In this document: positions 1 through 64,000 of the stretch, piece after piece
Position numbering within the stretch: position 1 is the stretch's first letter
Layout of the letters: each line of letters opens with the position of its first letter
Source of the DNA: Bacteroidota bacterium
GTDB lineage: Bacteria; Bacteroidota; Bacteroidia; Chitinophagales; Chitinophagaceae
DNA: 64,000 nt
NCBI GenBank assembly: GCA_013286305.1
Contig: JABDFW010000005.1
Location: 22,030 to 86,029 of the forward strand
Direction: 5' to 3'
Made by a program: the position numbers and the translations under genes
Notes under the pieces: model-generated
What the model saw: only the letters and a program-made list of their open reading frames with translations
Database searches by the model: none
Told to the model about the DNA's origin: nothing

Positions 1-2
1 AA

Positions 3-539
3 AGCTGGAACAACCTTAAGGACAATACGATTACAGCGGGGCAAAAACTTATTATAAGGAGCAGCAGCACTAATATTGGAAACACTACAGCAACGCCCCC
101 AGTTGTTAGTAAACCAACTCAACCGGTAACAGCATCTAATGCACCTTTACAAAACTCAACGCCAACTAAAAAAATTGCACCTCCTGTTCCGCCCGATGCA
201 AGCCTCGCTAATATTCCTGCTGAAGGATTTTTTACACCTATGTTTGGTAAAGATGTAGCGGCAAGAACCCTGCAAACATCAACGGGAACCGCAATGACTT
301 TTAAAACGGCCAGTGGCTGGACCGATAAAAAATATTATATATTGATGAATGATGTGCCGCCCGGTTCTATTGTGAAAATATCTTCAGGAGATGGTAAGTC
401 GGTTTATGCAAAAATTTTGTGGAATATGGGTGACATGAAAGATAATGAAGGATTGAACTACCGCATCAGCGATGCCGCAGCATCCGCTCTTGGAATAAAA
501 GACTCAAAATTCCAGGTAACGATTACTTATTATGAGTAG
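3..539 (+). CDS. C-terminal part of a LysM-domain protein (5' end outside window)
   Basis: Frame 3 is open from the window edge; SWNNLKDNTITAGQKLIIRS resembles the end of a LysM repeat; continues in frame into the 240..539 ORF. Confidence 0.7.
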   Translation, partial: SWNNLKDNTITAGQKLIIRSSSTNIGNTTATPPVVSKPTQPVTASNAPLQNSTPTKKIAPPVPPDASLANIPAEGFFTPMFGKDVAARTLQTSTGTAMTFKTASGWTDKKYYILMNDVPPGSIVKISSGDGKSVYAKILWNMGDMKDNEGLNYRISDAAASALGIKDSKFQVTITYYE

Positions 540-605
540 AGCAGTCCATAGTCCATGGCTGATAGTCCATAGCAATACATGCGAATATTAGAGCAGGCGT
601 GAACT

Positions 606-770
606 TTCTTATTTTAGACTTTGGCTTTTGGGTTTATTTGGACTTTGGCTTTTGGGTTTATTTGGACTTTACTTTTTTATTGGACTTTGAAATTTGACTT
701 TATTTGGGATTTGCTTTATTATTTGGACTTTGGATTTTCGCTTTATTTGGACTTTGCGTTTTTATTAGCC
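606..770. repeat. Degenerate tandem repeat (GGACTTTGGCTTTTGGGTTTATTT units)
   Basis: Repeated GGACTTTGGCTTTTGGGTTTATTT followed by degenerate TTTATTTGGACTTT copies. Confidence 0.8.
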
Positions 771-1718
771 TTTATTTTCCTGCAGCCTGTAGCCTCTTAA
801 AAAATCGGTTATAAGCATTCTTTTTTTCCCTTCCAGTTGTATATCCAGCAAATGAATAAACCCGTTTTTACAGGCATACTTTAAAAATGTTTTTCCATCC
901 GTTTTAATCGCTCCTTCTTCAACATTATGCAGAGTAATTTCCTTTTTGCTTCTAAATATTTTAAGTATTTTATCATCCAAAAAAGTAAATGCAGCGGGGT
1001 AGGGGGATAGGCCGCGGATTAGGTTATAAATTTCACCCACTGTTTTGTTCCAGTCAATTTTACATGTTTCTGTAAATATTTTTGGTGCATGATGTAAAGT
1101 TTGGGGATCAGTTACTATTTCAGATTGTGTTATCTCTTTTAAAGTGCCGTCAGCCAATTGCTGCATAGTTTTTACTAACAGATCCGCGCCGGTTATCTTC
1201 ATCCTGTCATGCAGTTCACCGGCTGTTTCATCTTCACCAATACTCAATTTTTCCTGTAACAATATATTTCCGGTATCAATAGCATGCTGTAATTTAAAAG
1301 TAGTTACGCCTGTTTCTTTCTCACCATTAATCACAGCCCAGTTTATGGGTGCCGCACCACGATATTCCGGCAACAAGGAGGCATGCAGGTTAATAGTTCC
1401 CATGGGCGGCATATTCCAAACAATTTCCGGCAGCATGCGAAAAGCCACCACTACCTGTACATCTGCGTTTAGTGACCGCAATTCTTGAATAAAAGCATCA
1501 TTTTTCAATTTTTCCGGTTGCAGTAAACGCAATCCCTTTTCTACTGCGTATTTCTTTATAGCACTCTCCTGAATGTTCAAGCCCCTTCCTGCGGATTTAT
1601 CAGGGGCTGTTACAACACCCACAATATCAAAACCCGCTTTCACAAGGGCATCCAGCGATGCAACTGCAAATTCAGGTGTGCCCATAAAAACGATGCGAAG
1701 CTTATTGGTTTTCTGCAT
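765..1718 (-). CDS. fmt: Methionyl-tRNA formyltransferase
   Basis: LRIVFMGTPEFAVASL, LHASLLPEYRGAAPINWAVINGEKETGVT motifs; start taken at MQKTNKLRIVF. Confidence 0.96.
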   Translation of the reverse strand: MQKTNKLRIVFMGTPEFAVASLDALVKAGFDIVGVVTAPDKSAGRGLNIQESAIKKYAVEKGLRLLQPEKLKNDAFIQELRSLNADVQVVVAFRMLPEIVWNMPPMGTINLHASLLPEYRGAAPINWAVINGEKETGVTTFKLQHAIDTGNILLQEKLSIGEDETAGELHDRMKITGADLLVKTMQQLADGTLKEITQSEIVTDPQTLHHAPKIFTETCKIDWNKTVGEIYNLIRGLSPYPAAFTFLDDKILKIFRSKKEITLHNVEEGAIKTDGKTFLKYACKNGFIHLLDIQLEGKKRMLITDFLRGYRLQENKG

Positions 1719-1837
1719 TTGGCAAAAGTAAGCAGGTATGTTTAATAAACTTTCACAGGGCATCCTGTTGCCGGTATATTACTTTGAATTACAATCATTG
1801 TGTTTCTAAAATTGGGGTTTATACAAAGGCTTCCTTA

Positions 1838-3103
1838 TTATTCAAAATCAGGATATAATAAATATTTCTTTCTTATTTTTTTAAAAGCAGCTAATTTAGG
1901 TTCCCAGCTTTTGCGTATTTCACTCTCTGATAATCCCTGCTGTATTTGCTGCATCAATTCATTGCTGCCTGCAAGCAAATTAAAATAATATTTATAGTCC
2001 GGGCCGCTTTTTGTCCTGGTAAAAAAACTGCCTTTATCACCAAATAACCTGTATGCCTGTAAAACCCATTTTAATTCTATCCTTTTAGGCTGGGGCTCAT
2101 TTATGATGTTCCAGCCATAACATACCTGGCCCTTGAATTTGGGATCTTTTGCTCCTTCTGTTACATAAGGTATGAACTTAAACAAAGTATCAGGTAAAGA
2201 TGGATGGCCAAATATTGCAAAAGGGTGTTCGGTGCCACGGCCTTCACTTAATACGGTACCTTCAAAAAAACAAGTGGATGGGTACCAATAAACTGAAGGC
2301 ATATCGGCGAGGTTTGGTGAAGGTTTAACGGGCAATATGTACCTGCTTTTATGCGTATAATTCCTACAGGGTATTACAATTAATTGAAAGCTAGAATCCT
2401 TATATTCAAAACCAAGCACATCTCCGATGGTAATTTTCTTATCCTGTTTGCGTATTATATGCCAGGGCAGCCATTGCTCACCTAAAAGCATTTTAGCATA
2501 TTCACCCAGCGTCATTCCATATACCACAGGTATTGGCTGCATGCCTACAAAACTTTTATAATTACTGTCAAGTACCGGCCCGTCAACGTAAAAACCATTG
2601 GGATTGGGCCGGTCGAGGATAATGAGTGGCTTGTCGTTCTTTATCGCACTCTCCAGAAAATCCTGAAGAGAGGAAATGTACGTGTAAAAACGGGCTCCAA
2701 CGTCCTGTATATCAAAAACCAGTATATCTATATCGGCAAGATCGGCTGGAGTAGGTTTTGTTTTTTTGCCGTATAAGGAAATTACTTTCACGCCTGTAAG
2801 GCTGTCAATATAGCTGTCAACCTGCTCACCAGCATCCGCTTTGCCCCTAAAACCATGCTCCGGCCCAAATATTTTGGTTATGGTAATACCGAGTTTTTGC
2901 AAAGTGTCAACAAGATGGGTATTGCCCACCATTGAAGTATTGTTGGCAAATACACCAACCCGTTTGCCTTTTAATAGTGGCAGGTATTCTTTTATTTGAT
3001 AAGCCCCCGGAAGAATAGCGGGAGTATTGGAAGACGTGTGAGACTGGGCAATTAAGTTTTGAAAAACCTGGCTAAGTATAAGCAATATCAATAATTTCTT
3101 CAT
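1838..3103 (-). CDS. namZ: DUF1343 family protein (NamZ-like exo-beta-N-acetylmuramidase)
   Basis: KGKRVGVFANNTSMV, GPEHGFRGKADAGE, DIQDVGARFYTYISSL, DRPNPNG motifs; signal peptide. Confidence 0.88.
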   Translation of the reverse strand: MKKLLILLILSQVFQNLIAQSHTSSNTPAILPGAYQIKEYLPLLKGKRVGVFANNTSMVGNTHLVDTLQKLGITITKIFGPEHGFRGKADAGEQVDSYIDSLTGVKVISLYGKKTKPTPADLADIDILVFDIQDVGARFYTYISSLQDFLESAIKNDKPLIILDRPNPNGFYVDGPVLDSNYKSFVGMQPIPVVYGMTLGEYAKMLLGEQWLPWHIIRKQDKKITIGDVLGFEYKDSSFQLIVIPCRNYTHKSRYILPVKPSPNLADMPSVYWYPSTCFFEGTVLSEGRGTEHPFAIFGHPSLPDTLFKFIPYVTEGAKDPKFKGQVCYGWNIINEPQPKRIELKWVLQAYRLFGDKGSFFTRTKSGPDYKYYFNLLAGSNELMQQIQQGLSESEIRKSWEPKLAAFKKIRKKYLLYPDFE

Positions 3104-3295
3104 GCGCGCTGATGTTATAATAATGGAAAGTTAACTAAAAATAATTGTGGATAAAACCTAATAAACTTACCTTGCCCCCTGATTGATTAGTTTACAAAGT
3201 AAAGCGAACAATGCCTTGTAAAAAAGCACACCGCCGTATAAAATGTAAAGCTAACCTGTTCTGTATTAAATATTTATAACAAAATTTTTTTTGCA

Positions 3296-3751
3296 ATGCG
3301 TGAAGTAAAAACAGGCGATAAAATAAAGATCCATTATCATGGACGCCTTACAGATGATACCACATTTGACAGCAGCGAAGGCCGTGAACCCCTTGAATTT
3401 GAAGTAGGCAGCGGGCAGGTTATACCCGGATTTGATAATGGCGTATTGGGGATGACACCCGGACAAAAGAAAACAATACAGATACCGGTAGATGAAGCAT
3501 ACGGGCCGGTGCAGGAAGATATGTTTATGGAGTTTCCTATAGACCGCTTTCCGGCAGATATGAAGCCCGAAGTTGGCATGTCGCTGAACATGAGCAATGG
3601 CAGCGGCCAGGCAATTCCTGTAGTGATTGCAGAGGTACAGGATGAAGTTGTAATACTGGATGCTAATCACCCTTTGGCAGGTGAAGACCTTATTTTTGAC
3701 CTTGAATTGGTGGAAATTGTAGCCCCAAAGTCGCTTATTATTATGCCGTGA
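3296..3751 (+). CDS. FKBP-type peptidyl-prolyl cis-trans isomerase (SlyD-like)
   Basis: VKTGDKIKIHYHGRLTDDTTFDSSEGREPLEFEVGSGQVIPGFDNGVLGM. Confidence 0.93.
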   Translation: MREVKTGDKIKIHYHGRLTDDTTFDSSEGREPLEFEVGSGQVIPGFDNGVLGMTPGQKKTIQIPVDEAYGPVQEDMFMEFPIDRFPADMKPEVGMSLNMSNGSGQAIPVVIAEVQDEVVILDANHPLAGEDLIFDLELVEIVAPKSLIIMP

Positions 3752-3756
3752 GTTAA

Positions 3757-3870
3757 GTTTGAATGTTTGAGAGTTTGAATAGTTCACAAGTTTCAGGAGT
3801 TCACAGGTTTGAATGTTTGAGAGTTTGAGTAGTTCAAATAGTTCACGAGTTCAAGTAGTTCACAAGTTCG
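3757..3870. repeat. Degenerate short tandem repeat (GTTTGAATGTTTGAGAGTTTGA / AGTTCACAAGTT)
   Basis: GTTTGAATGTTTGAGAGTTTGA appears twice, interleaved with multiple AGTTCA(C/A)(A/G)AGT copies. Confidence 0.75.
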
Positions 3871-3890
3871 GCGTTATACATAAAAAGAAT

Positions 3891-3933
3891 AAAGTTCAGG
3901 AGAGTGTTTGTACATGCTCCTGAACTTTTTTTA
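3891..3933 (+). terminator. Rho-independent terminator
   Basis: AGTTCAGGAG...CTCCTGAACT stem followed by T7. Confidence 0.85.
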
Positions 3934-3987
3934 ATAGGAGTTATTCGACCAATCAACTGGTTTTTACAATCCCTTACCAATCAACCT

Positions 3988-4013
3988 CGTTTTCCCCCTT
4001 TAGGGGCAGGGGT
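3988..4013. repeat. CCCCCTTTAGGGG palindromic repeat at the 3' end of the 4015..4560 gene
   Basis: TTTTCCCCCTTTAGGGGCAGGGGTTTC; same family as the his/trp junction repeats. Confidence 0.7.
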
Positions 4014-4014
4014 T

Positions 4015-4560
4015 TCATCTCCTCAGCCACCAGCCAAGCCATATTCCCGTTAACCCCCATTGGCCTACCGCATCAATTATATAGCCTTTCTGCCCTGGCG
4101 TTTCATACCAGATATGGTAGGTATAAGGTGAATTAAGATAAACAATAAAGCCAATAAATAAGCTCGCGGTAAAAATTGTAAAAAATGAGGCCGTTGGTAT
4201 CTTTATCAGTATCCAGCAAAGCATCCAAACAATTACAAGGTTTACAACAAACACACGTATCATATTTGATACCATATTATCCGCGTTAAGTGAGCGGTGA
4301 TAAGCTACCAAAGCCCATGGCTTGCCTTTATTTGCATTTGCAAGCTTGTTCATTGCGTCCATTGATGAACCTGGCGGCAAAGAAGGCATAAAGTACTGTC
4401 CTGTTTTTAAATCCTTTGAGGTGAGAAAAGCAAGAATGCTGTCCTGCTTAGGGGTGTAATCCTGTGATTTGCGGTGAAGATCTAAAACTGTCCAGGATAA
4501 AAACTGTACAATAAAGATAATAATGGCGCCCACCAGGGCCCCGACAATTGTTTTTTTCAT
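4015..4560 (-). CDS. Hypothetical membrane protein
   Basis: MKKTIVGALVGAIIIFIVQFLSW plus further hydrophobic segments. Confidence 0.7.
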   Translation of the reverse strand: MKKTIVGALVGAIIIFIVQFLSWTVLDLHRKSQDYTPKQDSILAFLTSKDLKTGQYFMPSLPPGSSMDAMNKLANANKGKPWALVAYHRSLNADNMVSNMIRVFVVNLVIVWMLCWILIKIPTASFFTIFTASLFIGFIVYLNSPYTYHIWYETPGQKGYIIDAVGQWGLTGIWLGWWLRR

Positions 4561-4754
4561 GATGAAGGTTTTTTGTTTTTTAATGGCCATAAGCAATCAG
4601 TCATAAATTGGTTATATCCTTACCGGAAAGAGGGGGAATAGCCAATTATTTTATGGCTTATTTCATATGGGTTTGTTTAGTTGGATACAAGATAGAAAAC
4701 ATTTATAAGCTTTAAAAAACTGTTTTGGTAATTTGGCACGTTAATTTTGCTTTT

Positions 4755-6008
4755 ATGATAAATGACCGTTCTTATAGCGTAGCAGAAAGATTTATGCGAT
4801 ATGTACAGATTGACACCCAAAGCGACCCCGCAAGCACCAGTTTTCCATCAACCCAAAAGCAAAAAGACCTGAGCCGCTTACTTGCGAAAGAGTTGACAGA
4901 GATGGGGGTTAATGATGCAAATACCGATGAGTATGGTTACGTATATGCAACTATCCCTTCAAATACAAAGAAAAAGGTTCCTGTGATATGTTTCTGCAGC
5001 CATATAGATACTGCCCCTGATTGCAGTGGCTATGGTGTAAAGCCAATATTGCACAGAGATTATGATGGAAGTAATATTGTATTGCCGGATGACACAACAC
5101 AGGTGATAGGTATTAAGGATTACCCCTACCTGGCGGAGAAAATTGGGGATGATATTATTACCGCGAGCGGTACTACATTGCTTGGCGCTGATGATAAAGC
5201 GGGCGTCTCCATCATTATGGAACTGGCAGACTTTTTACTAAAAAACCCGGCTACAAAACATGGGGATATAAAAATATTATTCACGCCGGATGAAGAAGTA
5301 GGAAAAGGAACGGCTAAAGTTGATCTAAAAAAATTGGGCGCTGACTTTGCCTATACTCTCGATGGCGGCCCTGTTGGCACTTTTGAGGATGAAACATTCA
5401 GCGCCGATGGGGTACGGATAACCATTAACGGGATTATCATTCATCCCGGCTATGCAAAAGACAGGTTGGTAAATGCGTTGAAGATAGCAGGCGAAATAAT
5501 AGCTGCCCTGCCAAAAGGCGAATTAAGCCCGGAAACAACAAGCGGCAGGCAGGGGTTTATTCATCCTGTAGCGGTAAATGGCATATCAGAGAAGGCAACG
5601 ATTGATTTTATTATACGTGATTTTGTAACAGCCAATCTTGAAAAGCACGAAGCCAGGTTGAAAGCCATTGCCGAAGCTGTAATGCAGCGCTACCCGCAGG
5701 CGACTATGCAGTTTGAAGTGCAGGAACAATACCGAAACATGAAAGAAGTGCTGGATAAATACCCCAAAGTAAGCGCCTACGCTGAAGAAGCTTATAAACG
5801 TACAGGATTAACCGTTAAAAATGAACCTATACGCGGCGGCACCGACGGAAGCCGGTTAAGCTTTATGGGGTTGCCTGCGCCTAACGTTTTTGCCGGCATG
5901 TATGCCATACACAGCAAACACGAATTTGTTAGCATGCAGGATATGCAAAAGTCGGTGGAGGTATTGGTGAATTTAGTGCAGGTGTGGGAGGAGTACAGTG
6001 ATCAATGA
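4755..6008 (+). CDS. pepT: Peptidase T
   Basis: VAERFMRYVQIDTQSDP, CSHIDTAPD, LLGADDKAGVSIIMEL, FTPDEEVGKG, RGGTDGSRLSFMGLPAPN. Confidence 0.96.
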   Translation: MINDRSYSVAERFMRYVQIDTQSDPASTSFPSTQKQKDLSRLLAKELTEMGVNDANTDEYGYVYATIPSNTKKKVPVICFCSHIDTAPDCSGYGVKPILHRDYDGSNIVLPDDTTQVIGIKDYPYLAEKIGDDIITASGTTLLGADDKAGVSIIMELADFLLKNPATKHGDIKILFTPDEEVGKGTAKVDLKKLGADFAYTLDGGPVGTFEDETFSADGVRITINGIIIHPGYAKDRLVNALKIAGEIIAALPKGELSPETTSGRQGFIHPVAVNGISEKATIDFIIRDFVTANLEKHEARLKAIAEAVMQRYPQATMQFEVQEQYRNMKEVLDKYPKVSAYAEEAYKRTGLTVKNEPIRGGTDGSRLSFMGLPAPNVFAGMYAIHSKHEFVSMQDMQKSVEVLVNLVQVWEEYSDQ

Positions 6009-6107
6009 GATTGGAATGATTACCTCTTGAGAAACATCTGCGACTGTGAACGTTGAGCAAAAAGCCTTTGACAGGGGCGAATTGAACAGTCAGCGTAAAG
6101 TCCATTA

Positions 6108-6614
6108 TTAGTTACACCTTATTTTTATCGAGCTTATTATTATAAACAAAGCTATAATCCCCACTACATAAAGTATTGTCATAACCATGCTGACAGTTCT
6201 ACCTGTTTTTGCCTCTGATAAACTTCTTTTGGTTAATATACCCGGACGCCTTTTTTCAAGGGTTAACGCTCTTTTTGACAGAATAAATCCCGGTATTAAG
6301 AAATAGGCGAACAATATACCTGCAATGGAGAATATCAAACCCAGCAAGGCATCACTGTTGGCGTGCCTGGTTTGCTTATCCTGCTCAGCGTCGTGTCTTT
6401 TTAATTTTCGCTCATAAAGGTAAAGCGTAATTTTTTCCCGAAGTGTTAACCTTCTGCCGAGGTAATTTTCAATCGTCTTTACGGGAGGTATATAAAAATA
6501 GCCGTTGTAATAACCTGTGCGGGCTGCAGTATCTTTTAGCGGTGGGGCGAAGCTTGCCTTGGCTATGGGGCTAAAAAATAGTACTGCCACGAGCAGGTAA
6601 AGGATTCGTTTCAT
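6108..6614 (-). CDS. Hypothetical membrane protein
   Basis: Signal-like N-terminus after MKRILYLLVAVLFF and two later hydrophobic segments. Confidence 0.6.
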   Translation of the reverse strand: MKRILYLLVAVLFFSPIAKASFAPPLKDTAARTGYYNGYFYIPPVKTIENYLGRRLTLREKITLYLYERKLKRHDAEQDKQTRHANSDALLGLIFSIAGILFAYFLIPGFILSKRALTLEKRRPGILTKRSLSEAKTGRTVSMVMTILYVVGIIALFIIISSIKIRCN

Positions 6615-6772
6615 GTGGTTATGACAAACATAACGATCGCCGCGTTGCAAAGCTATCCCTTGCAGGAATGGTGGAGTTATACAGCATGAATAATTTATTA
6701 TCCTTCTCAGGGGCGACAAGTAAAATCAGGGAAAATCATTCCTAAAGCTTACATTTCCACAAAATTTCAACT

Positions 6773-7729
6773 ATGGATGTAAACCTTATAAAGGACTATT
6801 GGTGGATAATACCAATACTGCTAATCTTTTTTAGTGGCCTTGTAACAGTAAACCAGGGTTATATTTCAGTGGTTACCATGTTCGGAAAGTACCGCCGTAT
6901 TCTATTGCCCGGGTTAAATTTTAAGCTGCCATTTTTTGAAAATGTATATAGGCGCATAAGCATACAAAACCGGTCTGTTGAACTGGAATTCCAGGCGGTA
7001 ACGCTCGACCAGGCTAACGTATATTTTAAAGCGATGCTGCTATATGCAGTGCAGAATGCCGATGAAGAAACAATAAAGAAAGTGGCCTTTAAATTTATTG
7101 CCGATAAAGACCTTATGCAAGCCCTGGTAAGAACGATTGAAGGCAGCATACGCGCATTTGTAGCCACAAAAAAACAAGCCGAGATTTTATTATTGAGAAA
7201 AGACATCGTAGAGTTTGTAAAAGACCAGATAGACCATACGCTTGAAGAATGGGGCTACCATTTACAGGATCTTCAAATTAACGATATAACTTTTGACCAG
7301 GCTATTATGGACAGTATGAGCAAAGTGGTTGCTTCTAACAACCTGAAAGCGGCTGCGGAAAATGAAGGGCAGGCTTTGCTTATTACAAAAACCAAGGCAG
7401 CAGAAGCAGAGGGTAATGCAATAAAAATTTCAGCAGAGGCAGAAAAAGAAGCCGCGCGCTTGCGCGGGCAGGGTGTTGCACTTTTCCGGGAAGAAGTTGC
7501 GCGTGGTATGAGCCAGGCTGCTGAACAAATGAAACAGGCTAACCTTGATACAAACGTGATACTTTTTAGCATGTGGACTGAGGCAATCAAAAATTTTGCA
7601 GAGGTAAGCAAAGGCAACGTAATATTCTTAGATGGCAGCCCCGAAGGTATGGGTAAACAAATGCAGCAAATAATAGGCATGGCTAAGGTTGATCAGAACA
7701 GGAACCAGCAAGCTGCAGGAAAGTTGTAG
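6773..7729 (+). CDS. SPFH/Band 7 (stomatin/prohibitin-like) protein
   Basis: N-terminal TM, GYISVVTMFGKYRRILLPGLNFKLPFFENVYRRIS, C-terminal AEAEKEAARLRGQG coiled-coil. Confidence 0.93.
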   Translation: MDVNLIKDYWWIIPILLIFFSGLVTVNQGYISVVTMFGKYRRILLPGLNFKLPFFENVYRRISIQNRSVELEFQAVTLDQANVYFKAMLLYAVQNADEETIKKVAFKFIADKDLMQALVRTIEGSIRAFVATKKQAEILLLRKDIVEFVKDQIDHTLEEWGYHLQDLQINDITFDQAIMDSMSKVVASNNLKAAAENEGQALLITKTKAAEAEGNAIKISAEAEKEAARLRGQGVALFREEVARGMSQAAEQMKQANLDTNVILFSMWTEAIKNFAEVSKGNVIFLDGSPEGMGKQMQQIIGMAKVDQNRNQQAAGKL

Positions 7730-7794
7730 TTGATTAGTTTTATAATTCATCATTAAAGCGAATATGGTTCTGCCTTTGATGGAGGTTTCACACG

Positions 7795-8340
7795 ATGAGC
7801 AATATGTATAATACGAAGATAAGAATGCTATTTATCACAGCCCTTTTAATGTCTGGTCAAATTATGGCCCAATCTGATCTAAATTCATTTCCCAAATCGG
7901 TTGATTGGAAAAAAGTTTCTTCAATTGTAAAGCAAGAATTTATTTATAAAATAAAAAGTTCAAATAAGTATGATAGTACTATAGGAATTGATAAAAAAGA
8001 AAACAATTTATCAAAATCCAACCTTTTACGTAAAGAAATCAATTTGACATTGTTACATTTTGAACAAGATTTTGATACAGATACTTCATATTATTATGAG
8101 TATGACGTTTTAATCTCAGTTTTAGGATCTGAAACATGTCATGGTTGTAAAATAGTTGATTCGCGAACATACGTACTCAAAATTTCCCTTAATGAAACCT
8201 TTAATAAAAGTGATTTAGTTTCTTATCAAAAAAATAGCGGAATCATTCCCCCTTATTCTGATTTGGCTCCATGGAGAACATTTAAAAGCTTTAGCCGTAA
8301 AATTGAATTAAAGGAATTGACACCTATTAAAATTGATTAA
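7795..8340 (+). CDS. Hypothetical secreted protein
   Basis: Intact ORF with signal peptide MLFITALLMSGQIMAQ. Confidence 0.55.
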   Translation: MSNMYNTKIRMLFITALLMSGQIMAQSDLNSFPKSVDWKKVSSIVKQEFIYKIKSSNKYDSTIGIDKKENNLSKSNLLRKEINLTLLHFEQDFDTDTSYYYEYDVLISVLGSETCHGCKIVDSRTYVLKISLNETFNKSDLVSYQKNSGIIPPYSDLAPWRTFKSFSRKIELKELTPIKID

Positions 8341-8466
8341 GAAATTTTTCTGCCTTTGATGTTGTTTTCATCATCAAAATCTATTTTTATAACGCGACTC
8401 AATATTGGTGAAACACTATAGGTGTTCGGAAGAACACAATTGTAAGTTTTGCCAACTGCAAGGTGC

Positions 8467-8594
8467 CGTCATGCCTTCGCAGGAAGGCATCTCATAAGTT
8501 TAAACAAGCATATCTACCCAATCGTGTATAAGAAATTTATATATAGCATCATTCCAGCCTGTTCACTGTTGAGATGCCTTCCTGCGAAGGCATG
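8467..8594. repeat. REP-like inverted pair (ATGCCTTCGCAGGAAGGCATCTC / GAGATGCCTTCCTGCGAAGGCAT)
   Basis: A 23-nt sequence near 8470 and its exact reverse complement near 8570; each arm is itself hairpin-forming. Confidence 0.85.
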
Positions 8595-8776
8595 GCGATC
8601 CGGGATTTGATTTTTAAATAATTTTGGCAACGGGAAGAAACCTGTTGCTTCTATCTTCCAAACACTTAATGTGAAAACACCAAAATTAATGGGGCAAATG
8701 AAACTGGGGTTACTAAGCGAATTCCCAACTTGTATCTCCAATCAGATGCAATCCTGAAAATCACGGTTCTATCATA

Positions 8777-8813
8777 AAAAAAGTCCCGCTAAACTGCGGG
8801 ACTTTTTTATATT
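8777..8813 (-). terminator. Terminator (bidirectional-looking) downstream of the htrA-type gene
   Basis: AAAAAAAGTCCCGC taaact GCGGGACTTTTTT. Confidence 0.9.
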
Positions 8814-8832
8814 ATAATTTGTCTTCTAAATT

Positions 8833-10374
8833 TTACTGTCCGTTACCACCACCATTATCACCGCTATTATCGCTTCCTTCACTGTCAAGATTTAATGGGT
8901 ATCCATACGTGCCTTCGTAACCAGGGTAAACACCTTCTAATCTTACCGTGCCATGGGAGCTGCCCAAAGCTGTTTTAAGATCATCAAGATTATTTACTGC
9001 CTGTCCGTCAACACTGGTAATTACAAAGCCTTCCTGCATACGTGTGTTCTTCAATAAGCCATCGCCAAGTTTTTTCACCAGCACACCACCGGAAAGGCTA
9101 TTCTTTTTAGCTGTAGCCGCGTCAACATTTACAAGTTCGCCGCCCAGTTTTTCAAAGAAACTTTCTGTTTTTACTACACTATAGTTACCAGACTTATTCT
9201 TGAGTTCAATATTAATAGTGTTTTCTTTTCCATCCCTGAAATAAGTAAGGCTAATTTTATCACCTGGCTTATAACGGGCAATTTGTTCCTGTAATTCGGG
9301 GCCGCTGCTTATGCCTGTTCCATTAATTTTAGTTATAAAGTCGCCTTTTTGCAATCCTGCTTCTTTAGCAGCGCCATCGGGGGCAACTTCACTTATATAC
9401 ACACCGTCGCCGTCTTTAATTCCGAATTGTTTTTTCTGGTCGTCCGTAATGTTATCAGACGGGTATTGAATACCGAGATAAGCCCTTTGAACCGCGCCGA
9501 ACTTAAGAAGGTCGTTTACTACCTTTTTTACAATATTCACAGGTATTGCATAAGAGTAACCTGCATACGAACCTGTAGGAGAAGCGATGGCCGAATTTAT
9601 ACCAATCAGTTCGCCATTGGTATTTATGAGTGCGCCGCCACTGTTGCCGGGGTTTACCGCAGCATCTGTTTGCAGGAATGATTCAATTGGACGGTCAGCT
9701 TTGTTAATGCCAATTGACCTTGCTTTTGCGCTGATGATACCTGCTGTAATAGTAACGTCAAGGTTTAAAGGATAACCTACTGCCAGCACCCACTGGCCAA
9801 GCCTTGTATCGTCGCTGTTACCATAAACAAGATAAGGAAAGTTAGTTCCATCAATCTTGATAACTGCAAGGTCGCTGTTTGGGTCTGTACCTATTACAGT
9901 ACCCTTGTATGTTTTACGGTTTGTAAGGGTAACGGTTACTTCGTCCGCCCCATCCACTACGTGGTTATTTGTAACTATATAACCATCGCTGCTGATAATT
10001 ACACCACTGCCGCTGGCACGTTGCTCCGGAATTACACGCGGGCCGTTAAAAAAGTCGGAAAAAGGATCCTGGTCGCCGAAAAAGTCAGAGAACGGATTTT
10101 TTTGTTTGGGCAAGTTGTTGCTAACCTGTCTTTGTTTGGTACGGGTTTTTATATGTACCACTGCAGGAGCGGACGACGTTGCAGCCGCCGTAAAGTCAAC
10201 AGGGCCGGCGTTGTTATTGTTCTTGTCAAAAAAGCCGGCATAGTTAACCGGCAGTTTACCGGCTTCCTGTGTGATGCCATACTTGTTTTCCATCCATTTG
10301 CCATAACCCCATACACTCAAAACTGCAGTTGACGCACTGATCAGTACCACTAATAAAATGTTTTTGAGTTTCAT
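8833..10374 (-). CDS. degP/htrA-like: Do/DegP-DegQ family periplasmic serine protease with PDZ domains
   Basis: SGSGVIISSDGYIVTNNHVV, NSDLAVIKI, QTDAAVNPGNSGGALINTNGELIGIN; PDZ segment VYISEVAPDGAAKEAGLQKGD. Confidence 0.95.
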   Translation of the reverse strand: MKLKNILLVVLISASTAVLSVWGYGKWMENKYGITQEAGKLPVNYAGFFDKNNNNAGPVDFTAAATSSAPAVVHIKTRTKQRQVSNNLPKQKNPFSDFFGDQDPFSDFFNGPRVIPEQRASGSGVIISSDGYIVTNNHVVDGADEVTVTLTNRKTYKGTVIGTDPNSDLAVIKIDGTNFPYLVYGNSDDTRLGQWVLAVGYPLNLDVTITAGIISAKARSIGINKADRPIESFLQTDAAVNPGNSGGALINTNGELIGINSAIASPTGSYAGYSYAIPVNIVKKVVNDLLKFGAVQRAYLGIQYPSDNITDDQKKQFGIKDGDGVYISEVAPDGAAKEAGLQKGDFITKINGTGISSGPELQEQIARYKPGDKISLTYFRDGKENTINIELKNKSGNYSVVKTESFFEKLGGELVNVDAATAKKNSLSGGVLVKKLGDGLLKNTRMQEGFVITSVDGQAVNNLDDLKTALGSSHGTVRLEGVYPGYEGTYGYPLNLDSEGSDNSGDNGGGNGQ

Positions 10375-10620
10375 TGTGCTTTAATTTTTTAATGTAACTA
10401 AACTAATCAAATTATATGCCTTATAGATAGCAAAGAAACGAACCTGTTTAATCGTCAGTTAACCTTGCAGCCCATTTAACAAATAATTGACGAAGCTTGT
10501 CGTACAATGTGGCAAAGTTACATACTCGTTTTAATTTTTATAACATTCTTTCGGCAAAAATGACATTGGCATAGATACTTTTTCTGCCAATTAACATTTG
10601 TAAAAATCAATAATGTGTTA

Positions 10621-11619
10621 TCAAAGCCTTTTTAAAAAAGCCATCGTATCAATTCCGTCAGCATAATCAGGCAGCGAAGGCTCCTGTGCTGATCCGAATG
10701 GAAGATAACTATGCCCAACGATACATTGAATGTCGCTGTTATTTTCCAAAGCCCGGCTTAACAGCGTTTTATCAGCATAATATGCAAAGTGCACCTGGCT
10801 TACAGGGGAGAAAAGGGATTCATTTTCTGTAACGATCATTGAATCGTTGTTCATATAGTATTTGCTGTTCATAATAAGCAGGGCAAGGTGGTAGTCAAAG
10901 TTATTGCGGTATTTATGAAAGTCTGAATAGTAATGGTATTTTTTTAGCGCTTCAAGCAGGGGAATAAAATCGTATTCCTGCGGCACAAAAAGCTTGGTTA
11001 CATTGCGGCAGCCAAGCCCAAAATATAGTTGAATGTCATCTGCCAGCCTGTTAAGTTCATCCTTTGTTTCAGTTCCGTCTAAAACGGCAACCGACGTTCT
11101 GTTTCGGCGTATTATGCTTGGGTATTTCCCAAAATAGTAGTCAAAATAGCGGGCTGAATTGTTACTGCCTGTGGCAATATAAGCGTCGCAGCCTTTAAGA
11201 TTCTCACTGAAAGAAATTAGTTCCGCTGCTTCATCGCTCCATTCACTGAGCTTTTGCACCAGGTGTTTAATTAATAAAGTATCTTTTGATGATGGCTTTA
11301 TTACCGCTTTATGCCCCCAAATAAATACGCACAAAAGGTCGTGAAACCCTACCAGGGGTATATTGCCGGCCATTACAATGCCCACATTTTTTTGACTGTT
11401 ATTTTCAGGAGGAATATTGTACCCCGCAACCCAGGGTTCCAATTTTGCTCTTTCTAAAAACCCGGTTGCTATATTTTTCACCGCCAGTTCTATAAATTCA
11501 GGAACAAACCATGGGTTTTGCAGGGCTGCATCATTTTTTACCAGGGTTAAATCACCATCACCGGTTTTTAAATAGCCGCCCAATTTTACCAATAAATCTA
11601 TTCGTTCTTGCAATTTCAT
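10621..11619 (-). CDS. LuxC-family acyl-CoA reductase-like protein
   Basis: VGIVMAGNIPLVGFHDLL, KPSSKDTLL, GLGCRNVTKLFVP; divergent from a ferredoxin gene. Confidence 0.8.
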   Translation of the reverse strand: MKLQERIDLLVKLGGYLKTGDGDLTLVKNDAALQNPWFVPEFIELAVKNIATGFLERAKLEPWVAGYNIPPENNSQKNVGIVMAGNIPLVGFHDLLCVFIWGHKAVIKPSSKDTLLIKHLVQKLSEWSDEAAELISFSENLKGCDAYIATGSNNSARYFDYYFGKYPSIIRRNRTSVAVLDGTETKDELNRLADDIQLYFGLGCRNVTKLFVPQEYDFIPLLEALKKYHYYSDFHKYRNNFDYHLALLIMNSKYYMNNDSMIVTENESLFSPVSQVHFAYYADKTLLSRALENNSDIQCIVGHSYLPFGSAQEPSLPDYADGIDTMAFLKRL

Positions 11620-11779
11620 CTTTTCAACCTTATTTTTATGGCGACAAAAATATCTTAAACTGGCAGGAGTTGTAAAAGATTATTCATTTGTTCTTTATAT
11701 TGCGGACGTTTAAGTTTTTGATGATATAAATTGAGAACAGCTTACAAACCATAAACTATAAAATAATAAACTTAACACT

Positions 11780-12127
11780 ATGGCTATTAAAATAACAGAA
11801 GAGTGTATAAACTGCGGGGCCTGCGAACCCGAATGCCCTAATAATGCAATATATGAGGGAGGCGTTGAGTGGTCTTTTGCTGATGGAACAAATGTTAAAG
11901 GGCCCGTTGTAATGATGGACGGCACAATAGTTGATGCCGGCGACCGTTTTGCACCCGTTAGCGTTGATACGTATTATATAACACCCAATAAATGCACTGA
12001 ATGCCAGGGGTTTCATGAAGAACCACAATGCGCTTCCGTTTGCCCGGTTGACTGCTGCGTACCGGATGAAATGTACCGCGAAACTATTGAAGATCTGCTG
12101 GCAAAGAAAGATAAATTGCACATTTAA
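11780..12127 (+). CDS. 4Fe-4S dicluster ferredoxin
   Basis: [19 protein letters not shown] and [23 protein letters not shown]. Confidence 0.95.
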
Positions 12128-12245
12128 TGCACATAGCGGTGTGCAAAAGTAAACTTGTAAACCTTAGATTGACAATGTAACTTGCTTGTTAATGATTGTT
12201 GCTGTAAAGCGACATTAAATAAACGGGTGATATTTCCCGTAGCAG

Positions 12246-12279
12246 AGGTGAAGGATCAGTAGTTCTTCACCTTTTTTTG
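12246..12279 (+). terminator. Rho-independent terminator
   Basis: AGGTGAAG...CTTCACCT followed by T7. Confidence 0.85.
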
Positions 12280-12432
12280 TGCACTTATAACACGAATTAC
12301 GGCGAATCTGCCCGCGGCAGGCGTGCTACCCTAAAACTCTCTGAATACCAAATAAATAATTAGCCAATTTTTGCCATAATTTTTCATTCATCCCCTTAAA
12401 TCCATTTCTTTGCATAGCCCAATAAAGCAACA

Positions 12433-13419
12433 ATGAAAAAAACAATAGCACTGGTAACCGGCGGGTATAGCGGAGAAGCGGAGATTAGTTATAAAAGCGC
12501 TATAACTGTTGAAAATAACGTTGACAAAGAAAAATTTGACGTTTATACCATTGACATTAACCCGCAGGGATGGGTTTATAAGGATGAGCAAGGCAATGCC
12601 GTTGCTATTGACAGAAATGATTTTTCCATAAACCTTGCCAATAAGAAAATTGTGTTTGATGCCGTGCTTATGTGCATTCATGGCAACCCGGGCGAAGATG
12701 GCAAACTGCAGGGGTATTTTGATATGCTTAACCTGCCTTATACAAGTTGCGACGCGGCCACATCGGCCCTAACATTTAATAAACGATATACGGTTGCGGT
12801 GGCTGCTTTTAATGGCATACATGTTGCAAGATCAGCCTTGCTTATTAAAAATAACTTTGAGAGCGCCGACGAAATTGCAGCTACTTTAAATTTCCCGGTT
12901 TTTGTTAAACCAAATAATGGGGGGTCAAGCATTGGCATGTCTAAAGTTAACAGCGCTTCAGAAGAATTAGGCATAGCAATTGAAAAAGCTTTTAAAGAAG
13001 ATAACCAGGTGCTGGTAGAAGAATTTATTAAAGGGAGGGAATTTACTATTGGAGTATTTAAAACAAAAGGCAATATTATAACGTTACCTATAACCGAAAT
13101 AATAAGCAAAAAGGAGTTTTTTGATTTTGAGGCGAAATACCTTGGCATGAGTGAGGAAATAACCCCTGCAAAAGTTGAGGAAAGTATTGCCGATAAAGTT
13201 AGGGTTGCAGCAAAAAAGATATATTCGGCTTTAAATTGCCGTGGTATAGTGCGGATTGATTTTATTTATAACGAAACGGCGGGGCAACCGTATATGCTTG
13301 AAGTAAATACCGTACCAGGCCAGAGCGAGGCCAGTATTGTACCACAACAGGTTAAAGCAATGGGATGGACATTAAAGCAGTTTTACACGGCTTTAATTGA
13401 AGAGTGTTTTAATATATAG
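12433..13419 (+). CDS. ddl: D-alanine--D-alanine ligase
   Basis: GGYSGEAEISYKSA, CIHGNPGEDGKLQGYFDMLNLPYTS, PGQSEASIVPQQ. Confidence 0.95.
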   Translation: MKKTIALVTGGYSGEAEISYKSAITVENNVDKEKFDVYTIDINPQGWVYKDEQGNAVAIDRNDFSINLANKKIVFDAVLMCIHGNPGEDGKLQGYFDMLNLPYTSCDAATSALTFNKRYTVAVAAFNGIHVARSALLIKNNFESADEIAATLNFPVFVKPNNGGSSIGMSKVNSASEELGIAIEKAFKEDNQVLVEEFIKGREFTIGVFKTKGNIITLPITEIISKKEFFDFEAKYLGMSEEITPAKVEESIADKVRVAAKKIYSALNCRGIVRIDFIYNETAGQPYMLEVNTVPGQSEASIVPQQVKAMGWTLKQFYTALIEECFNI

Positions 13420-13490
13420 AAAGGTACAGATCAAAGATTTTTAGTGCTTACATTTGACAGGTTGTACATCTGCAAAATAAAACTTTATAA

Positions 13491-14324
13491 GTGTTTAAGT
13501 TTATTACTGAAAAGCCTTTTTGGGTAAACCTGGTGGCAGCAATAGGGATGGTTATTATACTCTTCCTGCTATTTTTTAGTGCGCTTGGTGTTATTACGCG
13601 CCACAGCTCGCTTGAAAAAGTGCCTTCTGTTGTGGGCAAAAATGCCGATGAGGCCACAAAACTGCTTGAAGATGGTGGATTTGAAGTAACGGTACAGGAC
13701 TCAGTATATATTGATACTGCCGCACCATTAACAGTGATACGACAATCCCCCGAAGCAGATGCCACAGTAAAAATTCACAGAACCATATATTTAACCATAA
13801 ATCGTGCGGTTGCCCCACAGATTGATATGCCCGACCTCAGGGGGTTTTCCTTTAAAAGTGCGCAGCTTTACCTGCAAAGCCTTGGGTTAAGGGTTGGCGA
13901 TACTTCTTATACGCCTGACATCGCATTGAATGCGGTAAAAGAACAACTGCTGAATGGCAAGCCTGTTGACCCCGGCACCAAAGTAAACATGGGCAGCGCC
14001 ATAAGCCTTGTACTTGGCAGTGGCGTTGGAGAAGCGGAACTAAACGTACCAGACCTGGTAGGGATGACTGTATCGGAAGCCAGGTTATACCTGAGCAATA
14101 AAAACATAAACATCAATACCATATTAGCCAATGAATCGATAAGCGATACCGCCAGCGCCTATATAGTCAAGCAAAGCCCTTTGCCATTTTCAACATTAGG
14201 CCCTGGGCAAATAGTGGCTAATAAAATACGGCCAGGCCAGTTAATGGATATTTGGATTGGTACAACACGGCCTGAAATTGATACCAGTAACGCAGTACAG
14301 CCGGAACTGGTGCCTAACCAATAA
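13491..14324 (+). CDS. PASTA-domain membrane protein (GTG start)
   Basis: N-terminal TM followed by repeated VPSVVGKNADEATKLLED / MPDLRGFSFKSAQLYLQSLGL / VPDLVGMTVSEARLYL units. Confidence 0.9.
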   Translation: MFKFITEKPFWVNLVAAIGMVIILFLLFFSALGVITRHSSLEKVPSVVGKNADEATKLLEDGGFEVTVQDSVYIDTAAPLTVIRQSPEADATVKIHRTIYLTINRAVAPQIDMPDLRGFSFKSAQLYLQSLGLRVGDTSYTPDIALNAVKEQLLNGKPVDPGTKVNMGSAISLVLGSGVGEAELNVPDLVGMTVSEARLYLSNKNININTILANESISDTASAYIVKQSPLPFSTLGPGQIVANKIRPGQLMDIWIGTTRPEIDTSNAVQPELVPNQ

Positions 14325-14386
14325 CATCAAAAGATTATCACATCCCCGCTCTAATACAACCATGGAGAGAGGAATAAACCCATAGT

Positions 14387-14695
14387 ATGAATACCATTAC
14401 AGCAGAGGAATTAAAAAAGAGAATAGACAGCGGTGACGTAGTAAATCTTTTGGATGTGCGTGAAGATCATGAAAGGGCCGATTACAATATTGGCGGCGTT
14501 CACATCCCCATCGGTAAAGTGCAGGCCATGCAACTGGACGATATAGATGACTGGAAAGATAAAGAGGTGATCGTTTATTGCAGAAGCGGCAACCGCAGCG
14601 GTATGGCTTGCCTGTTTATGGAACAGTTTGGCTTTAAGCATATGGTTAACCTTACAGGTGGTATGCTGGCCTGGCGCGAAAAATTTGAAAAATAA
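14387..14695 (+). CDS. Rhodanese-like domain protein
   Basis: NLLDVREDHERADYNIGGVHIPIG, VIVYCRSGNRSGMA. Confidence 0.93.
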   Translation: MNTITAEELKKRIDSGDVVNLLDVREDHERADYNIGGVHIPIGKVQAMQLDDIDDWKDKEVIVYCRSGNRSGMACLFMEQFGFKHMVNLTGGMLAWREKFEK

Positions 14696-14751
14696 ATAAC
14701 AGTTACTTTATAGGGCCGTACTGCCGTAACACAGCCTTAAATTTTACCATG

Positions 14752-14784
14752 AGTTGTAATGTACATTACAACTTTCTTTTTTTT
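14752..14784 (+). terminator. Rho-independent terminator
   Basis: AGTTGTAATGTACATTACAACT perfect palindrome followed by a T-rich run. Confidence 0.75.
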
Positions 14785-15104
14785 ACTGCCACCAATAAAT
14801 ACTTCCAAATTGTGGCCCCGGCTTTCAACATTTTTAACAACCGGCGGTACTATTTTAATCTGCTCTCTTATTTCTCCACCTGTCTGGTGGTGTAATAATT
14901 CCCACTTATGCATTTTTTTTCACCGCGTATTAAGCAATACAACCCGCGCAGCAAAGGTGTTGCATACGAATATGCAGGATAGATAATTTTAAATAAGCAA
15001 TAAAGCCACTCCTGCCAGTTGCCGACAACAACACCTTTGAAGGCAAGGCTAACAACAGGCGTGTAGAATTTGTAAAAATGTAACCACTTATTAATAGCTA
15101 CTAT

Positions 15105-15635
15105 ATGAACGGAAAAAAGATGCTGTATGGCTTTGCCATCGCCGCACTGGTAATTTTTTCAGCTGGAAAATCAAGTGGCAAATTTTATCGAATCCGCTAT
15201 CCTGAAGATGGTAAGGCAATATTAACCGTAAATGGTAAGTCTTATACAAATGGGAAATGCCTGTTTGGATATGATACCCTTTACAGGCACCCAACTGCAG
15301 CCATTCCTTTAGTTAGCATAATAGTTGGAACCGGTACCGACTCAATAGGGTTTACTTTTTATAATATGCCGGATAAAAGCACATGGAGCAGCGCTTTTAC
15401 AAGCGGTGACAGCACCATAGTAGATATTAATAATAATGATGTAATAACCTACAAGAATTATGTAACCGGCCTTTATATGCGCCAACATGGGCAAGATTTT
15501 CCAACGCTGAGTTTGACAAATAAAGGGGGAAAGATTACCAAAACAGGGCCCAGGAGCTTTACATTTTCGTGCACAACGCACCCGGCAGGCAAACACACTA
15601 CAGATTATACGATTTCGGGCTCAGGCACCTACTAA
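15105..15635 (+). CDS. Hypothetical secreted protein
   Basis: Intact ORF with signal-like N-terminus. Confidence 0.6.
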   Translation: MNGKKMLYGFAIAALVIFSAGKSSGKFYRIRYPEDGKAILTVNGKSYTNGKCLFGYDTLYRHPTAAIPLVSIIVGTGTDSIGFTFYNMPDKSTWSSAFTSGDSTIVDINNNDVITYKNYVTGLYMRQHGQDFPTLSLTNKGGKITKTGPRSFTFSCTTHPAGKHTTDYTISGSGTY

Positions 15636-15693
15636 TAAATACAGTGGTTTGTTCATTCCCAAAAAAATGTAAGGTATTTTCAGCTTCAAATAT

Positions 15694-15701
15694 TACTTTT
15701 G
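15694..15701 (+). promoter_or_regulatory. -7 promoter element TACTTTTG upstream of SRP RNA
   Basis: Matches Bacteroidota TAnnTTTG consensus 5 nt before the predicted SRP RNA 5' end. Confidence 0.6.
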
Positions 15702-15705
15702 CAGC

Positions 15706-15800
15706 GGCAGGTCTTACACGGCCAGCTCCTGCCGAACCCTCCCAGGGCCGGAAGGCAGCAAGAGTAGGCGGTTGTAGCGGTGCGATGTAATAAGCCTGCC
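15706..15800 (+). ncRNA. ffs: Small bacterial SRP RNA (4.5S)
   Basis: GGCAGG...CCTGCC closing stem; core GAACCCTCCCAGGGCCGGAAGGCAGCAAGAG matches the SRP Alu-less hairpin. Confidence 0.92.
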
Positions 15801-15809
15801 ATTTTTTTT

Positions 15810-15831
15810 AAACCCTTTAGAGGGTTTTTTT
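15810..15831 (+). terminator. Terminator after SRP RNA
   Basis: AAACCCTTTAGAGGGTTTTTT. Confidence 0.85.
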
Positions 15832-15884
15832 AATTATGGTATTCATTATTCACAAAAAATATTCCCTTAAGGGAAACAAAACTT

Positions 15885-16538
15885 ATGAAATTCTTTATAG
15901 ACACAGCGAACCTCGCTCAAATAAAAGAAGCAAAAGATCTGGGCATTCTTGATGGTGTAACTACTAACCCATCCCTTATGGCAAAAGAAGGCATAAAGGG
16001 CCAGGAAGCTATTTATAACCACTATAAAACCATTTGCGAGCTTGTTGATGGCGACATTAGCGCAGAAGTTATTTCCACCGATTTTGCAGGCATTGTTGAA
16101 GAAGGCAAAAAGCTTGCGGCCATACACCCCAATATAGTGGTAAAAGTGCCTATGATAAAAGATGGCGTTAAGGCTATTAAATGGTTTACTGATAACGGCA
16201 TAAGAACAAATTGCACGCTTATATTTTCTGCCGGCCAGGCCATACTTGCCGCAAAAGCAGGGGCGGCTTACGTTTCGCCATTTATCGGGCGGATAGACGA
16301 CAGCGGCTGGGAGGGTACGGAACTCATTGCCCAGCTTGCACATATATTCACAGTCCAGGGTTACGAAACAGAAATTTTAGCCGCATCTATCCGCAATGCC
16401 AATCATATTATTAAGTGTGCGGAATTAGGCGCTGATGTTGTAACAAGCCCGTTAGAATCTATACTGGCATTGCTTAAGCACCCACTTACTGACCTGGGAT
16501 TAGCCAAGTTTTTGGAAGATGCCAAGAAAACGGCATGA
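15885..16538 (+). CDS. fsa: Transaldolase / fructose-6-phosphate aldolase family
   Basis: [48 protein letters not shown]. Confidence 0.95.
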
Positions 16539-16579
16539 ATGATGAGTAATGAATGAATGACAAAGCTACTGTTATAGGG

Positions 16580-16805
16580 GCATTTCCTTTCCCCACGGAG
16601 TTTATCCTACAGTATTGTGCTGTTGGGCTAGATAACTCCGTGGCATGATTAGTATTGCAGCCGAATAATGGTATGTTGGCCTTAATTCTTTAGGCTTTCC
16701 TTTCTCCACAGAGTTTATCCCACGGCATTGTGCCTTTAGCCGGATAACTCTGTGGCATGGTTAGCAGTTCAGCTTAACAAGTGGTATATTGCTGTAATTC
16801 GAGGC
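16580..16805. repeat. Two tandem ~112-bp units, each with a CCAC(G/A)GAGTTTATC...GATAACTC(C/T)GTGG hairpin
   Basis: Direct visual alignment of the two units; paired substitutions preserve the stem. Confidence 0.8.
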
Positions 16806-17040
16806 TTTCGCAAAACACTAGCTGAATAACTATACACACCATAACATTCACTAACCTTCACAAGGCTGAAAGACACATTGCGGAAGGAGGGAATTTACTA
16901 AATATATTATCATATTATACTAAATAATTTGGTAATATCAATCATATTTAGTAAATTACAGCTATGTTTTGTAATGTGCATAGAAAGATGTGGTAACTAT
17001 AGTTTGGCTAAAACAAACGACAGAAAAAACAAAAAAAGGC

Positions 17041-17670
17041 TGCCGTGCAAAAACGTTGTCATTGGCGTAAAGTTGTACGGATGATGTGAAAGTTGCTTTG
17101 TATTCAATTCGTGTAATTCGTAAAATTCGCTCTAATTCGTGGCTAAAACTCAATTCGTGGTTGTAAAAATTATAATTCATGTCACAATAAAGGCATAGTA
17201 TTTTACCGCTGCCAGGTATTTTTCCCTGCGGTAAAAAGTGAAAAAACACCCTTCATGCGTAACATTTTGTAACGTACCCCGGTACATGGCTTTTTATTGC
17301 CATAACTCAGGGGCTTGAATAATGAGCAAGAAACAAGGAATTTTGAATGATGAAGGAAAGAGAGAACATAAAGCAAAGAACCCGCTGCATGCTTTACGCG
17401 ATGAAAACCTGGGAGCGTATAGCTTATAGCATAAAGCTTGAGGCCTTTGATCCCCATCATCCTTCTATCCACCAAAATCGTGGTTCGGAAAACATAGCCG
17501 TACAAAAACGTTGTCATTGGCGTAAACCTGTAAGACTGGCGGTGAAGTTGACTGGTAAAAAGATGGCCGCGATTGACTGGTAGTTGAAGAATTTTGTGAA
17601 AAAACACCCTTCATGCGTAACATTTTGTAACGTGGATGGCCACTTTCCCTTTTGTTGCCATAACTGAAGC
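17041..17670. repeat. Two interleaved repeat types (A: GCCGT(G/A)CAAAAACGTTGTCATTGGCGTAAA; B: GTGAAAAAACACCCTTCATGCGTAACATTTTGTAACGT)
   Basis: A at about 17042 and 17502; B identical over 38 nt at 17238 and 17596. Confidence 0.85.
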
Positions 17671-17909
17671 GAATTTATTGTGCGAAATAATTTAAATGTT
17701 GTTGAAAACACGCAACATTGGCGAAGGAAGATTCGCATAATAGAAAGGGTTCTTCGCAAAGTCCCTCTGCCGCGAGGAGAGGCCCGCCCGGATGACCCGG
17801 TCGGACGGGGATTTAGGGTGAGGCCGCCCCAGCCTTTACAAAATGTAACGTAATCTTAATATTCCCATAATACAGTTTCCATTGAGTTTTGCAAAAATGG
17901 AAAATCAAA

Positions 17910-19262
17910 ATGGCTGCATTTGACCTTACAGCAAAGTCGTTTGGGGATGATTTTTTGTGGGGCGTAGCGATATCCGCTGCTCAAAATGAAGGAGCCTACA
18001 CCCAGGACGGGCGTGAACCTTCAATATGGGACACCTTTTCACTCCGCCGCGGTAAAATAAAAGACGGAAGTAACCCCTATACAAGCTGTGATTTTTATCA
18101 CCGTTACAAAGACGACCTTTTATTGGTTAAAGCACTGGGCTTCAAAGTATTTCGTTTTTCTATTTCATGGCCAAGGGTTTTGCCTGATGGAACAGGCAGG
18201 GTGAATAAAGAAGGGATGGCCTTTTACCACCGGGTAATTGATGAGTGCTTAAAACTTGGGTTAATACCTTATGTAACACTTTATCATTGGGATTTGCCAC
18301 AGGTACTTGAAAACGAAGGCGGATGGGCAAGCTACCGTATGCTTAAATGGTTCAACCATTTTGTTACTGTTTGCGCGGAAGCCTTTGGCGACAAGGTAAA
18401 GGACTGGATCATTCTAAACGAACCTATGGGTTTTGTATCATTAGGGTATATGCTGGGTATGCATGCGCCGGGTAAAATGGGCTTAAACAATTTTTTGCCT
18501 GCATTGCATAACGCAGTGTTGGCGCAGGCGGAAGGGGGCAGAATAATACGTTCGTTGGTAAAGAACGCCCACATAGGCACCTGCTTTTCATGCTCAGAGA
18601 TAAAACCATTCTCTGAAAGAACGGAAGATGTTGAAGCCGCCAAAAGAATGGATATCTTACTCAACAGGCTGCCGGTTGAGCCTTTGCTGGGGGGTGGTTA
18701 CCCAAAGGAAGATTTTAAACTGATTGAGCGGCTTGAGATGCACAATAAAGCATGGAAATACACCAGCCGCATGCAGTTTGACTTTGATTTTATTGGCCTG
18801 CAGAATTATTTTCCCCTGGTAGTAAAATATAACCCGCTTATTCCGGTAGTTCAGGCTTCGGAAGTAAAGGCCGCATACCGCAAAGTTCCATACACTTCAA
18901 TGGGATGGGAAATAAATGGAGAAAGTTTTTACAATATAATCAAGCGGTTTTGGGAATATGAGGGCATAAAAGAGATAATTATTACGGAAAGCGGGGCTGC
19001 TTTTAAAGACAAAATGGTAAATGGGGTTATAAATGATGTTGAGAGGGTTGATTATTTTAAAGAATACCTTGCTGCCTTGCTAAAAGCCAAAAATGAAGGG
19101 GTGAATATTAAAGGGTGTTTTATTTGGACGTTAATGGATAACTTTGAATGGGCGGAAGGATATAAAAGCCGTTTTGGGCTGGTTTATACTGATTTTGACA
19201 CCCGGTTACGTACAATTAAGGCCTCGGGCTATTGGTTTCGTGATTTTTTTACCGCCAAATAA
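17910..19262 (+). CDS. bglB-like: Glycoside hydrolase family 1 beta-glucosidase
   Basis: FLWGVAISAAQNEGAYTQDGREPSIWDTFS, YHWDLPQVLENEGGW, LNEP, ITESGAA, GYKSRFGLVYTDF. Confidence 0.95.
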   Translation: MAAFDLTAKSFGDDFLWGVAISAAQNEGAYTQDGREPSIWDTFSLRRGKIKDGSNPYTSCDFYHRYKDDLLLVKALGFKVFRFSISWPRVLPDGTGRVNKEGMAFYHRVIDECLKLGLIPYVTLYHWDLPQVLENEGGWASYRMLKWFNHFVTVCAEAFGDKVKDWIILNEPMGFVSLGYMLGMHAPGKMGLNNFLPALHNAVLAQAEGGRIIRSLVKNAHIGTCFSCSEIKPFSERTEDVEAAKRMDILLNRLPVEPLLGGGYPKEDFKLIERLEMHNKAWKYTSRMQFDFDFIGLQNYFPLVVKYNPLIPVVQASEVKAAYRKVPYTSMGWEINGESFYNIIKRFWEYEGIKEIIITESGAAFKDKMVNGVINDVERVDYFKEYLAALLKAKNEGVNIKGCFIWTLMDNFEWAEGYKSRFGLVYTDFDTRLRTIKASGYWFRDFFTAK

Positions 19263-19378
19263 TAATTTTTTGCCCTAAATTTAACCCGAAATTGTTTTTT
19301 CTTTTTTTTAACCATGAAGCAACCAAATTCTTTTTTGTCCGTATTTTTTTTATAAACAACTACAATTGAGTAAAACGT

Positions 19379-19954
19379 TTGAACTCCTTAAGCCATATAA
19401 TAGAAGGGTGCAAAAACAATGACAGCAGGCATCAAAAAGTACTCTACGAGCAATTTTATGGATATTCGTTAAAGGTGGTTTTCAGGTACATATACAAATA
19501 TGAAAGTGCGGTGGATGTAGTTAACGACGGGTACGTAAAATTGTTCAGGAACTTTAAGAATTTTAAGTGTGACAATGAAGAGGATATTACGAAGATCTTT
19601 ATGGGATGGCTTAGGAGGATAATGGTGAATACGGCGATAGATGAGCTAAGAAAACAAAATATGATGCCGGATATTGGAGCAATACCGGATGATGTGTGGG
19701 AGGAACCTGATAAATCGGGGTACGCAGATCAAACAGTTCTTTACAAAGAATTAATTGTGCAGGTGAAAAAACTACCACCATCTTACAGAGCAGTTTTTAA
19801 TATGTATGTGATTGATGGGTTTACACACCAGGAAATTGCAGACCAATTGGGAATATCGGTGGGTACATCAAAGTCGAGTTTATCAAAAGCACGAATGCAT
19901 TTGCAAAAATATATAAATCAGGATACCCAGGAAATTGATGCAGCATATAAATGA
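19379..19954 (+). CDS. ECF-type RNA polymerase sigma factor (TTG start)
   Basis: Sigma region 2 (YKYESAVDVVNDGYVKLFRNF) and region 4 (LPPSYRAVFNMYVIDGFTHQEIADQLGISVGTSKSSLSKAR). Confidence 0.9.
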   Translation: MNSLSHIIEGCKNNDSRHQKVLYEQFYGYSLKVVFRYIYKYESAVDVVNDGYVKLFRNFKNFKCDNEEDITKIFMGWLRRIMVNTAIDELRKQNMMPDIGAIPDDVWEEPDKSGYADQTVLYKELIVQVKKLPPSYRAVFNMYVIDGFTHQEIADQLGISVGTSKSSLSKARMHLQKYINQDTQEIDAAYK

Positions 19955-21362
19955 CGATATGGATGATTTATTGAGGAATGCAGCAGAAAACTATCCGCTA
20001 AGGACAAATAGTGCGAATTGGGAGAGTGTTGCCAATATTTTAAGCAGGCCGGAAAGCGCAGATGAGCTTTCACCTGTAGCAATTTTTCCTGCTTCAGGAA
20101 CAAGCAAAAGATACAAATATCTTCTATTGCTTCTTTTATTACCGGTCGGGTTTTTAACAGCCAGGTATGCCGGTTGGATGGGCAGCGGAAAAACTTTTCA
20201 GGCAACTCAAACAGGCAGTAAAATTTCAACTGTTAATTCCCAAAAACCTGCTGATGCAACAGCCGGTACCAATAACACAACTGCGAATAACAGCAGCAGT
20301 GCTGATAACAAGAGCGCTGAAGTTGTTACAAATAATAATAAGGTTGCAGGTACAACAACGAACAATAACGGAGGTATAGGATCTGAAAATGCCCGCGCAC
20401 ATGCCGCTATATCAGCTAAACAATCATCAACAGGCCAGGTTACAGAAGATCATCAGTATAATAGCGTTAATTCAGGAACAGCTGATAATGTAAAACAAGT
20501 ACCAGGGTTAAAGGACCTGCCTGCTTTGGAACAGCAGGTTGCCCGGACAGAAGAGATTGCGAAGGGTAAGGTTTACTCACCCTCAGCCCCCGTAAATAGC
20601 ACCAGCACTGCAGAGAGTGTTAACAGTAATGCAGGCGCAGAAAAGGATAACGCAACACAACCGGATGCAGTTGCGCAGAATAATCCACCGGTTGGCAAAA
20701 CCTCGCCTGATCAACAGCTAAAACCTGGCACCGGTGGAGGAAAAACGCAACCGATGGTTACAGTTCATAAAGTTAAACGTCTGTACATTGGAGCTTTTGT
20801 GGCACCGGATTTTTCTACCATAAAGTATCAGCCCGGTAGTAAAGTAGGGTTTAATTTAGGCGGGGTGATCGGATACAATTTTTCAAAAAATCTTAACGTT
20901 GAAATTGGTATAGCAAGTGATAAGAAATATTACCGGACTGATGGAAAATATTTTAATTCAACGTACCAATGGATAAATAATAAAGGCACCATTCTTAATG
21001 TTAGCGGGTACTCTACATTAACTGAATTTCCTTTAAACCTTAAATATGATTTTAAGCCGAAGAATGATGGTAACTTTTTTGTTTCAGCCGGCCTTGTTTC
21101 TTATATAGTGCACCAGGAGAATTATAATTACGAGTTTGATAAGAATAATGTTATTTCCCATTGGGATAAATCGTTAAGAATATCATCAAATAACTTATTC
21201 TCAAATGTAAGTTTTAGTGCGGGGTACGAAAGTTCGCTGGGTGGCCTTTGTAACTTTAGGATTGAACCTTATTACAGGTTGCCATTGAGGGGTATAGGCT
21301 TAGGTAACTTACCCATAACAAGCATTGGTATAAACATTGGTATAACAAAAAAAATTAAGTAA
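19938..21362 (+). CDS. Single-TM protein with C-terminal outer-membrane beta-barrel-like region, coupled to sigma factor
   Basis: Start overlaps the sigma ORF; TM YLLLLLLLPVGFLTARY; N/T/S-rich linker; FVAPDFSTIKYQPGSKVGFNLGGVIGYNFSKNLNVEIGI. Confidence 0.7.
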   Translation: MQHINDDMDDLLRNAAENYPLRTNSANWESVANILSRPESADELSPVAIFPASGTSKRYKYLLLLLLLPVGFLTARYAGWMGSGKTFQATQTGSKISTVNSQKPADATAGTNNTTANNSSSADNKSAEVVTNNNKVAGTTTNNNGGIGSENARAHAAISAKQSSTGQVTEDHQYNSVNSGTADNVKQVPGLKDLPALEQQVARTEEIAKGKVYSPSAPVNSTSTAESVNSNAGAEKDNATQPDAVAQNNPPVGKTSPDQQLKPGTGGGKTQPMVTVHKVKRLYIGAFVAPDFSTIKYQPGSKVGFNLGGVIGYNFSKNLNVEIGIASDKKYYRTDGKYFNSTYQWINNKGTILNVSGYSTLTEFPLNLKYDFKPKNDGNFFVSAGLVSYIVHQENYNYEFDKNNVISHWDKSLRISSNNLFSNVSFSAGYESSLGGLCNFRIEPYYRLPLRGIGLGNLPITSIGINIGITKKIK

Positions 21363-21464
21363 GTATATAAAAATAATTTGAAGTCTGTTTTGTTTTTTAT
21401 GTTTCCCGTAAGTTTAGCCTTGGAAAACACGATCTTTGGGGGTTCTTTTAGAGTGGTAAACTCG

Positions 21465-21494
21465 AGCCACGCTTAACCGGCGTGGCTTTTTTTT
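21465..21494 (+). terminator. Rho-independent terminator
   Basis: AGCCACGC TTAACCG GCGTGGCT T8. Confidence 0.9.
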
Positions 21495-21512
21495 GAGGTA
21501 ACAGTAATAAAA

Positions 21513-21543
21513 TTTGTTCATATCCCGCCATCGCTTATTTTTG
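21513..21543 (+). promoter_or_regulatory. Bacteroidota-type promoter for the his leader (TTTG-N19-TATTTTTG)
   Basis: TTTG at 21513-21516, 19-nt spacer, TATTTTTG at 21536-21543. Confidence 0.65.
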
Positions 21544-21547
21544 CGCC

Positions 21548-21601
21548 ATGAAAATAACAATGCATATTCATCATCACCATCATTTCTTACCACGCAGGTA
21601 A
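21548..21601 (+). CDS. hisL: Histidine operon leader peptide MKITMHIHHHHHFLPRR
   Basis: 17-codon ORF with six His codons (five consecutive) directly before an attenuator hairpin and hisG. Confidence 0.93.
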   Translation: MKITMHIHHHHHFLPRR

Positions 21602-21667
21602 GCCGGTGTTGCTGTGTGCATTACACATATAAAACAGTTTGGGCTTACCGTTAGGTAAGCCTTTTTT
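21597..21667 (+). promoter_or_regulatory. his transcription attenuator (terminator/antiterminator)
   Basis: GGTAAGCC (21597-21604) and GGTAAGCC (21654-21661) can both pair with GGCTTACC (21642-21649); the latter pair is followed by T6. Confidence 0.93.
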
Positions 21668-21683
21668 ATTTTAAATATTTGAT

Positions 21684-22538
21684 ATGAAACTTAAGATAGC
21701 AGTTCAAAAATCAGGCAGGTTGCATGATGATTCAATCAAATTGCTAAAGGAATGCGGCATTGATATAAGTAATGGAGTTAATAAACTTAAGAGTGAAGCC
21801 AGCAATTTTCCATTAGAAGTATTTTTTCTGCGGGATGATGATATTCCGCAGTATGTAGAGGATGCCGTTGCCGATATTGGCTTTGTGGGCGAAAATGTAG
21901 TGTATGAGAAGCAGAAAAAGGTTGATGTTGTGGAAAAGCTTGGTTTCGGCAGGTGCAGGCTTTCCATTGCCGTAAAACGCGGGGATGTGTATGACGGAGT
22001 AAACTTTTTGCAAGGCAAGCGCATTGCTACCAGTTATCCTGTTTTGGTTAAAGATTTTTTGCAACAAAAAGGTATTGATGCAGAGATTCATGAAATAAGC
22101 GGCAGCGTTGAAATAGCCCCGGGCATAGGTTTGGCGGAGGCCATCTGTGACCTTGTAAGCAGCGGCTCCACCTTATTTATGAATGGGTTAAAGGAAACAG
22201 AAACCATACTACATTCACAGGCGGTGCTAATAAAAAACCAACAACTGGCCTTTCCTCAGCAGGAAATATTGAACAAATTATTGTTCAGGATACAGTCAGT
22301 AAAAAAAGCAAAAAACAACAAATATATTTTGCTTAATGCCCCCAATGACAAGCTGGATGAAATAATATCGTTATTACCGGGAATGAAAAGCCCCACTGTT
22401 TTGCCTTTGGCAGATAAAGGCTGGAGCAGTGTGCACAGCGTATTGAGCGAGAATGAGTTTTGGCACATAATAGAACAATTAAAACAGGCAGGTGCACAGG
22501 GTATCCTGGTTGTGCCTATTGAAAAAATGATCGTTTGA
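21684..22538 (+). CDS. hisG: ATP phosphoribosyltransferase (long form)
   Basis: LKIAVQKSGRLHDDSIKLLKECGI, RIATSYPVL, GSVEIAPGIGLAEAICDLVSSGSTL. Confidence 0.96.
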   Translation: MKLKIAVQKSGRLHDDSIKLLKECGIDISNGVNKLKSEASNFPLEVFFLRDDDIPQYVEDAVADIGFVGENVVYEKQKKVDVVEKLGFGRCRLSIAVKRGDVYDGVNFLQGKRIATSYPVLVKDFLQQKGIDAEIHEISGSVEIAPGIGLAEAICDLVSSGSTLFMNGLKETETILHSQAVLIKNQQLAFPQQEILNKLLFRIQSVKKAKNNKYILLNAPNDKLDEIISLLPGMKSPTVLPLADKGWSSVHSVLSENEFWHIIEQLKQAGAQGILVVPIEKMIV

Positions 22539-22575
22539 AAATAAATTCGGGCAGATAAATGCAAATAGTTGGCGA

Positions 22576-23868
22576 ATGAAAATTTATATACATCCTGCTA
22601 AAGCCGAATGGCAACAAATAATTAAAAGGCCGGCATTTGATACCCTGGGCCTGCAGGACAAAGTGCGTTCTGTTTTGGATGATGTACGGCTAAATGGTGA
22701 TGACGCGGTTAAAAAATATACTAAACAATTTGAGGGGATTGAACCGGAGGGTATTTCTGTAAATGAATTTGAAATAGCAGAAGCAGAAGGGTTATTGCCG
22801 GCTGAATTAAAAGAAGCCATAAAAACGGCGGCAAAAAACATAAAGGCCTTTCATCAAAAGCAATTACAGCAACCTGAAATAATAGAAACAATGCCGGGTG
22901 TAACCTGTTGGCGAAAATCGGTAGGAATTGAGAAGGTGGGTATATATATTCCAGGCGGAACAGCGCCTTTATTTTCTACGGTGTTAATGCTGGCGATACC
23001 GGCTGTAATTGCAGGTTGCAGGCAAATTGTATTATGTACCCCGGCACAAAAAAATGGAAAAATACACCCTGCTGTTTTGTACAGCGCAGCTTTATGCGGG
23101 GTAACAAAACTATATAAAGTTGGCGGGGCACAGGCTATTGCCGCGATGGCATATGGGACTGAAACAATACCCAGGGCTGATAAAATATTTGGCCCGGGCA
23201 ACCAATATGTTACGTGTGCAAAACAATTGGTTCAGATGGATGGCGTGGCCATTGACATGCCCGCCGGCCCAAGCGAGGTTTGTGTATTGGCAGATGAAAC
23301 CGCCGATGCATCTTTTGTTGCAGCAGACCTTTTATCGCAGGCAGAACATGGAACCGACAGCCAGGTTGTTTTAATAACGGATTCGGAAGAAATGGCTACG
23401 AAAGTTATAGCTGAAACAGAAGCGCAATTGAATGTTTTGCCAAGAAAGGAAATTGCAAATGAAGCGTTAAAAAACAGCCTCGTTATTGTGTTAAAAAATA
23501 TTGAGGAAGCCATTGAACTGGTTAACGAATACGCTGCCGAGCATTTAATAATTGCATGTAAAAATGATGAAGAAATTTCACAACGCGTAATCAACGCAGG
23601 ATCAGTGTTCCTGGGCAATTATTCGCCTGAAAGTGTGGGCGATTATGCAAGCGGTACTAACCATACTTTACCAACCAATGGCTTTGCCAAAACATACAGT
23701 GGCGTGAGTGTTGACAGCTTTGTTAAAAAAATCACTTACCAAAAAGTTAGTAGGGAGGGATTGCTGAATATCGGGAAAACTGTTGAAACTTTGGCTGAAT
23801 TTGAAGGATTGGAAGCGCATAAAAATGCTGTAAGTATCAGGCTAAAGTCAATAATAGAAGGTCATTGA
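22576..23868 (+). CDS. hisD: Histidinol dehydrogenase
   Basis: VGIYIPGGTAPLFSTVLMLAIPA, DMPAGPSEVCVLAD, LLSQAEHGTDSQ, FLGNYSPESVGDYASGTNHTLPT. Confidence 0.97.
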   Translation: MKIYIHPAKAEWQQIIKRPAFDTLGLQDKVRSVLDDVRLNGDDAVKKYTKQFEGIEPEGISVNEFEIAEAEGLLPAELKEAIKTAAKNIKAFHQKQLQQPEIIETMPGVTCWRKSVGIEKVGIYIPGGTAPLFSTVLMLAIPAVIAGCRQIVLCTPAQKNGKIHPAVLYSAALCGVTKLYKVGGAQAIAAMAYGTETIPRADKIFGPGNQYVTCAKQLVQMDGVAIDMPAGPSEVCVLADETADASFVAADLLSQAEHGTDSQVVLITDSEEMATKVIAETEAQLNVLPRKEIANEALKNSLVIVLKNIEEAIELVNEYAAEHLIIACKNDEEISQRVINAGSVFLGNYSPESVGDYASGTNHTLPTNGFAKTYSGVSVDSFVKKITYQKVSREGLLNIGKTVETLAEFEGLEAHKNAVSIRLKSIIEGH

Positions 23869-23990
23869 ATCAATAATAAATGGTCATTGAGTCAATAGGT
23901 CATTGGTCATTACTACCGCAGTCTGACGGCCTCAGTCTGACTAAAAAAGGCGTAAAAAAACAGATGATGATTCTATTAATAATAAAATAC

Positions 23991-24076
23991 GATAAGCCAC
24001 AGAGTGGCGACATGTTAGTAGAAAGAAAGAAAGTGTCGGCGCCATGGGTTTTCAAGCCCCGTAGGGGCGGCATGAA
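23991..24076. repeat. Dispersed repeat copy 1 (GCCACAGAGTGGCGA...AAGCCCCGTAGGGGCGGCAT)
   Basis: Second diverged copy at 29952-30030. Confidence 0.75.
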
Positions 24077-24193
24077 AACAAACTGGGCGTTGCTCAAGAT
24101 ATAACAAAGGGTTGAAGGGTGTGACACCCGCCTGAATGACAAAGTCGGGCAGGCAAGAAAAGCCAGAGCATTACTAAAGCAGAAATAAAAAAG

Positions 24194-25252
24194 ATGTTTG
24201 AACTGGATAAACTTATAAGAGAAAACATTAAAAGACTTGTTCCTTATTCTTCAGCGCGGGATGAATTTAGCGGGGAAGCAAAAGTTTTTTTAGATGCAAA
24301 TGAAAACAGCCTGGGTTCGCCATTACCAAAATGGTACAATCGTTACCCTGACCCGCATCAACAAAAGCTTAAGGCGCTAATAAGCGTGATAAAAGGGGTT
24401 GCACCGGAACATATTTTTTTAGGTAACGGCAGTGATGAATGTATAGATCTTTTGTTCAGATGTTTTTGTGAGCCTGGAAAAGATAATACAATTATTTGCC
24501 CGCCCACTTACGGCATGTATGAAGTAAGCGCAAATATTAATGATGTTCAAGTTCGAAAAGCTCCTTTACTGGATGATTTTCAGCTTGATCTGGTACATCT
24601 TGAAAATTTAGCGGATACAAACACAAAAATAGTATGGTTGTGTTCGCCAAATAATCCAACAGGCAATTCGCTGAACCGGCAGGATGTTGAAGCAGTGCTA
24701 AACAATTTTAATGGCATCGTGGTTATTGATGAAGCATATATAAATTTTTCGAAACAAAAGAGTTTTTTGCAAGAGTTGTCGGACTACCCTAACCTGGTTG
24801 TTATGCAAACATTCAGCAAGGCATGGGGGCTGGCTGGGTTAAGGTTAGGAATTGCTTTTGCATCAACAGGCATTATAGATACCCTTGATAAGGTAAAACC
24901 ACCTTATAATATTGGGCAGGCTACACAGGAAATTGCATTACAGGCGCTTGAGAATACCGGCCAGGTAAATGACATGATACTGGAATTAACAGATATGAGG
25001 TCGGCACTGGCAGATGTACTGGCACAAATACCAACAGTTGAGAAGGTGTACCCTTCAGATGCCAATTTTATTTTGGTAAAAATAAAAGAGGCACGGAAAG
25101 TGTACGATTTTTTGCTTACAAAAGCAATTGTGGTGCGCGACAGGAGCAAGGTAAAATTGTGCGAAGATTGTTTGAGGATAACCGTAGGTACGGAAAAAGA
25201 AAATACTGACCTGGTGGATGCATTACATGAGTGGGTGTTGATGCACGTATAG
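24194..25252 (+). CDS. hisC: Histidinol-phosphate aminotransferase
   Basis: FLDANENSLGSP, IFLGNGSDECIDLLFRCFCEPG, WLCSPNNPTGNSL, QTFSKAWGLAGLRLGIA. Confidence 0.96.
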   Translation: MFELDKLIRENIKRLVPYSSARDEFSGEAKVFLDANENSLGSPLPKWYNRYPDPHQQKLKALISVIKGVAPEHIFLGNGSDECIDLLFRCFCEPGKDNTIICPPTYGMYEVSANINDVQVRKAPLLDDFQLDLVHLENLADTNTKIVWLCSPNNPTGNSLNRQDVEAVLNNFNGIVVIDEAYINFSKQKSFLQELSDYPNLVVMQTFSKAWGLAGLRLGIAFASTGIIDTLDKVKPPYNIGQATQEIALQALENTGQVNDMILELTDMRSALADVLAQIPTVEKVYPSDANFILVKIKEARKVYDFLLTKAIVVRDRSKVKLCEDCLRITVGTEKENTDLVDALHEWVLMHV

Positions 25253-25286
25253 TATTCATAATTTTATATAACTTGAAATTAATCAT

Positions 25287-26588
25287 ATGAAAAAGACATT
25301 CTTTCACTTTGTTTTGAGTACACTATTGCTGATGGCGGCAAACAGCCTGTTGGCATGTAATAACGATTCCCTCAAGACGACAAATGCGTCTGCAACACCC
25401 AAGCCCGATGCAGACAATGCAGGTTTAAAATTACCTGCAGGGTTTGGAGCATTGGTAGTTGCAGGTAACGTTGGCGAAGCCAGGCATATAGCCGTAACGA
25501 AGGAAGGCGATATATATGTAAAGCTGGCAAGCCTGAAGGGGGGCAAAGGCATATATTGGCTACATCCAAAAAGCGATGGCAAGGTTGATGAAAAGAACGG
25601 GTTTGGCAGTTATACAGGCACAGGCATGTACGTCAAGGACGGATATTTATACGCTTCATCCGACGAGGAAGTTTTTAGATATAAGTTAGATGGCGGTGAT
25701 AAAGTAATTGACCCCGCAAAGCCTGAAAAAATTGTTACTGGTTTAGTTGTACGCCACGAGCATGAAGCAAAAGCGATAACCCTGGATAACAGCGGAAATG
25801 TTTATGTGAATGTTGGCGCCTACTCTAATTCGTGCCAGGAAAAAGACCGCCAGAAAGGCTCTCCGGGCATTAAGCCCTGCCCTATACTCGATTCTGCCGG
25901 CGGTATTTGGCAATTTAAAGTGGACAAGCTTAACCAAACTTATGGTACAGGTGTACACTATGCAACCGGTTTGCGTAACGTGGTTGGGCTTGACTGGAAC
26001 AGCGATATAAACAGCTTATTTGTAATGCAGCATGGTAGGGACCAGTTGCATGACCTTTTCCCAACTATGTTTGATGATAAACAAAGCGCGGAATTGCCTG
26101 CGGAATGCATGTATCAAATACACCTGGGCTCTAATTGCGGGTGGCCTTATATATATTATGATGAATTGCAGCACAAAAAAATACTCGCCCCTGAATATGG
26201 CGGCGATGGAAAGAAAACTGCCGGTGAAGATGCGCAAGACCCTGTAGTGGCTTTCCCCGGCCATCTTGCACCAAACGGGTTATTATTTTATACAGGCAGC
26301 ATGTTTCCTGAAAAATACCAGCATGGGGCGTTTATTGCTTTCCATGGCTCGTGGAACAGGGCGCCAGAGCCACAAAAAGGATTTTTTGTTGCGTTTGTGC
26401 CATTTAAAGATGGCAAACCCAGCGGCGATTGGGAAATTTTTGCCGATGGTTTTTCGGGGTTGACCCAGGTAGATTCACCCGGGGATGCAAAGCACCGCCC
26501 ATGCGGGCTGGCACAAGGCCCGGATGGCTCCCTATATGTGTCAGACGACCAGGGCGGAACGATCTATAGAATCATGTATAGCAAATAA
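25287..26588 (+). CDS. PQQ-dependent sugar (sorbosone-type) dehydrogenase, lipoprotein-like
   Basis: LPAGFGALVVAGNVGEARHIAV, ATGLRNVVGLDWNSD, FIAFHGSWNRAPEPQKG, LYVSDDQGGTIYRI. Confidence 0.85.
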   Translation: MKKTFFHFVLSTLLLMAANSLLACNNDSLKTTNASATPKPDADNAGLKLPAGFGALVVAGNVGEARHIAVTKEGDIYVKLASLKGGKGIYWLHPKSDGKVDEKNGFGSYTGTGMYVKDGYLYASSDEEVFRYKLDGGDKVIDPAKPEKIVTGLVVRHEHEAKAITLDNSGNVYVNVGAYSNSCQEKDRQKGSPGIKPCPILDSAGGIWQFKVDKLNQTYGTGVHYATGLRNVVGLDWNSDINSLFVMQHGRDQLHDLFPTMFDDKQSAELPAECMYQIHLGSNCGWPYIYYDELQHKKILAPEYGGDGKKTAGEDAQDPVVAFPGHLAPNGLLFYTGSMFPEKYQHGAFIAFHGSWNRAPEPQKGFFVAFVPFKDGKPSGDWEIFADGFSGLTQVDSPGDAKHRPCGLAQGPDGSLYVSDDQGGTIYRIMYSK

Positions 26589-26600
26589 TAATAAAAGCTG

Positions 26601-27014
26601 ATGAAAAAAATCATTTTCAGTGTTGTCGCAATAAGCTGTTTTAGCCTATGTATTTTTGCAAAACAGGGTGATACTCCCGCGAGTATAGCAAGAGGGGAGA
26701 AATTGTACCAAACCTATTGTTTAACTTGCCACCAAAAGAGTGGTAATGGAGTGCCGCATATGAACCCGCCGCTGGTTAAAACGTCTTATGTTACGGGGGA
26801 CAAGAAAAAACTTATTACATGGGTATTAAAAGGATCAACGGAGAATATCCCCATTGATGACAAAACATACAGCAATAATATGCCTGCGCAAAATTATTTG
26901 AAAGACGATCAAATTGCTGATATACTCACCTATGTACGCAATAGTTTTGGCAATACTGCCAGTGCAATAGTCCCGGCAGACGTAAAAGCAATACGGGCGG
27001 TGGTTGTTAAGTAA
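26601..27014 (+). CDS. c-type cytochrome
   Basis: GEKLYQTYCLTCHQKSGNGVPHMNPPL, NMPAQNYLKDDQIADILTYVRNSFGN. Confidence 0.92.
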   Translation: MKKIIFSVVAISCFSLCIFAKQGDTPASIARGEKLYQTYCLTCHQKSGNGVPHMNPPLVKTSYVTGDKKKLITWVLKGSTENIPIDDKTYSNNMPAQNYLKDDQIADILTYVRNSFGNTASAIVPADVKAIRAVVVK

Positions 27015-27061
27015 AGCGGAGCAATTTTTTACCGGTAATTAAATGATTAGTAAATTTGGGT

Positions 27062-27355
27062 ATGAGAATAGAAGTAACAAAAGTACAATCATTAGGAAAG
27101 TACAAAATACATGCTGTTTTTAATGATGGCACAGAAGGAGATTATGATTTAAGTGATCTTGCCGGGAAAGGTGTATTTCAGATTTGGGAAACGCCGGGGT
27201 ATTTTGACCGGGTATTTATTAATCCTGAAAACAATGCAATTGCCTGGGATGAAGAATTAGAAATAGATACACTTAATTGCTATTTGCATATAAGGAATAT
27301 GGGTTTTGATGAATACAGAGAGCTTTTTAAACAAAACAAATATGCCTTCAGTTAG
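27062..27355 (+). CDS. DUF2442 domain protein
   Basis: MRIEVTKVQSLGKYKIHAVFNDGTEGDYDLSDL...WDEELEIDTL. Confidence 0.8.
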   Translation: MRIEVTKVQSLGKYKIHAVFNDGTEGDYDLSDLAGKGVFQIWETPGYFDRVFINPENNAIAWDEELEIDTLNCYLHIRNMGFDEYRELFKQNKYAFS

Positions 27356-27602
27356 CCGCTTTTTTGGAATAGTAATATATTTTTATTTTAAAGATCATAA
27401 CCCTCCTCACTTTCATGCTGAATATGGCGAATATACAGCGGAGATACTTATTAATGAACTTTCAGTTGGCGTTGGATATTTACCACCGCGTGTTTTAGGC
27501 TTAGTGATTGAGTGGGCACAGACTCATCAGCAGGAATTATTACAAAACTGGCAAATAACTGCTATCGGAGGTACCTTTATCCAAATTGAACCATTAAAAT
27601 AA
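27342..27602 (+). CDS. DUF4160 domain protein
   Basis: [35 protein letters not shown]; overlaps DUF2442 gene by 14 nt. Confidence 0.85.
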
Positions 27603-28792
27603 TGTCTTTAGAAACAGTTTCACCTGATACCTCATTGTCTTCCGTTACAACATGTAAACGTATTTTATTTATTGACCGCGACGGGACGATCATAAACGAA
27701 GCGCCACCCACTTACCAGATAGATAGCTGGGATAAGCTACAGTTTTACCCTTACGTATTTCAATACCTTTCCAGGATAGCGGCGGAGTTTGATTATGAAA
27801 TGGTAATGGTGAGTAACCAGGACGGGCTGGGCACGCCAAGCTTTCCTGAAGAAACATTTTGGCCTGTTCAAAATTTTGTGGTTAAAAGTTTTGAAGATGA
27901 AGGGGTGCATTTTTCAGCATTTTATTTTGACAGGACCTTTGCCAAAGACAATGCGCCCACACGCAAACCAAATACCGGGATGCTTACAGGGTATTTGAAT
28001 AATCCTTTCTATGATATTGAAAACTCTTTTGTAATTGGCGACAGGATAACAGATGTACAACTTGCAAAGAACCTGGGTTGCAAAGCTATTTGGCTTAACA
28101 ATGATGAAAAACTGGGTTCCGGCGAAATAAAAGATACAGTTAATGCATTACAACCAACCATCGCGCTGGAAACTAAAGACTGGAAAAGTATTTATGAATT
28201 TTTTAAACTTGGGTTAAGAACAGTTGTACACGACCGCAACACAAGTGAAACAAAAATTCATATTGAATTAAACCTTGACGGCAGCGGCAAAGCCAATATT
28301 CATACAGACCTGGGTTTTTTTGACCATATGCTTGACCAGATAGCCAGGCATGGCAAAATGGATATTGTTATTGAAACAAAAGGCGACCTGCATATTGATG
28401 AACACCATACCATTGAAGATACTGGTATTGCTTTAGGAGAAGCGTTTGCAAAAGCCCTTGCAGATAAACGCGGAATGGAGCGTTATGGCTTTGCATTACC
28501 CATGGATGAAGCCGAGGCTAAGGTGCTGATTGATTTTGGCGGAAGGAACTGGCTCGTATGGAATGCTGAATTTAAAAGAGAAAAAATAGGAGAGATGCCT
28601 ACTGAAATGTTCTTTCACTTTTTTAAATCATTTAGTGACGCGGCAAAATGCAACCTGAACGTTGAATGTAAAGGCGAGAACGAGCACCACAAAATAGAGG
28701 CTATTTTTAAAGCCTTTGCAAAAGCTATTAAGATGGCTGTTAAACGCGACCCGTTCAGTAATTATTTGCCGAGTACGAAGGGGGTGTTGTGA
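27602..28792 (+). CDS. hisB: Bifunctional histidinol-phosphatase / imidazoleglycerol-phosphate dehydratase
   Basis: [68 protein letters not shown]. Confidence 0.97.
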
Positions 28793-28836
28793 GTACGAAG
28801 TAAGATTTACGAATTACGCGGTTTGTGTCACCGCAG

Positions 28837-29232
28837 CTATATGTCAACACTTAATTCACGCTTCATAATGTCTATACAAAATTTATGTTCCCGTAAAAAA
28901 TTTAGTCCAATTACACCGTCATAATCAGAAGTAATGCCATGAGATAAAAAGTCATAAACCTGTACTTCAAAATTAGTTTTGACAATTCCTAAACACTCTA
29001 AACGCTCAATGTCGTATGTTTCAACTACTATAATCCCGTTAGAAGTTTCAATTTCTTTTTCGCCTTTGCTATTTTTCAATTCGTATCCTGAAAAATATAG
29101 AACGTTGCTGTCAATGGTAGTATGCGTCGCTGCAGTATCAAGTGCAATGCGAAATTTGAATTTCCCTTCAATCGTTGCGTTTACAATGATAACGTCTTCG
29201 TCAGTAGGGAGGTCGAAGGGGAATACTTTCAT
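28837..29232 (-). CDS. Retropepsin-like aspartyl protease
   Basis: FRIALDTAATHTTID and YDGVIGLNFLREHKFCIDI, typical of clan AA single-domain aspartyl proteases. Confidence 0.75.
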   Translation of the reverse strand: MKVFPFDLPTDEDVIIVNATIEGKFKFRIALDTAATHTTIDSNVLYFSGYELKNSKGEKEIETSNGIIVVETYDIERLECLGIVKTNFEVQVYDFLSHGITSDYDGVIGLNFLREHKFCIDIMKRELSVDI

Positions 29233-29495
29233 ATTCTTCTCAATATTCCGGTTTTACGATGTTGTTTCAGATTACCGGCAAATGCGATTGTAACAGTTGA
29301 GAAACCGTCGGTTTTGTCTTTGCCAATATAACAAACTTCCTTTTTATCTTTGCTATGGTACAAAACAATCCCGCCCAGAACTGAAGCGTTTTTCATTTCG
29401 GGATTACCTAAAAGCACCCACTCGTCAGGATACAATTTTTTTACATCATCAAAAGCTATATATGTATTGCCCATAATGTTCTGTTTGAATTGCAA
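29229..29495 (-). CDS. Hypothetical protein, translationally coupled to the retropepsin-like gene
   Basis: 4-nt ATGA overlap with the downstream gene. Confidence 0.6.
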   Translation of the reverse strand: MQFKQNIMGNTYIAFDDVKKLYPDEWVLLGNPEMKNASVLGGIVLYHSKDKKEVCYIGKDKTDGFSTVTIAFAGNLKQHRKTGILRRI

Positions 29496-29671
29496 ATTTA
29501 CGTTTTTTTATCGTAGCTTTCTATTTCTGTGGATAGCTTGCCCCACAAGTTGATGGCTAAGCTTCCTTTTATAGCAGAGGTAAATTATTATTCAGTTTGT
29601 TTTAACAAGTTCTTTAACACAATCGTCTCTTATATTCTGATGCCTCATAATTTACTCCACTCTAAAATTTT

Positions 29672-29703
29672 TTTGTTCAAATCAAATTTCTGTTCCATAT
29701 TCG
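29672..29703 (+). promoter_or_regulatory. Putative promoter for the trp leader (TTTG-N20-CATATTCG)
   Basis: TTTG at 29672-29675 and a 6/8 match to TAnnTTTG at 29696-29703. Confidence 0.4.
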
Positions 29704-29710
29704 CAGTGGA

Positions 29711-29773
29711 ATGAAGAAAACAACATTAAATATTAATTGGTGGTGGCATTCAATCTCCTGTCGGGGCTTGTAA
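29711..29773 (+). CDS. trpL: Tryptophan operon leader peptide MKKTTLNINWWWHSISCRGL
   Basis: 20-codon ORF with three consecutive Trp codons just before an attenuator hairpin and trpE. Confidence 0.92.
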   Translation: MKKTTLNINWWWHSISCRGL

Positions 29774-29837
29774 TGGCATTGCCAGTATGTATTTATAAAA
29801 CATATAAGCTTCGACAGAAACGTCGGGGCTTTTTTTA
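29758..29837 (+). promoter_or_regulatory. trp transcription attenuator (terminator/antiterminator)
   Basis: GTCGGGGCTT at 29760-29769 and 29822-29831 both complementary (with G-U pairs) to AAGCTTCGAC at 29806-29815; second pairing followed by T-run. Confidence 0.9.
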
Positions 29838-29845
29838 TGCCCTAT

Positions 29846-29880
29846 GCCCCTATCCTCTTAAAGGGGGACTTAAAGAACTT
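29846..29880. repeat. CCCCTAAAGGGG-family junction repeat, reverse orientation
   Basis: GCCCCTATCCTCTTAAAGGGGGACTTAAAG. Confidence 0.65.
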
Positions 29881-29951
29881 TGAGGGTTGAAGAGGAGAAA
29901 TTGTTATTAGCAGGATTTATTGAGAAGCGTAACAGTGAATAGTAGAAAAAA

Positions 29952-30030
29952 ACATAAGCCACAGAGTGGCGAAACGTTAGTAGAAGGAAAGCATACGTTG
30001 TTTAGCAAAGCCCTGTAAGGGCGGCATAAA
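29952..30030. repeat. Dispersed repeat copy 2 (GCCACAGAGTGGCGA...AAGCCCTGTAAGGGCGGCAT)
   Basis: Aligns to 23991-24076. Confidence 0.75.
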
Positions 30031-30160
30031 TAAAAAGGCTTTCTGCAGAATAAAGAAATAAAAGTATAAGAGGGCGACGCAACGAAGAAGAGGTAAGTGC
30101 TAAAAGCCCGGAGCACATAAAATATTTAATCATTTCTTAGATGCGTTGGTATCTAAGGCA

Positions 30161-30186
30161 AAAAGATCCCTTAAGGGGATAGGGGA
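30161..30186. repeat. Junction repeat, forward orientation, directly upstream of trpE
   Basis: AAAAGATCCCTTAAGGGGATAGGGGA. Confidence 0.65.
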
Positions 30187-31599
30187 ATGAAAAAGATAAA
30201 CGTTACCACGAAGTTTAAAAAAATGCTTTCTGATGTCTATACGCCGGTTGGTATTTACCTGCGGTTGCGCGACCGTTTCAGGGATACCATCCTGTTGGAA
30301 AGTGCTGATAACAGGGCTGCAGAGAATAGCTATTCTTATATTGGCATTAACGCCATTGCGGGCATTGAGATAAGCAACTACACATCATTTGAGTACAAAC
30401 TGCCAGGCCAAAAACCCGAAAAAAATGATATTAAGGAGGCAATGCATGTGCCCGCTATGATATGGGATTTTATGGGCAGGTTTGAGGTAGAAAAATCGGA
30501 AGAAAAAGCAGTAAGTATTGCCCAGGGGCTTTTTGGATATACCACTTTTGACGCAGTACAATTTTTTGAAACGATAAAACTAAAATCGTTCAAGGCTAAC
30601 CCGGAAATACCGTTAATGCGTTATCGCCTGTATCAATACGTGATCGTGATAAATCATTTTAAGAACGAAATGTTTTTGTGTGAGAATGTAATGGCGGGTA
30701 TTGAAAGCGAAGTGGCAGTAGTGGAATCGCTGATAAAAAGCAAGGATGTGCCTTCTTATCCTTTTAAAACTTCGGGCGATGAATCGTGCAATATGACGGA
30801 TGAGGAATATATGCAGATGGTAAAGAAGGGGATAAAGAGTTGCTTAAGAGGGGATGTTTTCCAGATAGTGTTGAGCAGAAGATTCAAAAAGAGGTTTAGC
30901 GGTGATGAGTTTAATGTGTACAGGGCATTGCGGAGTGTAAACCCCTCACCATACCTTTTCTATTTTGATTATGGCGATTACAAATTATTTGGCAGCAGTC
31001 CCGAATCGCAAATAATCATACGAAACGGCAAGGCCATTGTTCATCCAATTGCGGGAACATTCAAACGTACCGGGAATGACGAAAAAGATAAAGAGCTGGC
31101 AGATGCGTTGTTGATAGATGCCAAAGAAAATGCCGAGCATACCATGCTGGTTGACCTTGCAAGAAATGACCTGAGCCGGCTATGCACGAATGTGGAAGTA
31201 AGTAAATACAGGCAGGTGCATTATTACTCTCACGTAATACATATGGTTAGCGAAGTGGTTGGCAAAATAGAAGAAGGCGCTAACCCGTTTTTTCTGTTGG
31301 CAGCGAGTTTTCCCGCAGGTACTTTAAGCGGCGCCCCCAAATATAAAGCGATGGAGCTGATTGATTTTTATGAGCCAACGCCAAGGAGTTATTATGGTGG
31401 GTGCACAGGTTCAATTGGGTTTGATGGCAGTTGTGTTCATGCAATAATGATACGTACTTTTTTGAGCAAACAGAATACGTTACATTACCAGGCAGGTGCA
31501 GGGATAGTAGCCGCAAGCAATCCTGAAAGTGAGTTGCACGAAGTGAACAATAAACTGGGTGCTTTGAAAAAAGCGATTGAACTAGCGGAGACCCTCTAA
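30187..31599 (+). CDS. trpE: Anthranilate synthase component I
   Basis: GDVFQIVLSRRFKKRF, NPSPYLFYFDYGDYKLFGSSPE, HPIAGTFKRTGN, SFPAGTLSGAPKYKAMELI. Confidence 0.97.
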   Translation: MKKINVTTKFKKMLSDVYTPVGIYLRLRDRFRDTILLESADNRAAENSYSYIGINAIAGIEISNYTSFEYKLPGQKPEKNDIKEAMHVPAMIWDFMGRFEVEKSEEKAVSIAQGLFGYTTFDAVQFFETIKLKSFKANPEIPLMRYRLYQYVIVINHFKNEMFLCENVMAGIESEVAVVESLIKSKDVPSYPFKTSGDESCNMTDEEYMQMVKKGIKSCLRGDVFQIVLSRRFKKRFSGDEFNVYRALRSVNPSPYLFYFDYGDYKLFGSSPESQIIIRNGKAIVHPIAGTFKRTGNDEKDKELADALLIDAKENAEHTMLVDLARNDLSRLCTNVEVSKYRQVHYYSHVIHMVSEVVGKIEEGANPFFLLAASFPAGTLSGAPKYKAMELIDFYEPTPRSYYGGCTGSIGFDGSCVHAIMIRTFLSKQNTLHYQAGAGIVAASNPESELHEVNNKLGALKKAIELAETL

Positions 31600-31626
31600 A
31601 TCTCCCTAAAGGGAGACTTTGAAAGA
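31591..31626. repeat. Junction repeat, reverse orientation, at trpE stop
   Basis: ACCCTCTAAATCTCCCTAAAGGGAGACTTT. Confidence 0.75.
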
Positions 31627-31688
31627 CGTTTAGAGTTAAACAGAAAAATTGTTATTAAGCATGTGCTAAAGAAGAGATATTAAGACGA

Positions 31689-32108
31689 ATGGAAGAAAGA
31701 AAAAATATAAGATCGGCGTTCAAAAAGGACGGAATGTTTAACGAAGCAAATCCGTTAATGTTTGAATTGGCAAAACGGCTAAGGAAAAATATGACACATG
31801 CAGAAGTTATATTATGGGGATATTTAAGAGAAGGAGTTAAAGGATTAAAATTTAGGAGGCAACATCCAATTGGAATTTATGTAGCCGATTTTTATTGTCA
31901 TAAAGTAAAACTGATTATTGAAATTGACGGATGTATTCATGATGAAGTTGAAGTGAAAGAGCATGATATGAAAAGGGAAAATGATTTAAAAGATTGGGGA
32001 TATAATATATTAAGATTTACAAATGAAAGAACAGAAAAAGAAACAGCCGGGGTGCTCGCGGAAATAAGCGCGGCAGTTGAAAATTTAACAGGAATAATAA
32101 TTACTTAA
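31689..32108 (+). CDS. DUF559 (Vsr-like endonuclease fold) protein
   Basis: AKRLRKNMTHAEVILWGYLREGVKGLKFRRQHPIGIYVADFYCHKVKLIIEIDGCIHD. Confidence 0.9.
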   Translation: MEERKNIRSAFKKDGMFNEANPLMFELAKRLRKNMTHAEVILWGYLREGVKGLKFRRQHPIGIYVADFYCHKVKLIIEIDGCIHDEVEVKEHDMKRENDLKDWGYNILRFTNERTEKETAGVLAEISAAVENLTGIIIT

Positions 32109-32118
32109 CAGGTTTATA

Positions 32119-32147
32119 AGTCTCCCTTTAGGGAGGTTTGGAGGGTG
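32119..32147. repeat. Junction repeat, forward orientation, upstream of trpG
   Basis: AAGTCTCCCTTTAGGGAGGTTTGGAGGGTG. Confidence 0.75.
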
Positions 32148-32149
32148 AC

Positions 32150-32749
32150 ATGAAAATTTTAGTTTTTGACAATTACGACAGCTTTACTTACAATCTTGTT
32201 CATTTAGTGGAGAAGATCATGCACCAAAAAGTGGATGTGCATAGAAACGATATGATACCATTAGAGAGGGTAAAAGAATATGACAAGATCATACTCTCGC
32301 CGGGGCCCGGCATACCGGAAGAAGCAGGGTTGTTATTGCCTTTAATAAAGGAATATGCCTCGTCTAAATCTATACTTGGTGTTTGTTTGGGGCATCAAGC
32401 CATTGGGCAGGCGTTTGGTGGCACGCTGATTAATTTATCAAAGGTGTATCATGGAGTTGCGACGAAGATTGAAGTAGTTAAAAGTGAAAAGTTAAAAGTT
32501 AAAAGTGAAGAGAGTAAAGCAGATCTTTTTGAAGGGCTACCGGGTGAATTAACCGTGGGCCGTTACCATAGCTGGGTAATAAGCGGAGAAGGCTTCCCCG
32601 AAGTATTGGAAATAACAGCAAAGGATGAAAATAACATGATAATGGCTTTGCAACATAAAACGTACGATGTGCAGGGCGTACAGTTTCACCCGGAAAGTGT
32701 GTTAACGCCCGATGGGGAAAAGATAATGAGGAATTGGTTAAAAACGTAA
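32150..32749 (+). CDS. trpG: Anthranilate synthase component II (glutamine amidotransferase)
   Basis: MKILVFDNYDSFTYNLVHLVE, LSPGPGIPEEAG, GVCLGHQAIGQAFGG, GVQFHPESVLTPDG. Confidence 0.97.
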   Translation: MKILVFDNYDSFTYNLVHLVEKIMHQKVDVHRNDMIPLERVKEYDKIILSPGPGIPEEAGLLLPLIKEYASSKSILGVCLGHQAIGQAFGGTLINLSKVYHGVATKIEVVKSEKLKVKSEESKADLFEGLPGELTVGRYHSWVISGEGFPEVLEITAKDENNMIMALQHKTYDVQGVQFHPESVLTPDGEKIMRNWLKT

Positions 32750-32778
32750 ACCCCCATCCCCTAAAGGGGGTGTAAGGA
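32750..32778. repeat. Junction repeat, reverse orientation, after trpG stop
   Basis: ACCCCCATCCCCTAAAGGGGGTGTAAGG. Confidence 0.8.
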
Positions 32779-32881
32779 GTATGAATGTTACCACGCGAAT
32801 ATTTAGTTTATTTTATTAAAATAGATACGATCACTTCTTAAACTTCACATCTTGAAGAGGATGTGAAAAAGTTTAAGGCAA

Positions 32882-32907
32882 AAATCTCCCCTTTAGGGGT
32901 AGGGGCA
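32882..32907. repeat. Junction repeat, forward orientation, upstream of trpD
   Basis: AAATCTCCCCTTTAGGGGTAGGGGCA. Confidence 0.8.
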
Positions 32908-32908
32908 T

Positions 32909-33904
32909 ATGAAAAAGATACTTCAATTTTTATTCGAACATAAAACGCTGTCACGCGAACAGGCTAAAGAAATACTTACCAATATTTCCAAAAGTATATA
33001 TAACGATCATGAGGTTACAGCTTTTATTACAGTGTTCCTTATGCGAAGCATTACTATTGAAGAGCTGCAGGGCTTTCGCGATGCATTGCTTGAGTTGTGT
33101 GTGAAAGTGGACATGAGCGATTATAAAACCATAGATATTGTTGGTACCGGCGGGGATGGAAAAAATACTTTTAATATATCAACGCTCGCCTGTTTTATTG
33201 TTGCGGGTACTGGGCAAAAGGTTGCAAAGCATGGTAACTATGGGGCATCAACCATAAGCGGCGCATCCAATGTTATGGAACAGCTTGGTTACAAGTTTAA
33301 AAGCAACAATGACCAGCTTAAGAAGGAAGTGGAAGAAGCAAACATTTGTTTCCTTCATGCGCCGGTATTCCATCCTGCATTAAAAGCAGTGGGACCCATA
33401 CGCAGGAATATTGGGTTGCGCACATTCTTTAATATGCTCGGGCCAATGGTTAACCCTGCTTCACCGCAATACCAGTTGATAGGGGTGTATAGCCTGGAGA
33501 TGGCACGCATTTATAATTATCTTTTACAATCAACAGGAAAAGCTTTTACTATTATTCACGGGCTGGATGGCTACGATGAAATTTCCCTTACAAACGATAC
33601 AAAAGTGATCACAAATAAAGGTGAATATATCATGACCCCTGAACAGCTTGGCAAGCGTATGGTAGAGCCGCAGGATATTTATGGTGGCAACTCGGTGGAA
33701 GAAGCAGCGAAAATATTTTTAAAGGTGATAAAAGGGGAGGGTACATGGGCGCAAAGCGCGGTAGTGCTCGCCAATGCGGCGATGGCATTGGATTGCACAG
33801 GCGAATACAAAACCTATGATGATGCATACCATGCAGCGGTAGAGAGTCTGGAAAGCGGAAAAGCATATCAATCGTTGCGGAAATTGATTGAGTTGCAGAA
33901 CTGA
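32909..33904 (+). CDS. trpD: Anthranilate phosphoribosyltransferase
   Basis: DIVGTGGDGKNTFNISTLACFIVAG, KHGNYGASTISGASNVMEQLGY, FHPALKAVGPIRRNIGLRTFFNMLGPMVNP. Confidence 0.97.
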   Translation: MKKILQFLFEHKTLSREQAKEILTNISKSIYNDHEVTAFITVFLMRSITIEELQGFRDALLELCVKVDMSDYKTIDIVGTGGDGKNTFNISTLACFIVAGTGQKVAKHGNYGASTISGASNVMEQLGYKFKSNNDQLKKEVEEANICFLHAPVFHPALKAVGPIRRNIGLRTFFNMLGPMVNPASPQYQLIGVYSLEMARIYNYLLQSTGKAFTIIHGLDGYDEISLTNDTKVITNKGEYIMTPEQLGKRMVEPQDIYGGNSVEEAAKIFLKVIKGEGTWAQSAVVLANAAMALDCTGEYKTYDDAYHAAVESLESGKAYQSLRKLIELQN

Positions 33905-33908
33905 ATAC

Positions 33909-33937
33909 AAGCCCCTCCGCCCCTAAAGGGGGACTAT
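33909..33937. repeat. Junction repeat, reverse orientation, after trpD stop
   Basis: AAGCCCCTCCGCCCCTAAAGGGGGACTAT. Confidence 0.85.
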
Positions 33938-33987
33938 GGCGCACGATGAAGGCGGAGAATGATAGTACATGATAAACTATACAAAAA

Positions 33988-34878
33988 ATGACAATTATGA
34001 GTGATGCTGCAGACAAACTTAACCAGTTTCAAGTTCCCCCTTTAGAGCCTGTCCCGAATTCATTTCGGGAGGGCGGAGGGGGTAATATCTTAGAAAAAAT
34101 AATTGCAGATAAAAGGGAAGAAGTAGCCTTAAAAAAAAGGCTTATCCCTGTTGAGGCGTGGGAGTATTTGCCGCATTGGCAGGAGAAAAGAGTTTCTTTA
34201 AAAGCATCTTTACTTAAACCAAATGCAACCGGCATCATTGCTGAGTTTAAGAGAAAGTCCCCTTCTAAAGGCTTTATCAATGGCAAGGCTGAAGTGAGTG
34301 ATGTGGTTTCTGCTTATGACATGGCTGCTTCGGGTATATCTGTGCTTACAGACGAAAAATATTTCGGAGGTACCAATGACGACCTAATGGCGGCAAGAGA
34401 AATAGTATCCGTACCTCTTTTGCGCAAGGACTTTATCATAGATGAATACCAGTTGCATGAGGCCCTGGGAATAGGCGCTGATGTTATATTGCTGATAGCT
34501 GCATGCTTATCAAAAGAAGAAGTAAAACAATTAGCCCAAAAAGCAAAAGCCCTTCAATTGGAGGTGTTGCTCGAGATACATAATGAAGAAGAACTGGGGC
34601 ATATCTGTGATGAAGTGGATTTGGTGGGTGTAAATAACCGTAGCCTTAAAACATTTGAAGTTGATATTAATACATCCCTGCAATTAATACAATTTATACC
34701 AAAAGAAAAATTGGCTATTGCAGAAAGTGGCATTAGTAACGTGGATACAATTGTAACTTTGAAAAAAGCCGGTTTTAAAGGGTTTCTCATCGGGGAAAAC
34801 TTTATGAAACAAGCCAAGCCTTCGATTGCCTTTGCTGATTTTGTAAAAGCCCTTCGTGCTTCTTTAAAAGAAGTATAG
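33988..34878 (+). CDS. trpC: Indole-3-glycerol-phosphate synthase with repeat-derived N-terminal extension
   Basis: NILEKIIADKREEVALKKR, IIAEFKRKSPSKGFI, VLTDEKYFGG, PLLRKDFIIDEYQ, LVGVNNRSLKTFEVD. Confidence 0.96.
   Translation: MTIMSDAADKLNQFQVPPLEPVPNSFREGGGGNILEKIIADKREEVALKKRLIPVEAWEYLPHWQEKRVSLKASLLKPNATGIIAEFKRKSPSKGFINGKAEVSDVVSAYDMAASGISVLTDEKYFGGTNDDLMAAREIVSVPLLRKDFIIDEYQLHEALGIGADVILLIAACLSKEEVKQLAQKAKALQLEVLLEIHNEEELGHICDEVDLVGVNNRSLKTFEVDINTSLQLIQFIPKEKLAIAESGISNVDTIVTLKKAGFKGFLIGENFMKQAKPSIAFADFVKALRASLKEV
34030..34082. repeat. Junction repeat, forward orientation with nested stem, inside trpC coding sequence
   Basis: CAAGTTCCCCCTTTAGAGCCTGTCCCGAATTCATTTCGGGAGGGCGGAGGGGG, translated as QVPPLEPVPNSFREGGGG. 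Confidence 0.88.
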
Positions 34879-34898
34879 GAGAGCATAATATTTTTTAC

Positions 34899-35612
34899 AT
34901 GAGCGGGGCTGATTTGAATATGAACAATGCAGAAAATCCTTCTTCCGGGGGTAAAGTTTCGCGCGTACGTGTTAAGGTTTGTGGAATGACAAGCCCGGAA
35001 CAGGTTCAGCAACTGGATGATATGGGAATAGAATTTACCGGTTTTATTTTTTATCCCCGGTCGCCACGCTTTGTTCACAGGCATATGACAGCAGAGGAGA
35101 TAAAAAAAATAAGAGGCCGTATAAATAAGGTAGGTGTGTTTGTAAATGCAACTGCTGAGGAAGTATTGCGTACGGTAGATAAATGCGGCTTATACCTTGT
35201 GCAATTGCACGGTGATGAATCACCAAAAGTTTGTGAAAAAATTGCTGATTATATAACCGTGGTAAAGGCATTCAGGTTGGCAGAAGATGAAAATATACTT
35301 TGGAAAATAAAAGATTACCAGGATGTGGTGGATATGTTTCTTTTTGATACCGAAGGCGCGGGATATGGAGGTACCGGTAAAAAATTTAACTGGGAATTGC
35401 TGAAAGGCCTGAATATTGGGAAACCTTTTTTTTTAAGCGGGGGCATTACACCCGCAGATGCTGAAGCGTTAAAAATATTTCAAAGAGAGCCCGTTGCAAA
35501 AGACCTGTTTGCTGTTGATATAAACAGCAAATTTGAAGTAGTTCCCGGAGTGAAGGATATTGAAAAGATAGGAAAATTTGTGAAGGAGTTGTCAGAACCA
35601 CGATTTGGGTAG
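34899..35612 (+). CDS. trpF: Phosphoribosylanthranilate isomerase
   Basis: VKVCGMTSPEQVQQLDDMGIEFTGFIFYPRSPRFV, VQLHGDESPKVCEKI, LSGGITPADAEA. Confidence 0.95.
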   Translation: MSGADLNMNNAENPSSGGKVSRVRVKVCGMTSPEQVQQLDDMGIEFTGFIFYPRSPRFVHRHMTAEEIKKIRGRINKVGVFVNATAEEVLRTVDKCGLYLVQLHGDESPKVCEKIADYITVVKAFRLAEDENILWKIKDYQDVVDMFLFDTEGAGYGGTGKKFNWELLKGLNIGKPFFLSGGITPADAEALKIFQREPVAKDLFAVDINSKFEVVPGVKDIEKIGKFVKELSEPRFG

Positions 35613-35624
35613 ATTTTAGAGATT
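35591..35624. repeat. Left inverted repeat of GxxExxY cassette (overlaps trpF stop)
   Basis: GTCAGAACCACGATTTGGGTAGATTTTAGAGATT; inverted match at 36057-36090 with 2 mismatches in 34. Confidence 0.88.
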
Positions 35625-35662
35625 TGAGGATAGCTTGTAGCAATAACATTTAATATTTAGTA

Positions 35663-36058
35663 ATGCCTGAATATAAATATCACGATATTACCCAAAAGAT
35701 TATTGGTGCTGCTATGCGGGTCCATTCAGTGTTGGGCAATGGCTTTCAGGAAGTAATTTATCAAAGGGCACTTGAAATAGAATTTAAAGAATTAAGACTT
35801 TCTTATGAAAGAGAATATAATATGAAGGTTTATTATAAAGGGAATGACATTGGAGAAAGGCGTGTTGACTTTTTGGTAGAAGGGAAAATAATGGTAGAAT
35901 TAAAAGCTATAATTAATTTAGAAAACGTTCATTTGGCCCAGGCAAAAAATTACCTGGAAGCTTATAATGTTGAAGTGGGACTACTTTTAAATTTTGGCGC
36001 AATAAGCTTGGAAGTAAGACGATTGGGAAATAATAAGTATTCTCCCAATATCCTTTAA
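35663..36058 (+). CDS. GxxExxY family protein
   Basis: ITQKIIGAAMRVHSVLGNGFQEVIYQRALEIEF, VDFLVEGKIMVELKAI. Confidence 0.93.
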   Translation: MPEYKYHDITQKIIGAAMRVHSVLGNGFQEVIYQRALEIEFKELRLSYEREYNMKVYYKGNDIGERRVDFLVEGKIMVELKAIINLENVHLAQAKNYLEAYNVEVGLLLNFGAISLEVRRLGNNKYSPNIL

Positions 36059-36090
36059 TCCCTAAAATCTACCCAAATCGTGGTTCAGAC
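36057..36090. repeat. Right inverted repeat of GxxExxY cassette (overlaps start of GNAT gene)
   Basis: AATCCCTAAAATCTACCCAAATCGTGGTTCAGAC. Confidence 0.88.
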
Positions 36091-36574
36091 AAGAGATGCC
36101 GTTTTAGATGATTTGCCGCAACTGCTGGATATATACAATGATATTATCCTGCATACTACTGCTGTGTACGATTATGAGCCGCACACACTTGAAATGCGCA
36201 AACAATGGTTTGAAACAAAACAGCAACAGGGTTTTCCTGTATTTGTGGCGGAAGAGGATGGAGTAATAGTTGGGTTTAGTTCTATCGGGTCATTTAGGGC
36301 ATGGGCGGCATATAAATATTCAGTGGAGAATTCTATATATGTAAAAGCGGATTGCAGGGGTAAGGGCATGGGAAAAGTATTAATGCAGCCATTGATTGAA
36401 GCATCAAAAACGTTGGGAATGCACACTATCATTGCCAGTATAGATGCAAACAATGAAGCAAGTTTAAAGTTGCATAAAAGTTTTGGCTTTCAGGAAGTAG
36501 CGCATTTTAAACAGGTAGGCTACAAGTTCGACCGGTGGCTGGATTTGAAGTTTTTACAGTTGATATTTGACTAA
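36080..36574 (+). CDS. GNAT family N-acetyltransferase, phosphinothricin acetyltransferase-like
   Basis: VQTRDAVLDDLPQLLDIYNDII, SVENSIYVKADCRGKGMGKVLMQPLIE, SIDANNEASLKLHKSFGFQEV. Confidence 0.92.
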   Translation: MVQTRDAVLDDLPQLLDIYNDIILHTTAVYDYEPHTLEMRKQWFETKQQQGFPVFVAEEDGVIVGFSSIGSFRAWAAYKYSVENSIYVKADCRGKGMGKVLMQPLIEASKTLGMHTIIASIDANNEASLKLHKSFGFQEVAHFKQVGYKFDRWLDLKFLQLIFD

Positions 36575-36600
36575 GATTTTGACCTGATTTTTTTGATGCG
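36574..36600. repeat. Partial left end of ACCACGATTTTGACCTGATTTTT repeat family
   Basis: AGATTTTGACCTGATTTTTTTGATGCG; inverted relative to 37842-37884. Confidence 0.65.
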
Positions 36601-36630
36601 TCTGAAAGGTTAACCCAAAAATTATTAAAG

Positions 36631-37209
36631 ATGGACTCCTTTTTTTCATTCCTACGTGGCAAAAAACCTTCTTTAAAAATTGACTTTTCAAAGGGGAATG
36701 AAGCATACAAAAAAGGTTGTTCCCTTGCCGATAAAAGACAATGTGAAGAGGCGCTAATTTTTTTGGATATTGCTATTAATAATGCAATAGCAGAAGCTTA
36801 TCAAGAAAGAGGACATTGTTTAATGTCTCTTGAATTTTATATTGACGCTATAGAAGATTTCAATATAGCTATTAAACATAATTCAACAGATTGTAACTTA
36901 TATTTTTGTAGGGGTTTATCAAGACACACAATAGGGGACTTATCAGGGGCTATTTCTGATAAAAGCCTTGCCATCGCGTATTCGAAGTTAAAGAATGAAG
37001 AAAATGCTAATAGAGATATCAAAGCAAAAAATATGGGTTATAACAGTATAACAGAGTACTATGAAGTATTTATGGAAGATTGGGAAAGAGATTTAGATTT
37101 CGATATTAACATGAGAGATAAACTTAGTAAATTAACGGACGCTTCTTTAGCAAATCAACTTCTTAACCAACATTGTCAAATGTGGGATGTGCATCGAAAA
37201 AGGCGATAA
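36631..37209 (+). CDS. Tetratricopeptide repeat protein
   Basis: TPR-like CEEALIFLDIAINNAIAEAYQERGHCLMSLEFYIDAIEDFNIAIKHNSTDCNLYFCRGLSRHTIGDLSGAI. Confidence 0.75.
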   Translation: MDSFFSFLRGKKPSLKIDFSKGNEAYKKGCSLADKRQCEEALIFLDIAINNAIAEAYQERGHCLMSLEFYIDAIEDFNIAIKHNSTDCNLYFCRGLSRHTIGDLSGAISDKSLAIAYSKLKNEENANRDIKAKNMGYNSITEYYEVFMEDWERDLDFDINMRDKLSKLTDASLANQLLNQHCQMWDVHRKRR

Positions 37210-37288
37210 ATTATTAGAGAGGTTTATCATAACATAATTTTAAGAGGGTATTTAAGAAAAATTAAGAAAGTTAAGAAAGTTAAGATAA

Positions 37289-37741
37289 ATGAATATGACC
37301 GTGCTAAATATGTTTTTAGAAAATCAACTATATTCTTGGAAAAATTTTCCATGTACCAGATTACGCGAATTAGAAGATATAGCATTTAAGAACCATCTCG
37401 CGGTCGAAAATGGTGTTTATATATTTTATTCTTCTACAAATATCTCTCGATTAAAAGGGAAGTCGAAAATTATATATGTTGGACATGGACAAATTTATAA
37501 ACGTTTGATACCAATTTTGGAGTTTATTTTTGAAAATCATAGCAATGAAACAAAAAGGAAGCACAGTGCGAAAAAAGATTTAAAGAGAATATATCAAGAC
37601 AAAAATTTGCGTATAAATATTAATGTGTCTTATTGTATTATTGAAACAAAAGAAAAAGCTAAAGAATTAGAGAAGGAAATTTTAGAAGAATATTGCAAAA
37701 AACATATTGAGCCGCCTCCATTAAATCATACGCGAAAATGA
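37289..37741 (+). CDS. Putative GIY-YIG-like nuclease domain protein
   Basis: GVYIFYSSTNISRLKGKSKIIYVGHGQIYKRL resembles GIY-YIG core; no alignment possible. Confidence 0.5.
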   Translation: MNMTVLNMFLENQLYSWKNFPCTRLRELEDIAFKNHLAVENGVYIFYSSTNISRLKGKSKIIYVGHGQIYKRLIPILEFIFENHSNETKRKHSAKKDLKRIYQDKNLRININVSYCIIETKEKAKELEKEILEEYCKKHIEPPPLNHTRK

Positions 37742-37841
37742 GTGATGGACAAAGTTGCAGATGTTCCAGTGTGCGACGCAACCGCCGCTTCATAGCACCA
37801 CAACAGCCGGTAACAAAAACATAAAACACAAAACAGAAAAC

Positions 37842-37884
37842 GTATATCAGGGCAATCAGATAAATCAGTTTAAAATCGTGGTTA
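37842..37884. repeat. Right end of ACCACGATTTTGACCTGATTTTT repeat family, abutting trpB start
   Basis: GTATATCAGGGCAATCAGATAAATCAGTTTAAAATCGTGGTTA. Confidence 0.75.
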
Positions 37885-39108
37885 ATGATAAATACAACAA
37901 TATCGCTGAACAGGGGCACATATAAGCAGCCAAATATTTTTGGGTATTATGGCAATTATGGCGGGGCTTATATTCCGGAGATGCTGCACAGGAATGTGGA
38001 GGAATTAAAGGAGAGGTACCTGGAGATCATGTACGAGCCTGCGTTTCAAAAAGAGTTTCGTGATCTGCTACGCGATTATGTGGGCAGGCCAACTCCTCTT
38101 TTTTATGCAAAACGGCTGAGCGAAAAACATAACACCAACATTTACTTAAAACGCGAAGACCTTAACCATACCGGTGCGCATAAAATTAATAATGCAATAG
38201 GCCAGGTGCTGCTTGCGCAAAGGTTAGGCAAGAAAAGGATTATTGCGGAAACGGGCGCAGGCCAGCACGGGGTGGCAACAGCAACCGTATGTGCATTAAT
38301 GGGGCTGGAATGTATAGTATATATGGGTGTAAAGGATATTGAACGTCAGGCGCCGAATGTTGCACGTATGAAAATGCTTGGTGCAACAGTGCGCCCTGCG
38401 GCAAGCGGAAGCCAAACATTAAAAGACGCAACCAATGAAGCAATCCGCGACTGGATAAATAACCCTAATGATACACATTATGTAATAGGCAGCGTTGTAG
38501 GGCCGCACCCTTACCCGGATATGGTGGCACGCTTTCAAAGTATCATCAGTGAGGAGACCCGTAAGCAATTATTGGAACATACGGGCAGTGAATTGCCAAC
38601 ACATGTTATTGCTTGTGTGGGTGGAGGCAGTAATGCTGCAGGTGCGTTTTATCATTTCTTAGATGAACTAACTGTAAAGCTAATTGCCGTTGAAGCGGCA
38701 GGCCATGGAGTGCACAGTGGGATGAGCGCGGCCACCACGCAATTAGGCAGGCCCGGCGTATTACACGGCAGCAAAAGTTTAGTAATGCAAACAGAAGATG
38801 GGCAGGTGGTTGAACCGCACAGTATTTCTGCGGGGCTGGATTACCCGGGCATTGGCCCAATGCACGCGCATTTATTTGAAACCGGCCGGGGCACCTTTTT
38901 AAGCGCTACAGATGATGAAGCATTACAGGCAGCTTTTGAATTATGCAGGCTGGAAGGCATTATTCCCGCATTGGAAAGCGCGCATGCCCTGGCAGCATTA
39001 AATCAATTGAGGTTTAAGAGAACGGATACTTTGGTAGTATGTTTAAGTGGGAGAGGAGATAAGGATTTGGCAACGTATATGAAGAATATAGAAGCCCCTA
39101 ACCCCTGA
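37885..39108 (+). CDS. trpB: Tryptophan synthase beta chain
   Basis: [74 protein letters not shown]. Confidence 0.97.
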
Positions 39109-39118
39109 AGGGGAATGG
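39093..39118. repeat. Junction repeat, reverse orientation, over trpB stop
   Basis: AGCCCCTAACCCCTGAAGGGGAATGG. Confidence 0.7.
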
Positions 39119-39178
39119 GAAAGCGAAAAATGAAACGTTAGATATGCAAATAGCATTTAATAAATTGAATACACGCTA

Positions 39179-39970
39179 ATGGGCAGGATATCAGAATTAT
39201 TTAAGCAAAGACAGAACAATATTTTAAACGTGTACTGCACTGCGGGTTTTCCGCATTTGGAAAGTACGTTGACGGTGATGAAGGCTTTACAGGATAATGG
39301 CGCCGACATTATAGAACTTGGTATGCCATACAGTGACCCTCTTGCTGATGGCCCTGTTATACAAGAAAGTGGTACAGTAGCTTTACATAATGGAATGACT
39401 ATCGCAAAATTGTTTGAACAATTAAAAGCCCTCCGCAATAGCTCCATCACTCTGCCTGTGATACTAATGGGATATATGAACCCTGTATTGCAATATGGGT
39501 TTGAAAAATTTTGTGCAGATGCTGCTGCAGTCGGAATAGATGGATTGATATTGCCTGACCTGCCACAATATGAATTTGAAACGGAGTATGGCGCTGTAAT
39601 AAAAAAATACGGCCTGGATTTTGTTTTTCTTGTAACGCCTGAAACATCGGATGAACGCGTTAAACAACTGGATGCACTAAGCAGCGGATTTTTATATGCG
39701 GTATCCTCTTCATCTACAACAGGGAAGGATAAGGATTTTAATGCGGTGGAAAAATACCTGCAGAAATTACAATCATTACAATTAAAAAATCCGGTACTTG
39801 TTGGTTTTGGTATTAAGGATAAACAAACATTTGAAGCAGCATGCAAATATGCTGATGGCGCTATTATAGGCACTGCGTACATAAAAGCATTGGAGCATGC
39901 AGAAGATATTAATGAAGCAACAAAAAAGTTTTTGGAAGGAATAAAGTCCCACCCCCTAAAGGGAGGCTAA
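39179..39970 (+). CDS. trpA: Tryptophan synthase alpha chain
   Basis: LNVYCTAGFPHLESTLTVMKALQDNGADIIELGMPYSDPLADGPVIQ, GLILPDLP, LVGFGIKDKQTFEAACKYADGAIIGTAYI. Confidence 0.97.
   Translation: MGRISELFKQRQNNILNVYCTAGFPHLESTLTVMKALQDNGADIIELGMPYSDPLADGPVIQESGTVALHNGMTIAKLFEQLKALRNSSITLPVILMGYMNPVLQYGFEKFCADAAAVGIDGLILPDLPQYEFETEYGAVIKKYGLDFVFLVTPETSDERVKQLDALSSGFLYAVSSSSTTGKDKDFNAVEKYLQKLQSLQLKNPVLVGFGIKDKQTFEAACKYADGAIIGTAYIKALEHAEDINEATKKFLEGIKSHPLKGG
39946..39968. repeat. Junction repeat, reverse orientation, encoding the trpA C-terminus (SHPLKGG)
   Basis: GTCCCACCCCCTAAAGGGAGGCT. Confidence 0.75.
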
Positions 39971-40016
39971 GAAATAAAGCCTTCATATTAGGTGGGCTTT
40001 AAAGATCATATAAATT

Positions 40017-40694
40017 ATGGAGATAGAAACAATAAACCGGCTTCAAAGTTCCCCTTTAGGGGCGGAGGGGCATCCTGTGACAATTATCAAATACAACGCG
40101 GGCAACATTCAAAGTGTCTTGTACGCTTTGGAGCGCATTGGCGTTTCTGCTATTGTTACAGATGATCATGAGCAAATTATTGCGGCAGACAAAATTATTT
40201 TTCCGGGTGTTGGTGAAGCCAGAAGTGCCATGAATTACTTAAATGAAAGAGGGCTGGATAAAGTGATAAAAAATCTTACTCAACCGGTGCTGGGCATTTG
40301 TTTGGGTATGCAATTAATGTGCAGGTATTCAGAAGAAAATGATACACCGTGTTTAAGCATATTCGGTGAAGAGGTAAAGAAATTCGCAAGCCCCCATCCT
40401 CCCGAATCAAGTTCGGGACAGGCTCTAAAGGGGGGTATTAAGATCCCACAAATAGGCTGGAATAATATTTACGATCTTAAATCGCCATTATTCAAAAATG
40501 TTCCTGAAGAGAGCTACTGTTATTTTGTACATGGTTATTATGCCGCTTTAGGTGAGCATACTATTGCCACAACCAATTATGTACAGCCTTACAGCAGCGC
40601 TTTGCACAGGGGTAATTTTTATGGCGTGCAGTTTCATCCTGAGAAGAGTGCGGTGGTTGGAGAACAGATACTTAAAAATTTTATCAGTCTATAA
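40017..40694 (+). CDS. hisH: Imidazole glycerol phosphate synthase subunit HisH with N-terminal and internal repeat-derived segments
   Basis: VTIIKYNAGNIQSVLYALERIG, IFPGVGEARSAMNYL, LGICLGMQLMCRYSEE, GVQFHPEKSAVVGEQILKNF. Confidence 0.96.
   Translation: MEIETINRLQSSPLGAEGHPVTIIKYNAGNIQSVLYALERIGVSAIVTDDHEQIIAADKIIFPGVGEARSAMNYLNERGLDKVIKNLTQPVLGICLGMQLMCRYSEENDTPCLSIFGEEVKKFASPHPPESSSGQALKGGIKIPQIGWNNIYDLKSPLFKNVPEESYCYFVHGYYAALGEHTIATTNYVQPYSSALHRGNFYGVQFHPEKSAVVGEQILKNFISL
40045..40071. repeat. Junction repeat, forward orientation, encoding HisH residues SSPLGAEGH
   Basis: AAAGTTCCCCTTTAGGGGCGGAGGGGC. Confidence 0.85.
40389..40436. repeat. Junction-repeat family member inside hisH (reverse orientation, nested stem)
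   Basis: AGCCCCCATCCTCCCGAATCAAGTTCGGGACAGGCTCTAAAGGGGGG; near reverse complement of 34030-34082. Confidence 0.9.
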
Positions 40695-40702
40695 ATACAA
40701 CA

Positions 40703-41416
40703 ATGCAAATAATACCTGCTATTGATATTATTGATGGAAAATGTGTGAGGCTTACGCAGGGCGATTATTTGCAAAAGACGATATACAACGAAAACCCGCT
40801 TGAGGTTGCCAAACAATTTGAAGATGCGGGGTTACTAAGATTGCATCTTGTTGATCTGGACGGAGCAAAGGCGGGTGCAGTAAAAAACTGGAAAGTGCTT
40901 GAAACGATTGCCTCCCAAACATCGTTGATCATTGATTTTGGTGGAGGTTTGAAAAAAAAGGAAGATGTGCAGGTTGTGTTTAATTCAGGCGCAGCATTTG
41001 CAACTGTTGGAAGCCTCGCCGTTAAAAATGAAGCGGAGTTTGTAAAATGGCTGCAATATTTTGGTGCGGGTAAATTTTTATTGGGCGCCGATGTAAAAGA
41101 AGAAAGGATAGCTATAAGCGGATGGGCTGAAACAACCGACAACTTGGTGTATGATTTTATTGAAAAATATATTGCCTGCGGCGTACAGCAAATTTTTTGT
41201 ACTGATGTAAGCAAAGACGGTAAGTTGGAAGGGCCATCTATCGGGTTGTATAAAAACATCATTGCCAAATTCCCGGCATTGCATTTTATAGCAAGCGGTG
41301 GAGTGAGTTCAGTAAAAGACCTTGAAGACCTTAAAGCAATTGGTTGCAAAGGAGCGATAGTGGGAAAAGCGATATATGAAGGCAGGATAAAGTTAGAGGA
41401 ACTGGCAACCATCTAA
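40703..41416 (+). CDS. hisA: Phosphoribosylformimino-AICAR ribotide isomerase
   Basis: MQIIPAIDIIDGKCVRLTQGDY, LHLVDLDGAKAG, IDFGGGLKKKEDV, IASGGVSSVKDLEDL. Confidence 0.97.
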   Translation: MQIIPAIDIIDGKCVRLTQGDYLQKTIYNENPLEVAKQFEDAGLLRLHLVDLDGAKAGAVKNWKVLETIASQTSLIIDFGGGLKKKEDVQVVFNSGAAFATVGSLAVKNEAEFVKWLQYFGAGKFLLGADVKEERIAISGWAETTDNLVYDFIEKYIACGVQQIFCTDVSKDGKLEGPSIGLYKNIIAKFPALHFIASGGVSSVKDLEDLKAIGCKGAIVGKAIYEGRIKLEELATI

Positions 41417-41437
41417 GTCCTCTAAAGGGAGACTTTA
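41416..41437. repeat. Junction repeat, reverse orientation, after hisA stop
   Basis: AAGTCCTCTAAAGGGAGACTTT. Confidence 0.65.
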
Positions 41438-41459
41438 AGAAAAATATGAAAGAATAAAT

Positions 41460-42122
41460 ATGCATCAAATTCTAAACGTTCATGTAGTTACAGAAGGGTA
41501 CAATTTTTGGTTGTTTGCCTTGGCGAGCCTTATGCTGAATATTACACCGGGCAACGATATGCTTTATGTAGCCACAAGAAGCACAAGCCAGGGGGTTAAG
41601 GGCGGTGTTATATCCGCTCTTGGTGTAATGGCCGGTTGCATGGTACATATTTTTGCGGCGGTAATAGGGCTGTCAGCTATTATTGCAAGCTCGGCAGTGG
41701 CTTTTCAAACGATAAAATATATTGGCGCGGGGTATTTAATTTATCTTGGTATCCGCTCAATTATCAGTAAAAAAAATGCATTTGTTGTTAATGCTAAAGC
41801 GGTTGATGTTTCTTACAAAAGAATATTTTGGCAAGGTGTTTTAACCAATGTGTTAAACCCAAAAGTTGCTTTATTCTTTTTGGCATTTTTACCCCAGTTT
41901 ATTAAGTTATCGGCGAAACATGTGTGGCCGCAAATATTATTTTTAGGTACTTGGTTCGATGTTGGGGGAACTTTGATCAATATTCTTGTTGCGCTGTTAT
42001 TTGGTAAGATTGGCGCATGGTTTAGCAGGTCTGCATGGTTTCAAAAATGGCAAAACAAAGTAACGGGGCTGATTTTAGTTGGGTTGGGAGTAAAAGTGGC
42101 AATGGGGAGCAGAGGACATTAA
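41460..42122 (+). CDS. LysE/RhtB family amino-acid exporter
   Basis: [82 protein letters not shown]. Confidence 0.94.
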
Positions 42123-42163
42123 AGGGTATTTTCCAGGCACGCTATTCAAGTGAAAGCAAAATT

Positions 42164-42988
42164 ATGAGCGAAGAGTTACATAAAACGGACAAAGCTATAA
42201 GTTCCCCCTTTAGGGAGCAGAGGGTGCACGGCCTCACCAAACGCATCATTCCCTGCCTGGATATTAAAGATGGCAGAACGGTTAAAGGCACCAATTTTGT
42301 AAACCTCCGCGATGCGGGTGACCCGGTTGAACTTGGCGCATTTTACGCGCAGCAAGGCGCGGACGAATTGGTTTTCCTGGACATAACTGCCACCAATGAA
42401 AGACGCAAAACCCTAAGTGAACTTGTTAACCGCATTGCACATCACATTAATATCCCTTTTACGGTTGGTGGGGGTATTTCTTCTGTTGAGGATGTAAGTG
42501 TTCTGTTACAAAATGGGGCAGATAAGATCTCGGTAAATACCGCGGCGTTTAAAAGGCCCGAACTGATACAGGAACTGGAGAAACAATTTGGCAGCCAGTG
42601 TGTTGTTTTGGCCATTGATACCCGGAAAGAGGATGATGGCGAATGGTATGTTTATTTAAACGGAGGCCGGGTAAAAACGGATGTAAAGTGTTTTGATTGG
42701 GCCAAAAAGGGTGTTGCACTTGGGGCAGGAGAAATATTGTTAACCTCTATGAACCACGATGGTACAAAGCAGGGTTTTGCGCTGGATATAACAAGGCAAC
42801 TGGCTGAGGGCCTGCCTGTGCCGGTAATTGCCAGCGGCGGCGGTGGAACCATGCAGCATTTTGTGGATGTATTTGAACAGGGTAATGCAGATGCAGCTCT
42901 TGCGGCCAGTATTTTTCACTTTAAGGAGATCAGTATTCCTGATTTGAAGCGATATTTGCAGAAGGAGGCAATAAATGTGAGAATATAA
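42164..42988 (+). CDS. hisF: Imidazole glycerol phosphate synthase subunit HisF with N-terminal extension
   Basis: [57 protein letters not shown]. Confidence 0.96.
42200..42227. repeat. Junction repeat, forward orientation, inside hisF 5' coding region
   Basis: AAGTTCCCCCTTTAGGGAGCAGAGGGTG translated within [12 protein letters not shown]. Confidence 0.8.
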
Positions 42989-42991
42989 ATA

Positions 42992-43135
42992 ATGTATTTC
43001 GTCCTGGCGATAAATATAATAGCTATTGCCGTTTTCAACTGGATGAAACGCAAACAAAAAGAACGACGGGTTTATTATACAGACAGATTTGACTATATTT
43101 TGAACGAGTTGTTAGAACGATTGAGAAAGGATTAA
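42992..43135 (+). CDS. Putative small membrane protein (47 aa)
   Basis: MYFVLAINIIAIAVFNWMKRKQKERRVYYTDRFDYILNELLERLRKD; TM then basic stretch; 3 nt after hisF stop. Confidence 0.45.
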   Translation: MYFVLAINIIAIAVFNWMKRKQKERRVYYTDRFDYILNELLERLRKD

Positions 43136-43198
43136 TGACCAGTAAAGCCTCAATATCCTTAAATAAAGTTTTATATTTGTGAAAGTAATTGTTACGTT

Positions 43199-43402
43199 AT
43201 GGATGATGCAATATTGTTGGAAAAACTATCGAAGCTGCCCGAAAAATTGAAAAGCGAGGTGGCTGATTTTGTCGATTTTTTGACAAATAAAAATGTAAAT
43301 GGAAAGGATGAAAGAAGGCCGGTATTTGGTTCAGCCAAAGGCATGTTTAAGATGATGCCAGATTTTGACGAACCGCTGGAAGATTTTAAAGAATATATGT
43401 AA
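43199..43402 (+). CDS. DUF2281-like antitoxin
   Basis: LEKLSKLPEKLKSEVADFVDFL, GSAKGMFKMMPDFDEPLEDFKEYM; adjacent PIN gene. Confidence 0.85.
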   Translation: MDDAILLEKLSKLPEKLKSEVADFVDFLTNKNVNGKDERRPVFGSAKGMFKMMPDFDEPLEDFKEYM

Positions 43403-43786
43403 ATGGATAATTTGCTTGATACGCATAGTTTGCTTTGGTATATGGAAGGTGATTCTTCTTTATCAGCAAAAGCAAAATCACTAATTGAAAAAGATAATTC
43501 GGTCAACTATGTAAGCATAGTAAGTATTTGGGAGATATCGATTAAAATAAGTTTAGGCAAATTACAGGCTAAAACTCCTTTTAGCAGTTTCGCGTATTAT
43601 ATTTCATATAATGGCTTTCAAATATTGCCTGTGTCATTTCAGGATGCATTAGTTGTTTCCAGTTTACCATTCCATCACAAGGACCCTTTTGACCGAATGT
43701 TGATTGCACAAGCAATTAATAATAATTTGCGGATAATTACCAAAGACAATATGTTCGCTAACTACAGTGTGTCTTTGATCTGGTAA
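43403..43786 (+). CDS. PIN-domain toxin (VapC-like)
   Basis: LLDTHSLLWYMEGDSSLS, VSIVSIWEISIKISLGKL, HHKDPFDRMLIAQAI, IITKD. Confidence 0.93.
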   Translation: MDNLLDTHSLLWYMEGDSSLSAKAKSLIEKDNSVNYVSIVSIWEISIKISLGKLQAKTPFSSFAYYISYNGFQILPVSFQDALVVSSLPFHHKDPFDRMLIAQAINNNLRIITKDNMFANYSVSLIW

Positions 43787-43895
43787 ATAAGTGGGATAAA
43801 CATTTATTTGGGCACAGGTTAGGGCAGGAGGTACAAGAGGGGGGTGCAACGAAAGCTAAATAGCAAAACATCAGATGGCATCATAAAAATATAAC

Positions 43896-44564
43896 ATGGC
43901 GCAAAAAAGCAGCAACAGGCAATTAAACGCTCCATTAGGCCAGCCCGCGCCGGTACGGACGGGAGAGGGGGGCATTGATTTTAAGAAGTATGCGGATGGC
44001 CTTGTGCCTGCTGTTGTACAGGATTATGATACCTACAAGGTACTGATGCTGGGATTTATGAATGAGGAGGCTGTTAAGAAAACCGAGGAAACCGGCAAGG
44101 TTACTTTTTACAGCCGCAGCAAAAAGCGCCTGTGGACAAAGGGAGAGGAAAGCGGTAATTTTTTGATAGTTAAAAGTGTTGCTATTGACTGCGATAAGGA
44201 TACACTGCTTATTAAGGCCCATCCTGTTGGCCCAACCTGCCACACAGGAGCGGATACCTGCTGGAGTGAACGGAACCATAAGGAGGACTTTTTATATTAC
44301 CTGGAGGACATTATTAACCTGCGCAGGCAAGCGTCGGCTGAGGAGAGTTACGTAGCCAAACTCTTTTCTAAAGGGATAAACAAGATTGCCCAAAAAGTTG
44401 GCGAAGAAGCGGTTGAACTGGTTATAGAAGCCAAGGACAGCAGTGAAGAACTATTTTTGAACGAAGGGGCCGACCTTTTGTTTCATTATTTAATTTTGCT
44501 TAACGCCAAAGGTTATAAATTGCAGGACGTAATTGACGTGTTAAAAAAACGACATTCAAAATGA
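43896..44564 (+). CDS. hisIE: Phosphoribosyl-AMP cyclohydrolase / phosphoribosyl-ATP pyrophosphatase with N-terminal extension
   Basis: GLVPAVVQDYDTYKVLMLGFMNEEAVKKTEETGKVTFYSRSKKRLWTKGEESGN, HPVGPTCHTGADTCW, KVGEEAVELVIEAKD. Confidence 0.97.
   Translation: MAQKSSNRQLNAPLGQPAPVRTGEGGIDFKKYADGLVPAVVQDYDTYKVLMLGFMNEEAVKKTEETGKVTFYSRSKKRLWTKGEESGNFLIVKSVAIDCDKDTLLIKAHPVGPTCHTGADTCWSERNHKEDFLYYLEDIINLRRQASAEESYVAKLFSKGINKIAQKVGEEAVELVIEAKDSSEELFLNEGADLLFHYLILLNAKGYKLQDVIDVLKKRHSK
43929..43971. repeat. Diverged junction repeat, forward orientation, inside hisIE 5' coding region
   Basis: GCTCCATTAGGCCAGCCCGCGCCGGTACGGACGGGAGAGGGG, translated as APLGQPAPVRTGEGG. Confidence 0.6.
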
Positions 44565-45655
44565 GGAAGATAAGATTTTTATTATTGTTATTGATGCCGG
44601 TTGGGCTGTTTGCTCAAAACGCAGGTTCAGGTTTTGTGGTGGAGGGTAACATAAGTTCTGTACCCGATAACACCCTTGTAATGCTATCCGGGTTTACCGG
44701 AACTGATACAATTGCAAAGGCAAAAGTGATGAAGGGATCATTTGTGCTGAAAGGCAAATTGTCATCACCCGATGTGCATATCATAACTTTCCCTGCAAGA
44801 AACCAGCGTATTGTATTGTTTATGGGGAATGACCATGTGAACATTTCGGGCGACAGCGCCAATTTCTCAGACGTTAAGGTTACCGGCGCGCCAACCAACT
44901 ACGACTATGAAGAATTTATGTATCACATAAAACCTCTGAATGATTTTGTTGAATATTATCGCAACCAGGTACAATCCGCCACTACCAAAAGTTCCAGGGA
45001 TTCTGTGGTGATCATGCTTAATACCGCATACAATATTTACCAGCAAAGTATTGACCAGTTTATTGCCCGCAAAAGAAATTCACCCGTGGCCGCACTGATA
45101 TTGGCATTCAGTTATGATACCGACCCCAATAAAGATGTAATGCTGTTGGAGAAAAGATTCAATGTTTTAACCGGGGATGCCTTAAAAAGCCAGTTTGCTA
45201 ATAATATAAAACAGGTACTGAGCGTTGACAAAATTGGCGCTGTAGGAACAAAAGCGCCAGACTTTGTACAAAACGATACAACCGGCAAACCGGTGTCGCT
45301 ATCGCAGTTTAAAGGCAAATATGTACTGGTTGATTTTTGGGCAAGCTGGTGCAGGCCTTGCCGTGCTGAAAACCCTAATGTTGTAGCTGCATACAATACA
45401 TTTAAAACTAAAAACTTTACCATTTTAAGTGTGTCATTGGACCAGACAAAGGCCAACTGGGAATATGCTATAAATGCTGATGGCCTTACATGGAACCATG
45501 TGAGCGACCTTCAGTACTGGAGCAATGCAGTAGCGAAACAATATCATATTGAATCTATCCCCTCAAATTTTTTGGTTGACCCCAGCGGTACCATCATCGC
45601 AAAAAACCTTCGCGGTGAAGAACTGGCACAGAAACTAGGTGAGCTGGTTAAATAA
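44561..45655 (+). CDS. TlpA/ResA-like thioredoxin family protein with DUF4369-like N-terminal domain
   Basis: FVEGNISSVPDNTLVMLSG, LVDFWASWCRPCRAENPNVVAAY; ATGA overlap with hisIE. Confidence 0.9.
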   Translation: MRKIRFLLLLLMPVGLFAQNAGSGFVVEGNISSVPDNTLVMLSGFTGTDTIAKAKVMKGSFVLKGKLSSPDVHIITFPARNQRIVLFMGNDHVNISGDSANFSDVKVTGAPTNYDYEEFMYHIKPLNDFVEYYRNQVQSATTKSSRDSVVIMLNTAYNIYQQSIDQFIARKRNSPVAALILAFSYDTDPNKDVMLLEKRFNVLTGDALKSQFANNIKQVLSVDKIGAVGTKAPDFVQNDTTGKPVSLSQFKGKYVLVDFWASWCRPCRAENPNVVAAYNTFKTKNFTILSVSLDQTKANWEYAINADGLTWNHVSDLQYWSNAVAKQYHIESIPSNFLVDPSGTIIAKNLRGEELAQKLGELVK

Positions 45656-45670
45656 TTACACAAAATCAGT

Positions 45671-45800
45671 TCACGAATTAAGAATGAATTTCACTAATTG
45701 CACGAATTAGCAAAATGAATAGCAAATAAATATTTGTTTTAATTAGTGTAATTCGTATAACACTGTATTTTAATTCGTGTTGCACAATAATTCGTGTTAT
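45671..45800. repeat. Repeat cluster of CACGAATTA/TAATTCGTG motifs with partial inverted symmetry
   Basis: TCACGAATTAAG...GCACGAATTAG and TAATTAGTGTAATTCG...TAATTCGTG. Confidence 0.65.
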
Positions 45801-45856
45801 AAATATTCCGCAATTATCAGATTGTTTACCCTAATGCGGCTGTTTACCTTTACACC

Positions 45857-46693
45857 ATGATAACAGATTTTGAACGCATTGAAAAAGCAATCCTTTATAT
45901 AAAAGAAAACTTTCAGCAACAGCCTGAACTGGATGAGGTGGCAAAGCAGGTATATTTAAGCCCGTTCCATTTTCAGCGGTTGTTTAAAGAGTGGGCAGGC
46001 GTTAGCCCTAAAAAATTCCTCCAATATATAAGTATTGAGCATGCCAAAGCATTGCTGCACAAAAATGCTTCGCTGGCTGATGTTAGTTTTGAAACCGGCT
46101 TATCCGGCACAAGCCGCCTGCACGACCTTTTTATAAATATAGAAGGCATGACGCCGGGTGAATATAAAAATGGTGGTGAAAGCCTGCTGATAAATTACAG
46201 CTATGCTGAAACACCATTCGGCGATATTGTAATCGCAAGCACTCAAAAAGGTATTTGCCATATAGCTTTTACAACAGGTAATGATAACGCCATAGAACAG
46301 TTGCGATCTTTATTTCCCAATGCAGCATTTTCACAGAAAACAGATATACAGCAGCAGCATGCCCTGCAGGTATTTACCGGCGATTGGAATAATATTCATA
46401 AAATAAAGCTTCATCTTAAAGCAACACCTTTTCAATTAAAAGTGTGGGAGGCATTATTGAAGATACCTTTTGGCAACATAAGCACTTATTCATCTATCGC
46501 TCAATCAATACAAACGCCCAATGCTTCACGTGCGGTAGGTACAGCAATAGCAGGCAACCCCGTTGCTTATTTAATACCCTGTCACCGCGTTATAAGGTCA
46601 ACAGGCGTAATTGGAGAGTACCATTGGGGAAGCGCCCGTAAAACAGCTATCATAGGCTGGGAAGCTGCGAAGAGTGAAGCTGCCTCATCCTGA
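45857..46693 (+). CDS. AraC-type HTH fused to methylated-DNA--cysteine S-methyltransferase
   Basis: HTH YLSPFHFQRLFKEWAGVSPKKFLQYI; MGMT active site NPVAYLIPCHRVIRSTGVIGEYHWG. Confidence 0.95.
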   Translation: MITDFERIEKAILYIKENFQQQPELDEVAKQVYLSPFHFQRLFKEWAGVSPKKFLQYISIEHAKALLHKNASLADVSFETGLSGTSRLHDLFINIEGMTPGEYKNGGESLLINYSYAETPFGDIVIASTQKGICHIAFTTGNDNAIEQLRSLFPNAAFSQKTDIQQQHALQVFTGDWNNIHKIKLHLKATPFQLKVWEALLKIPFGNISTYSSIAQSIQTPNASRAVGTAIAGNPVAYLIPCHRVIRSTGVIGEYHWGSARKTAIIGWEAAKSEAASS

Positions 46694-46804
46694 TGGGTAA
46701 TCGAGTGGGATATTAAGCATTCCTATACATAGGTTTTTGATCATCTCACCGGAAATAATCTTTCAGTGGAATAGTAATGCTGTGTAATTATTAAAAATAA
46801 TCTT

Positions 46805-47284
46805 ATGAATAAATTTACGATCATTCCTCTTTCAAAGGAATATGCGCATCAAATGCGCTCAACAAAAACAGATGAGTTTGGTAACGCAATAATAGAACAC
46901 ATTGCAACAGGCAAAGGGCCTTGCAGGGTATCGCTAAAACCATTCAAGGTTGGTGAGGATAGGCGGTTGTTGTTAAGCCATAGCCCGTTTGAAATAAATA
47001 ACGCTTTCAACCAGCCCGGGCCTATATTTATTAATGCGGAAGAGGTAGAAGAATACCAGGACATACACCGTTTCCCACCAGAGATAAAAGTAAATAAGGA
47101 AAGCTTTCCATTATCATTGATAGCATACAATAAAAAGCAGCAAATGGTATTTACACAACTCGTGGGCGATGATGATGTTGATGAGCTGATCGTTAAAATT
47201 TTTGACGAAAACTCCAGGGTAGAATACCTGCACGCCAGGAATTCGGAAGCATGCTGTTATATATGTAAAATCGTAAGATGGTAG
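46805..47284 (+). CDS. DUF1203 family protein
   Basis: GKGPCRVSLKPFKVGEDRRLLLSHSPFEINNAFNQPGPIFINAEEV. Confidence 0.85.
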   Translation: MNKFTIIPLSKEYAHQMRSTKTDEFGNAIIEHIATGKGPCRVSLKPFKVGEDRRLLLSHSPFEINNAFNQPGPIFINAEEVEEYQDIHRFPPEIKVNKESFPLSLIAYNKKQQMVFTQLVGDDDVDELIVKIFDENSRVEYLHARNSEACCYICKIVRW

Positions 47285-47442
47285 TATTTTCAATGAGTTG
47301 TTAAACAGTTTGCCACATAGGTTAAACAGGGATATCCGGCTCGATTCTTTTGTAGTAACCACTGTTTTTTCACTATTTGTTTTATATTTGATGCGAAACA
47401 CCTAAAAGCGTTATATAATAACCCTTAAAAAATCTTGTTTAA

Positions 47443-49383
47443 ATGTATAAGTTTTTTCCTTTAATTATTTTTTTACTTGCCGGTTTATATTGTACTGCTC
47501 AGCAACAAACTCCGGACGATGAAGGAGGAACGCAGGCTGCTTTATTAAAAAAGCTGGCCAAAAAAGCAAAATATGGGGCCAACTCAATTCAAACAACAGT
47601 AAATTTTGCTGCCGCTAAAGGCATCAATGATCAACCGGTTGTAGCAGCCCTTGAAGATGGCGATATTGGTATGGTTTCCTTAGAGAACAATGCTTTTATG
47701 GGGTACATGCTGCCTTATAACCAGTTTGAAAAACTGGCTGATTATAATTTTTATATTTGGTACAAAAACGGTTTTAAGAGCCAGAAATATCCCGCAGAAA
47801 GGGTGTCGCTTACAAATGAAGATATTTTTCTTGATGATAATTATGGCGAGTTTTACGGGTTTAGGGCGGCTGAAATGGGGCAGCGCTGCAGGTTTACATA
47901 CAAATACCTGTACACAGATGCAAAATATTTTACCCGGATGTTTTTTCATGAAGGCATCCCTGTTAAGCAAAAAACGATTATCATAAAAGTCCCTTCCTGG
48001 CTTGAGCTTGAGATACAGGAAGAAAATTTCAACGCGGTTTATCATATTAAAAAAACAGTACAAAAAGATAAAGACGTAACAACTTACACCTATACTGCAG
48101 ATAACCTTGCGGCCATAAAGCAGGAACCCTCTTCTCTATCCAGGCCATATTATTTGCCGCATTTAATTTTTACGGTAAGAAGTTATACCATTAATCAAAA
48201 AAAATATAATGGCTTTAAAACCCTGGCGGATATGTACGGGTGGTACAACCTGCTGTATAAAAAGGCAGAAAATAAAACGGATGAGTTAAAGCCATTGGTT
48301 GACAAGTTGATTGCCGGTAAAAGCACAGACGAAGAAAAAATTAAATCAATTTACTATTGGGTGCAGGATAATATTCGCTACCTGGCTTTTGAAGAAGGTT
48401 ACTCAGGCTTTGTTCCGCAAACAGTGCAGTTAGTATATAAAAATAAATACGGCGATTGTAAGGGCATGGCTAACCTTGTTACAGAAATGCTTAAGCTTGC
48501 AGGCTATGATGCGCATTTTGCGTGGATAGGCACCCGCGATATTCCATACGACCGCACACAGGTGCAATCTATGTGTGTGGATAATCACGCTATTTGTGTG
48601 CTATACTTTAACGGCAAAACGTATTTTATTGACGGAACGGAAAAGTACCAGTCGTTCGGTAAAAATGCCTACCGTATAACAGGCAAGCAGGTGCTGGTTC
48701 AGGATGGGGACAATTTTAAAGTGGAAACCGTTCCCGTAGCGCCGCCGGATGAAAACCAGGCAACCACAACCGCAAAGCTTACACTTGATGATGATAAGAT
48801 AACCGGTCATGTAACAATGACCTTTAATGGTGATTCACGGGGCATTTTTCATTATATCTACAATAATATTCCCGCTGATAAAAGAAAAGATTTTACAAAA
48901 AGCCTTGTTGAGCTTGCGAATAAAAATGCTGAAGCCACACATATAAAAACATCCGATTTCAGCAACCGCGATATACCTATAACAGTTGAAGGAGATGTGG
49001 AAATTAGCAACCAGGTTACTTTAGTGGACAACATTTCTTACACAAGCATTGACTTTTTTCCGGGAACACTAACCGATTTTATTCCTGGCAACGACCGCGA
49101 AAACCCAATTGACTTTGATGGCACTTTTGTAGATAATAGCCAGGTTACGCTTGAGTTACCTGCCGGTTCTAAAGTAGAGGCAACACCCAAACCTTTTCAA
49201 TCTGCCTTTAAAAATAACAGCCTGAATGCTTCGTATGCAGTAAATGGAAATACTATTCTGCTTACTAAAAAAATGCAGTTGGCTTCACCGGTAATTTATC
49301 CGTCAGAGTTTGCCGCGTGGAATGATTTTATTAATAAAATAAGGGAATTTAACAGGAGCAATGTAAGCATACATGTACAATAA
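47443..49383 (+). CDS. Transglutaminase-like domain protein, secreted
   Basis: KIKSIYYWVQDNIRYLAFEEGYSGFVPQTVQLVYKNKYGDCKGMANLVTEMLKLAG; Cys/His/Asp triad context. Confidence 0.88.
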   Translation: MYKFFPLIIFLLAGLYCTAQQQTPDDEGGTQAALLKKLAKKAKYGANSIQTTVNFAAAKGINDQPVVAALEDGDIGMVSLENNAFMGYMLPYNQFEKLADYNFYIWYKNGFKSQKYPAERVSLTNEDIFLDDNYGEFYGFRAAEMGQRCRFTYKYLYTDAKYFTRMFFHEGIPVKQKTIIIKVPSWLELEIQEENFNAVYHIKKTVQKDKDVTTYTYTADNLAAIKQEPSSLSRPYYLPHLIFTVRSYTINQKKYNGFKTLADMYGWYNLLYKKAENKTDELKPLVDKLIAGKSTDEEKIKSIYYWVQDNIRYLAFEEGYSGFVPQTVQLVYKNKYGDCKGMANLVTEMLKLAGYDAHFAWIGTRDIPYDRTQVQSMCVDNHAICVLYFNGKTYFIDGTEKYQSFGKNAYRITGKQVLVQDGDNFKVETVPVAPPDENQATTTAKLTLDDDKITGHVTMTFNGDSRGIFHYIYNNIPADKRKDFTKSLVELANKNAEATHIKTSDFSNRDIPITVEGDVEISNQVTLVDNISYTSIDFFPGTLTDFIPGNDRENPIDFDGTFVDNSQVTLELPAGSKVEATPKPFQSAFKNNSLNASYAVNGNTILLTKKMQLASPVIYPSEFAAWNDFINKIREFNRSNVSIHVQ

Positions 49384-51694
49384 AATTATTAATCGTGGCA
49401 ATTATCCGCATATGAAAAAAATATCATTGGCGCTTATTTTTTGTATAAATATTATAGTCATTTTTGCACAACAGCATATTACTAAAGGCCAGCTTGCATT
49501 TTTAGACAAAGGCCTTAAACAAAATGCACTGTTGGAAGATGGCGACAATGATTTTAAATATACTGCCCCTTCAGGAAAATGGAGTGATGAAAGCGCCGTG
49601 ATATTAAGCCAGAAAACCAGCTTTGACTTTAATAAAAAAGGCGTTACTGCAGGGCAACGTATTGGCCGCAATATTTGGGGCGCTTTATTTGCTTTGCCTA
49701 CTATGGGGGTATCTGTGGTACTGGCAAACTCGAATAACACCACCACCATGCTTATAGAAGAAAAAGAAAGGAGAAAAATACTGCTGCGGGATAAATTTGC
49801 TGTAGATCAATATGCCATTCTTTATTTTAGGCTTTCAGCACAGGGTGATGCTTTTGCTGCAAGAGTAATAAAAGCAAATGGCACTGTTCAAAAAGTTGAT
49901 CTTTCCGAGGCTTTGACTGTTGATAATTTAAGTTCGGTGCCCGCATTATTCAAAAGCTACACAGACAGAAGGTTCTCCTCGTCTTATCGCCCTGATTATT
50001 ATAAAATTGCAGTTTCTGATCTTGAAGAAGGGGACATGATCGAGTATGAATATGTGAACATGAACCAAAAAGTATTCTCCCACAATCCCAGCTACATTGA
50101 ATTTGACCCGATATATTATTTGTGTAACAGGAGCCTGCCTGTTGTACACCAGGCTATTGAAGTAGTTTCGGAAGATAATGGCTATCATGTAGGCTATAAA
50201 AGTATGCAGGGCGCCCCTGATTTTACAGAAAGCCGCTCAAAAGGAAAACACATTTACCGTTGGGAAGATGATACCCGCGATAAAATAACCGACACACGCT
50301 ACTTAAATGAATTTCTTGAACTGCCTTCTGTTAAATTTCAAATGGTGTATGCCCGAACCAGCAGCGATCAACTGGTATGGTTTAAAAATAGCGAGGACAT
50401 GAAAAAGGATGTAGATCCAAATGACCTCTCTGAAAAAATAAAAGCATTTTGGTTTAATTCATCCAGGCTGCTTGATGAAAGTAATTATGCCCCGCCAACA
50501 GGCAATGTGGTTTCAACAGAAAAAAGTATTTATAAAATTTTAAAGAAGAGGAATATTACTGATTTGTCCGATGACGATTATGTTAATAAAGCGTACTATA
50601 CTATAAGGTCGCAAACATTATTTCATAACTGGAGCGATTATGCATTTGCAAAAGTTTTTTCGGCATTGCTTGATGAAAAGAAAATACCCAATGAAATTGT
50701 AGTGACTGCTTCCAATACAAGTACCAGTTTGAATAGAATAGCTTTTGCCCGGGAATTAGTATGGATAGTAAAATATAAGAACAATTATTATTGTAATCCT
50801 GGTGAGCATCTTAATCCCGGCGAGATGCCTTATAATATTTTAGGCAATACAGCAGTTCGTTTTAGTGGCCTTGAGGCCGGGGCAACGGTTGCAAACGAAG
50901 TAATACCCCCGGGCGATACACTGAGTAATAAATATAGCGAACAAATAAGCGCCAACCTGGACATAGCCAAAGGCAGCATGGCTGTTGTAAAAAATGTAGA
51001 GGCCAACGGCTTAATAAAACAGGATGTAATTGATGAGGCGCTTGCTTTAACGCCCTTTATGCAGAATGATTACGTTAATTATGATGGTACCGACATGTGG
51101 GAAGGGCTAAATGAAAAAGAACAGGAAAAAGCCATGAATGATTTTAACCAGGTGAAAAAGGAGTGGAAAGAACAAAAACCGCTGATGATGAAAGCCATTG
51201 CAGAGAATGAGTATAGCCGCAGGATAGACACTTTTGCTGATTTTCATTTGCTGCAGGATGGAAGAAGCGTTAAGAAAAAGGCATTAAAATACCAGGAGAC
51301 TTTTACCATAAGCGATATGAGCGCTTCTGCAGGCAACGATATTGTTGTGTCGCTTTCAAGTTTAACAGGCAACCAGCCTAAAATAAAAAAAGAAGAAAGG
51401 GTGCGTAGTTACCCGGTTAATGTAAGTTACCCCCGTGAACTTTTATGGACCATCTCGATGCCTGTGCCCCCGGGGTACGCCGTTAAAGGGCTTGATGGCT
51501 TAACTAAATCGGTTGTTAATGAATGTGGCAGTTTTATGAGTGTAGCATTGCTAAAAGACAATAACATAGTTATCAGTGTAAAAAAAACATACAAACTACA
51601 AAACTTTGATGCTTCAAAATGGCCGTTAATGTTAAATATACTTGATGCAGGTTATAAGTTCTCCCAATCAAAAATAATATTGAAAAAAGTATAG
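49373..51694 (+). CDS. DUF3857-like secreted protein paired with transglutaminase protein
   Basis: VSDLEEGDMIEYEYVNMNQKVFSHNPSYIEFDPIYYL; overlaps upstream gene by 11 nt. Confidence 0.75.
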   Translation: MYNKIINRGNYPHMKKISLALIFCINIIVIFAQQHITKGQLAFLDKGLKQNALLEDGDNDFKYTAPSGKWSDESAVILSQKTSFDFNKKGVTAGQRIGRNIWGALFALPTMGVSVVLANSNNTTTMLIEEKERRKILLRDKFAVDQYAILYFRLSAQGDAFAARVIKANGTVQKVDLSEALTVDNLSSVPALFKSYTDRRFSSSYRPDYYKIAVSDLEEGDMIEYEYVNMNQKVFSHNPSYIEFDPIYYLCNRSLPVVHQAIEVVSEDNGYHVGYKSMQGAPDFTESRSKGKHIYRWEDDTRDKITDTRYLNEFLELPSVKFQMVYARTSSDQLVWFKNSEDMKKDVDPNDLSEKIKAFWFNSSRLLDESNYAPPTGNVVSTEKSIYKILKKRNITDLSDDDYVNKAYYTIRSQTLFHNWSDYAFAKVFSALLDEKKIPNEIVVTASNTSTSLNRIAFARELVWIVKYKNNYYCNPGEHLNPGEMPYNILGNTAVRFSGLEAGATVANEVIPPGDTLSNKYSEQISANLDIAKGSMAVVKNVEANGLIKQDVIDEALALTPFMQNDYVNYDGTDMWEGLNEKEQEKAMNDFNQVKKEWKEQKPLMMKAIAENEYSRRIDTFADFHLLQDGRSVKKKALKYQETFTISDMSASAGNDIVVSLSSLTGNQPKIKKEERVRSYPVNVSYPRELLWTISMPVPPGYAVKGLDGLTKSVVNECGSFMSVALLKDNNIVISVKKTYKLQNFDASKWPLMLNILDAGYKFSQSKIILKKV

Positions 51695-51790
51695 ATACCG
51701 GCCCCGCGCTTTACATGTACGCCGGCAAAGTTTTTCCACCTTTTATCCAGTATGTAAAAAGCAAGCAATTGCTTTGATTATTTTCGCAGT

Positions 51791-52999
51791 ATGGTTGCTG
51801 CAACAAGGGCCTTGTATAAGAACGCGTATTCAGGCCTTTCTAAAAAAACATGGTATCTCTCGCTGGTAATGTTGGTTAACCGCAGCGGTACAATGGTTGT
51901 TCCTTTTCTCACCATGTATTGCCATATCAAACTTGGGTTTAGTGTGGTGCAATCTGGTTTTGTAATGGCACTGTTTGGTGGTGGTGCTATATTAGGCGCT
52001 TTTATTGGCGGAAGAATTACTGATACATGGGGTTTTTATCCTCTGCAGGTTGCATCGCTGCTATTGGGAGGATGTATGTTTATTACAGTTGGCTACTTGC
52101 AAACCTATATTTCACTGTGCGTGGGTACGTTTATATTAAGCACCTGTAACGAATCTTTCAGGCCGGCAAATTCAACGGCGATAGCGTATTATTGCTCCGA
52201 GGAAAATCGTACACGCTCTTATTCGCTTAACAGGCTTGCTATTAATTTAGGATGGGCGGTTGGCGGGGCGTTGGGCGGGTTTCTTGCTTCTATTAATTAT
52301 CATTTATTGTTTTGGGTAGATGGCTGCACTAATATAGTGGCAGCGTTACTGTTGCTTAAATTACTGCCATTTGTAAAAAGCGGTTCTAAAAGAATTATTC
52401 CAAAACATACGGATGTAAAGCTTTCGCCGTACAGAGATAAAATCTACCTGTTTTTTATTGCGCTGACCATTTTATTTGCTTCATGCTTTTTCCAATTATT
52501 CAGCATGCAGCCTTTGTTTTATAAAACACAGTGGCATTTGAATGAGCGTTTCATCGGTATGCTGATGGCGCTTAACGGCCTTATTATTGTAGCTTTTGAA
52601 ATGATATTGGTGTATTCGCTGGAAGGAACCAAACCGCTTACAACTTTTATCCGCACGGGTATTTTTCTTGTAGGAATTGGCTATGCGTTGGTGAACGTTT
52701 TACCACAGGTTGCCCCGGTGGCTATATTATCCGTGATAGTTATTACAATTGGTGAAATATTTTCAATGCCTTTTATGAATTCCTTTTGGATAGGCCGCAC
52801 TGCTGAAAATAATCGTGGCCAATATGCCGCCATGTACACCATTGCCTGGAGTGTAGCACAAATTGCCGCCCCCACTTTTGGCAGCCAGGTAATTGAGCGT
52901 AAAGGGTACAGTGCTTTGTGGTGGCTATTGGCTGTTTTATGTTGTATAGCCTCGTTCGGATTTCATCTGCTGGGAAAATATGCAAAGAAGAAAAAATGA
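51791..52999 (+). CDS. Major facilitator superfamily transporter
   Basis: Multiple TMs; ALFGGGAILGAFIGGRITDTWGFYPLQVASLLLGG. Confidence 0.92.
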   Translation: MVAATRALYKNAYSGLSKKTWYLSLVMLVNRSGTMVVPFLTMYCHIKLGFSVVQSGFVMALFGGGAILGAFIGGRITDTWGFYPLQVASLLLGGCMFITVGYLQTYISLCVGTFILSTCNESFRPANSTAIAYYCSEENRTRSYSLNRLAINLGWAVGGALGGFLASINYHLLFWVDGCTNIVAALLLLKLLPFVKSGSKRIIPKHTDVKLSPYRDKIYLFFIALTILFASCFFQLFSMQPLFYKTQWHLNERFIGMLMALNGLIIVAFEMILVYSLEGTKPLTTFIRTGIFLVGIGYALVNVLPQVAPVAILSVIVITIGEIFSMPFMNSFWIGRTAENNRGQYAAMYTIAWSVAQIAAPTFGSQVIERKGYSALWWLLAVLCCIASFGFHLLGKYAKKKK

Positions 53000-53148
53000 C
53001 CACGATTTTGACCTGATTTTTCAGATTCTCCTGATGGGAAATAAAATAAAAGAAGCCAGGTTTTCAAAACTTGTCAATTTTTTTAAAACCCTCATCATAT
53101 GTTTTTACAATCAGGGCAATCCGAAAAATCAGGTTAAAATCGTGGTTC
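52998..53148. repeat. 151-bp element with inverted ends between convergent MFS and ADH genes (MITE-like)
   Basis: GACCACGATTTTGACCTGATTTTTCAGATTCTCCTGAT ... ATCAGGGCAATCCGAAAAATCAGGTTAAAATCGTGGTTC. Confidence 0.85.
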
Positions 53149-54195
53149 TTACTTTAAAGAAGCCAAATCAATTACAAAGCGATATTTTACATCGTTCTTT
53201 AGCATACGGCCGTATGCTTCATTAATATCCTGCATTTTGATCACCTCAATATCTGAAACGATATTATGCTCTGCGCAGTAATCAAGCATTTCCTGTGTTT
53301 CTTTCATCCCGCCTATCATTGAGCCTATTATGCTCCTGCGGTTATCAAGCAATTTGCCAGCCGGTACTTCTGATGCTTTGGGAGGAATACCAACCACCAC
53401 CATTTTACCGTTCAGGGCAAGAAGGTTCAGGTATGTTTCATAACTATGATTGGCCGCAACCGTATTTATGATAACATCAAAATAGCCTTCGTATTTTTTT
53501 AGTTGTTCCTTATCTGAAGTAAGAACAAACTTATGCGCGCCTAATTTTTTTGCATCGGCTTCTTTGGAAGGAGAAGTGCTTAACATGGTAACTTCTGCAC
53601 CAAATGATACAGCAAATTTTACAGCCATGTGGCCCAGGCCGCCGAGGCCTGCAACAGCTACCCTGGTACCCTTAGTTACATTTACATACCTTAACGGCGA
53701 ATATGTTGTAATGCCTGCGCACAGTAATGGGGCAACAGCTTTAAGGTCAAGTTTGGGCGAAATACTTAGTACATATCTTTCATCTACCACAATTTGCGTT
53801 GAGTAGCCGCCCTGGGCTACGGTTTTACCGTCACGTTCCATAGTATTATAGGTACCCGTCATTCCTTCCACGCAATATTGCTCCAGGCTTTGCCTACAAT
53901 GGTCACAAACCCGGCAGGAATCAACCATAACGCCTACGCCTGCAAGGTCGCCCGCTTTAAACTTTTTTACATGCTCACCTGCTTTAACCACCTTGCCCAC
54001 AATTTCATGCCCCGGCACCATAGGGTAAATGGAGCCGCCCCATTCATCCCGTGACTGATGCAGGTCTGAATGGCAAACACCACAATATAAAATTTCTACC
54101 TGTACATCATGCGGGCCAACTTCGCGGCGCTCAAAATCAAATGGAGCCAATGGGGTAGTGGGAGTATAAGCAGCATAAGCTTTTGTTTCTATCAT
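53149..54195 (-). CDS. Zinc-dependent NAD(P)-dependent alcohol dehydrogenase
   Basis: VEILYCGVCHSDLHQSRDEWGGSIYPMVPGHEIVGKV, VAGLGGLGHMAVKFA. Confidence 0.95.
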   Translation of the reverse strand: MIETKAYAAYTPTTPLAPFDFERREVGPHDVQVEILYCGVCHSDLHQSRDEWGGSIYPMVPGHEIVGKVVKAGEHVKKFKAGDLAGVGVMVDSCRVCDHCRQSLEQYCVEGMTGTYNTMERDGKTVAQGGYSTQIVVDERYVLSISPKLDLKAVAPLLCAGITTYSPLRYVNVTKGTRVAVAGLGGLGHMAVKFAVSFGAEVTMLSTSPSKEADAKKLGAHKFVLTSDKEQLKKYEGYFDVIINTVAANHSYETYLNLLALNGKMVVVGIPPKASEVPAGKLLDNRRSIIGSMIGGMKETQEMLDYCAEHNIVSDIEVIKMQDINEAYGRMLKNDVKYRFVIDLASLK

Positions 54196-54407
54196 AAATG
54201 ATGTTCTTTTGTGGACAACAAAATTACTCTTTCAAAATTTATGGTGTAACTAAATAATTTGTTAGTAGTTATTGCCGAAAGATATTACTGCCGATGCACG
54301 AAACGCAACGCTCCAAAGGAGTCCTTTGGACAAGAATGTATAATAGCGGTAATACAACCCGGTCGAAAAAAAATATATCTTTAACGTCTGTAAACTACGC
54401 TTATACT

Positions 54408-55352
54408 ATGGCAACACACAAGAAGATAAACACTACTTTAAAGAGTAACAACGATACAGGTTTTGGCAGCTCCGCTAATGTCGGGGGCAGGTTTATTAAT
54501 AAGGACGGTACTTTTAACATGCGTAAGGAGGGGCTGCCCTTTTGGGAAAGGTTTAGTGTGTATCATAGCATGCTTAACATGTCAAGGTGGAAATTTATTG
54601 CCATAATACTCATCTTTTTCTTTGTGATCAATATAATTTATACAGGTATTTACCTGCTTATAGGTTTTGGCGAACTGGAAGGAATGATGGCAAAAACCAA
54701 CTGGGGAAAATTTGAAGAGGTTTATTTTTTTAGTACTGAAACATTTACAACCGTTGGTTATGGGCGCATAAATCCTGTTGGGACCGCGGCAAATTTCGTT
54801 GCTTCTATTGAAGCACTTTCGGGCTTTTTATCTTTTGCCATTGCCACCGGCTTAATTTATGGAAGGTTCTCTAAACCAAAGGCCAACCTTTCATTTAGCG
54901 AACATGCGCTTATAAGCCCCTACCAGGATAAAACAGGTTTGATGTTCCGGTTTGCCTCGGTAAAAGATAACCATGTACTAACCAATGTGGAAGTTGTGGT
55001 AACGATGAGTTTGCAGGTGCAGGAAGACGGCAATTTTAACTACAAATTTTATACATTACCTCTTGAGCGCAGCCGTGCAGATAACCTGCCTATGAATTTT
55101 ACCGTGGTTCACCCGATTGATGAACAAAGCCCATTATTTGAATTGCATTTGGAAGATATGAAGGCAGCAGACCTGGAATTATATGTACTCGTAAAAGCCT
55201 TTGATGATGTTTATTCAAATGTTGTACTGCAACGCACCTCTTATACCTACGAAGAAATAAAATTTAATTTTAAGTTTGTACCCATGTACCGCGAAAGTGG
55301 TGATACTACGATCTTAGAATTGCATAAGCTGAATGTATATAAGAAGGTGTGA
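54408..55352 (+). CDS. Inward-rectifier-type potassium channel (KirBac family)
   Basis: Two TMs around TETFTTVGYGRINPVG selectivity filter; C-terminal Kir-like cytoplasmic domain. Confidence 0.92.
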   Translation: MATHKKINTTLKSNNDTGFGSSANVGGRFINKDGTFNMRKEGLPFWERFSVYHSMLNMSRWKFIAIILIFFFVINIIYTGIYLLIGFGELEGMMAKTNWGKFEEVYFFSTETFTTVGYGRINPVGTAANFVASIEALSGFLSFAIATGLIYGRFSKPKANLSFSEHALISPYQDKTGLMFRFASVKDNHVLTNVEVVVTMSLQVQEDGNFNYKFYTLPLERSRADNLPMNFTVVHPIDEQSPLFELHLEDMKAADLELYVLVKAFDDVYSNVVLQRTSYTYEEIKFNFKFVPMYRESGDTTILELHKLNVYKKV

Positions 55353-55358
55353 TATGGG

Positions 55359-57957
55359 CTACAAGCTATCCAATATCTCCTGCAGCTCACTTTCTGTTTT
55401 AACTATTACGTCCCTTGCTTTGCTGCCGAGGTTGGGGCCAACAATACCGGCCATTTCCAATTGGTCCATTAACCTGCCGGCACGGTTATAACCCAGTTTC
55501 ATCCTGCGTTGCAGCAGAGATGTGCTGCCCATTTGGTTTTGCACTATTAAACGTGCGGCATCATCAAATAATGGGTCTTTATCTTTAAGGTCAACCTCCT
55601 TTCCTTCCATCTCTTTTTCATCTGTATATTCAGGCAATAAAAATGCCTGCGGATAGCCACGCTGGCCCTCAATAAATTCGCAAACATGCTCCACTTCAGG
55701 CGTATCTACAAAAGCGCACTGCAAACGGGTGATCTCTCCATTATAACTGATCAGCATATCTCCTTTACCTATCAGTTGCTCGGCGCCGCCGGCGTCAAGA
55801 ATGGTACGGCTGTCAATCTTTGAAGAAACTTTAAACGCAATACGCGCGGGGAAATTCGCTTTGATGGTTCCTGTAATAATATTTACAGATGGCCTTTGCG
55901 TGGCGATAATAAGGTGAATGCCTACTGCGCGGGCAAGCTGTGCCAAACGTGCAATAGGTAATTCTATTTCTTTGCCCGCAGTCATTATAAGGTCGGCAAA
56001 TTCATCTATCACCAGAACAATAAAGGGTAAAAATTCATGGCCCTTTAGCGGGTTAAGCTTCCGCTTTATAAATTTTTCGTTGTATTCTTTAATATTGCGG
56101 CAGGATGCTTCTTTCAACAGGTCGTACCGTATATCCATCAGCGTACAAAGCGCGTTAAGTGTATGAACCACTTTTTTGGTATCTGTAATAATAGATTCTT
56201 CTTCACCCGGCAATTTGGCAAGAAAATGTTTCTCTATCACACGGTATAAACTCAATTCCACTTTTTTTGGATCAACCAAAACGAATTTTAACTGAGCCGG
56301 ATGTTTTTTATACAATAGCGATACAAGTATAGTATTTATACCAACTGATTTACCCTGGCCGGTTGCACCCGCCATTAAAAGGTGCGGCATAGCGGCAAGG
56401 TCAACAATAAAATTTTCGTTATCTATCTTTTTGCCAATAGCAATGGGAAGAGAAAAAGTATTGTTTTGAAATTTTTCACTTGCAAGTAATGTCTTCATAC
56501 TCACAACTGTTTTGCGCACATTGGGCACCTCTATGCCTATCGTGCCCTTGCCGGGTATGGGTGCGATAATACGTATGCCAAGCGCGGCAAGGCTAAGCGC
56601 AATATCATCTTCCAGGTTTTTAATACGGCTGATGCGCACGCCGGGTGCAGGAACGATCTCATATAAAGTAACGGTAGGCCCAACGGTGGCGGCTATGCGC
56701 TGTATGGCAATATCGTAATTTTTTAAAGTGGCGATTATCTGGTTTTTATTTGCTTCCAGTTCTGCCGCATCGTGAACAATCTTTTCGCTGCCATGTGTTT
56801 CTAATAATTCAAGCGAAGGAAATTTGTAATCGCTCAGGTCAAGCATAGGGTCGTACAGCTCTCCCGGTTTTATTACAGGGTTTTTAATTTTTATGTTCTC
56901 AATTTCTTCATCCTCAAACATGTGCTGCAATTCCAGCTCCATATCTACCTCATCATCAAACTGTATCTTTAACTCCGGTTTTTTTTTCAACCGGTTGTTG
57001 CGCAAACCCTTTCCTGGCGCGTTTGGCAAGCTCTTCTTCCTTTACATCAAGCGGAAGTTTATTAATATCATCCAATTCGTCTTCTGTCAGGTCATCCGTA
57101 TCTTTTTCTATAATATCAAACGCAATAAGCGGATCGTCTTCATTTTTTGGCATTATTACAGAAACACCCTTCCCTTCTTTTTTTAATTTATTATTGCTGG
57201 TTCCGGCGTCATCATCTGTGTAAAGGTCATTAACTGATCGTACCAACGAAGGCTCTGCATCTATCACCGCCTCATCATCAATAAATAGTTTAGCATCCTG
57301 GCCGGCAACTACAGGCTGAAGTTCTTTTTTTATGCGCGGTTTTCTTTCCGGCAAACGGAACGTCGGGTTAAAACGCCAGATAATATAACTAAGCACTGCA
57401 ACAGCAAGCAAGGCGCCCGTACCGGTGCTGCCAATCCATTTTACCAGCCAGTCATTCATTAATTCGCCCGCAGCGCCACCCCATGAAAAAGAGCTTCCAG
57501 TGGTGAAGAATGATGTAGCCACACTTAGTACCAGCAGGCCAACAATTACATATTTAAGGTTACGCGCAAGGCTGAATATTTTTTTGCCGAAAAGAAGATT
57601 TATGCCCAATACAAAGAAAAAAGTGCAGAACAAATAAGAGGCGACACCAAAACCTTTATAAATAAAAAGATGGGAAAAGTACGCACCCAAAACGCCCATC
57701 ATGTTTGAAACTTTCACATTTTCTTTAAACACGTCGGTAAACTGAAAAACCTTATCCTGGTCGTTTTGCCAGGTAAAAAAATACGAGGTAAACGACACAA
57801 AAAGGAATGCAGCAATAAGCAAGCTTACTGCACCCGCTATTTTAGTAGTACGTTCATCCTTCACCACCTCCTTTACCGTAACCTGTTCTTCCTTCTCCTG
57901 CTTTAGTTCGTCGGGATTAGGTGGGGGAGGCGTTTTCTTTTTTAAGCTGTTTGCCAT
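55359..57957 (-). CDS. ftsK: DNA translocase FtsK, split into two frames by an A9 run (N-part 56956..57957, C-part 55359..57029)
   Basis: N-part with four hydrophobic segments; C-part with LLMAGATGQGKSVGINTILVSLLY, LVIDEFADLIMTAGKEIE, ATQRPSVNIITGTIKANFPARIAFKVSS and gamma domain; frames join at 56979-56987. Confidence 0.92.
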
Positions 57958-58058
57958 AATATTCTCAAGGCAAATATAACGGAGTTATTGGAGAGATTGT
58001 TATATGAGAGGGGAGGAGATATTTTCAAATAATGCAGATTGATATTTTTTTGGTAAAC

Positions 58059-58694
58059 CTAATTCTTCAAAATATTAAAATCTACTATTCTCCGCAGGTA
58101 TTTTTTATCCTGTATCACCCATGTAACTTCATAACCGCCCATGCCATCATTGCAAAGCAGGTAAATGTAAATAGCATGGTTATTGGGCGAGAAGTAAACG
58201 GAATTATATGACTTTGCAGTGCCTCCTTCCTTATAAGTAAACCTGGGCTCATAAAGATCGGTGTATGCAATAGGGGGGATAGGAACTGTATCATGATCCA
58301 CAACAACCACTACAGACTGGATTACACTTTTAGGAAGTTTGCCATACGAGCCATAATAGGCTTTGTTGTCAATACGCGTAAGGTATTTTTCAATGTATTG
58401 CAGTTTATGCCTTGCAGGGTAAAACGTGGTTGATGTAATGGAGATCTTAATATTGCCGCTGTCAAATTTTAAAAAATTATCTCCGTAGTCACTAATTGAC
58501 ATGCTTCTTAGCGGTAATCTTGTTATGCCAAGATCAAGGCCTGCCATGGCAAAAGTTGAAACATCGGCCTGTACGTCTTTTTCGGGGATTTTTGAAAGCA
58601 TATCCCGCTTGCTGCGGTAATCGGGCATATCATCATCCTGCGCTATGGCGGCAAAACAAAAAGAAGTGAATAATACACAAAATATAAAACGCAT
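58059..58694 (-). CDS. Hypothetical secreted protein
   Basis: Signal peptide MRFIFCVLFTSFCFAAIAQ, intact ORF. Confidence 0.65.
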   Translation of the reverse strand: MRFIFCVLFTSFCFAAIAQDDDMPDYRSKRDMLSKIPEKDVQADVSTFAMAGLDLGITRLPLRSMSISDYGDNFLKFDSGNIKISITSTTFYPARHKLQYIEKYLTRIDNKAYYGSYGKLPKSVIQSVVVVVDHDTVPIPPIAYTDLYEPRFTYKEGGTAKSYNSVYFSPNNHAIYIYLLCNDGMGGYEVTWVIQDKKYLRRIVDFNILKN

Positions 58695-58925
58695 AAGATC
58701 ATTTCTGTGGGTTAAAACTACTTATTTAATGTAATAACGAAAAAGAAAAGGGATAAGTGTGTTTTATAAATGCGCCAATAGTATTTCGCTCACAAAATAG
58801 AGACGCAAAGTTTTTGAAACCCTGCTTTCGCGCATATTAGTGAAATAGGTTTTTAATAAAGTGGGTATATTGCAATTCAGAATGAATGTTATAGCAATAA
58901 CCTGGCCTAAGTATTAATTTTTTTT

Positions 58926-59855
58926 ATGAAAATGATGCCTGCAAAAATTAAATTAACTTGTTTTATTTCCATCGTATTTTTTTCATTTGTTAATTATGTA
59001 TCCGCACAAAATGCCGGCCCCGATACTGCTATTATTGCGCCGGGTGCAAAGCCTGTTTTAGTTGACAGCAGCTTTAGCTTCACAGAAGGCCCTGCAGTGG
59101 ATAAAGCCGGAAATATTTTCTTTACTGACCAGCCCAACGATAAAATTTGGGAATACGATATTAATGGAAAGCTTTCTGTTTTTATGGATAAAACAGGCAG
59201 GTCTAACGGAATGTATTTTGATGCAAAAGGCAATTTGATAAGTTGTGCCGATGAACATGACCAATTATGGTCAATTGACCCGAAAGGCAAGGTTACTGTT
59301 TTGGTAAAAGATTATCATGGCCACCTGTTAAACGGACCTAATGATCTTTGGATAGATGCCCATGGCGGCATTTATATAACCGACCCCTATTTTCAGCGTG
59401 ATTACTGGACAAGAAAAAACCCTGACCCTGCTTTAAATGGCGAGAAAGTGTATTACCTGCCGCACAATAAAAAAGAATTAATCTTAGTTGACAGCACAAC
59501 AAAAAAACCAAACGGTATTGTTGGCACCACTGATGGAAAATACCTGTATGTTGCCGATATGGGCCCCTGGAAAACATATAGATACATCATTAATGCTGAT
59601 GGCACACTTAGCGATAAACAACTTTTCGCAAACGAAGCCTCTGATGGTATGACAATTGATGAACGCGGTAATCTTTATTTTACAAACAATGGTGTAAGCG
59701 TATATAACCCGCAGGGCAAAAAAATAGCGCATATAAATATACCCGAGAAGTGGACAGCCAATATTTGCTTTGGCGGAAAAGACAGGAAGTTGCTGTTTAT
59801 CACTGCCTCAAAATCTATATACACATTGCAGATGCAGGTGAAAGGAGTAGAATAA
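58926..59855 (+). CDS. SMP-30/gluconolactonase family protein
   Basis: FTEGPAVDKAGNIFFTDQPNDKIWEYD, GPNDLWIDAHGGIYITDPYF, KPNGIVGTTDGKYLYVAD. Confidence 0.93.
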   Translation: MKMMPAKIKLTCFISIVFFSFVNYVSAQNAGPDTAIIAPGAKPVLVDSSFSFTEGPAVDKAGNIFFTDQPNDKIWEYDINGKLSVFMDKTGRSNGMYFDAKGNLISCADEHDQLWSIDPKGKVTVLVKDYHGHLLNGPNDLWIDAHGGIYITDPYFQRDYWTRKNPDPALNGEKVYYLPHNKKELILVDSTTKKPNGIVGTTDGKYLYVADMGPWKTYRYIINADGTLSDKQLFANEASDGMTIDERGNLYFTNNGVSVYNPQGKKIAHINIPEKWTANICFGGKDRKLLFITASKSIYTLQMQVKGVE

Positions 59856-60060
59856 ATCCCAAATTTTAAATTCCAAGCCAAAAAAATCACCGAATCCTAA
59901 AATCAGGAACGCTTTGATCAAATCATCTGAACTTGTATTTTACTTTGTGTCCAAAGTATCGGACTTCGAACCTTTTGCGTGAGATAGGTGAAAAAATGGT
60001 AATGCATAATTTGCACGCAAAGACGCAAAGGGTTTATGAAGTTAAAGTAATGGAATATTA

Positions 60061-60495
60061 TTAGTTAAGTTTTCTCAATAATATCAGCACCCTTGATTTT
60101 ATAAATTCTGCGTTATCGTTGTACATAAACATTGCATCATCCTGAGCACCCCATGCAGAACCGTACGGTGAGTTGTTTGGATTTTTCTTCTTAAACTCAC
60201 TAAAGGTCTTTTTAAAATAAGTGTCACGCTTTGCAAGCCAGAGTTTTTGTTCTTTTTTAAGCCCTGTTTGTTTGGAAGTATCAAGAGTAGAACGGAGCTT
60301 GAAGTAAATAACGTTCAGCATACTGTCCATTTGGAAATAAAATTTTTTTGCACACCCAAACATATAATCTCCTTTATCCAGGCAACTTTGATATTGATTC
60401 TCTAAGCTGTCAATTGTCTTTGTTGTTTGAGCAGGCCCACACAAACAAAGTGAGCAGAAAAAAATTACAGGAAATATAAGTTTTAATGCTGCCAT
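60061..60495 (-). CDS. LprI/DUF1311-like secreted protein
   Basis: YQSCLDKGDY...MDSMLNVIYFKLRSTLD...KKEQKLWLAKRDTYF. Confidence 0.7.
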   Translation of the reverse strand: MAALKLIFPVIFFCSLCLCGPAQTTKTIDSLENQYQSCLDKGDYMFGCAKKFYFQMDSMLNVIYFKLRSTLDTSKQTGLKKEQKLWLAKRDTYFKKTFSEFKKKNPNNSPYGSAWGAQDDAMFMYNDNAEFIKSRVLILLRKLN

Positions 60496-60675
60496 AGTAT
60501 TAAAATATGCATATATAAATGTACTGACATTTCAGCCCAATAACACCATCTCCTATTCGGTTTAATCCAAAAATTTCATAAAAAATCGTGTCCCGCTTTT
60601 CTATAAAAGAATCTGTAAAGTGGAGTTGTCAGTTGGGGCAAAAATCCCAATATCACTCGATCTCAAAATCAGCAA

Positions 60676-63600
60676 TCACAGCAGCGCCCTTAAGCTTGCC
60701 CTGCCAATATTTATAGTGCGGCCATCGCCGGGTTTGCGGCCTTCATATTCAAAGCTTATTTCCAGGTTGTTAACTAACCGTTTGGTGAAATTGATGTTCC
60801 ATAAAAAGTTTTTGCCGGGCAGTAACGCATCAAGCATAATATAGCTTACTGTGGAATTGGGCGTGCCGTTAAAAGTAATATTATTGTAAGTGAATTTTGC
60901 AGTTAGGCTTGTGTTTGAAACCGCGTTGTATTTGCTCTCAATGTTAAAAGCATTGCTCACAGCTTTTTCACCACCGTATAATGGTGAGTTGTTTTTTTCA
61001 TCAAACTGGTAGCTTGTCAATATGCGGAATTTTGTGCCTGCTGTATAGGTCAACTGTGGTTGCGCCGAGTATTCTTTTATCGCGTAATTCTGGTTGGCAA
61101 ATGATGGAGTGAACAGGTCGTTGTTCTCATATTTTTGAATCAATTCCAGCGTGTAAACTTTGGCGATATTCACCCGGCCTTTTACATTCCATTCGTTTAA
61201 TTGTTGCGTTTCAAAACCGTAGGTCAGCAAGCTTTTGTTATAGTTCACCAGGTTGGTAATATCAAACCCCCAGCTTGAGCTTAGTCGGTTAAAGGATAGC
61301 GTGTTACTTAATACATAATTATAACTGAGCAGTGAAGTATCCTCTATTTTGCCCTTAAACGGGTTAAATACGGTGGAACCATTTGATACTTGTTTTTTAT
61401 ATGCCTGCAAAGACGACTGAAATAAAAACTTTGTGATGAAGTCTTTCCATTTTTTATTGTGCATACCTGCGGCAAGGGCTTTTGGATTTAATGCAAAACT
61501 ATAATTGAATTGTGTGTAATTGGCTTTGATAAATTCATCGGTTGGGGTATAAACGCGAATATAAGTTGCCTGGTCCTGGAACACAGCCAGCACAAATTCG
61601 TTCAACTGCGCAATGCCATCCTTATTGTAATCTATCCATGTATATTGCCCTTGCCCCGCAGGTACCTGTATGTAGGAGAAATCTCTTCTTTGTTCCTGGC
61701 CTGCGCCAAGTTCATACAATACATTGCCAATTAAAAAACCGTTCCATTTGTTCACAATGTATTCTGCCCGGCCAAGCAAACTGTTATCGGGCCTTATGGT
61801 TGTAAGGTTTGTGTCGCTAACGAATAATTGCCGGTAAGTAACTGTTAGCCTGAACTGGCTGTGTGAATTTTTCAACAACTCTGTTTGAAAATTGTAGTTG
61901 TTGCTGCGGTCTGTTTGTACAAGATTTTTGCCAAGCGGCAGTTGGTCGCTTCTTGTGTAATAAGTAAATGACCAATGGTTCTTTAAAGACTGGTTTGATT
62001 TTATGTAAGCTGTTAAAGTTTCAAATGCAAAACTCAGCGGGGTTACAGTATCAGCAAGGCTATTTCTTATTTCGTTATGCTCCACCGCATATGTTGCCCC
62101 AATGTTGTAATTATGAAAGCTTGTAAATGTTTTGTTTAGATCAATAGTTGGGCGCAGGTAGTAGCCTTTGTCTTCAGGCGTACTGCTGTTGGTAAGGTTA
62201 AATATATCACTGAGATGCCAGCCATCAAAATTTTGAGTATGTGTAATAACATTCCGTATGCCTGTAAAACTGTCACTGCGTATATAGCTTATAAAATCGT
62301 AGGCTATACTGTTATTTTTGTCGTCGCTTAATTTTAAATGGAGTGAGGGTAACTGCTCTGTCGCAGGGTTTAACAGCAAAGGGAGGCCCCAATCCCTTCC
62401 AAACTCAACAGGGCGCAGCCTTTCAATGGGTTGAAAATTCTTGTCCACCCATTCATAACCGGCAGCCTCATCCAGGTGAAACGTTTTACCGCTTTTCGTT
62501 TGCCAGGATGTATTGCGGAGTATGCTTATTTTCGCGGCATAACCTTTATCATTCTCTTTGTCTAAAATAGATAATGTATTTGCGTCATAATTGCTTGCAG
62601 CCAGTTCTGTTTTTATGGTTGTTTTACTGTCTAATTTATACTCTGCTCCAACACTTATCACCTGCTGCTTTTTGGGCGTTACCAAAAATGTTGCAGCTTC
62701 AAAACTGCCCTGGGGAATACCGTTCACCGGGCCTATCCATTGAAACACCTGTCCGTTTACCGCGCTGAACAAAGGCACATAATTACCTTTATTCGGGCCT
62801 ACATTGGCAAAACTCAAATTGTACTTTGCGCTGTCGGGGTTTGAGGAATAGACATAGATAGAGTCATGGGTGCCATTGTAAATCGTGTCTATTTTTTTAT
62901 ACAGGATAGCTGTAGCAGAAAACGAATCAATGGAACTAACCGGGTAAAAAGCATTTTGAATACTGTCGCCAAGGTTAGCGAGAAACTGTTGCTGGTTGGC
63001 GTCTAGCGGCTGGTTGATGGGCGAATTTTTGGCGTCAACATCCTGGTAAGCTGAAATTGTAAGCTTAAACCGCTTTCCAAAATCTGTTTCATTATTTAAG
63101 TAAAGCATTGAATTTAAATAATTTCGGTCGGCATATTCAAATTCAACCTGCACGCGCGTATCTGTTGAAATAAGGTGCTTTGGTGTGAAAGTTACTTGCG
63201 CGGTGTTGTAATTAATTACATAGTCTTGGTCTTCCCCGCGCTGCATTTGCACACCATCTATAAAAACCTTCTCTGTGCCTGCTAACACTATAAAGAAAAG
63301 CTCATTGTTATTACCCTGCAAAGCATAGGGCCCCTGGTTGCCTTCCTGAACTGCCAAAACATTCCTTGCAAATTTGCCTTTGGCAACAGCCCCGCTCACC
63401 AAAGTTTTATTGCTGATATTATTGCCAATATTAAACTTTTGCATATAAGAAATACCCTGCAGCCTTTTGTAAAAATTGACGAAGTAAGACTCATTTTGTC
63501 TTAGGTCAATATCGCCGAGGTCTATTTCCCAATTCTTTTTTCTGAATTGCAGAAGCACCTGGTCAAATTCATTTAATTGCTGGGTAGAACCATCCGGCTG

Positions 63601-64000
63601 GATGGGTATATTATTGTCAGTTATAGCAGCCGAAAGCAGGATGCTGTCGCCAATATATCCGTTAAGCTGAAGATTGAATTGTGAGTTAAATACCGCATCC
63701 TGGCTGTTACCAAAACTAAGGCTTCTTCCAAAGCTGCCATTGTAGTTGAGTTTGCCAAAATTGATCAGCGAATTATCGCCTGCAGCCTGGCGGGCTAAAT
63801 ACGAACGGTCTGCAATAAAATTGTTTTTTATACTATCGTACCTGTAACGTTGCGCGGAGGCGTTTAGTTTTAAGGGAAATACGCGGTAGGTTGCAAAAAC
63901 ACTGTCTCTCCCGGTATTCTTTTTCCATAAAATGGTTGCGTTTACCGCATCAAGGGTGTAGAAAGAACTATCAGCACCCGCTACCAGGAAAGTACCGGGT
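60676..64000 (-). CDS. Large predicted outer-membrane protein, incomplete (N-terminus beyond window)
   Basis: ORF is open past its listed start up to the window end in the same frame; many alternating beta-like strands; TWIDYNKDGIAQLNEF. Confidence 0.75.
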   Translation of the reverse strand, partial: PGTFLVAGADSSFYTLDAVNATILWKKNTGRDSVFATYRVFPLKLNASAQRYRYDSIKNNFIADRSYLARQAAGDNSLINFGKLNYNGSFGRSLSFGNSQDAVFNSQFNLQLNGYIGDSILLSAAITDNNIPIQPDGSTQQLNEFDQVLLQFRKKNWEIDLGDIDLRQNESYFVNFYKRLQGISYMQKFNIGNNISNKTLVSGAVAKGKFARNVLAVQEGNQGPYALQGNNNELFFIVLAGTEKVFIDGVQMQRGEDQDYVINYNTAQVTFTPKHLISTDTRVQVEFEYADRNYLNSMLYLNNETDFGKRFKLTISAYQDVDAKNSPINQPLDANQQQFLANLGDSIQNAFYPVSSIDSFSATAILYKKIDTIYNGTHDSIYVYSSNPDSAKYNLSFANVGPNKGNYVPLFSAVNGQVFQWIGPVNGIPQGSFEAATFLVTPKKQQVISVGAEYKLDSKTTIKTELAASNYDANTLSILDKENDKGYAAKISILRNTSWQTKSGKTFHLDEAAGYEWVDKNFQPIERLRPVEFGRDWGLPLLLNPATEQLPSLHLKLSDDKNNSIAYDFISYIRSDSFTGIRNVITHTQNFDGWHLSDIFNLTNSSTPEDKGYYLRPTIDLNKTFTSFHNYNIGATYAVEHNEIRNSLADTVTPLSFAFETLTAYIKSNQSLKNHWSFTYYTRSDQLPLGKNLVQTDRSNNYNFQTELLKNSHSQFRLTVTYRQLFVSDTNLTTIRPDNSLLGRAEYIVNKWNGFLIGNVLYELGAGQEQRRDFSYIQVPAGQGQYTWIDYNKDGIAQLNEFVLAVFQDQATYIRVYTPTDEFIKANYTQFNYSFALNPKALAAGMHNKKWKDFITKFLFQSSLQAYKKQVSNGSTVFNPFKGKIEDTSLLSYNYVLSNTLSFNRLSSSWGFDITNLVNYNKSLLTYGFETQQLNEWNVKGRVNIAKVYTLELIQKYENNDLFTPSFANQNYAIKEYSAQPQLTYTAGTKFRILTSYQFDEKNNSPLYGGEKAVSNAFNIESKYNAVSNTSLTAKFTYNNITFNGTPNSTVSYIMLDALLPGKNFLWNINFTKRLVNNLEISFEYEGRKPGDGRTINIGRASLRALL

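Follow-up and report, generated by a model that had tools for sequence, protein, structure and literature searches.

A whole tryptophan operon inside the histidine operon of Chitinophagaceae, with a leader that may respond to both amino acids

The stretch of DNA analysed here (the window, 64,000 nt) comes from a member of the Chitinophagaceae, a large family whose members live in soil and freshwater. Open reading frame (ORF) calling and curated profiles place hisGDC..B, trpEGDCFBA and hisHA..F..IE on its + strand, in this order (Table 1), so that all the his and trp genes are recognisable and co-directional, as the sequence-only reading of this DNA had it. The further claim that the histidine set is cut exactly once does not hold, since several unrelated genes besides trp split it: between hisC and hisB, between hisA and hisF, and before hisIE. 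The real start of hisF is probably further 3' than that of its ORF. The trp set also contains a DUF559 ORF, a GxxExxY ORF, a GNAT, a TPR protein, and one ORF without assignment. A complete co-directional trp set between hisB and hisH corresponds to the introgression of trp into the his operon described in Thermoflavifilum thermophilum and Filimonas lacunae (Del Duca et al. 2021, PMC8305728), and we regard the locus as a his-trp supraoperon in which a whole trp operon, with its own leader, lies between hisB and hisH.

Table 1. Features of the his-trp locus, by position in the window
Feature	Position	Strand	Remarks
His leader peptide, MKITMHIHHHHHFLPRR and stop	21548-21601	+	6 His codons in 7 positions
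His attenuator	21596-21667	+	terminator hairpin 21641-21661 and T-run, z -4.0
hisG	21684-22538	+	TIGR00070
hisD	22576-23868	+	TIGR00069
hisC	24194-25252	+	TIGR01141
GSDH (sugar dehydrogenase-like), cytochrome c, DUF2442, DUF4160	25287-27602	+	interrupting genes
hisB	27602-28792	+	bifunctional; NF003937
ORF	28837-29232	-	weak clan-AA aspartic protease match, 24.6 bits, below family cut-off
ORF, small	29235-29474	-	between hisB and Trp leader
Trp (putative Trp/His) leader peptide, MKKTTLNINWWWHSISCRGL and stop	29711-29773	+	conserved family-wide
Trp control codons TGG TGG TGG	29738-29746	+	
Putative His control codon CAT	29747-29749	+	+1 after the Trp run; kept in loci with downstream his genes
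Region 2, antiterminator strand CTGTCGGGGCTT	29758-29769	+	12 bp with region 3, -17.8 kcal/mol
Intrinsic terminator	29806-29838	+	3:4 hairpin 29806-29831 and T-run
trpE	30187-31599	+	best match TIGR00564, 413 bits, under the model's curated cut-off
trpG	32138-32749	+	curated profile
trpD	32909-33904	+	curated profile
trpC	33988-34878	+	curated profile
trpF	34899-35612	+	curated profile
trpB	37885-39108	+	curated profile
trpA	39179-39970	+	curated profile
hisH	40017-40694	+	starts 46 bp past trpA
hisA	40703-41416	+	curated profile
LysE transporter	41460-42122		interrupts his set, between hisA and hisF
hisF ORF	42035-42988	+	TIGR00735 from residue 66; overlaps LysE ORF
VapB and short ORF in VapC position	43163-43786		interrupts his set before hisIE
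hisIE	43896-44564	+	NF002747

The locus contains two leaders. The His-sensing leader that the earlier reading implied is present before hisG, with an intrinsic terminator, and a promoter-like TTTG-N19-TATTTTTG can be recognised by eye directly 5' of it. Region 2 of its attenuator (21596-21604) is able to form a duplex of -15.4 kcal/mol with the 5' side of the terminator hairpin. A separate His leader before hisH was also considered and rejected: a scan for runs of at least three His codons identified hisG as the sole site of a clearly His-rich leader, the remaining matches lying within coding sequence or consisting of three chance His codons.

The trp section has its own attenuator, as had been proposed, and several features are those of the trpL type. 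First, a short leader ORF with clustered control codons lies 5' of the operon. Second, an intrinsic terminator separates the leader from the first gene, with a covarying stem in the consensus. Third, antiterminator (2:3) and protector (1:2) pairings are mutually exclusive in silico; the 2:3 duplex has a median of -14.3 kcal/mol vs -7.1 in shuffled sequences, and the 1:2 pairing appears in the consensus fold. The His codon that follows the Trp run lies at a median of 13 nt from region 2, a spacing close to that of the final His codon in the His leader (~15 nt). With a ribosome footprint assumed for the stalling geometry, both Trp and His codons are placed where stalling would leave region 2 free. 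One of the closest described RNAs, Bacteroid-trp (Rfam RF01692; in the list of Weinberg et al. 2010, PMC2864571), likewise has a Trp leader peptide and an RNA 5' of Bacteroidota trp genes. Its alignment with the window leader spans the entire model and scores 35.4 bits, under the gathering threshold of 49; in the part of the text of PMC2864571 that was searched, no description of a His-sensing role was found.

The distal his genes had been placed behind both a Trp and a His switch. The first half of this claim stands, because the Trp attenuator is upstream of them, but the His leader probably does not reach hisHAF in the window because two ORFs on the minus strand separate hisB from the Trp leader, and hisHAF-IE thus probably depend on the Trp switch. 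Neither ORF figured in the sequence-only reading. The hisB-trpE gap that contains them measures 1.4 kb in the window and ~190-300 bp in compact relatives. Short gaps accompany the suggestion of one transcriptional unit by Del Duca et al. (PMC8305728); the trpA-hisH gap is short in this sense, the hisB-trpE gap is not in the window, and it is in the compact relatives. One hisG-to-hisIE transcript under both switches was rejected for the window on account of the minus-strand ORFs; judging from the gene layout, such a transcript is unlikely in this genome and possible in the compact relatives, where the His leader may reach hisHAF across a gap of ~200 bp.

At the other end of the trp set, the gap between trpA and hisH is 46 bp in the window, and linked relatives, i.e. 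those with hisH downstream of trpA (n=106 loci, vs 58 unlinked), show a median of ~40 bp. The terminator that would have spoken against the earlier reading did not appear, as the search of the window's gap for an intrinsic terminator with a T-run was negative. It is highly improbable, in our view, that the gene order is accidental, its regulation unimportant, and hisHAF-IE driven by constitutive internal promoters. A sigma-70-type scan does find promoter-like sites within the operon, such as one at 32166 that scores 11 of 12, though without excess over shuffled sequence (36 vs 37.1), and the gaps of at most 50 bp in 61/106 linked loci leave little room for a promoter there. Internal promoters would also leave unexplained a His codon whose presence depends on linkage.

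The gene order itself is neither unique nor new. A survey of it across genomes had been proposed, and we find trp within his in ~60% of the classifiable Chitinophagaceae sampled, the arrangement having been reported for two species before (PMC8305728). The sequence-only reading had conceded that a known clade feature without coregulation would undo it: the order is indeed widespread and already reported, but the regulatory part survives, and the novelty lies in the control region. Like us, Del Duca et al. saw trp interrupting the his operon of Bacteroidota; their study covered two species, offers no expression data and describes no leader, with 0 occurrences of 'leader' in its text (PMC8305728), whereas here the order was surveyed in ~170 loci and tied to a leader codon.

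This tie is the main result. The +1 codon is His in 102 of the 106 linked loci and Gln in the other four (L245, L250, L251 (only hisH linked) and L247, WWWQH), whereas among the 58 unlinked loci, in whose sampled genomes ~4 kb separate hisG from hisH and the his operon is thus uninterrupted, 29 have His and 29 another residue (Q, L, S, Y, R, K, N). In a test of correlated evolution over a TrpE tree (IQ-TREE, 188 tips), His is lost at a rate of 0.075 when linked vs 2.13 when unlinked, i.e. ~28 times more slowly with his genes downstream, and the likelihood ratio (LRT) for dependence is 28.2, against a maximum of 7.1 among 60 simulations under independence. The dependence persists in Chitinophagaceae alone (LRT 23.7). 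A sign test on phylogenetically independent pairs points one way but is underpowered. The codon before the Trp run (-1) responds as well, being His in 23/106 linked and 1/58 unlinked leaders (16 changes on the tree, LRT 13.2). His is not enriched across the whole leader: only the codons flanking the Trp run respond.

Could the loss of His be a side effect of relaxed constraint, in unlinked trp operons that evolve faster or were acquired horizontally? Unlinked leaders are indeed more variable and their 2:3 pairing is weaker (z -2.2 vs -3.1), but they still have two or three Trp codons, their terminator is as stable as that of linked leaders, and loss of the control residue +2 is about equally fast whether the loci are linked or not (LRT 2.8). 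Moreover, linked rows show 7 CAT/CAC changes vs 2 between His and non-His, while unlinked rows show 3 vs 12 (Fisher p 0.01), and this surplus of synonymous changes points to selection on the codon. We regard relaxed constraint as very unlikely to be the cause.

A more serious alternative, which we still deem unlikely, is that the leader reads Trp only, that its His codon is kept by the 1:2 protector stem or by ancestry, and that hisHAF-IE are Trp-regulated or internally promoted. The leader's nucleotide sequence is conserved (TGGTGGTGGCATACAAACTC), many folds pair the CAT codon with an AUG just past the leader stop, half of the unlinked leaders retain His, and residue +3 is also somewhat linkage-dependent (LRT 8.4). 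However, this alternative does not predict that the loss of His should depend on downstream his genes, nor does it explain the gain of His at -1, and residue +2, which lies equally within the structure, depends little on linkage. RNA structure alone is also insufficient to account for His conservation. The codon is often paired in individual folds and yet unpaired in the consensus fold, and among leaders without an AUG or GUG partner, linked ones have 41 His to 4 others and unlinked ones 9 to 22. Linked leaders keep His even when strongly diverged (WWWHGINP, WWHVSRAYAV, WWWHHLRSGE), and two with a single Trp codon retain an adjacent His (L260, SWHLNS; L266, GWHIIP). The retention in half of the unlinked leaders is perhaps inertia.

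We therefore think it likely that the attenuator before trpE senses both Trp and His. With too little charged tRNA-Trp or charged tRNA-His, the ribosome would stall at the Trp codons or at the His codon beside them; region 2, left free, would pair with region 3, and RNA polymerase would continue through trpEGDCFBA and hisHAF-IE. Through the His codon, hisHAF-IE would be able to respond to His shortage although they lie behind a Trp switch, and a single codon may provide only a modest response. That the ribosome stalls at the His codon, that transcription reads through into hisH and that the cell responds physiologically is what we infer. The earlier reading had proposed that histidine synthesis is partly Trp-responsive or requires internal promoters. 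The position of hisHAF-IE behind the Trp attenuator agrees with this, but the His codon in the switch weakens both proposals: if the switch senses both amino acids, as it probably does, histidine synthesis is unlikely to be crippled under plentiful Trp, and internal promoters become less necessary. On balance, we favour a history in which the late his genes came under a Trp attenuator when trp was inserted, after which selection preserved His codons flanking the Trp codons and repeatedly added more, the resulting dual-input code tracking operon architecture and decaying when the architecture is undone.

Leaders with control codons for several amino acids in one peptide are well known: thrL has Thr and Ile, and the ilv leaders Ile, Val and Leu. 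Their amino acids belong to related, branched pathways, whereas Trp and His belong to separate pathways joined by gene order. In the trp-aro-his supraoperon of Bacillus, trpEDCFBA is followed by hisH/hisC, tyrA and aroE, so that a His-synthesis gene also lies 3' of trp and under trp control. However, control there is by the TRAP protein instead of a leader peptide, the his gene encodes an aminotransferase, and trp is not inserted in a his operon. Escherichia coli trpL shares the adjacent Trp codons and the 1:2, 2:3 and 3:4 pairings, and stalling on the Arg codon after its two Trp codons also prevents attenuation (PMC1183508). E. coli also uses the Trp repressor, and its Arg codon lacks operon logic because arginine genes do not follow trp, whereas the extra codon at the window locus matches the his genes downstream. 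No Trp/His dual leader was found in searches of the open-access literature. If the dual switch is real, a single RNA switch joins two otherwise separate amino-acid pathways, and nature has repeatedly run the same experiment at these loci, altering the regulatory code of a short leader peptide according to the genes that follow it. Comparing such loci would then be a simple way to test what attenuator leaders sense.

The preferential retention of a second control codon with his genes downstream is weaker in another family, f36, where +1 is His in 15/18 linked vs 13/27 unlinked leaders (Fisher p 0.03). As a clean independent replicate f36 serves only partly, because the His codons of its unlinked leaders are mostly CAC and apparently paired with a downstream GTG. 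In G055 (family f20), whose leader is not assignable from pattern matches alone, trpA and hisH are adjacent.

The sequence-only reading had described a complete trp operon embedded in the his operon, and ORF and profile calls in the window confirm the order as it was given, with a complete set of his and trp genes on the plus strand. Its single cut in the histidine set is not borne out: genes with no relation to the pathway are also found between hisC and hisB, hisA and hisF, and hisF and hisIE, and the trp set is likewise loaded with small non-trp ORFs. The locus lies on contig C5 of a draft genome of 3.58 Mb (69.6% complete), and among named genomes its TrpA is closest to those of Chitinophagaceae and of bins labelled Parafilimonas. 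A scan of named genomes gave 80 loci; most had the order trpEGDCFBA-hisHAF-IE, and many had hisB immediately ahead of it. Further loci came from family-wide sampling of other genomes. Judging linkage (hisH downstream of trpA) within 2-15 kb of downstream sequence, we obtained 107 linked, 59 unlinked and 33 undecidable loci after removal of duplicates, and 59 linked and 35 unlinked among evenly drawn family genomes. The trpA-hisH gap has a median of 39.5 bp in linked loci, and in the sampled unlinked genomes hisG to hisH spans about 4 kb, the spacing of a hisGDCB-H operon with no insertion. The linked order had already been described in two species by Del Duca et al. (2021, PMC8305728), who suspected that it forms one transcript and did not discuss a leader. 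Since the order recurs across the sampled loci and genomes, it is a widespread feature of the clade, known in kind and ordinary there; what is likely to be new is the predicted sensing of histidine by the Trp leader, through a leader codon, rather than the gene order.

Features of the window and of related loci
Feature	Position	Strand	Remarks
His leader peptide MKITMHIHHHHHFLPRR, then stop	21548-21601	+	upstream of hisG; followed by a terminator
Two ORFs	28837-29232, 29235-29474	-	between hisB and the Trp leader
Trp leader peptide MKKTTLNINWWWHSISCRGL, then stop	29711-29773	+	upstream of trpE
Trp leader region 2 (antiterminator strand)	29758-29769		12 bp pairing possible with region 3
Trp leader terminator	29806-29831 plus T-run		after the Trp leader peptide
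CCCCTTTAGGGG matches	32758, 32888, 33920, 39102, 39953, 40051, 42205, 3995
DUF559 / GxxExxY small PD-(D/E)XK-like ORFs	31689-32108, 35663-36058		between trp or his genes; in relatives L041, L045, L062, L075, L080, L082, L087, L090, L098
GNAT acetyltransferase	36080-36574		between trpF and trpB; in relatives L039, L041, L042, L051, L080, L082, L083, L085, L093, L100, L102
VapB antitoxin match, then 127-aa ORF in VapC position	43163-43786		between hisF and hisIE
Bacteroidales_small_SRP (Rfam)	15698-15805		92.6 bits
trpA, DAHP-synthase-like, aromatic-amino-acid-hydroxylase-like, hisH-A-F-IE (second family)	L300, 5780-7858	minus strand of locus	one inspected case; names by eye from translations
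WWWHTTLRGL or near variant			leaders L047, L063, L077, L090, L098, L153, L159, L198, L199, L205-L207, L210, L216, L281, L284

The attenuator proposed for the trp section was recovered as a predicted leader peptide, a terminator and a 2:3 pairing upstream of trpE. Both leaders form better folds than their dinucleotide-preserving shuffles (z of -4.0 for the His leader and -4.9 for the Trp leader), the 5' arm of the His terminator can pair in silico with a region-2 strand, and Rfam RF01692 (Bacteroid-trp) scores 35.4 bits over the Trp leader, short of the model's gathering score (49).

The Trp leader is highly conserved and usually reads ...WWWHTNSxRGL. The codon right after the Trp run (+1) is His in 102 of 106 linked leaders vs 29 of 58 unlinked ones, where Gln, Leu, Ser, Tyr, Arg, Lys or Asn replace it in the others. 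Linked leaders without the rest of the motif keep this His (WWWHGINP, WWHVSRAYAV, WWWHHLRSGE), as do two that have only one Trp codon (SWHLNS, GWHIIP). The four linked exceptions have Gln; in three only hisH is linked, and the fourth is WWWQH. The codon right before the run (-1) is His in 23/106 linked vs 1/58 unlinked leaders, and His is not enriched at other leader positions. The WWWHTTLRGL leaders look like WWWHTNS leaders that lost one base after the His codon, shifting the frame and keeping the stop and region 2.

On a TrpE gene tree of 188 loci, used in place of a species tree, we counted 18 changes of linkage and about 20 of the His state. A model in which His loss depends on linkage fitted better than independence (likelihood-ratio statistic 28.2, against a maximum of 7.1 in 60 simulations under independence), with loss rates of 0.075 in linked and 2.13 in unlinked loci. 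The statistic is 23.7 in Chitinophagaceae alone, and rises to 33.8 when loci linked through hisH alone are left out of the linked class; the control residues give 2.8 (+2, in the same RNA stem as +1) and 8.4 (+3), and -1 His, with 16 changes, gives 13.2. Changes at +1 were mostly synonymous CAT/CAC in linked loci (7, vs 2 His/non-His) and mostly His/non-His in unlinked loci (12, vs 3 synonymous). An independent-pairs sign test pointed in the same direction, on too few usable pairs to carry weight.

Conservation of the RNA fold is a rival explanation for the retained His codon. In the consensus of a 30-sequence alignment the Trp codons and ACA/CTCC bases pair with region 2 and with bases past it, and this accounts for the conserved T, N and S. 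The His codon is unpaired in the consensus, and in individual folds its partner is often an AUG or GUG downstream of the leader stop. Yet leaders lacking such a partner keep the contrast (His:non-His of 41:4 when linked, 9:22 when unlinked), and therefore structure contributes to the conservation of His and is insufficient to account for its dependence on linkage.

From the first base of the +1 His codon to region 2 downstream, the median distance is 13 nt; in the window's His leader, the last His codon is about 15 nt from that leader's own region 2. With the usual ribosome footprint applied to stall positions, region 2 would just escape a ribosome that halts with the +1 His codon in the A site, and a halt one codon further on would start to mask it. 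In E. coli trpL, attenuation is also prevented by stalling at the Arg codon that follows two Trp codons (PMC1183508), a position directly after the Trp codons like that of the Chitinophagaceae His codon, so by analogy the codon after the run can serve as a control codon. Taken together, these sequence comparisons make it probable that the Trp leader is a new element that also senses histidine, maintained by selection where the late his genes lie behind it.

In a second sampled family (f36), +1 His has the same direction and a weaker contrast (15/18 linked vs 13/27 unlinked, Fisher p 0.03), in counts that were assigned manually from the positions of patterns and proteins and are confounded by structural CAC codons. 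The order tabulated for this family, from its one inspected case, is a putative second supraoperon in which genes for aromatic and for His synthesis are combined.

Other elements accompany these loci. In many relatives the PD-(D/E)XK-like ORFs occupy differing sites, as though inserted repeatedly into the operon with its genes left unbroken, and the trpF-trpB acetyltransferase recurs across the family. The ORF in VapC position had no NCBIfam match. The SRP match is to a Bacteroidales model, and this genome has its relatives among the Chitinophagaceae. Finally, CCCCTTTAGGGG is a short near-palindrome dispersed through this genome, with 67 pattern matches in the draft (2 for a control pattern) and 8 in the window vs 0.24 expected; trp and his genes carry it within them or at their ends, where it adds in-frame residues such as SSPLGAEG near the HisH start and HPLKGG at the TrpA end.
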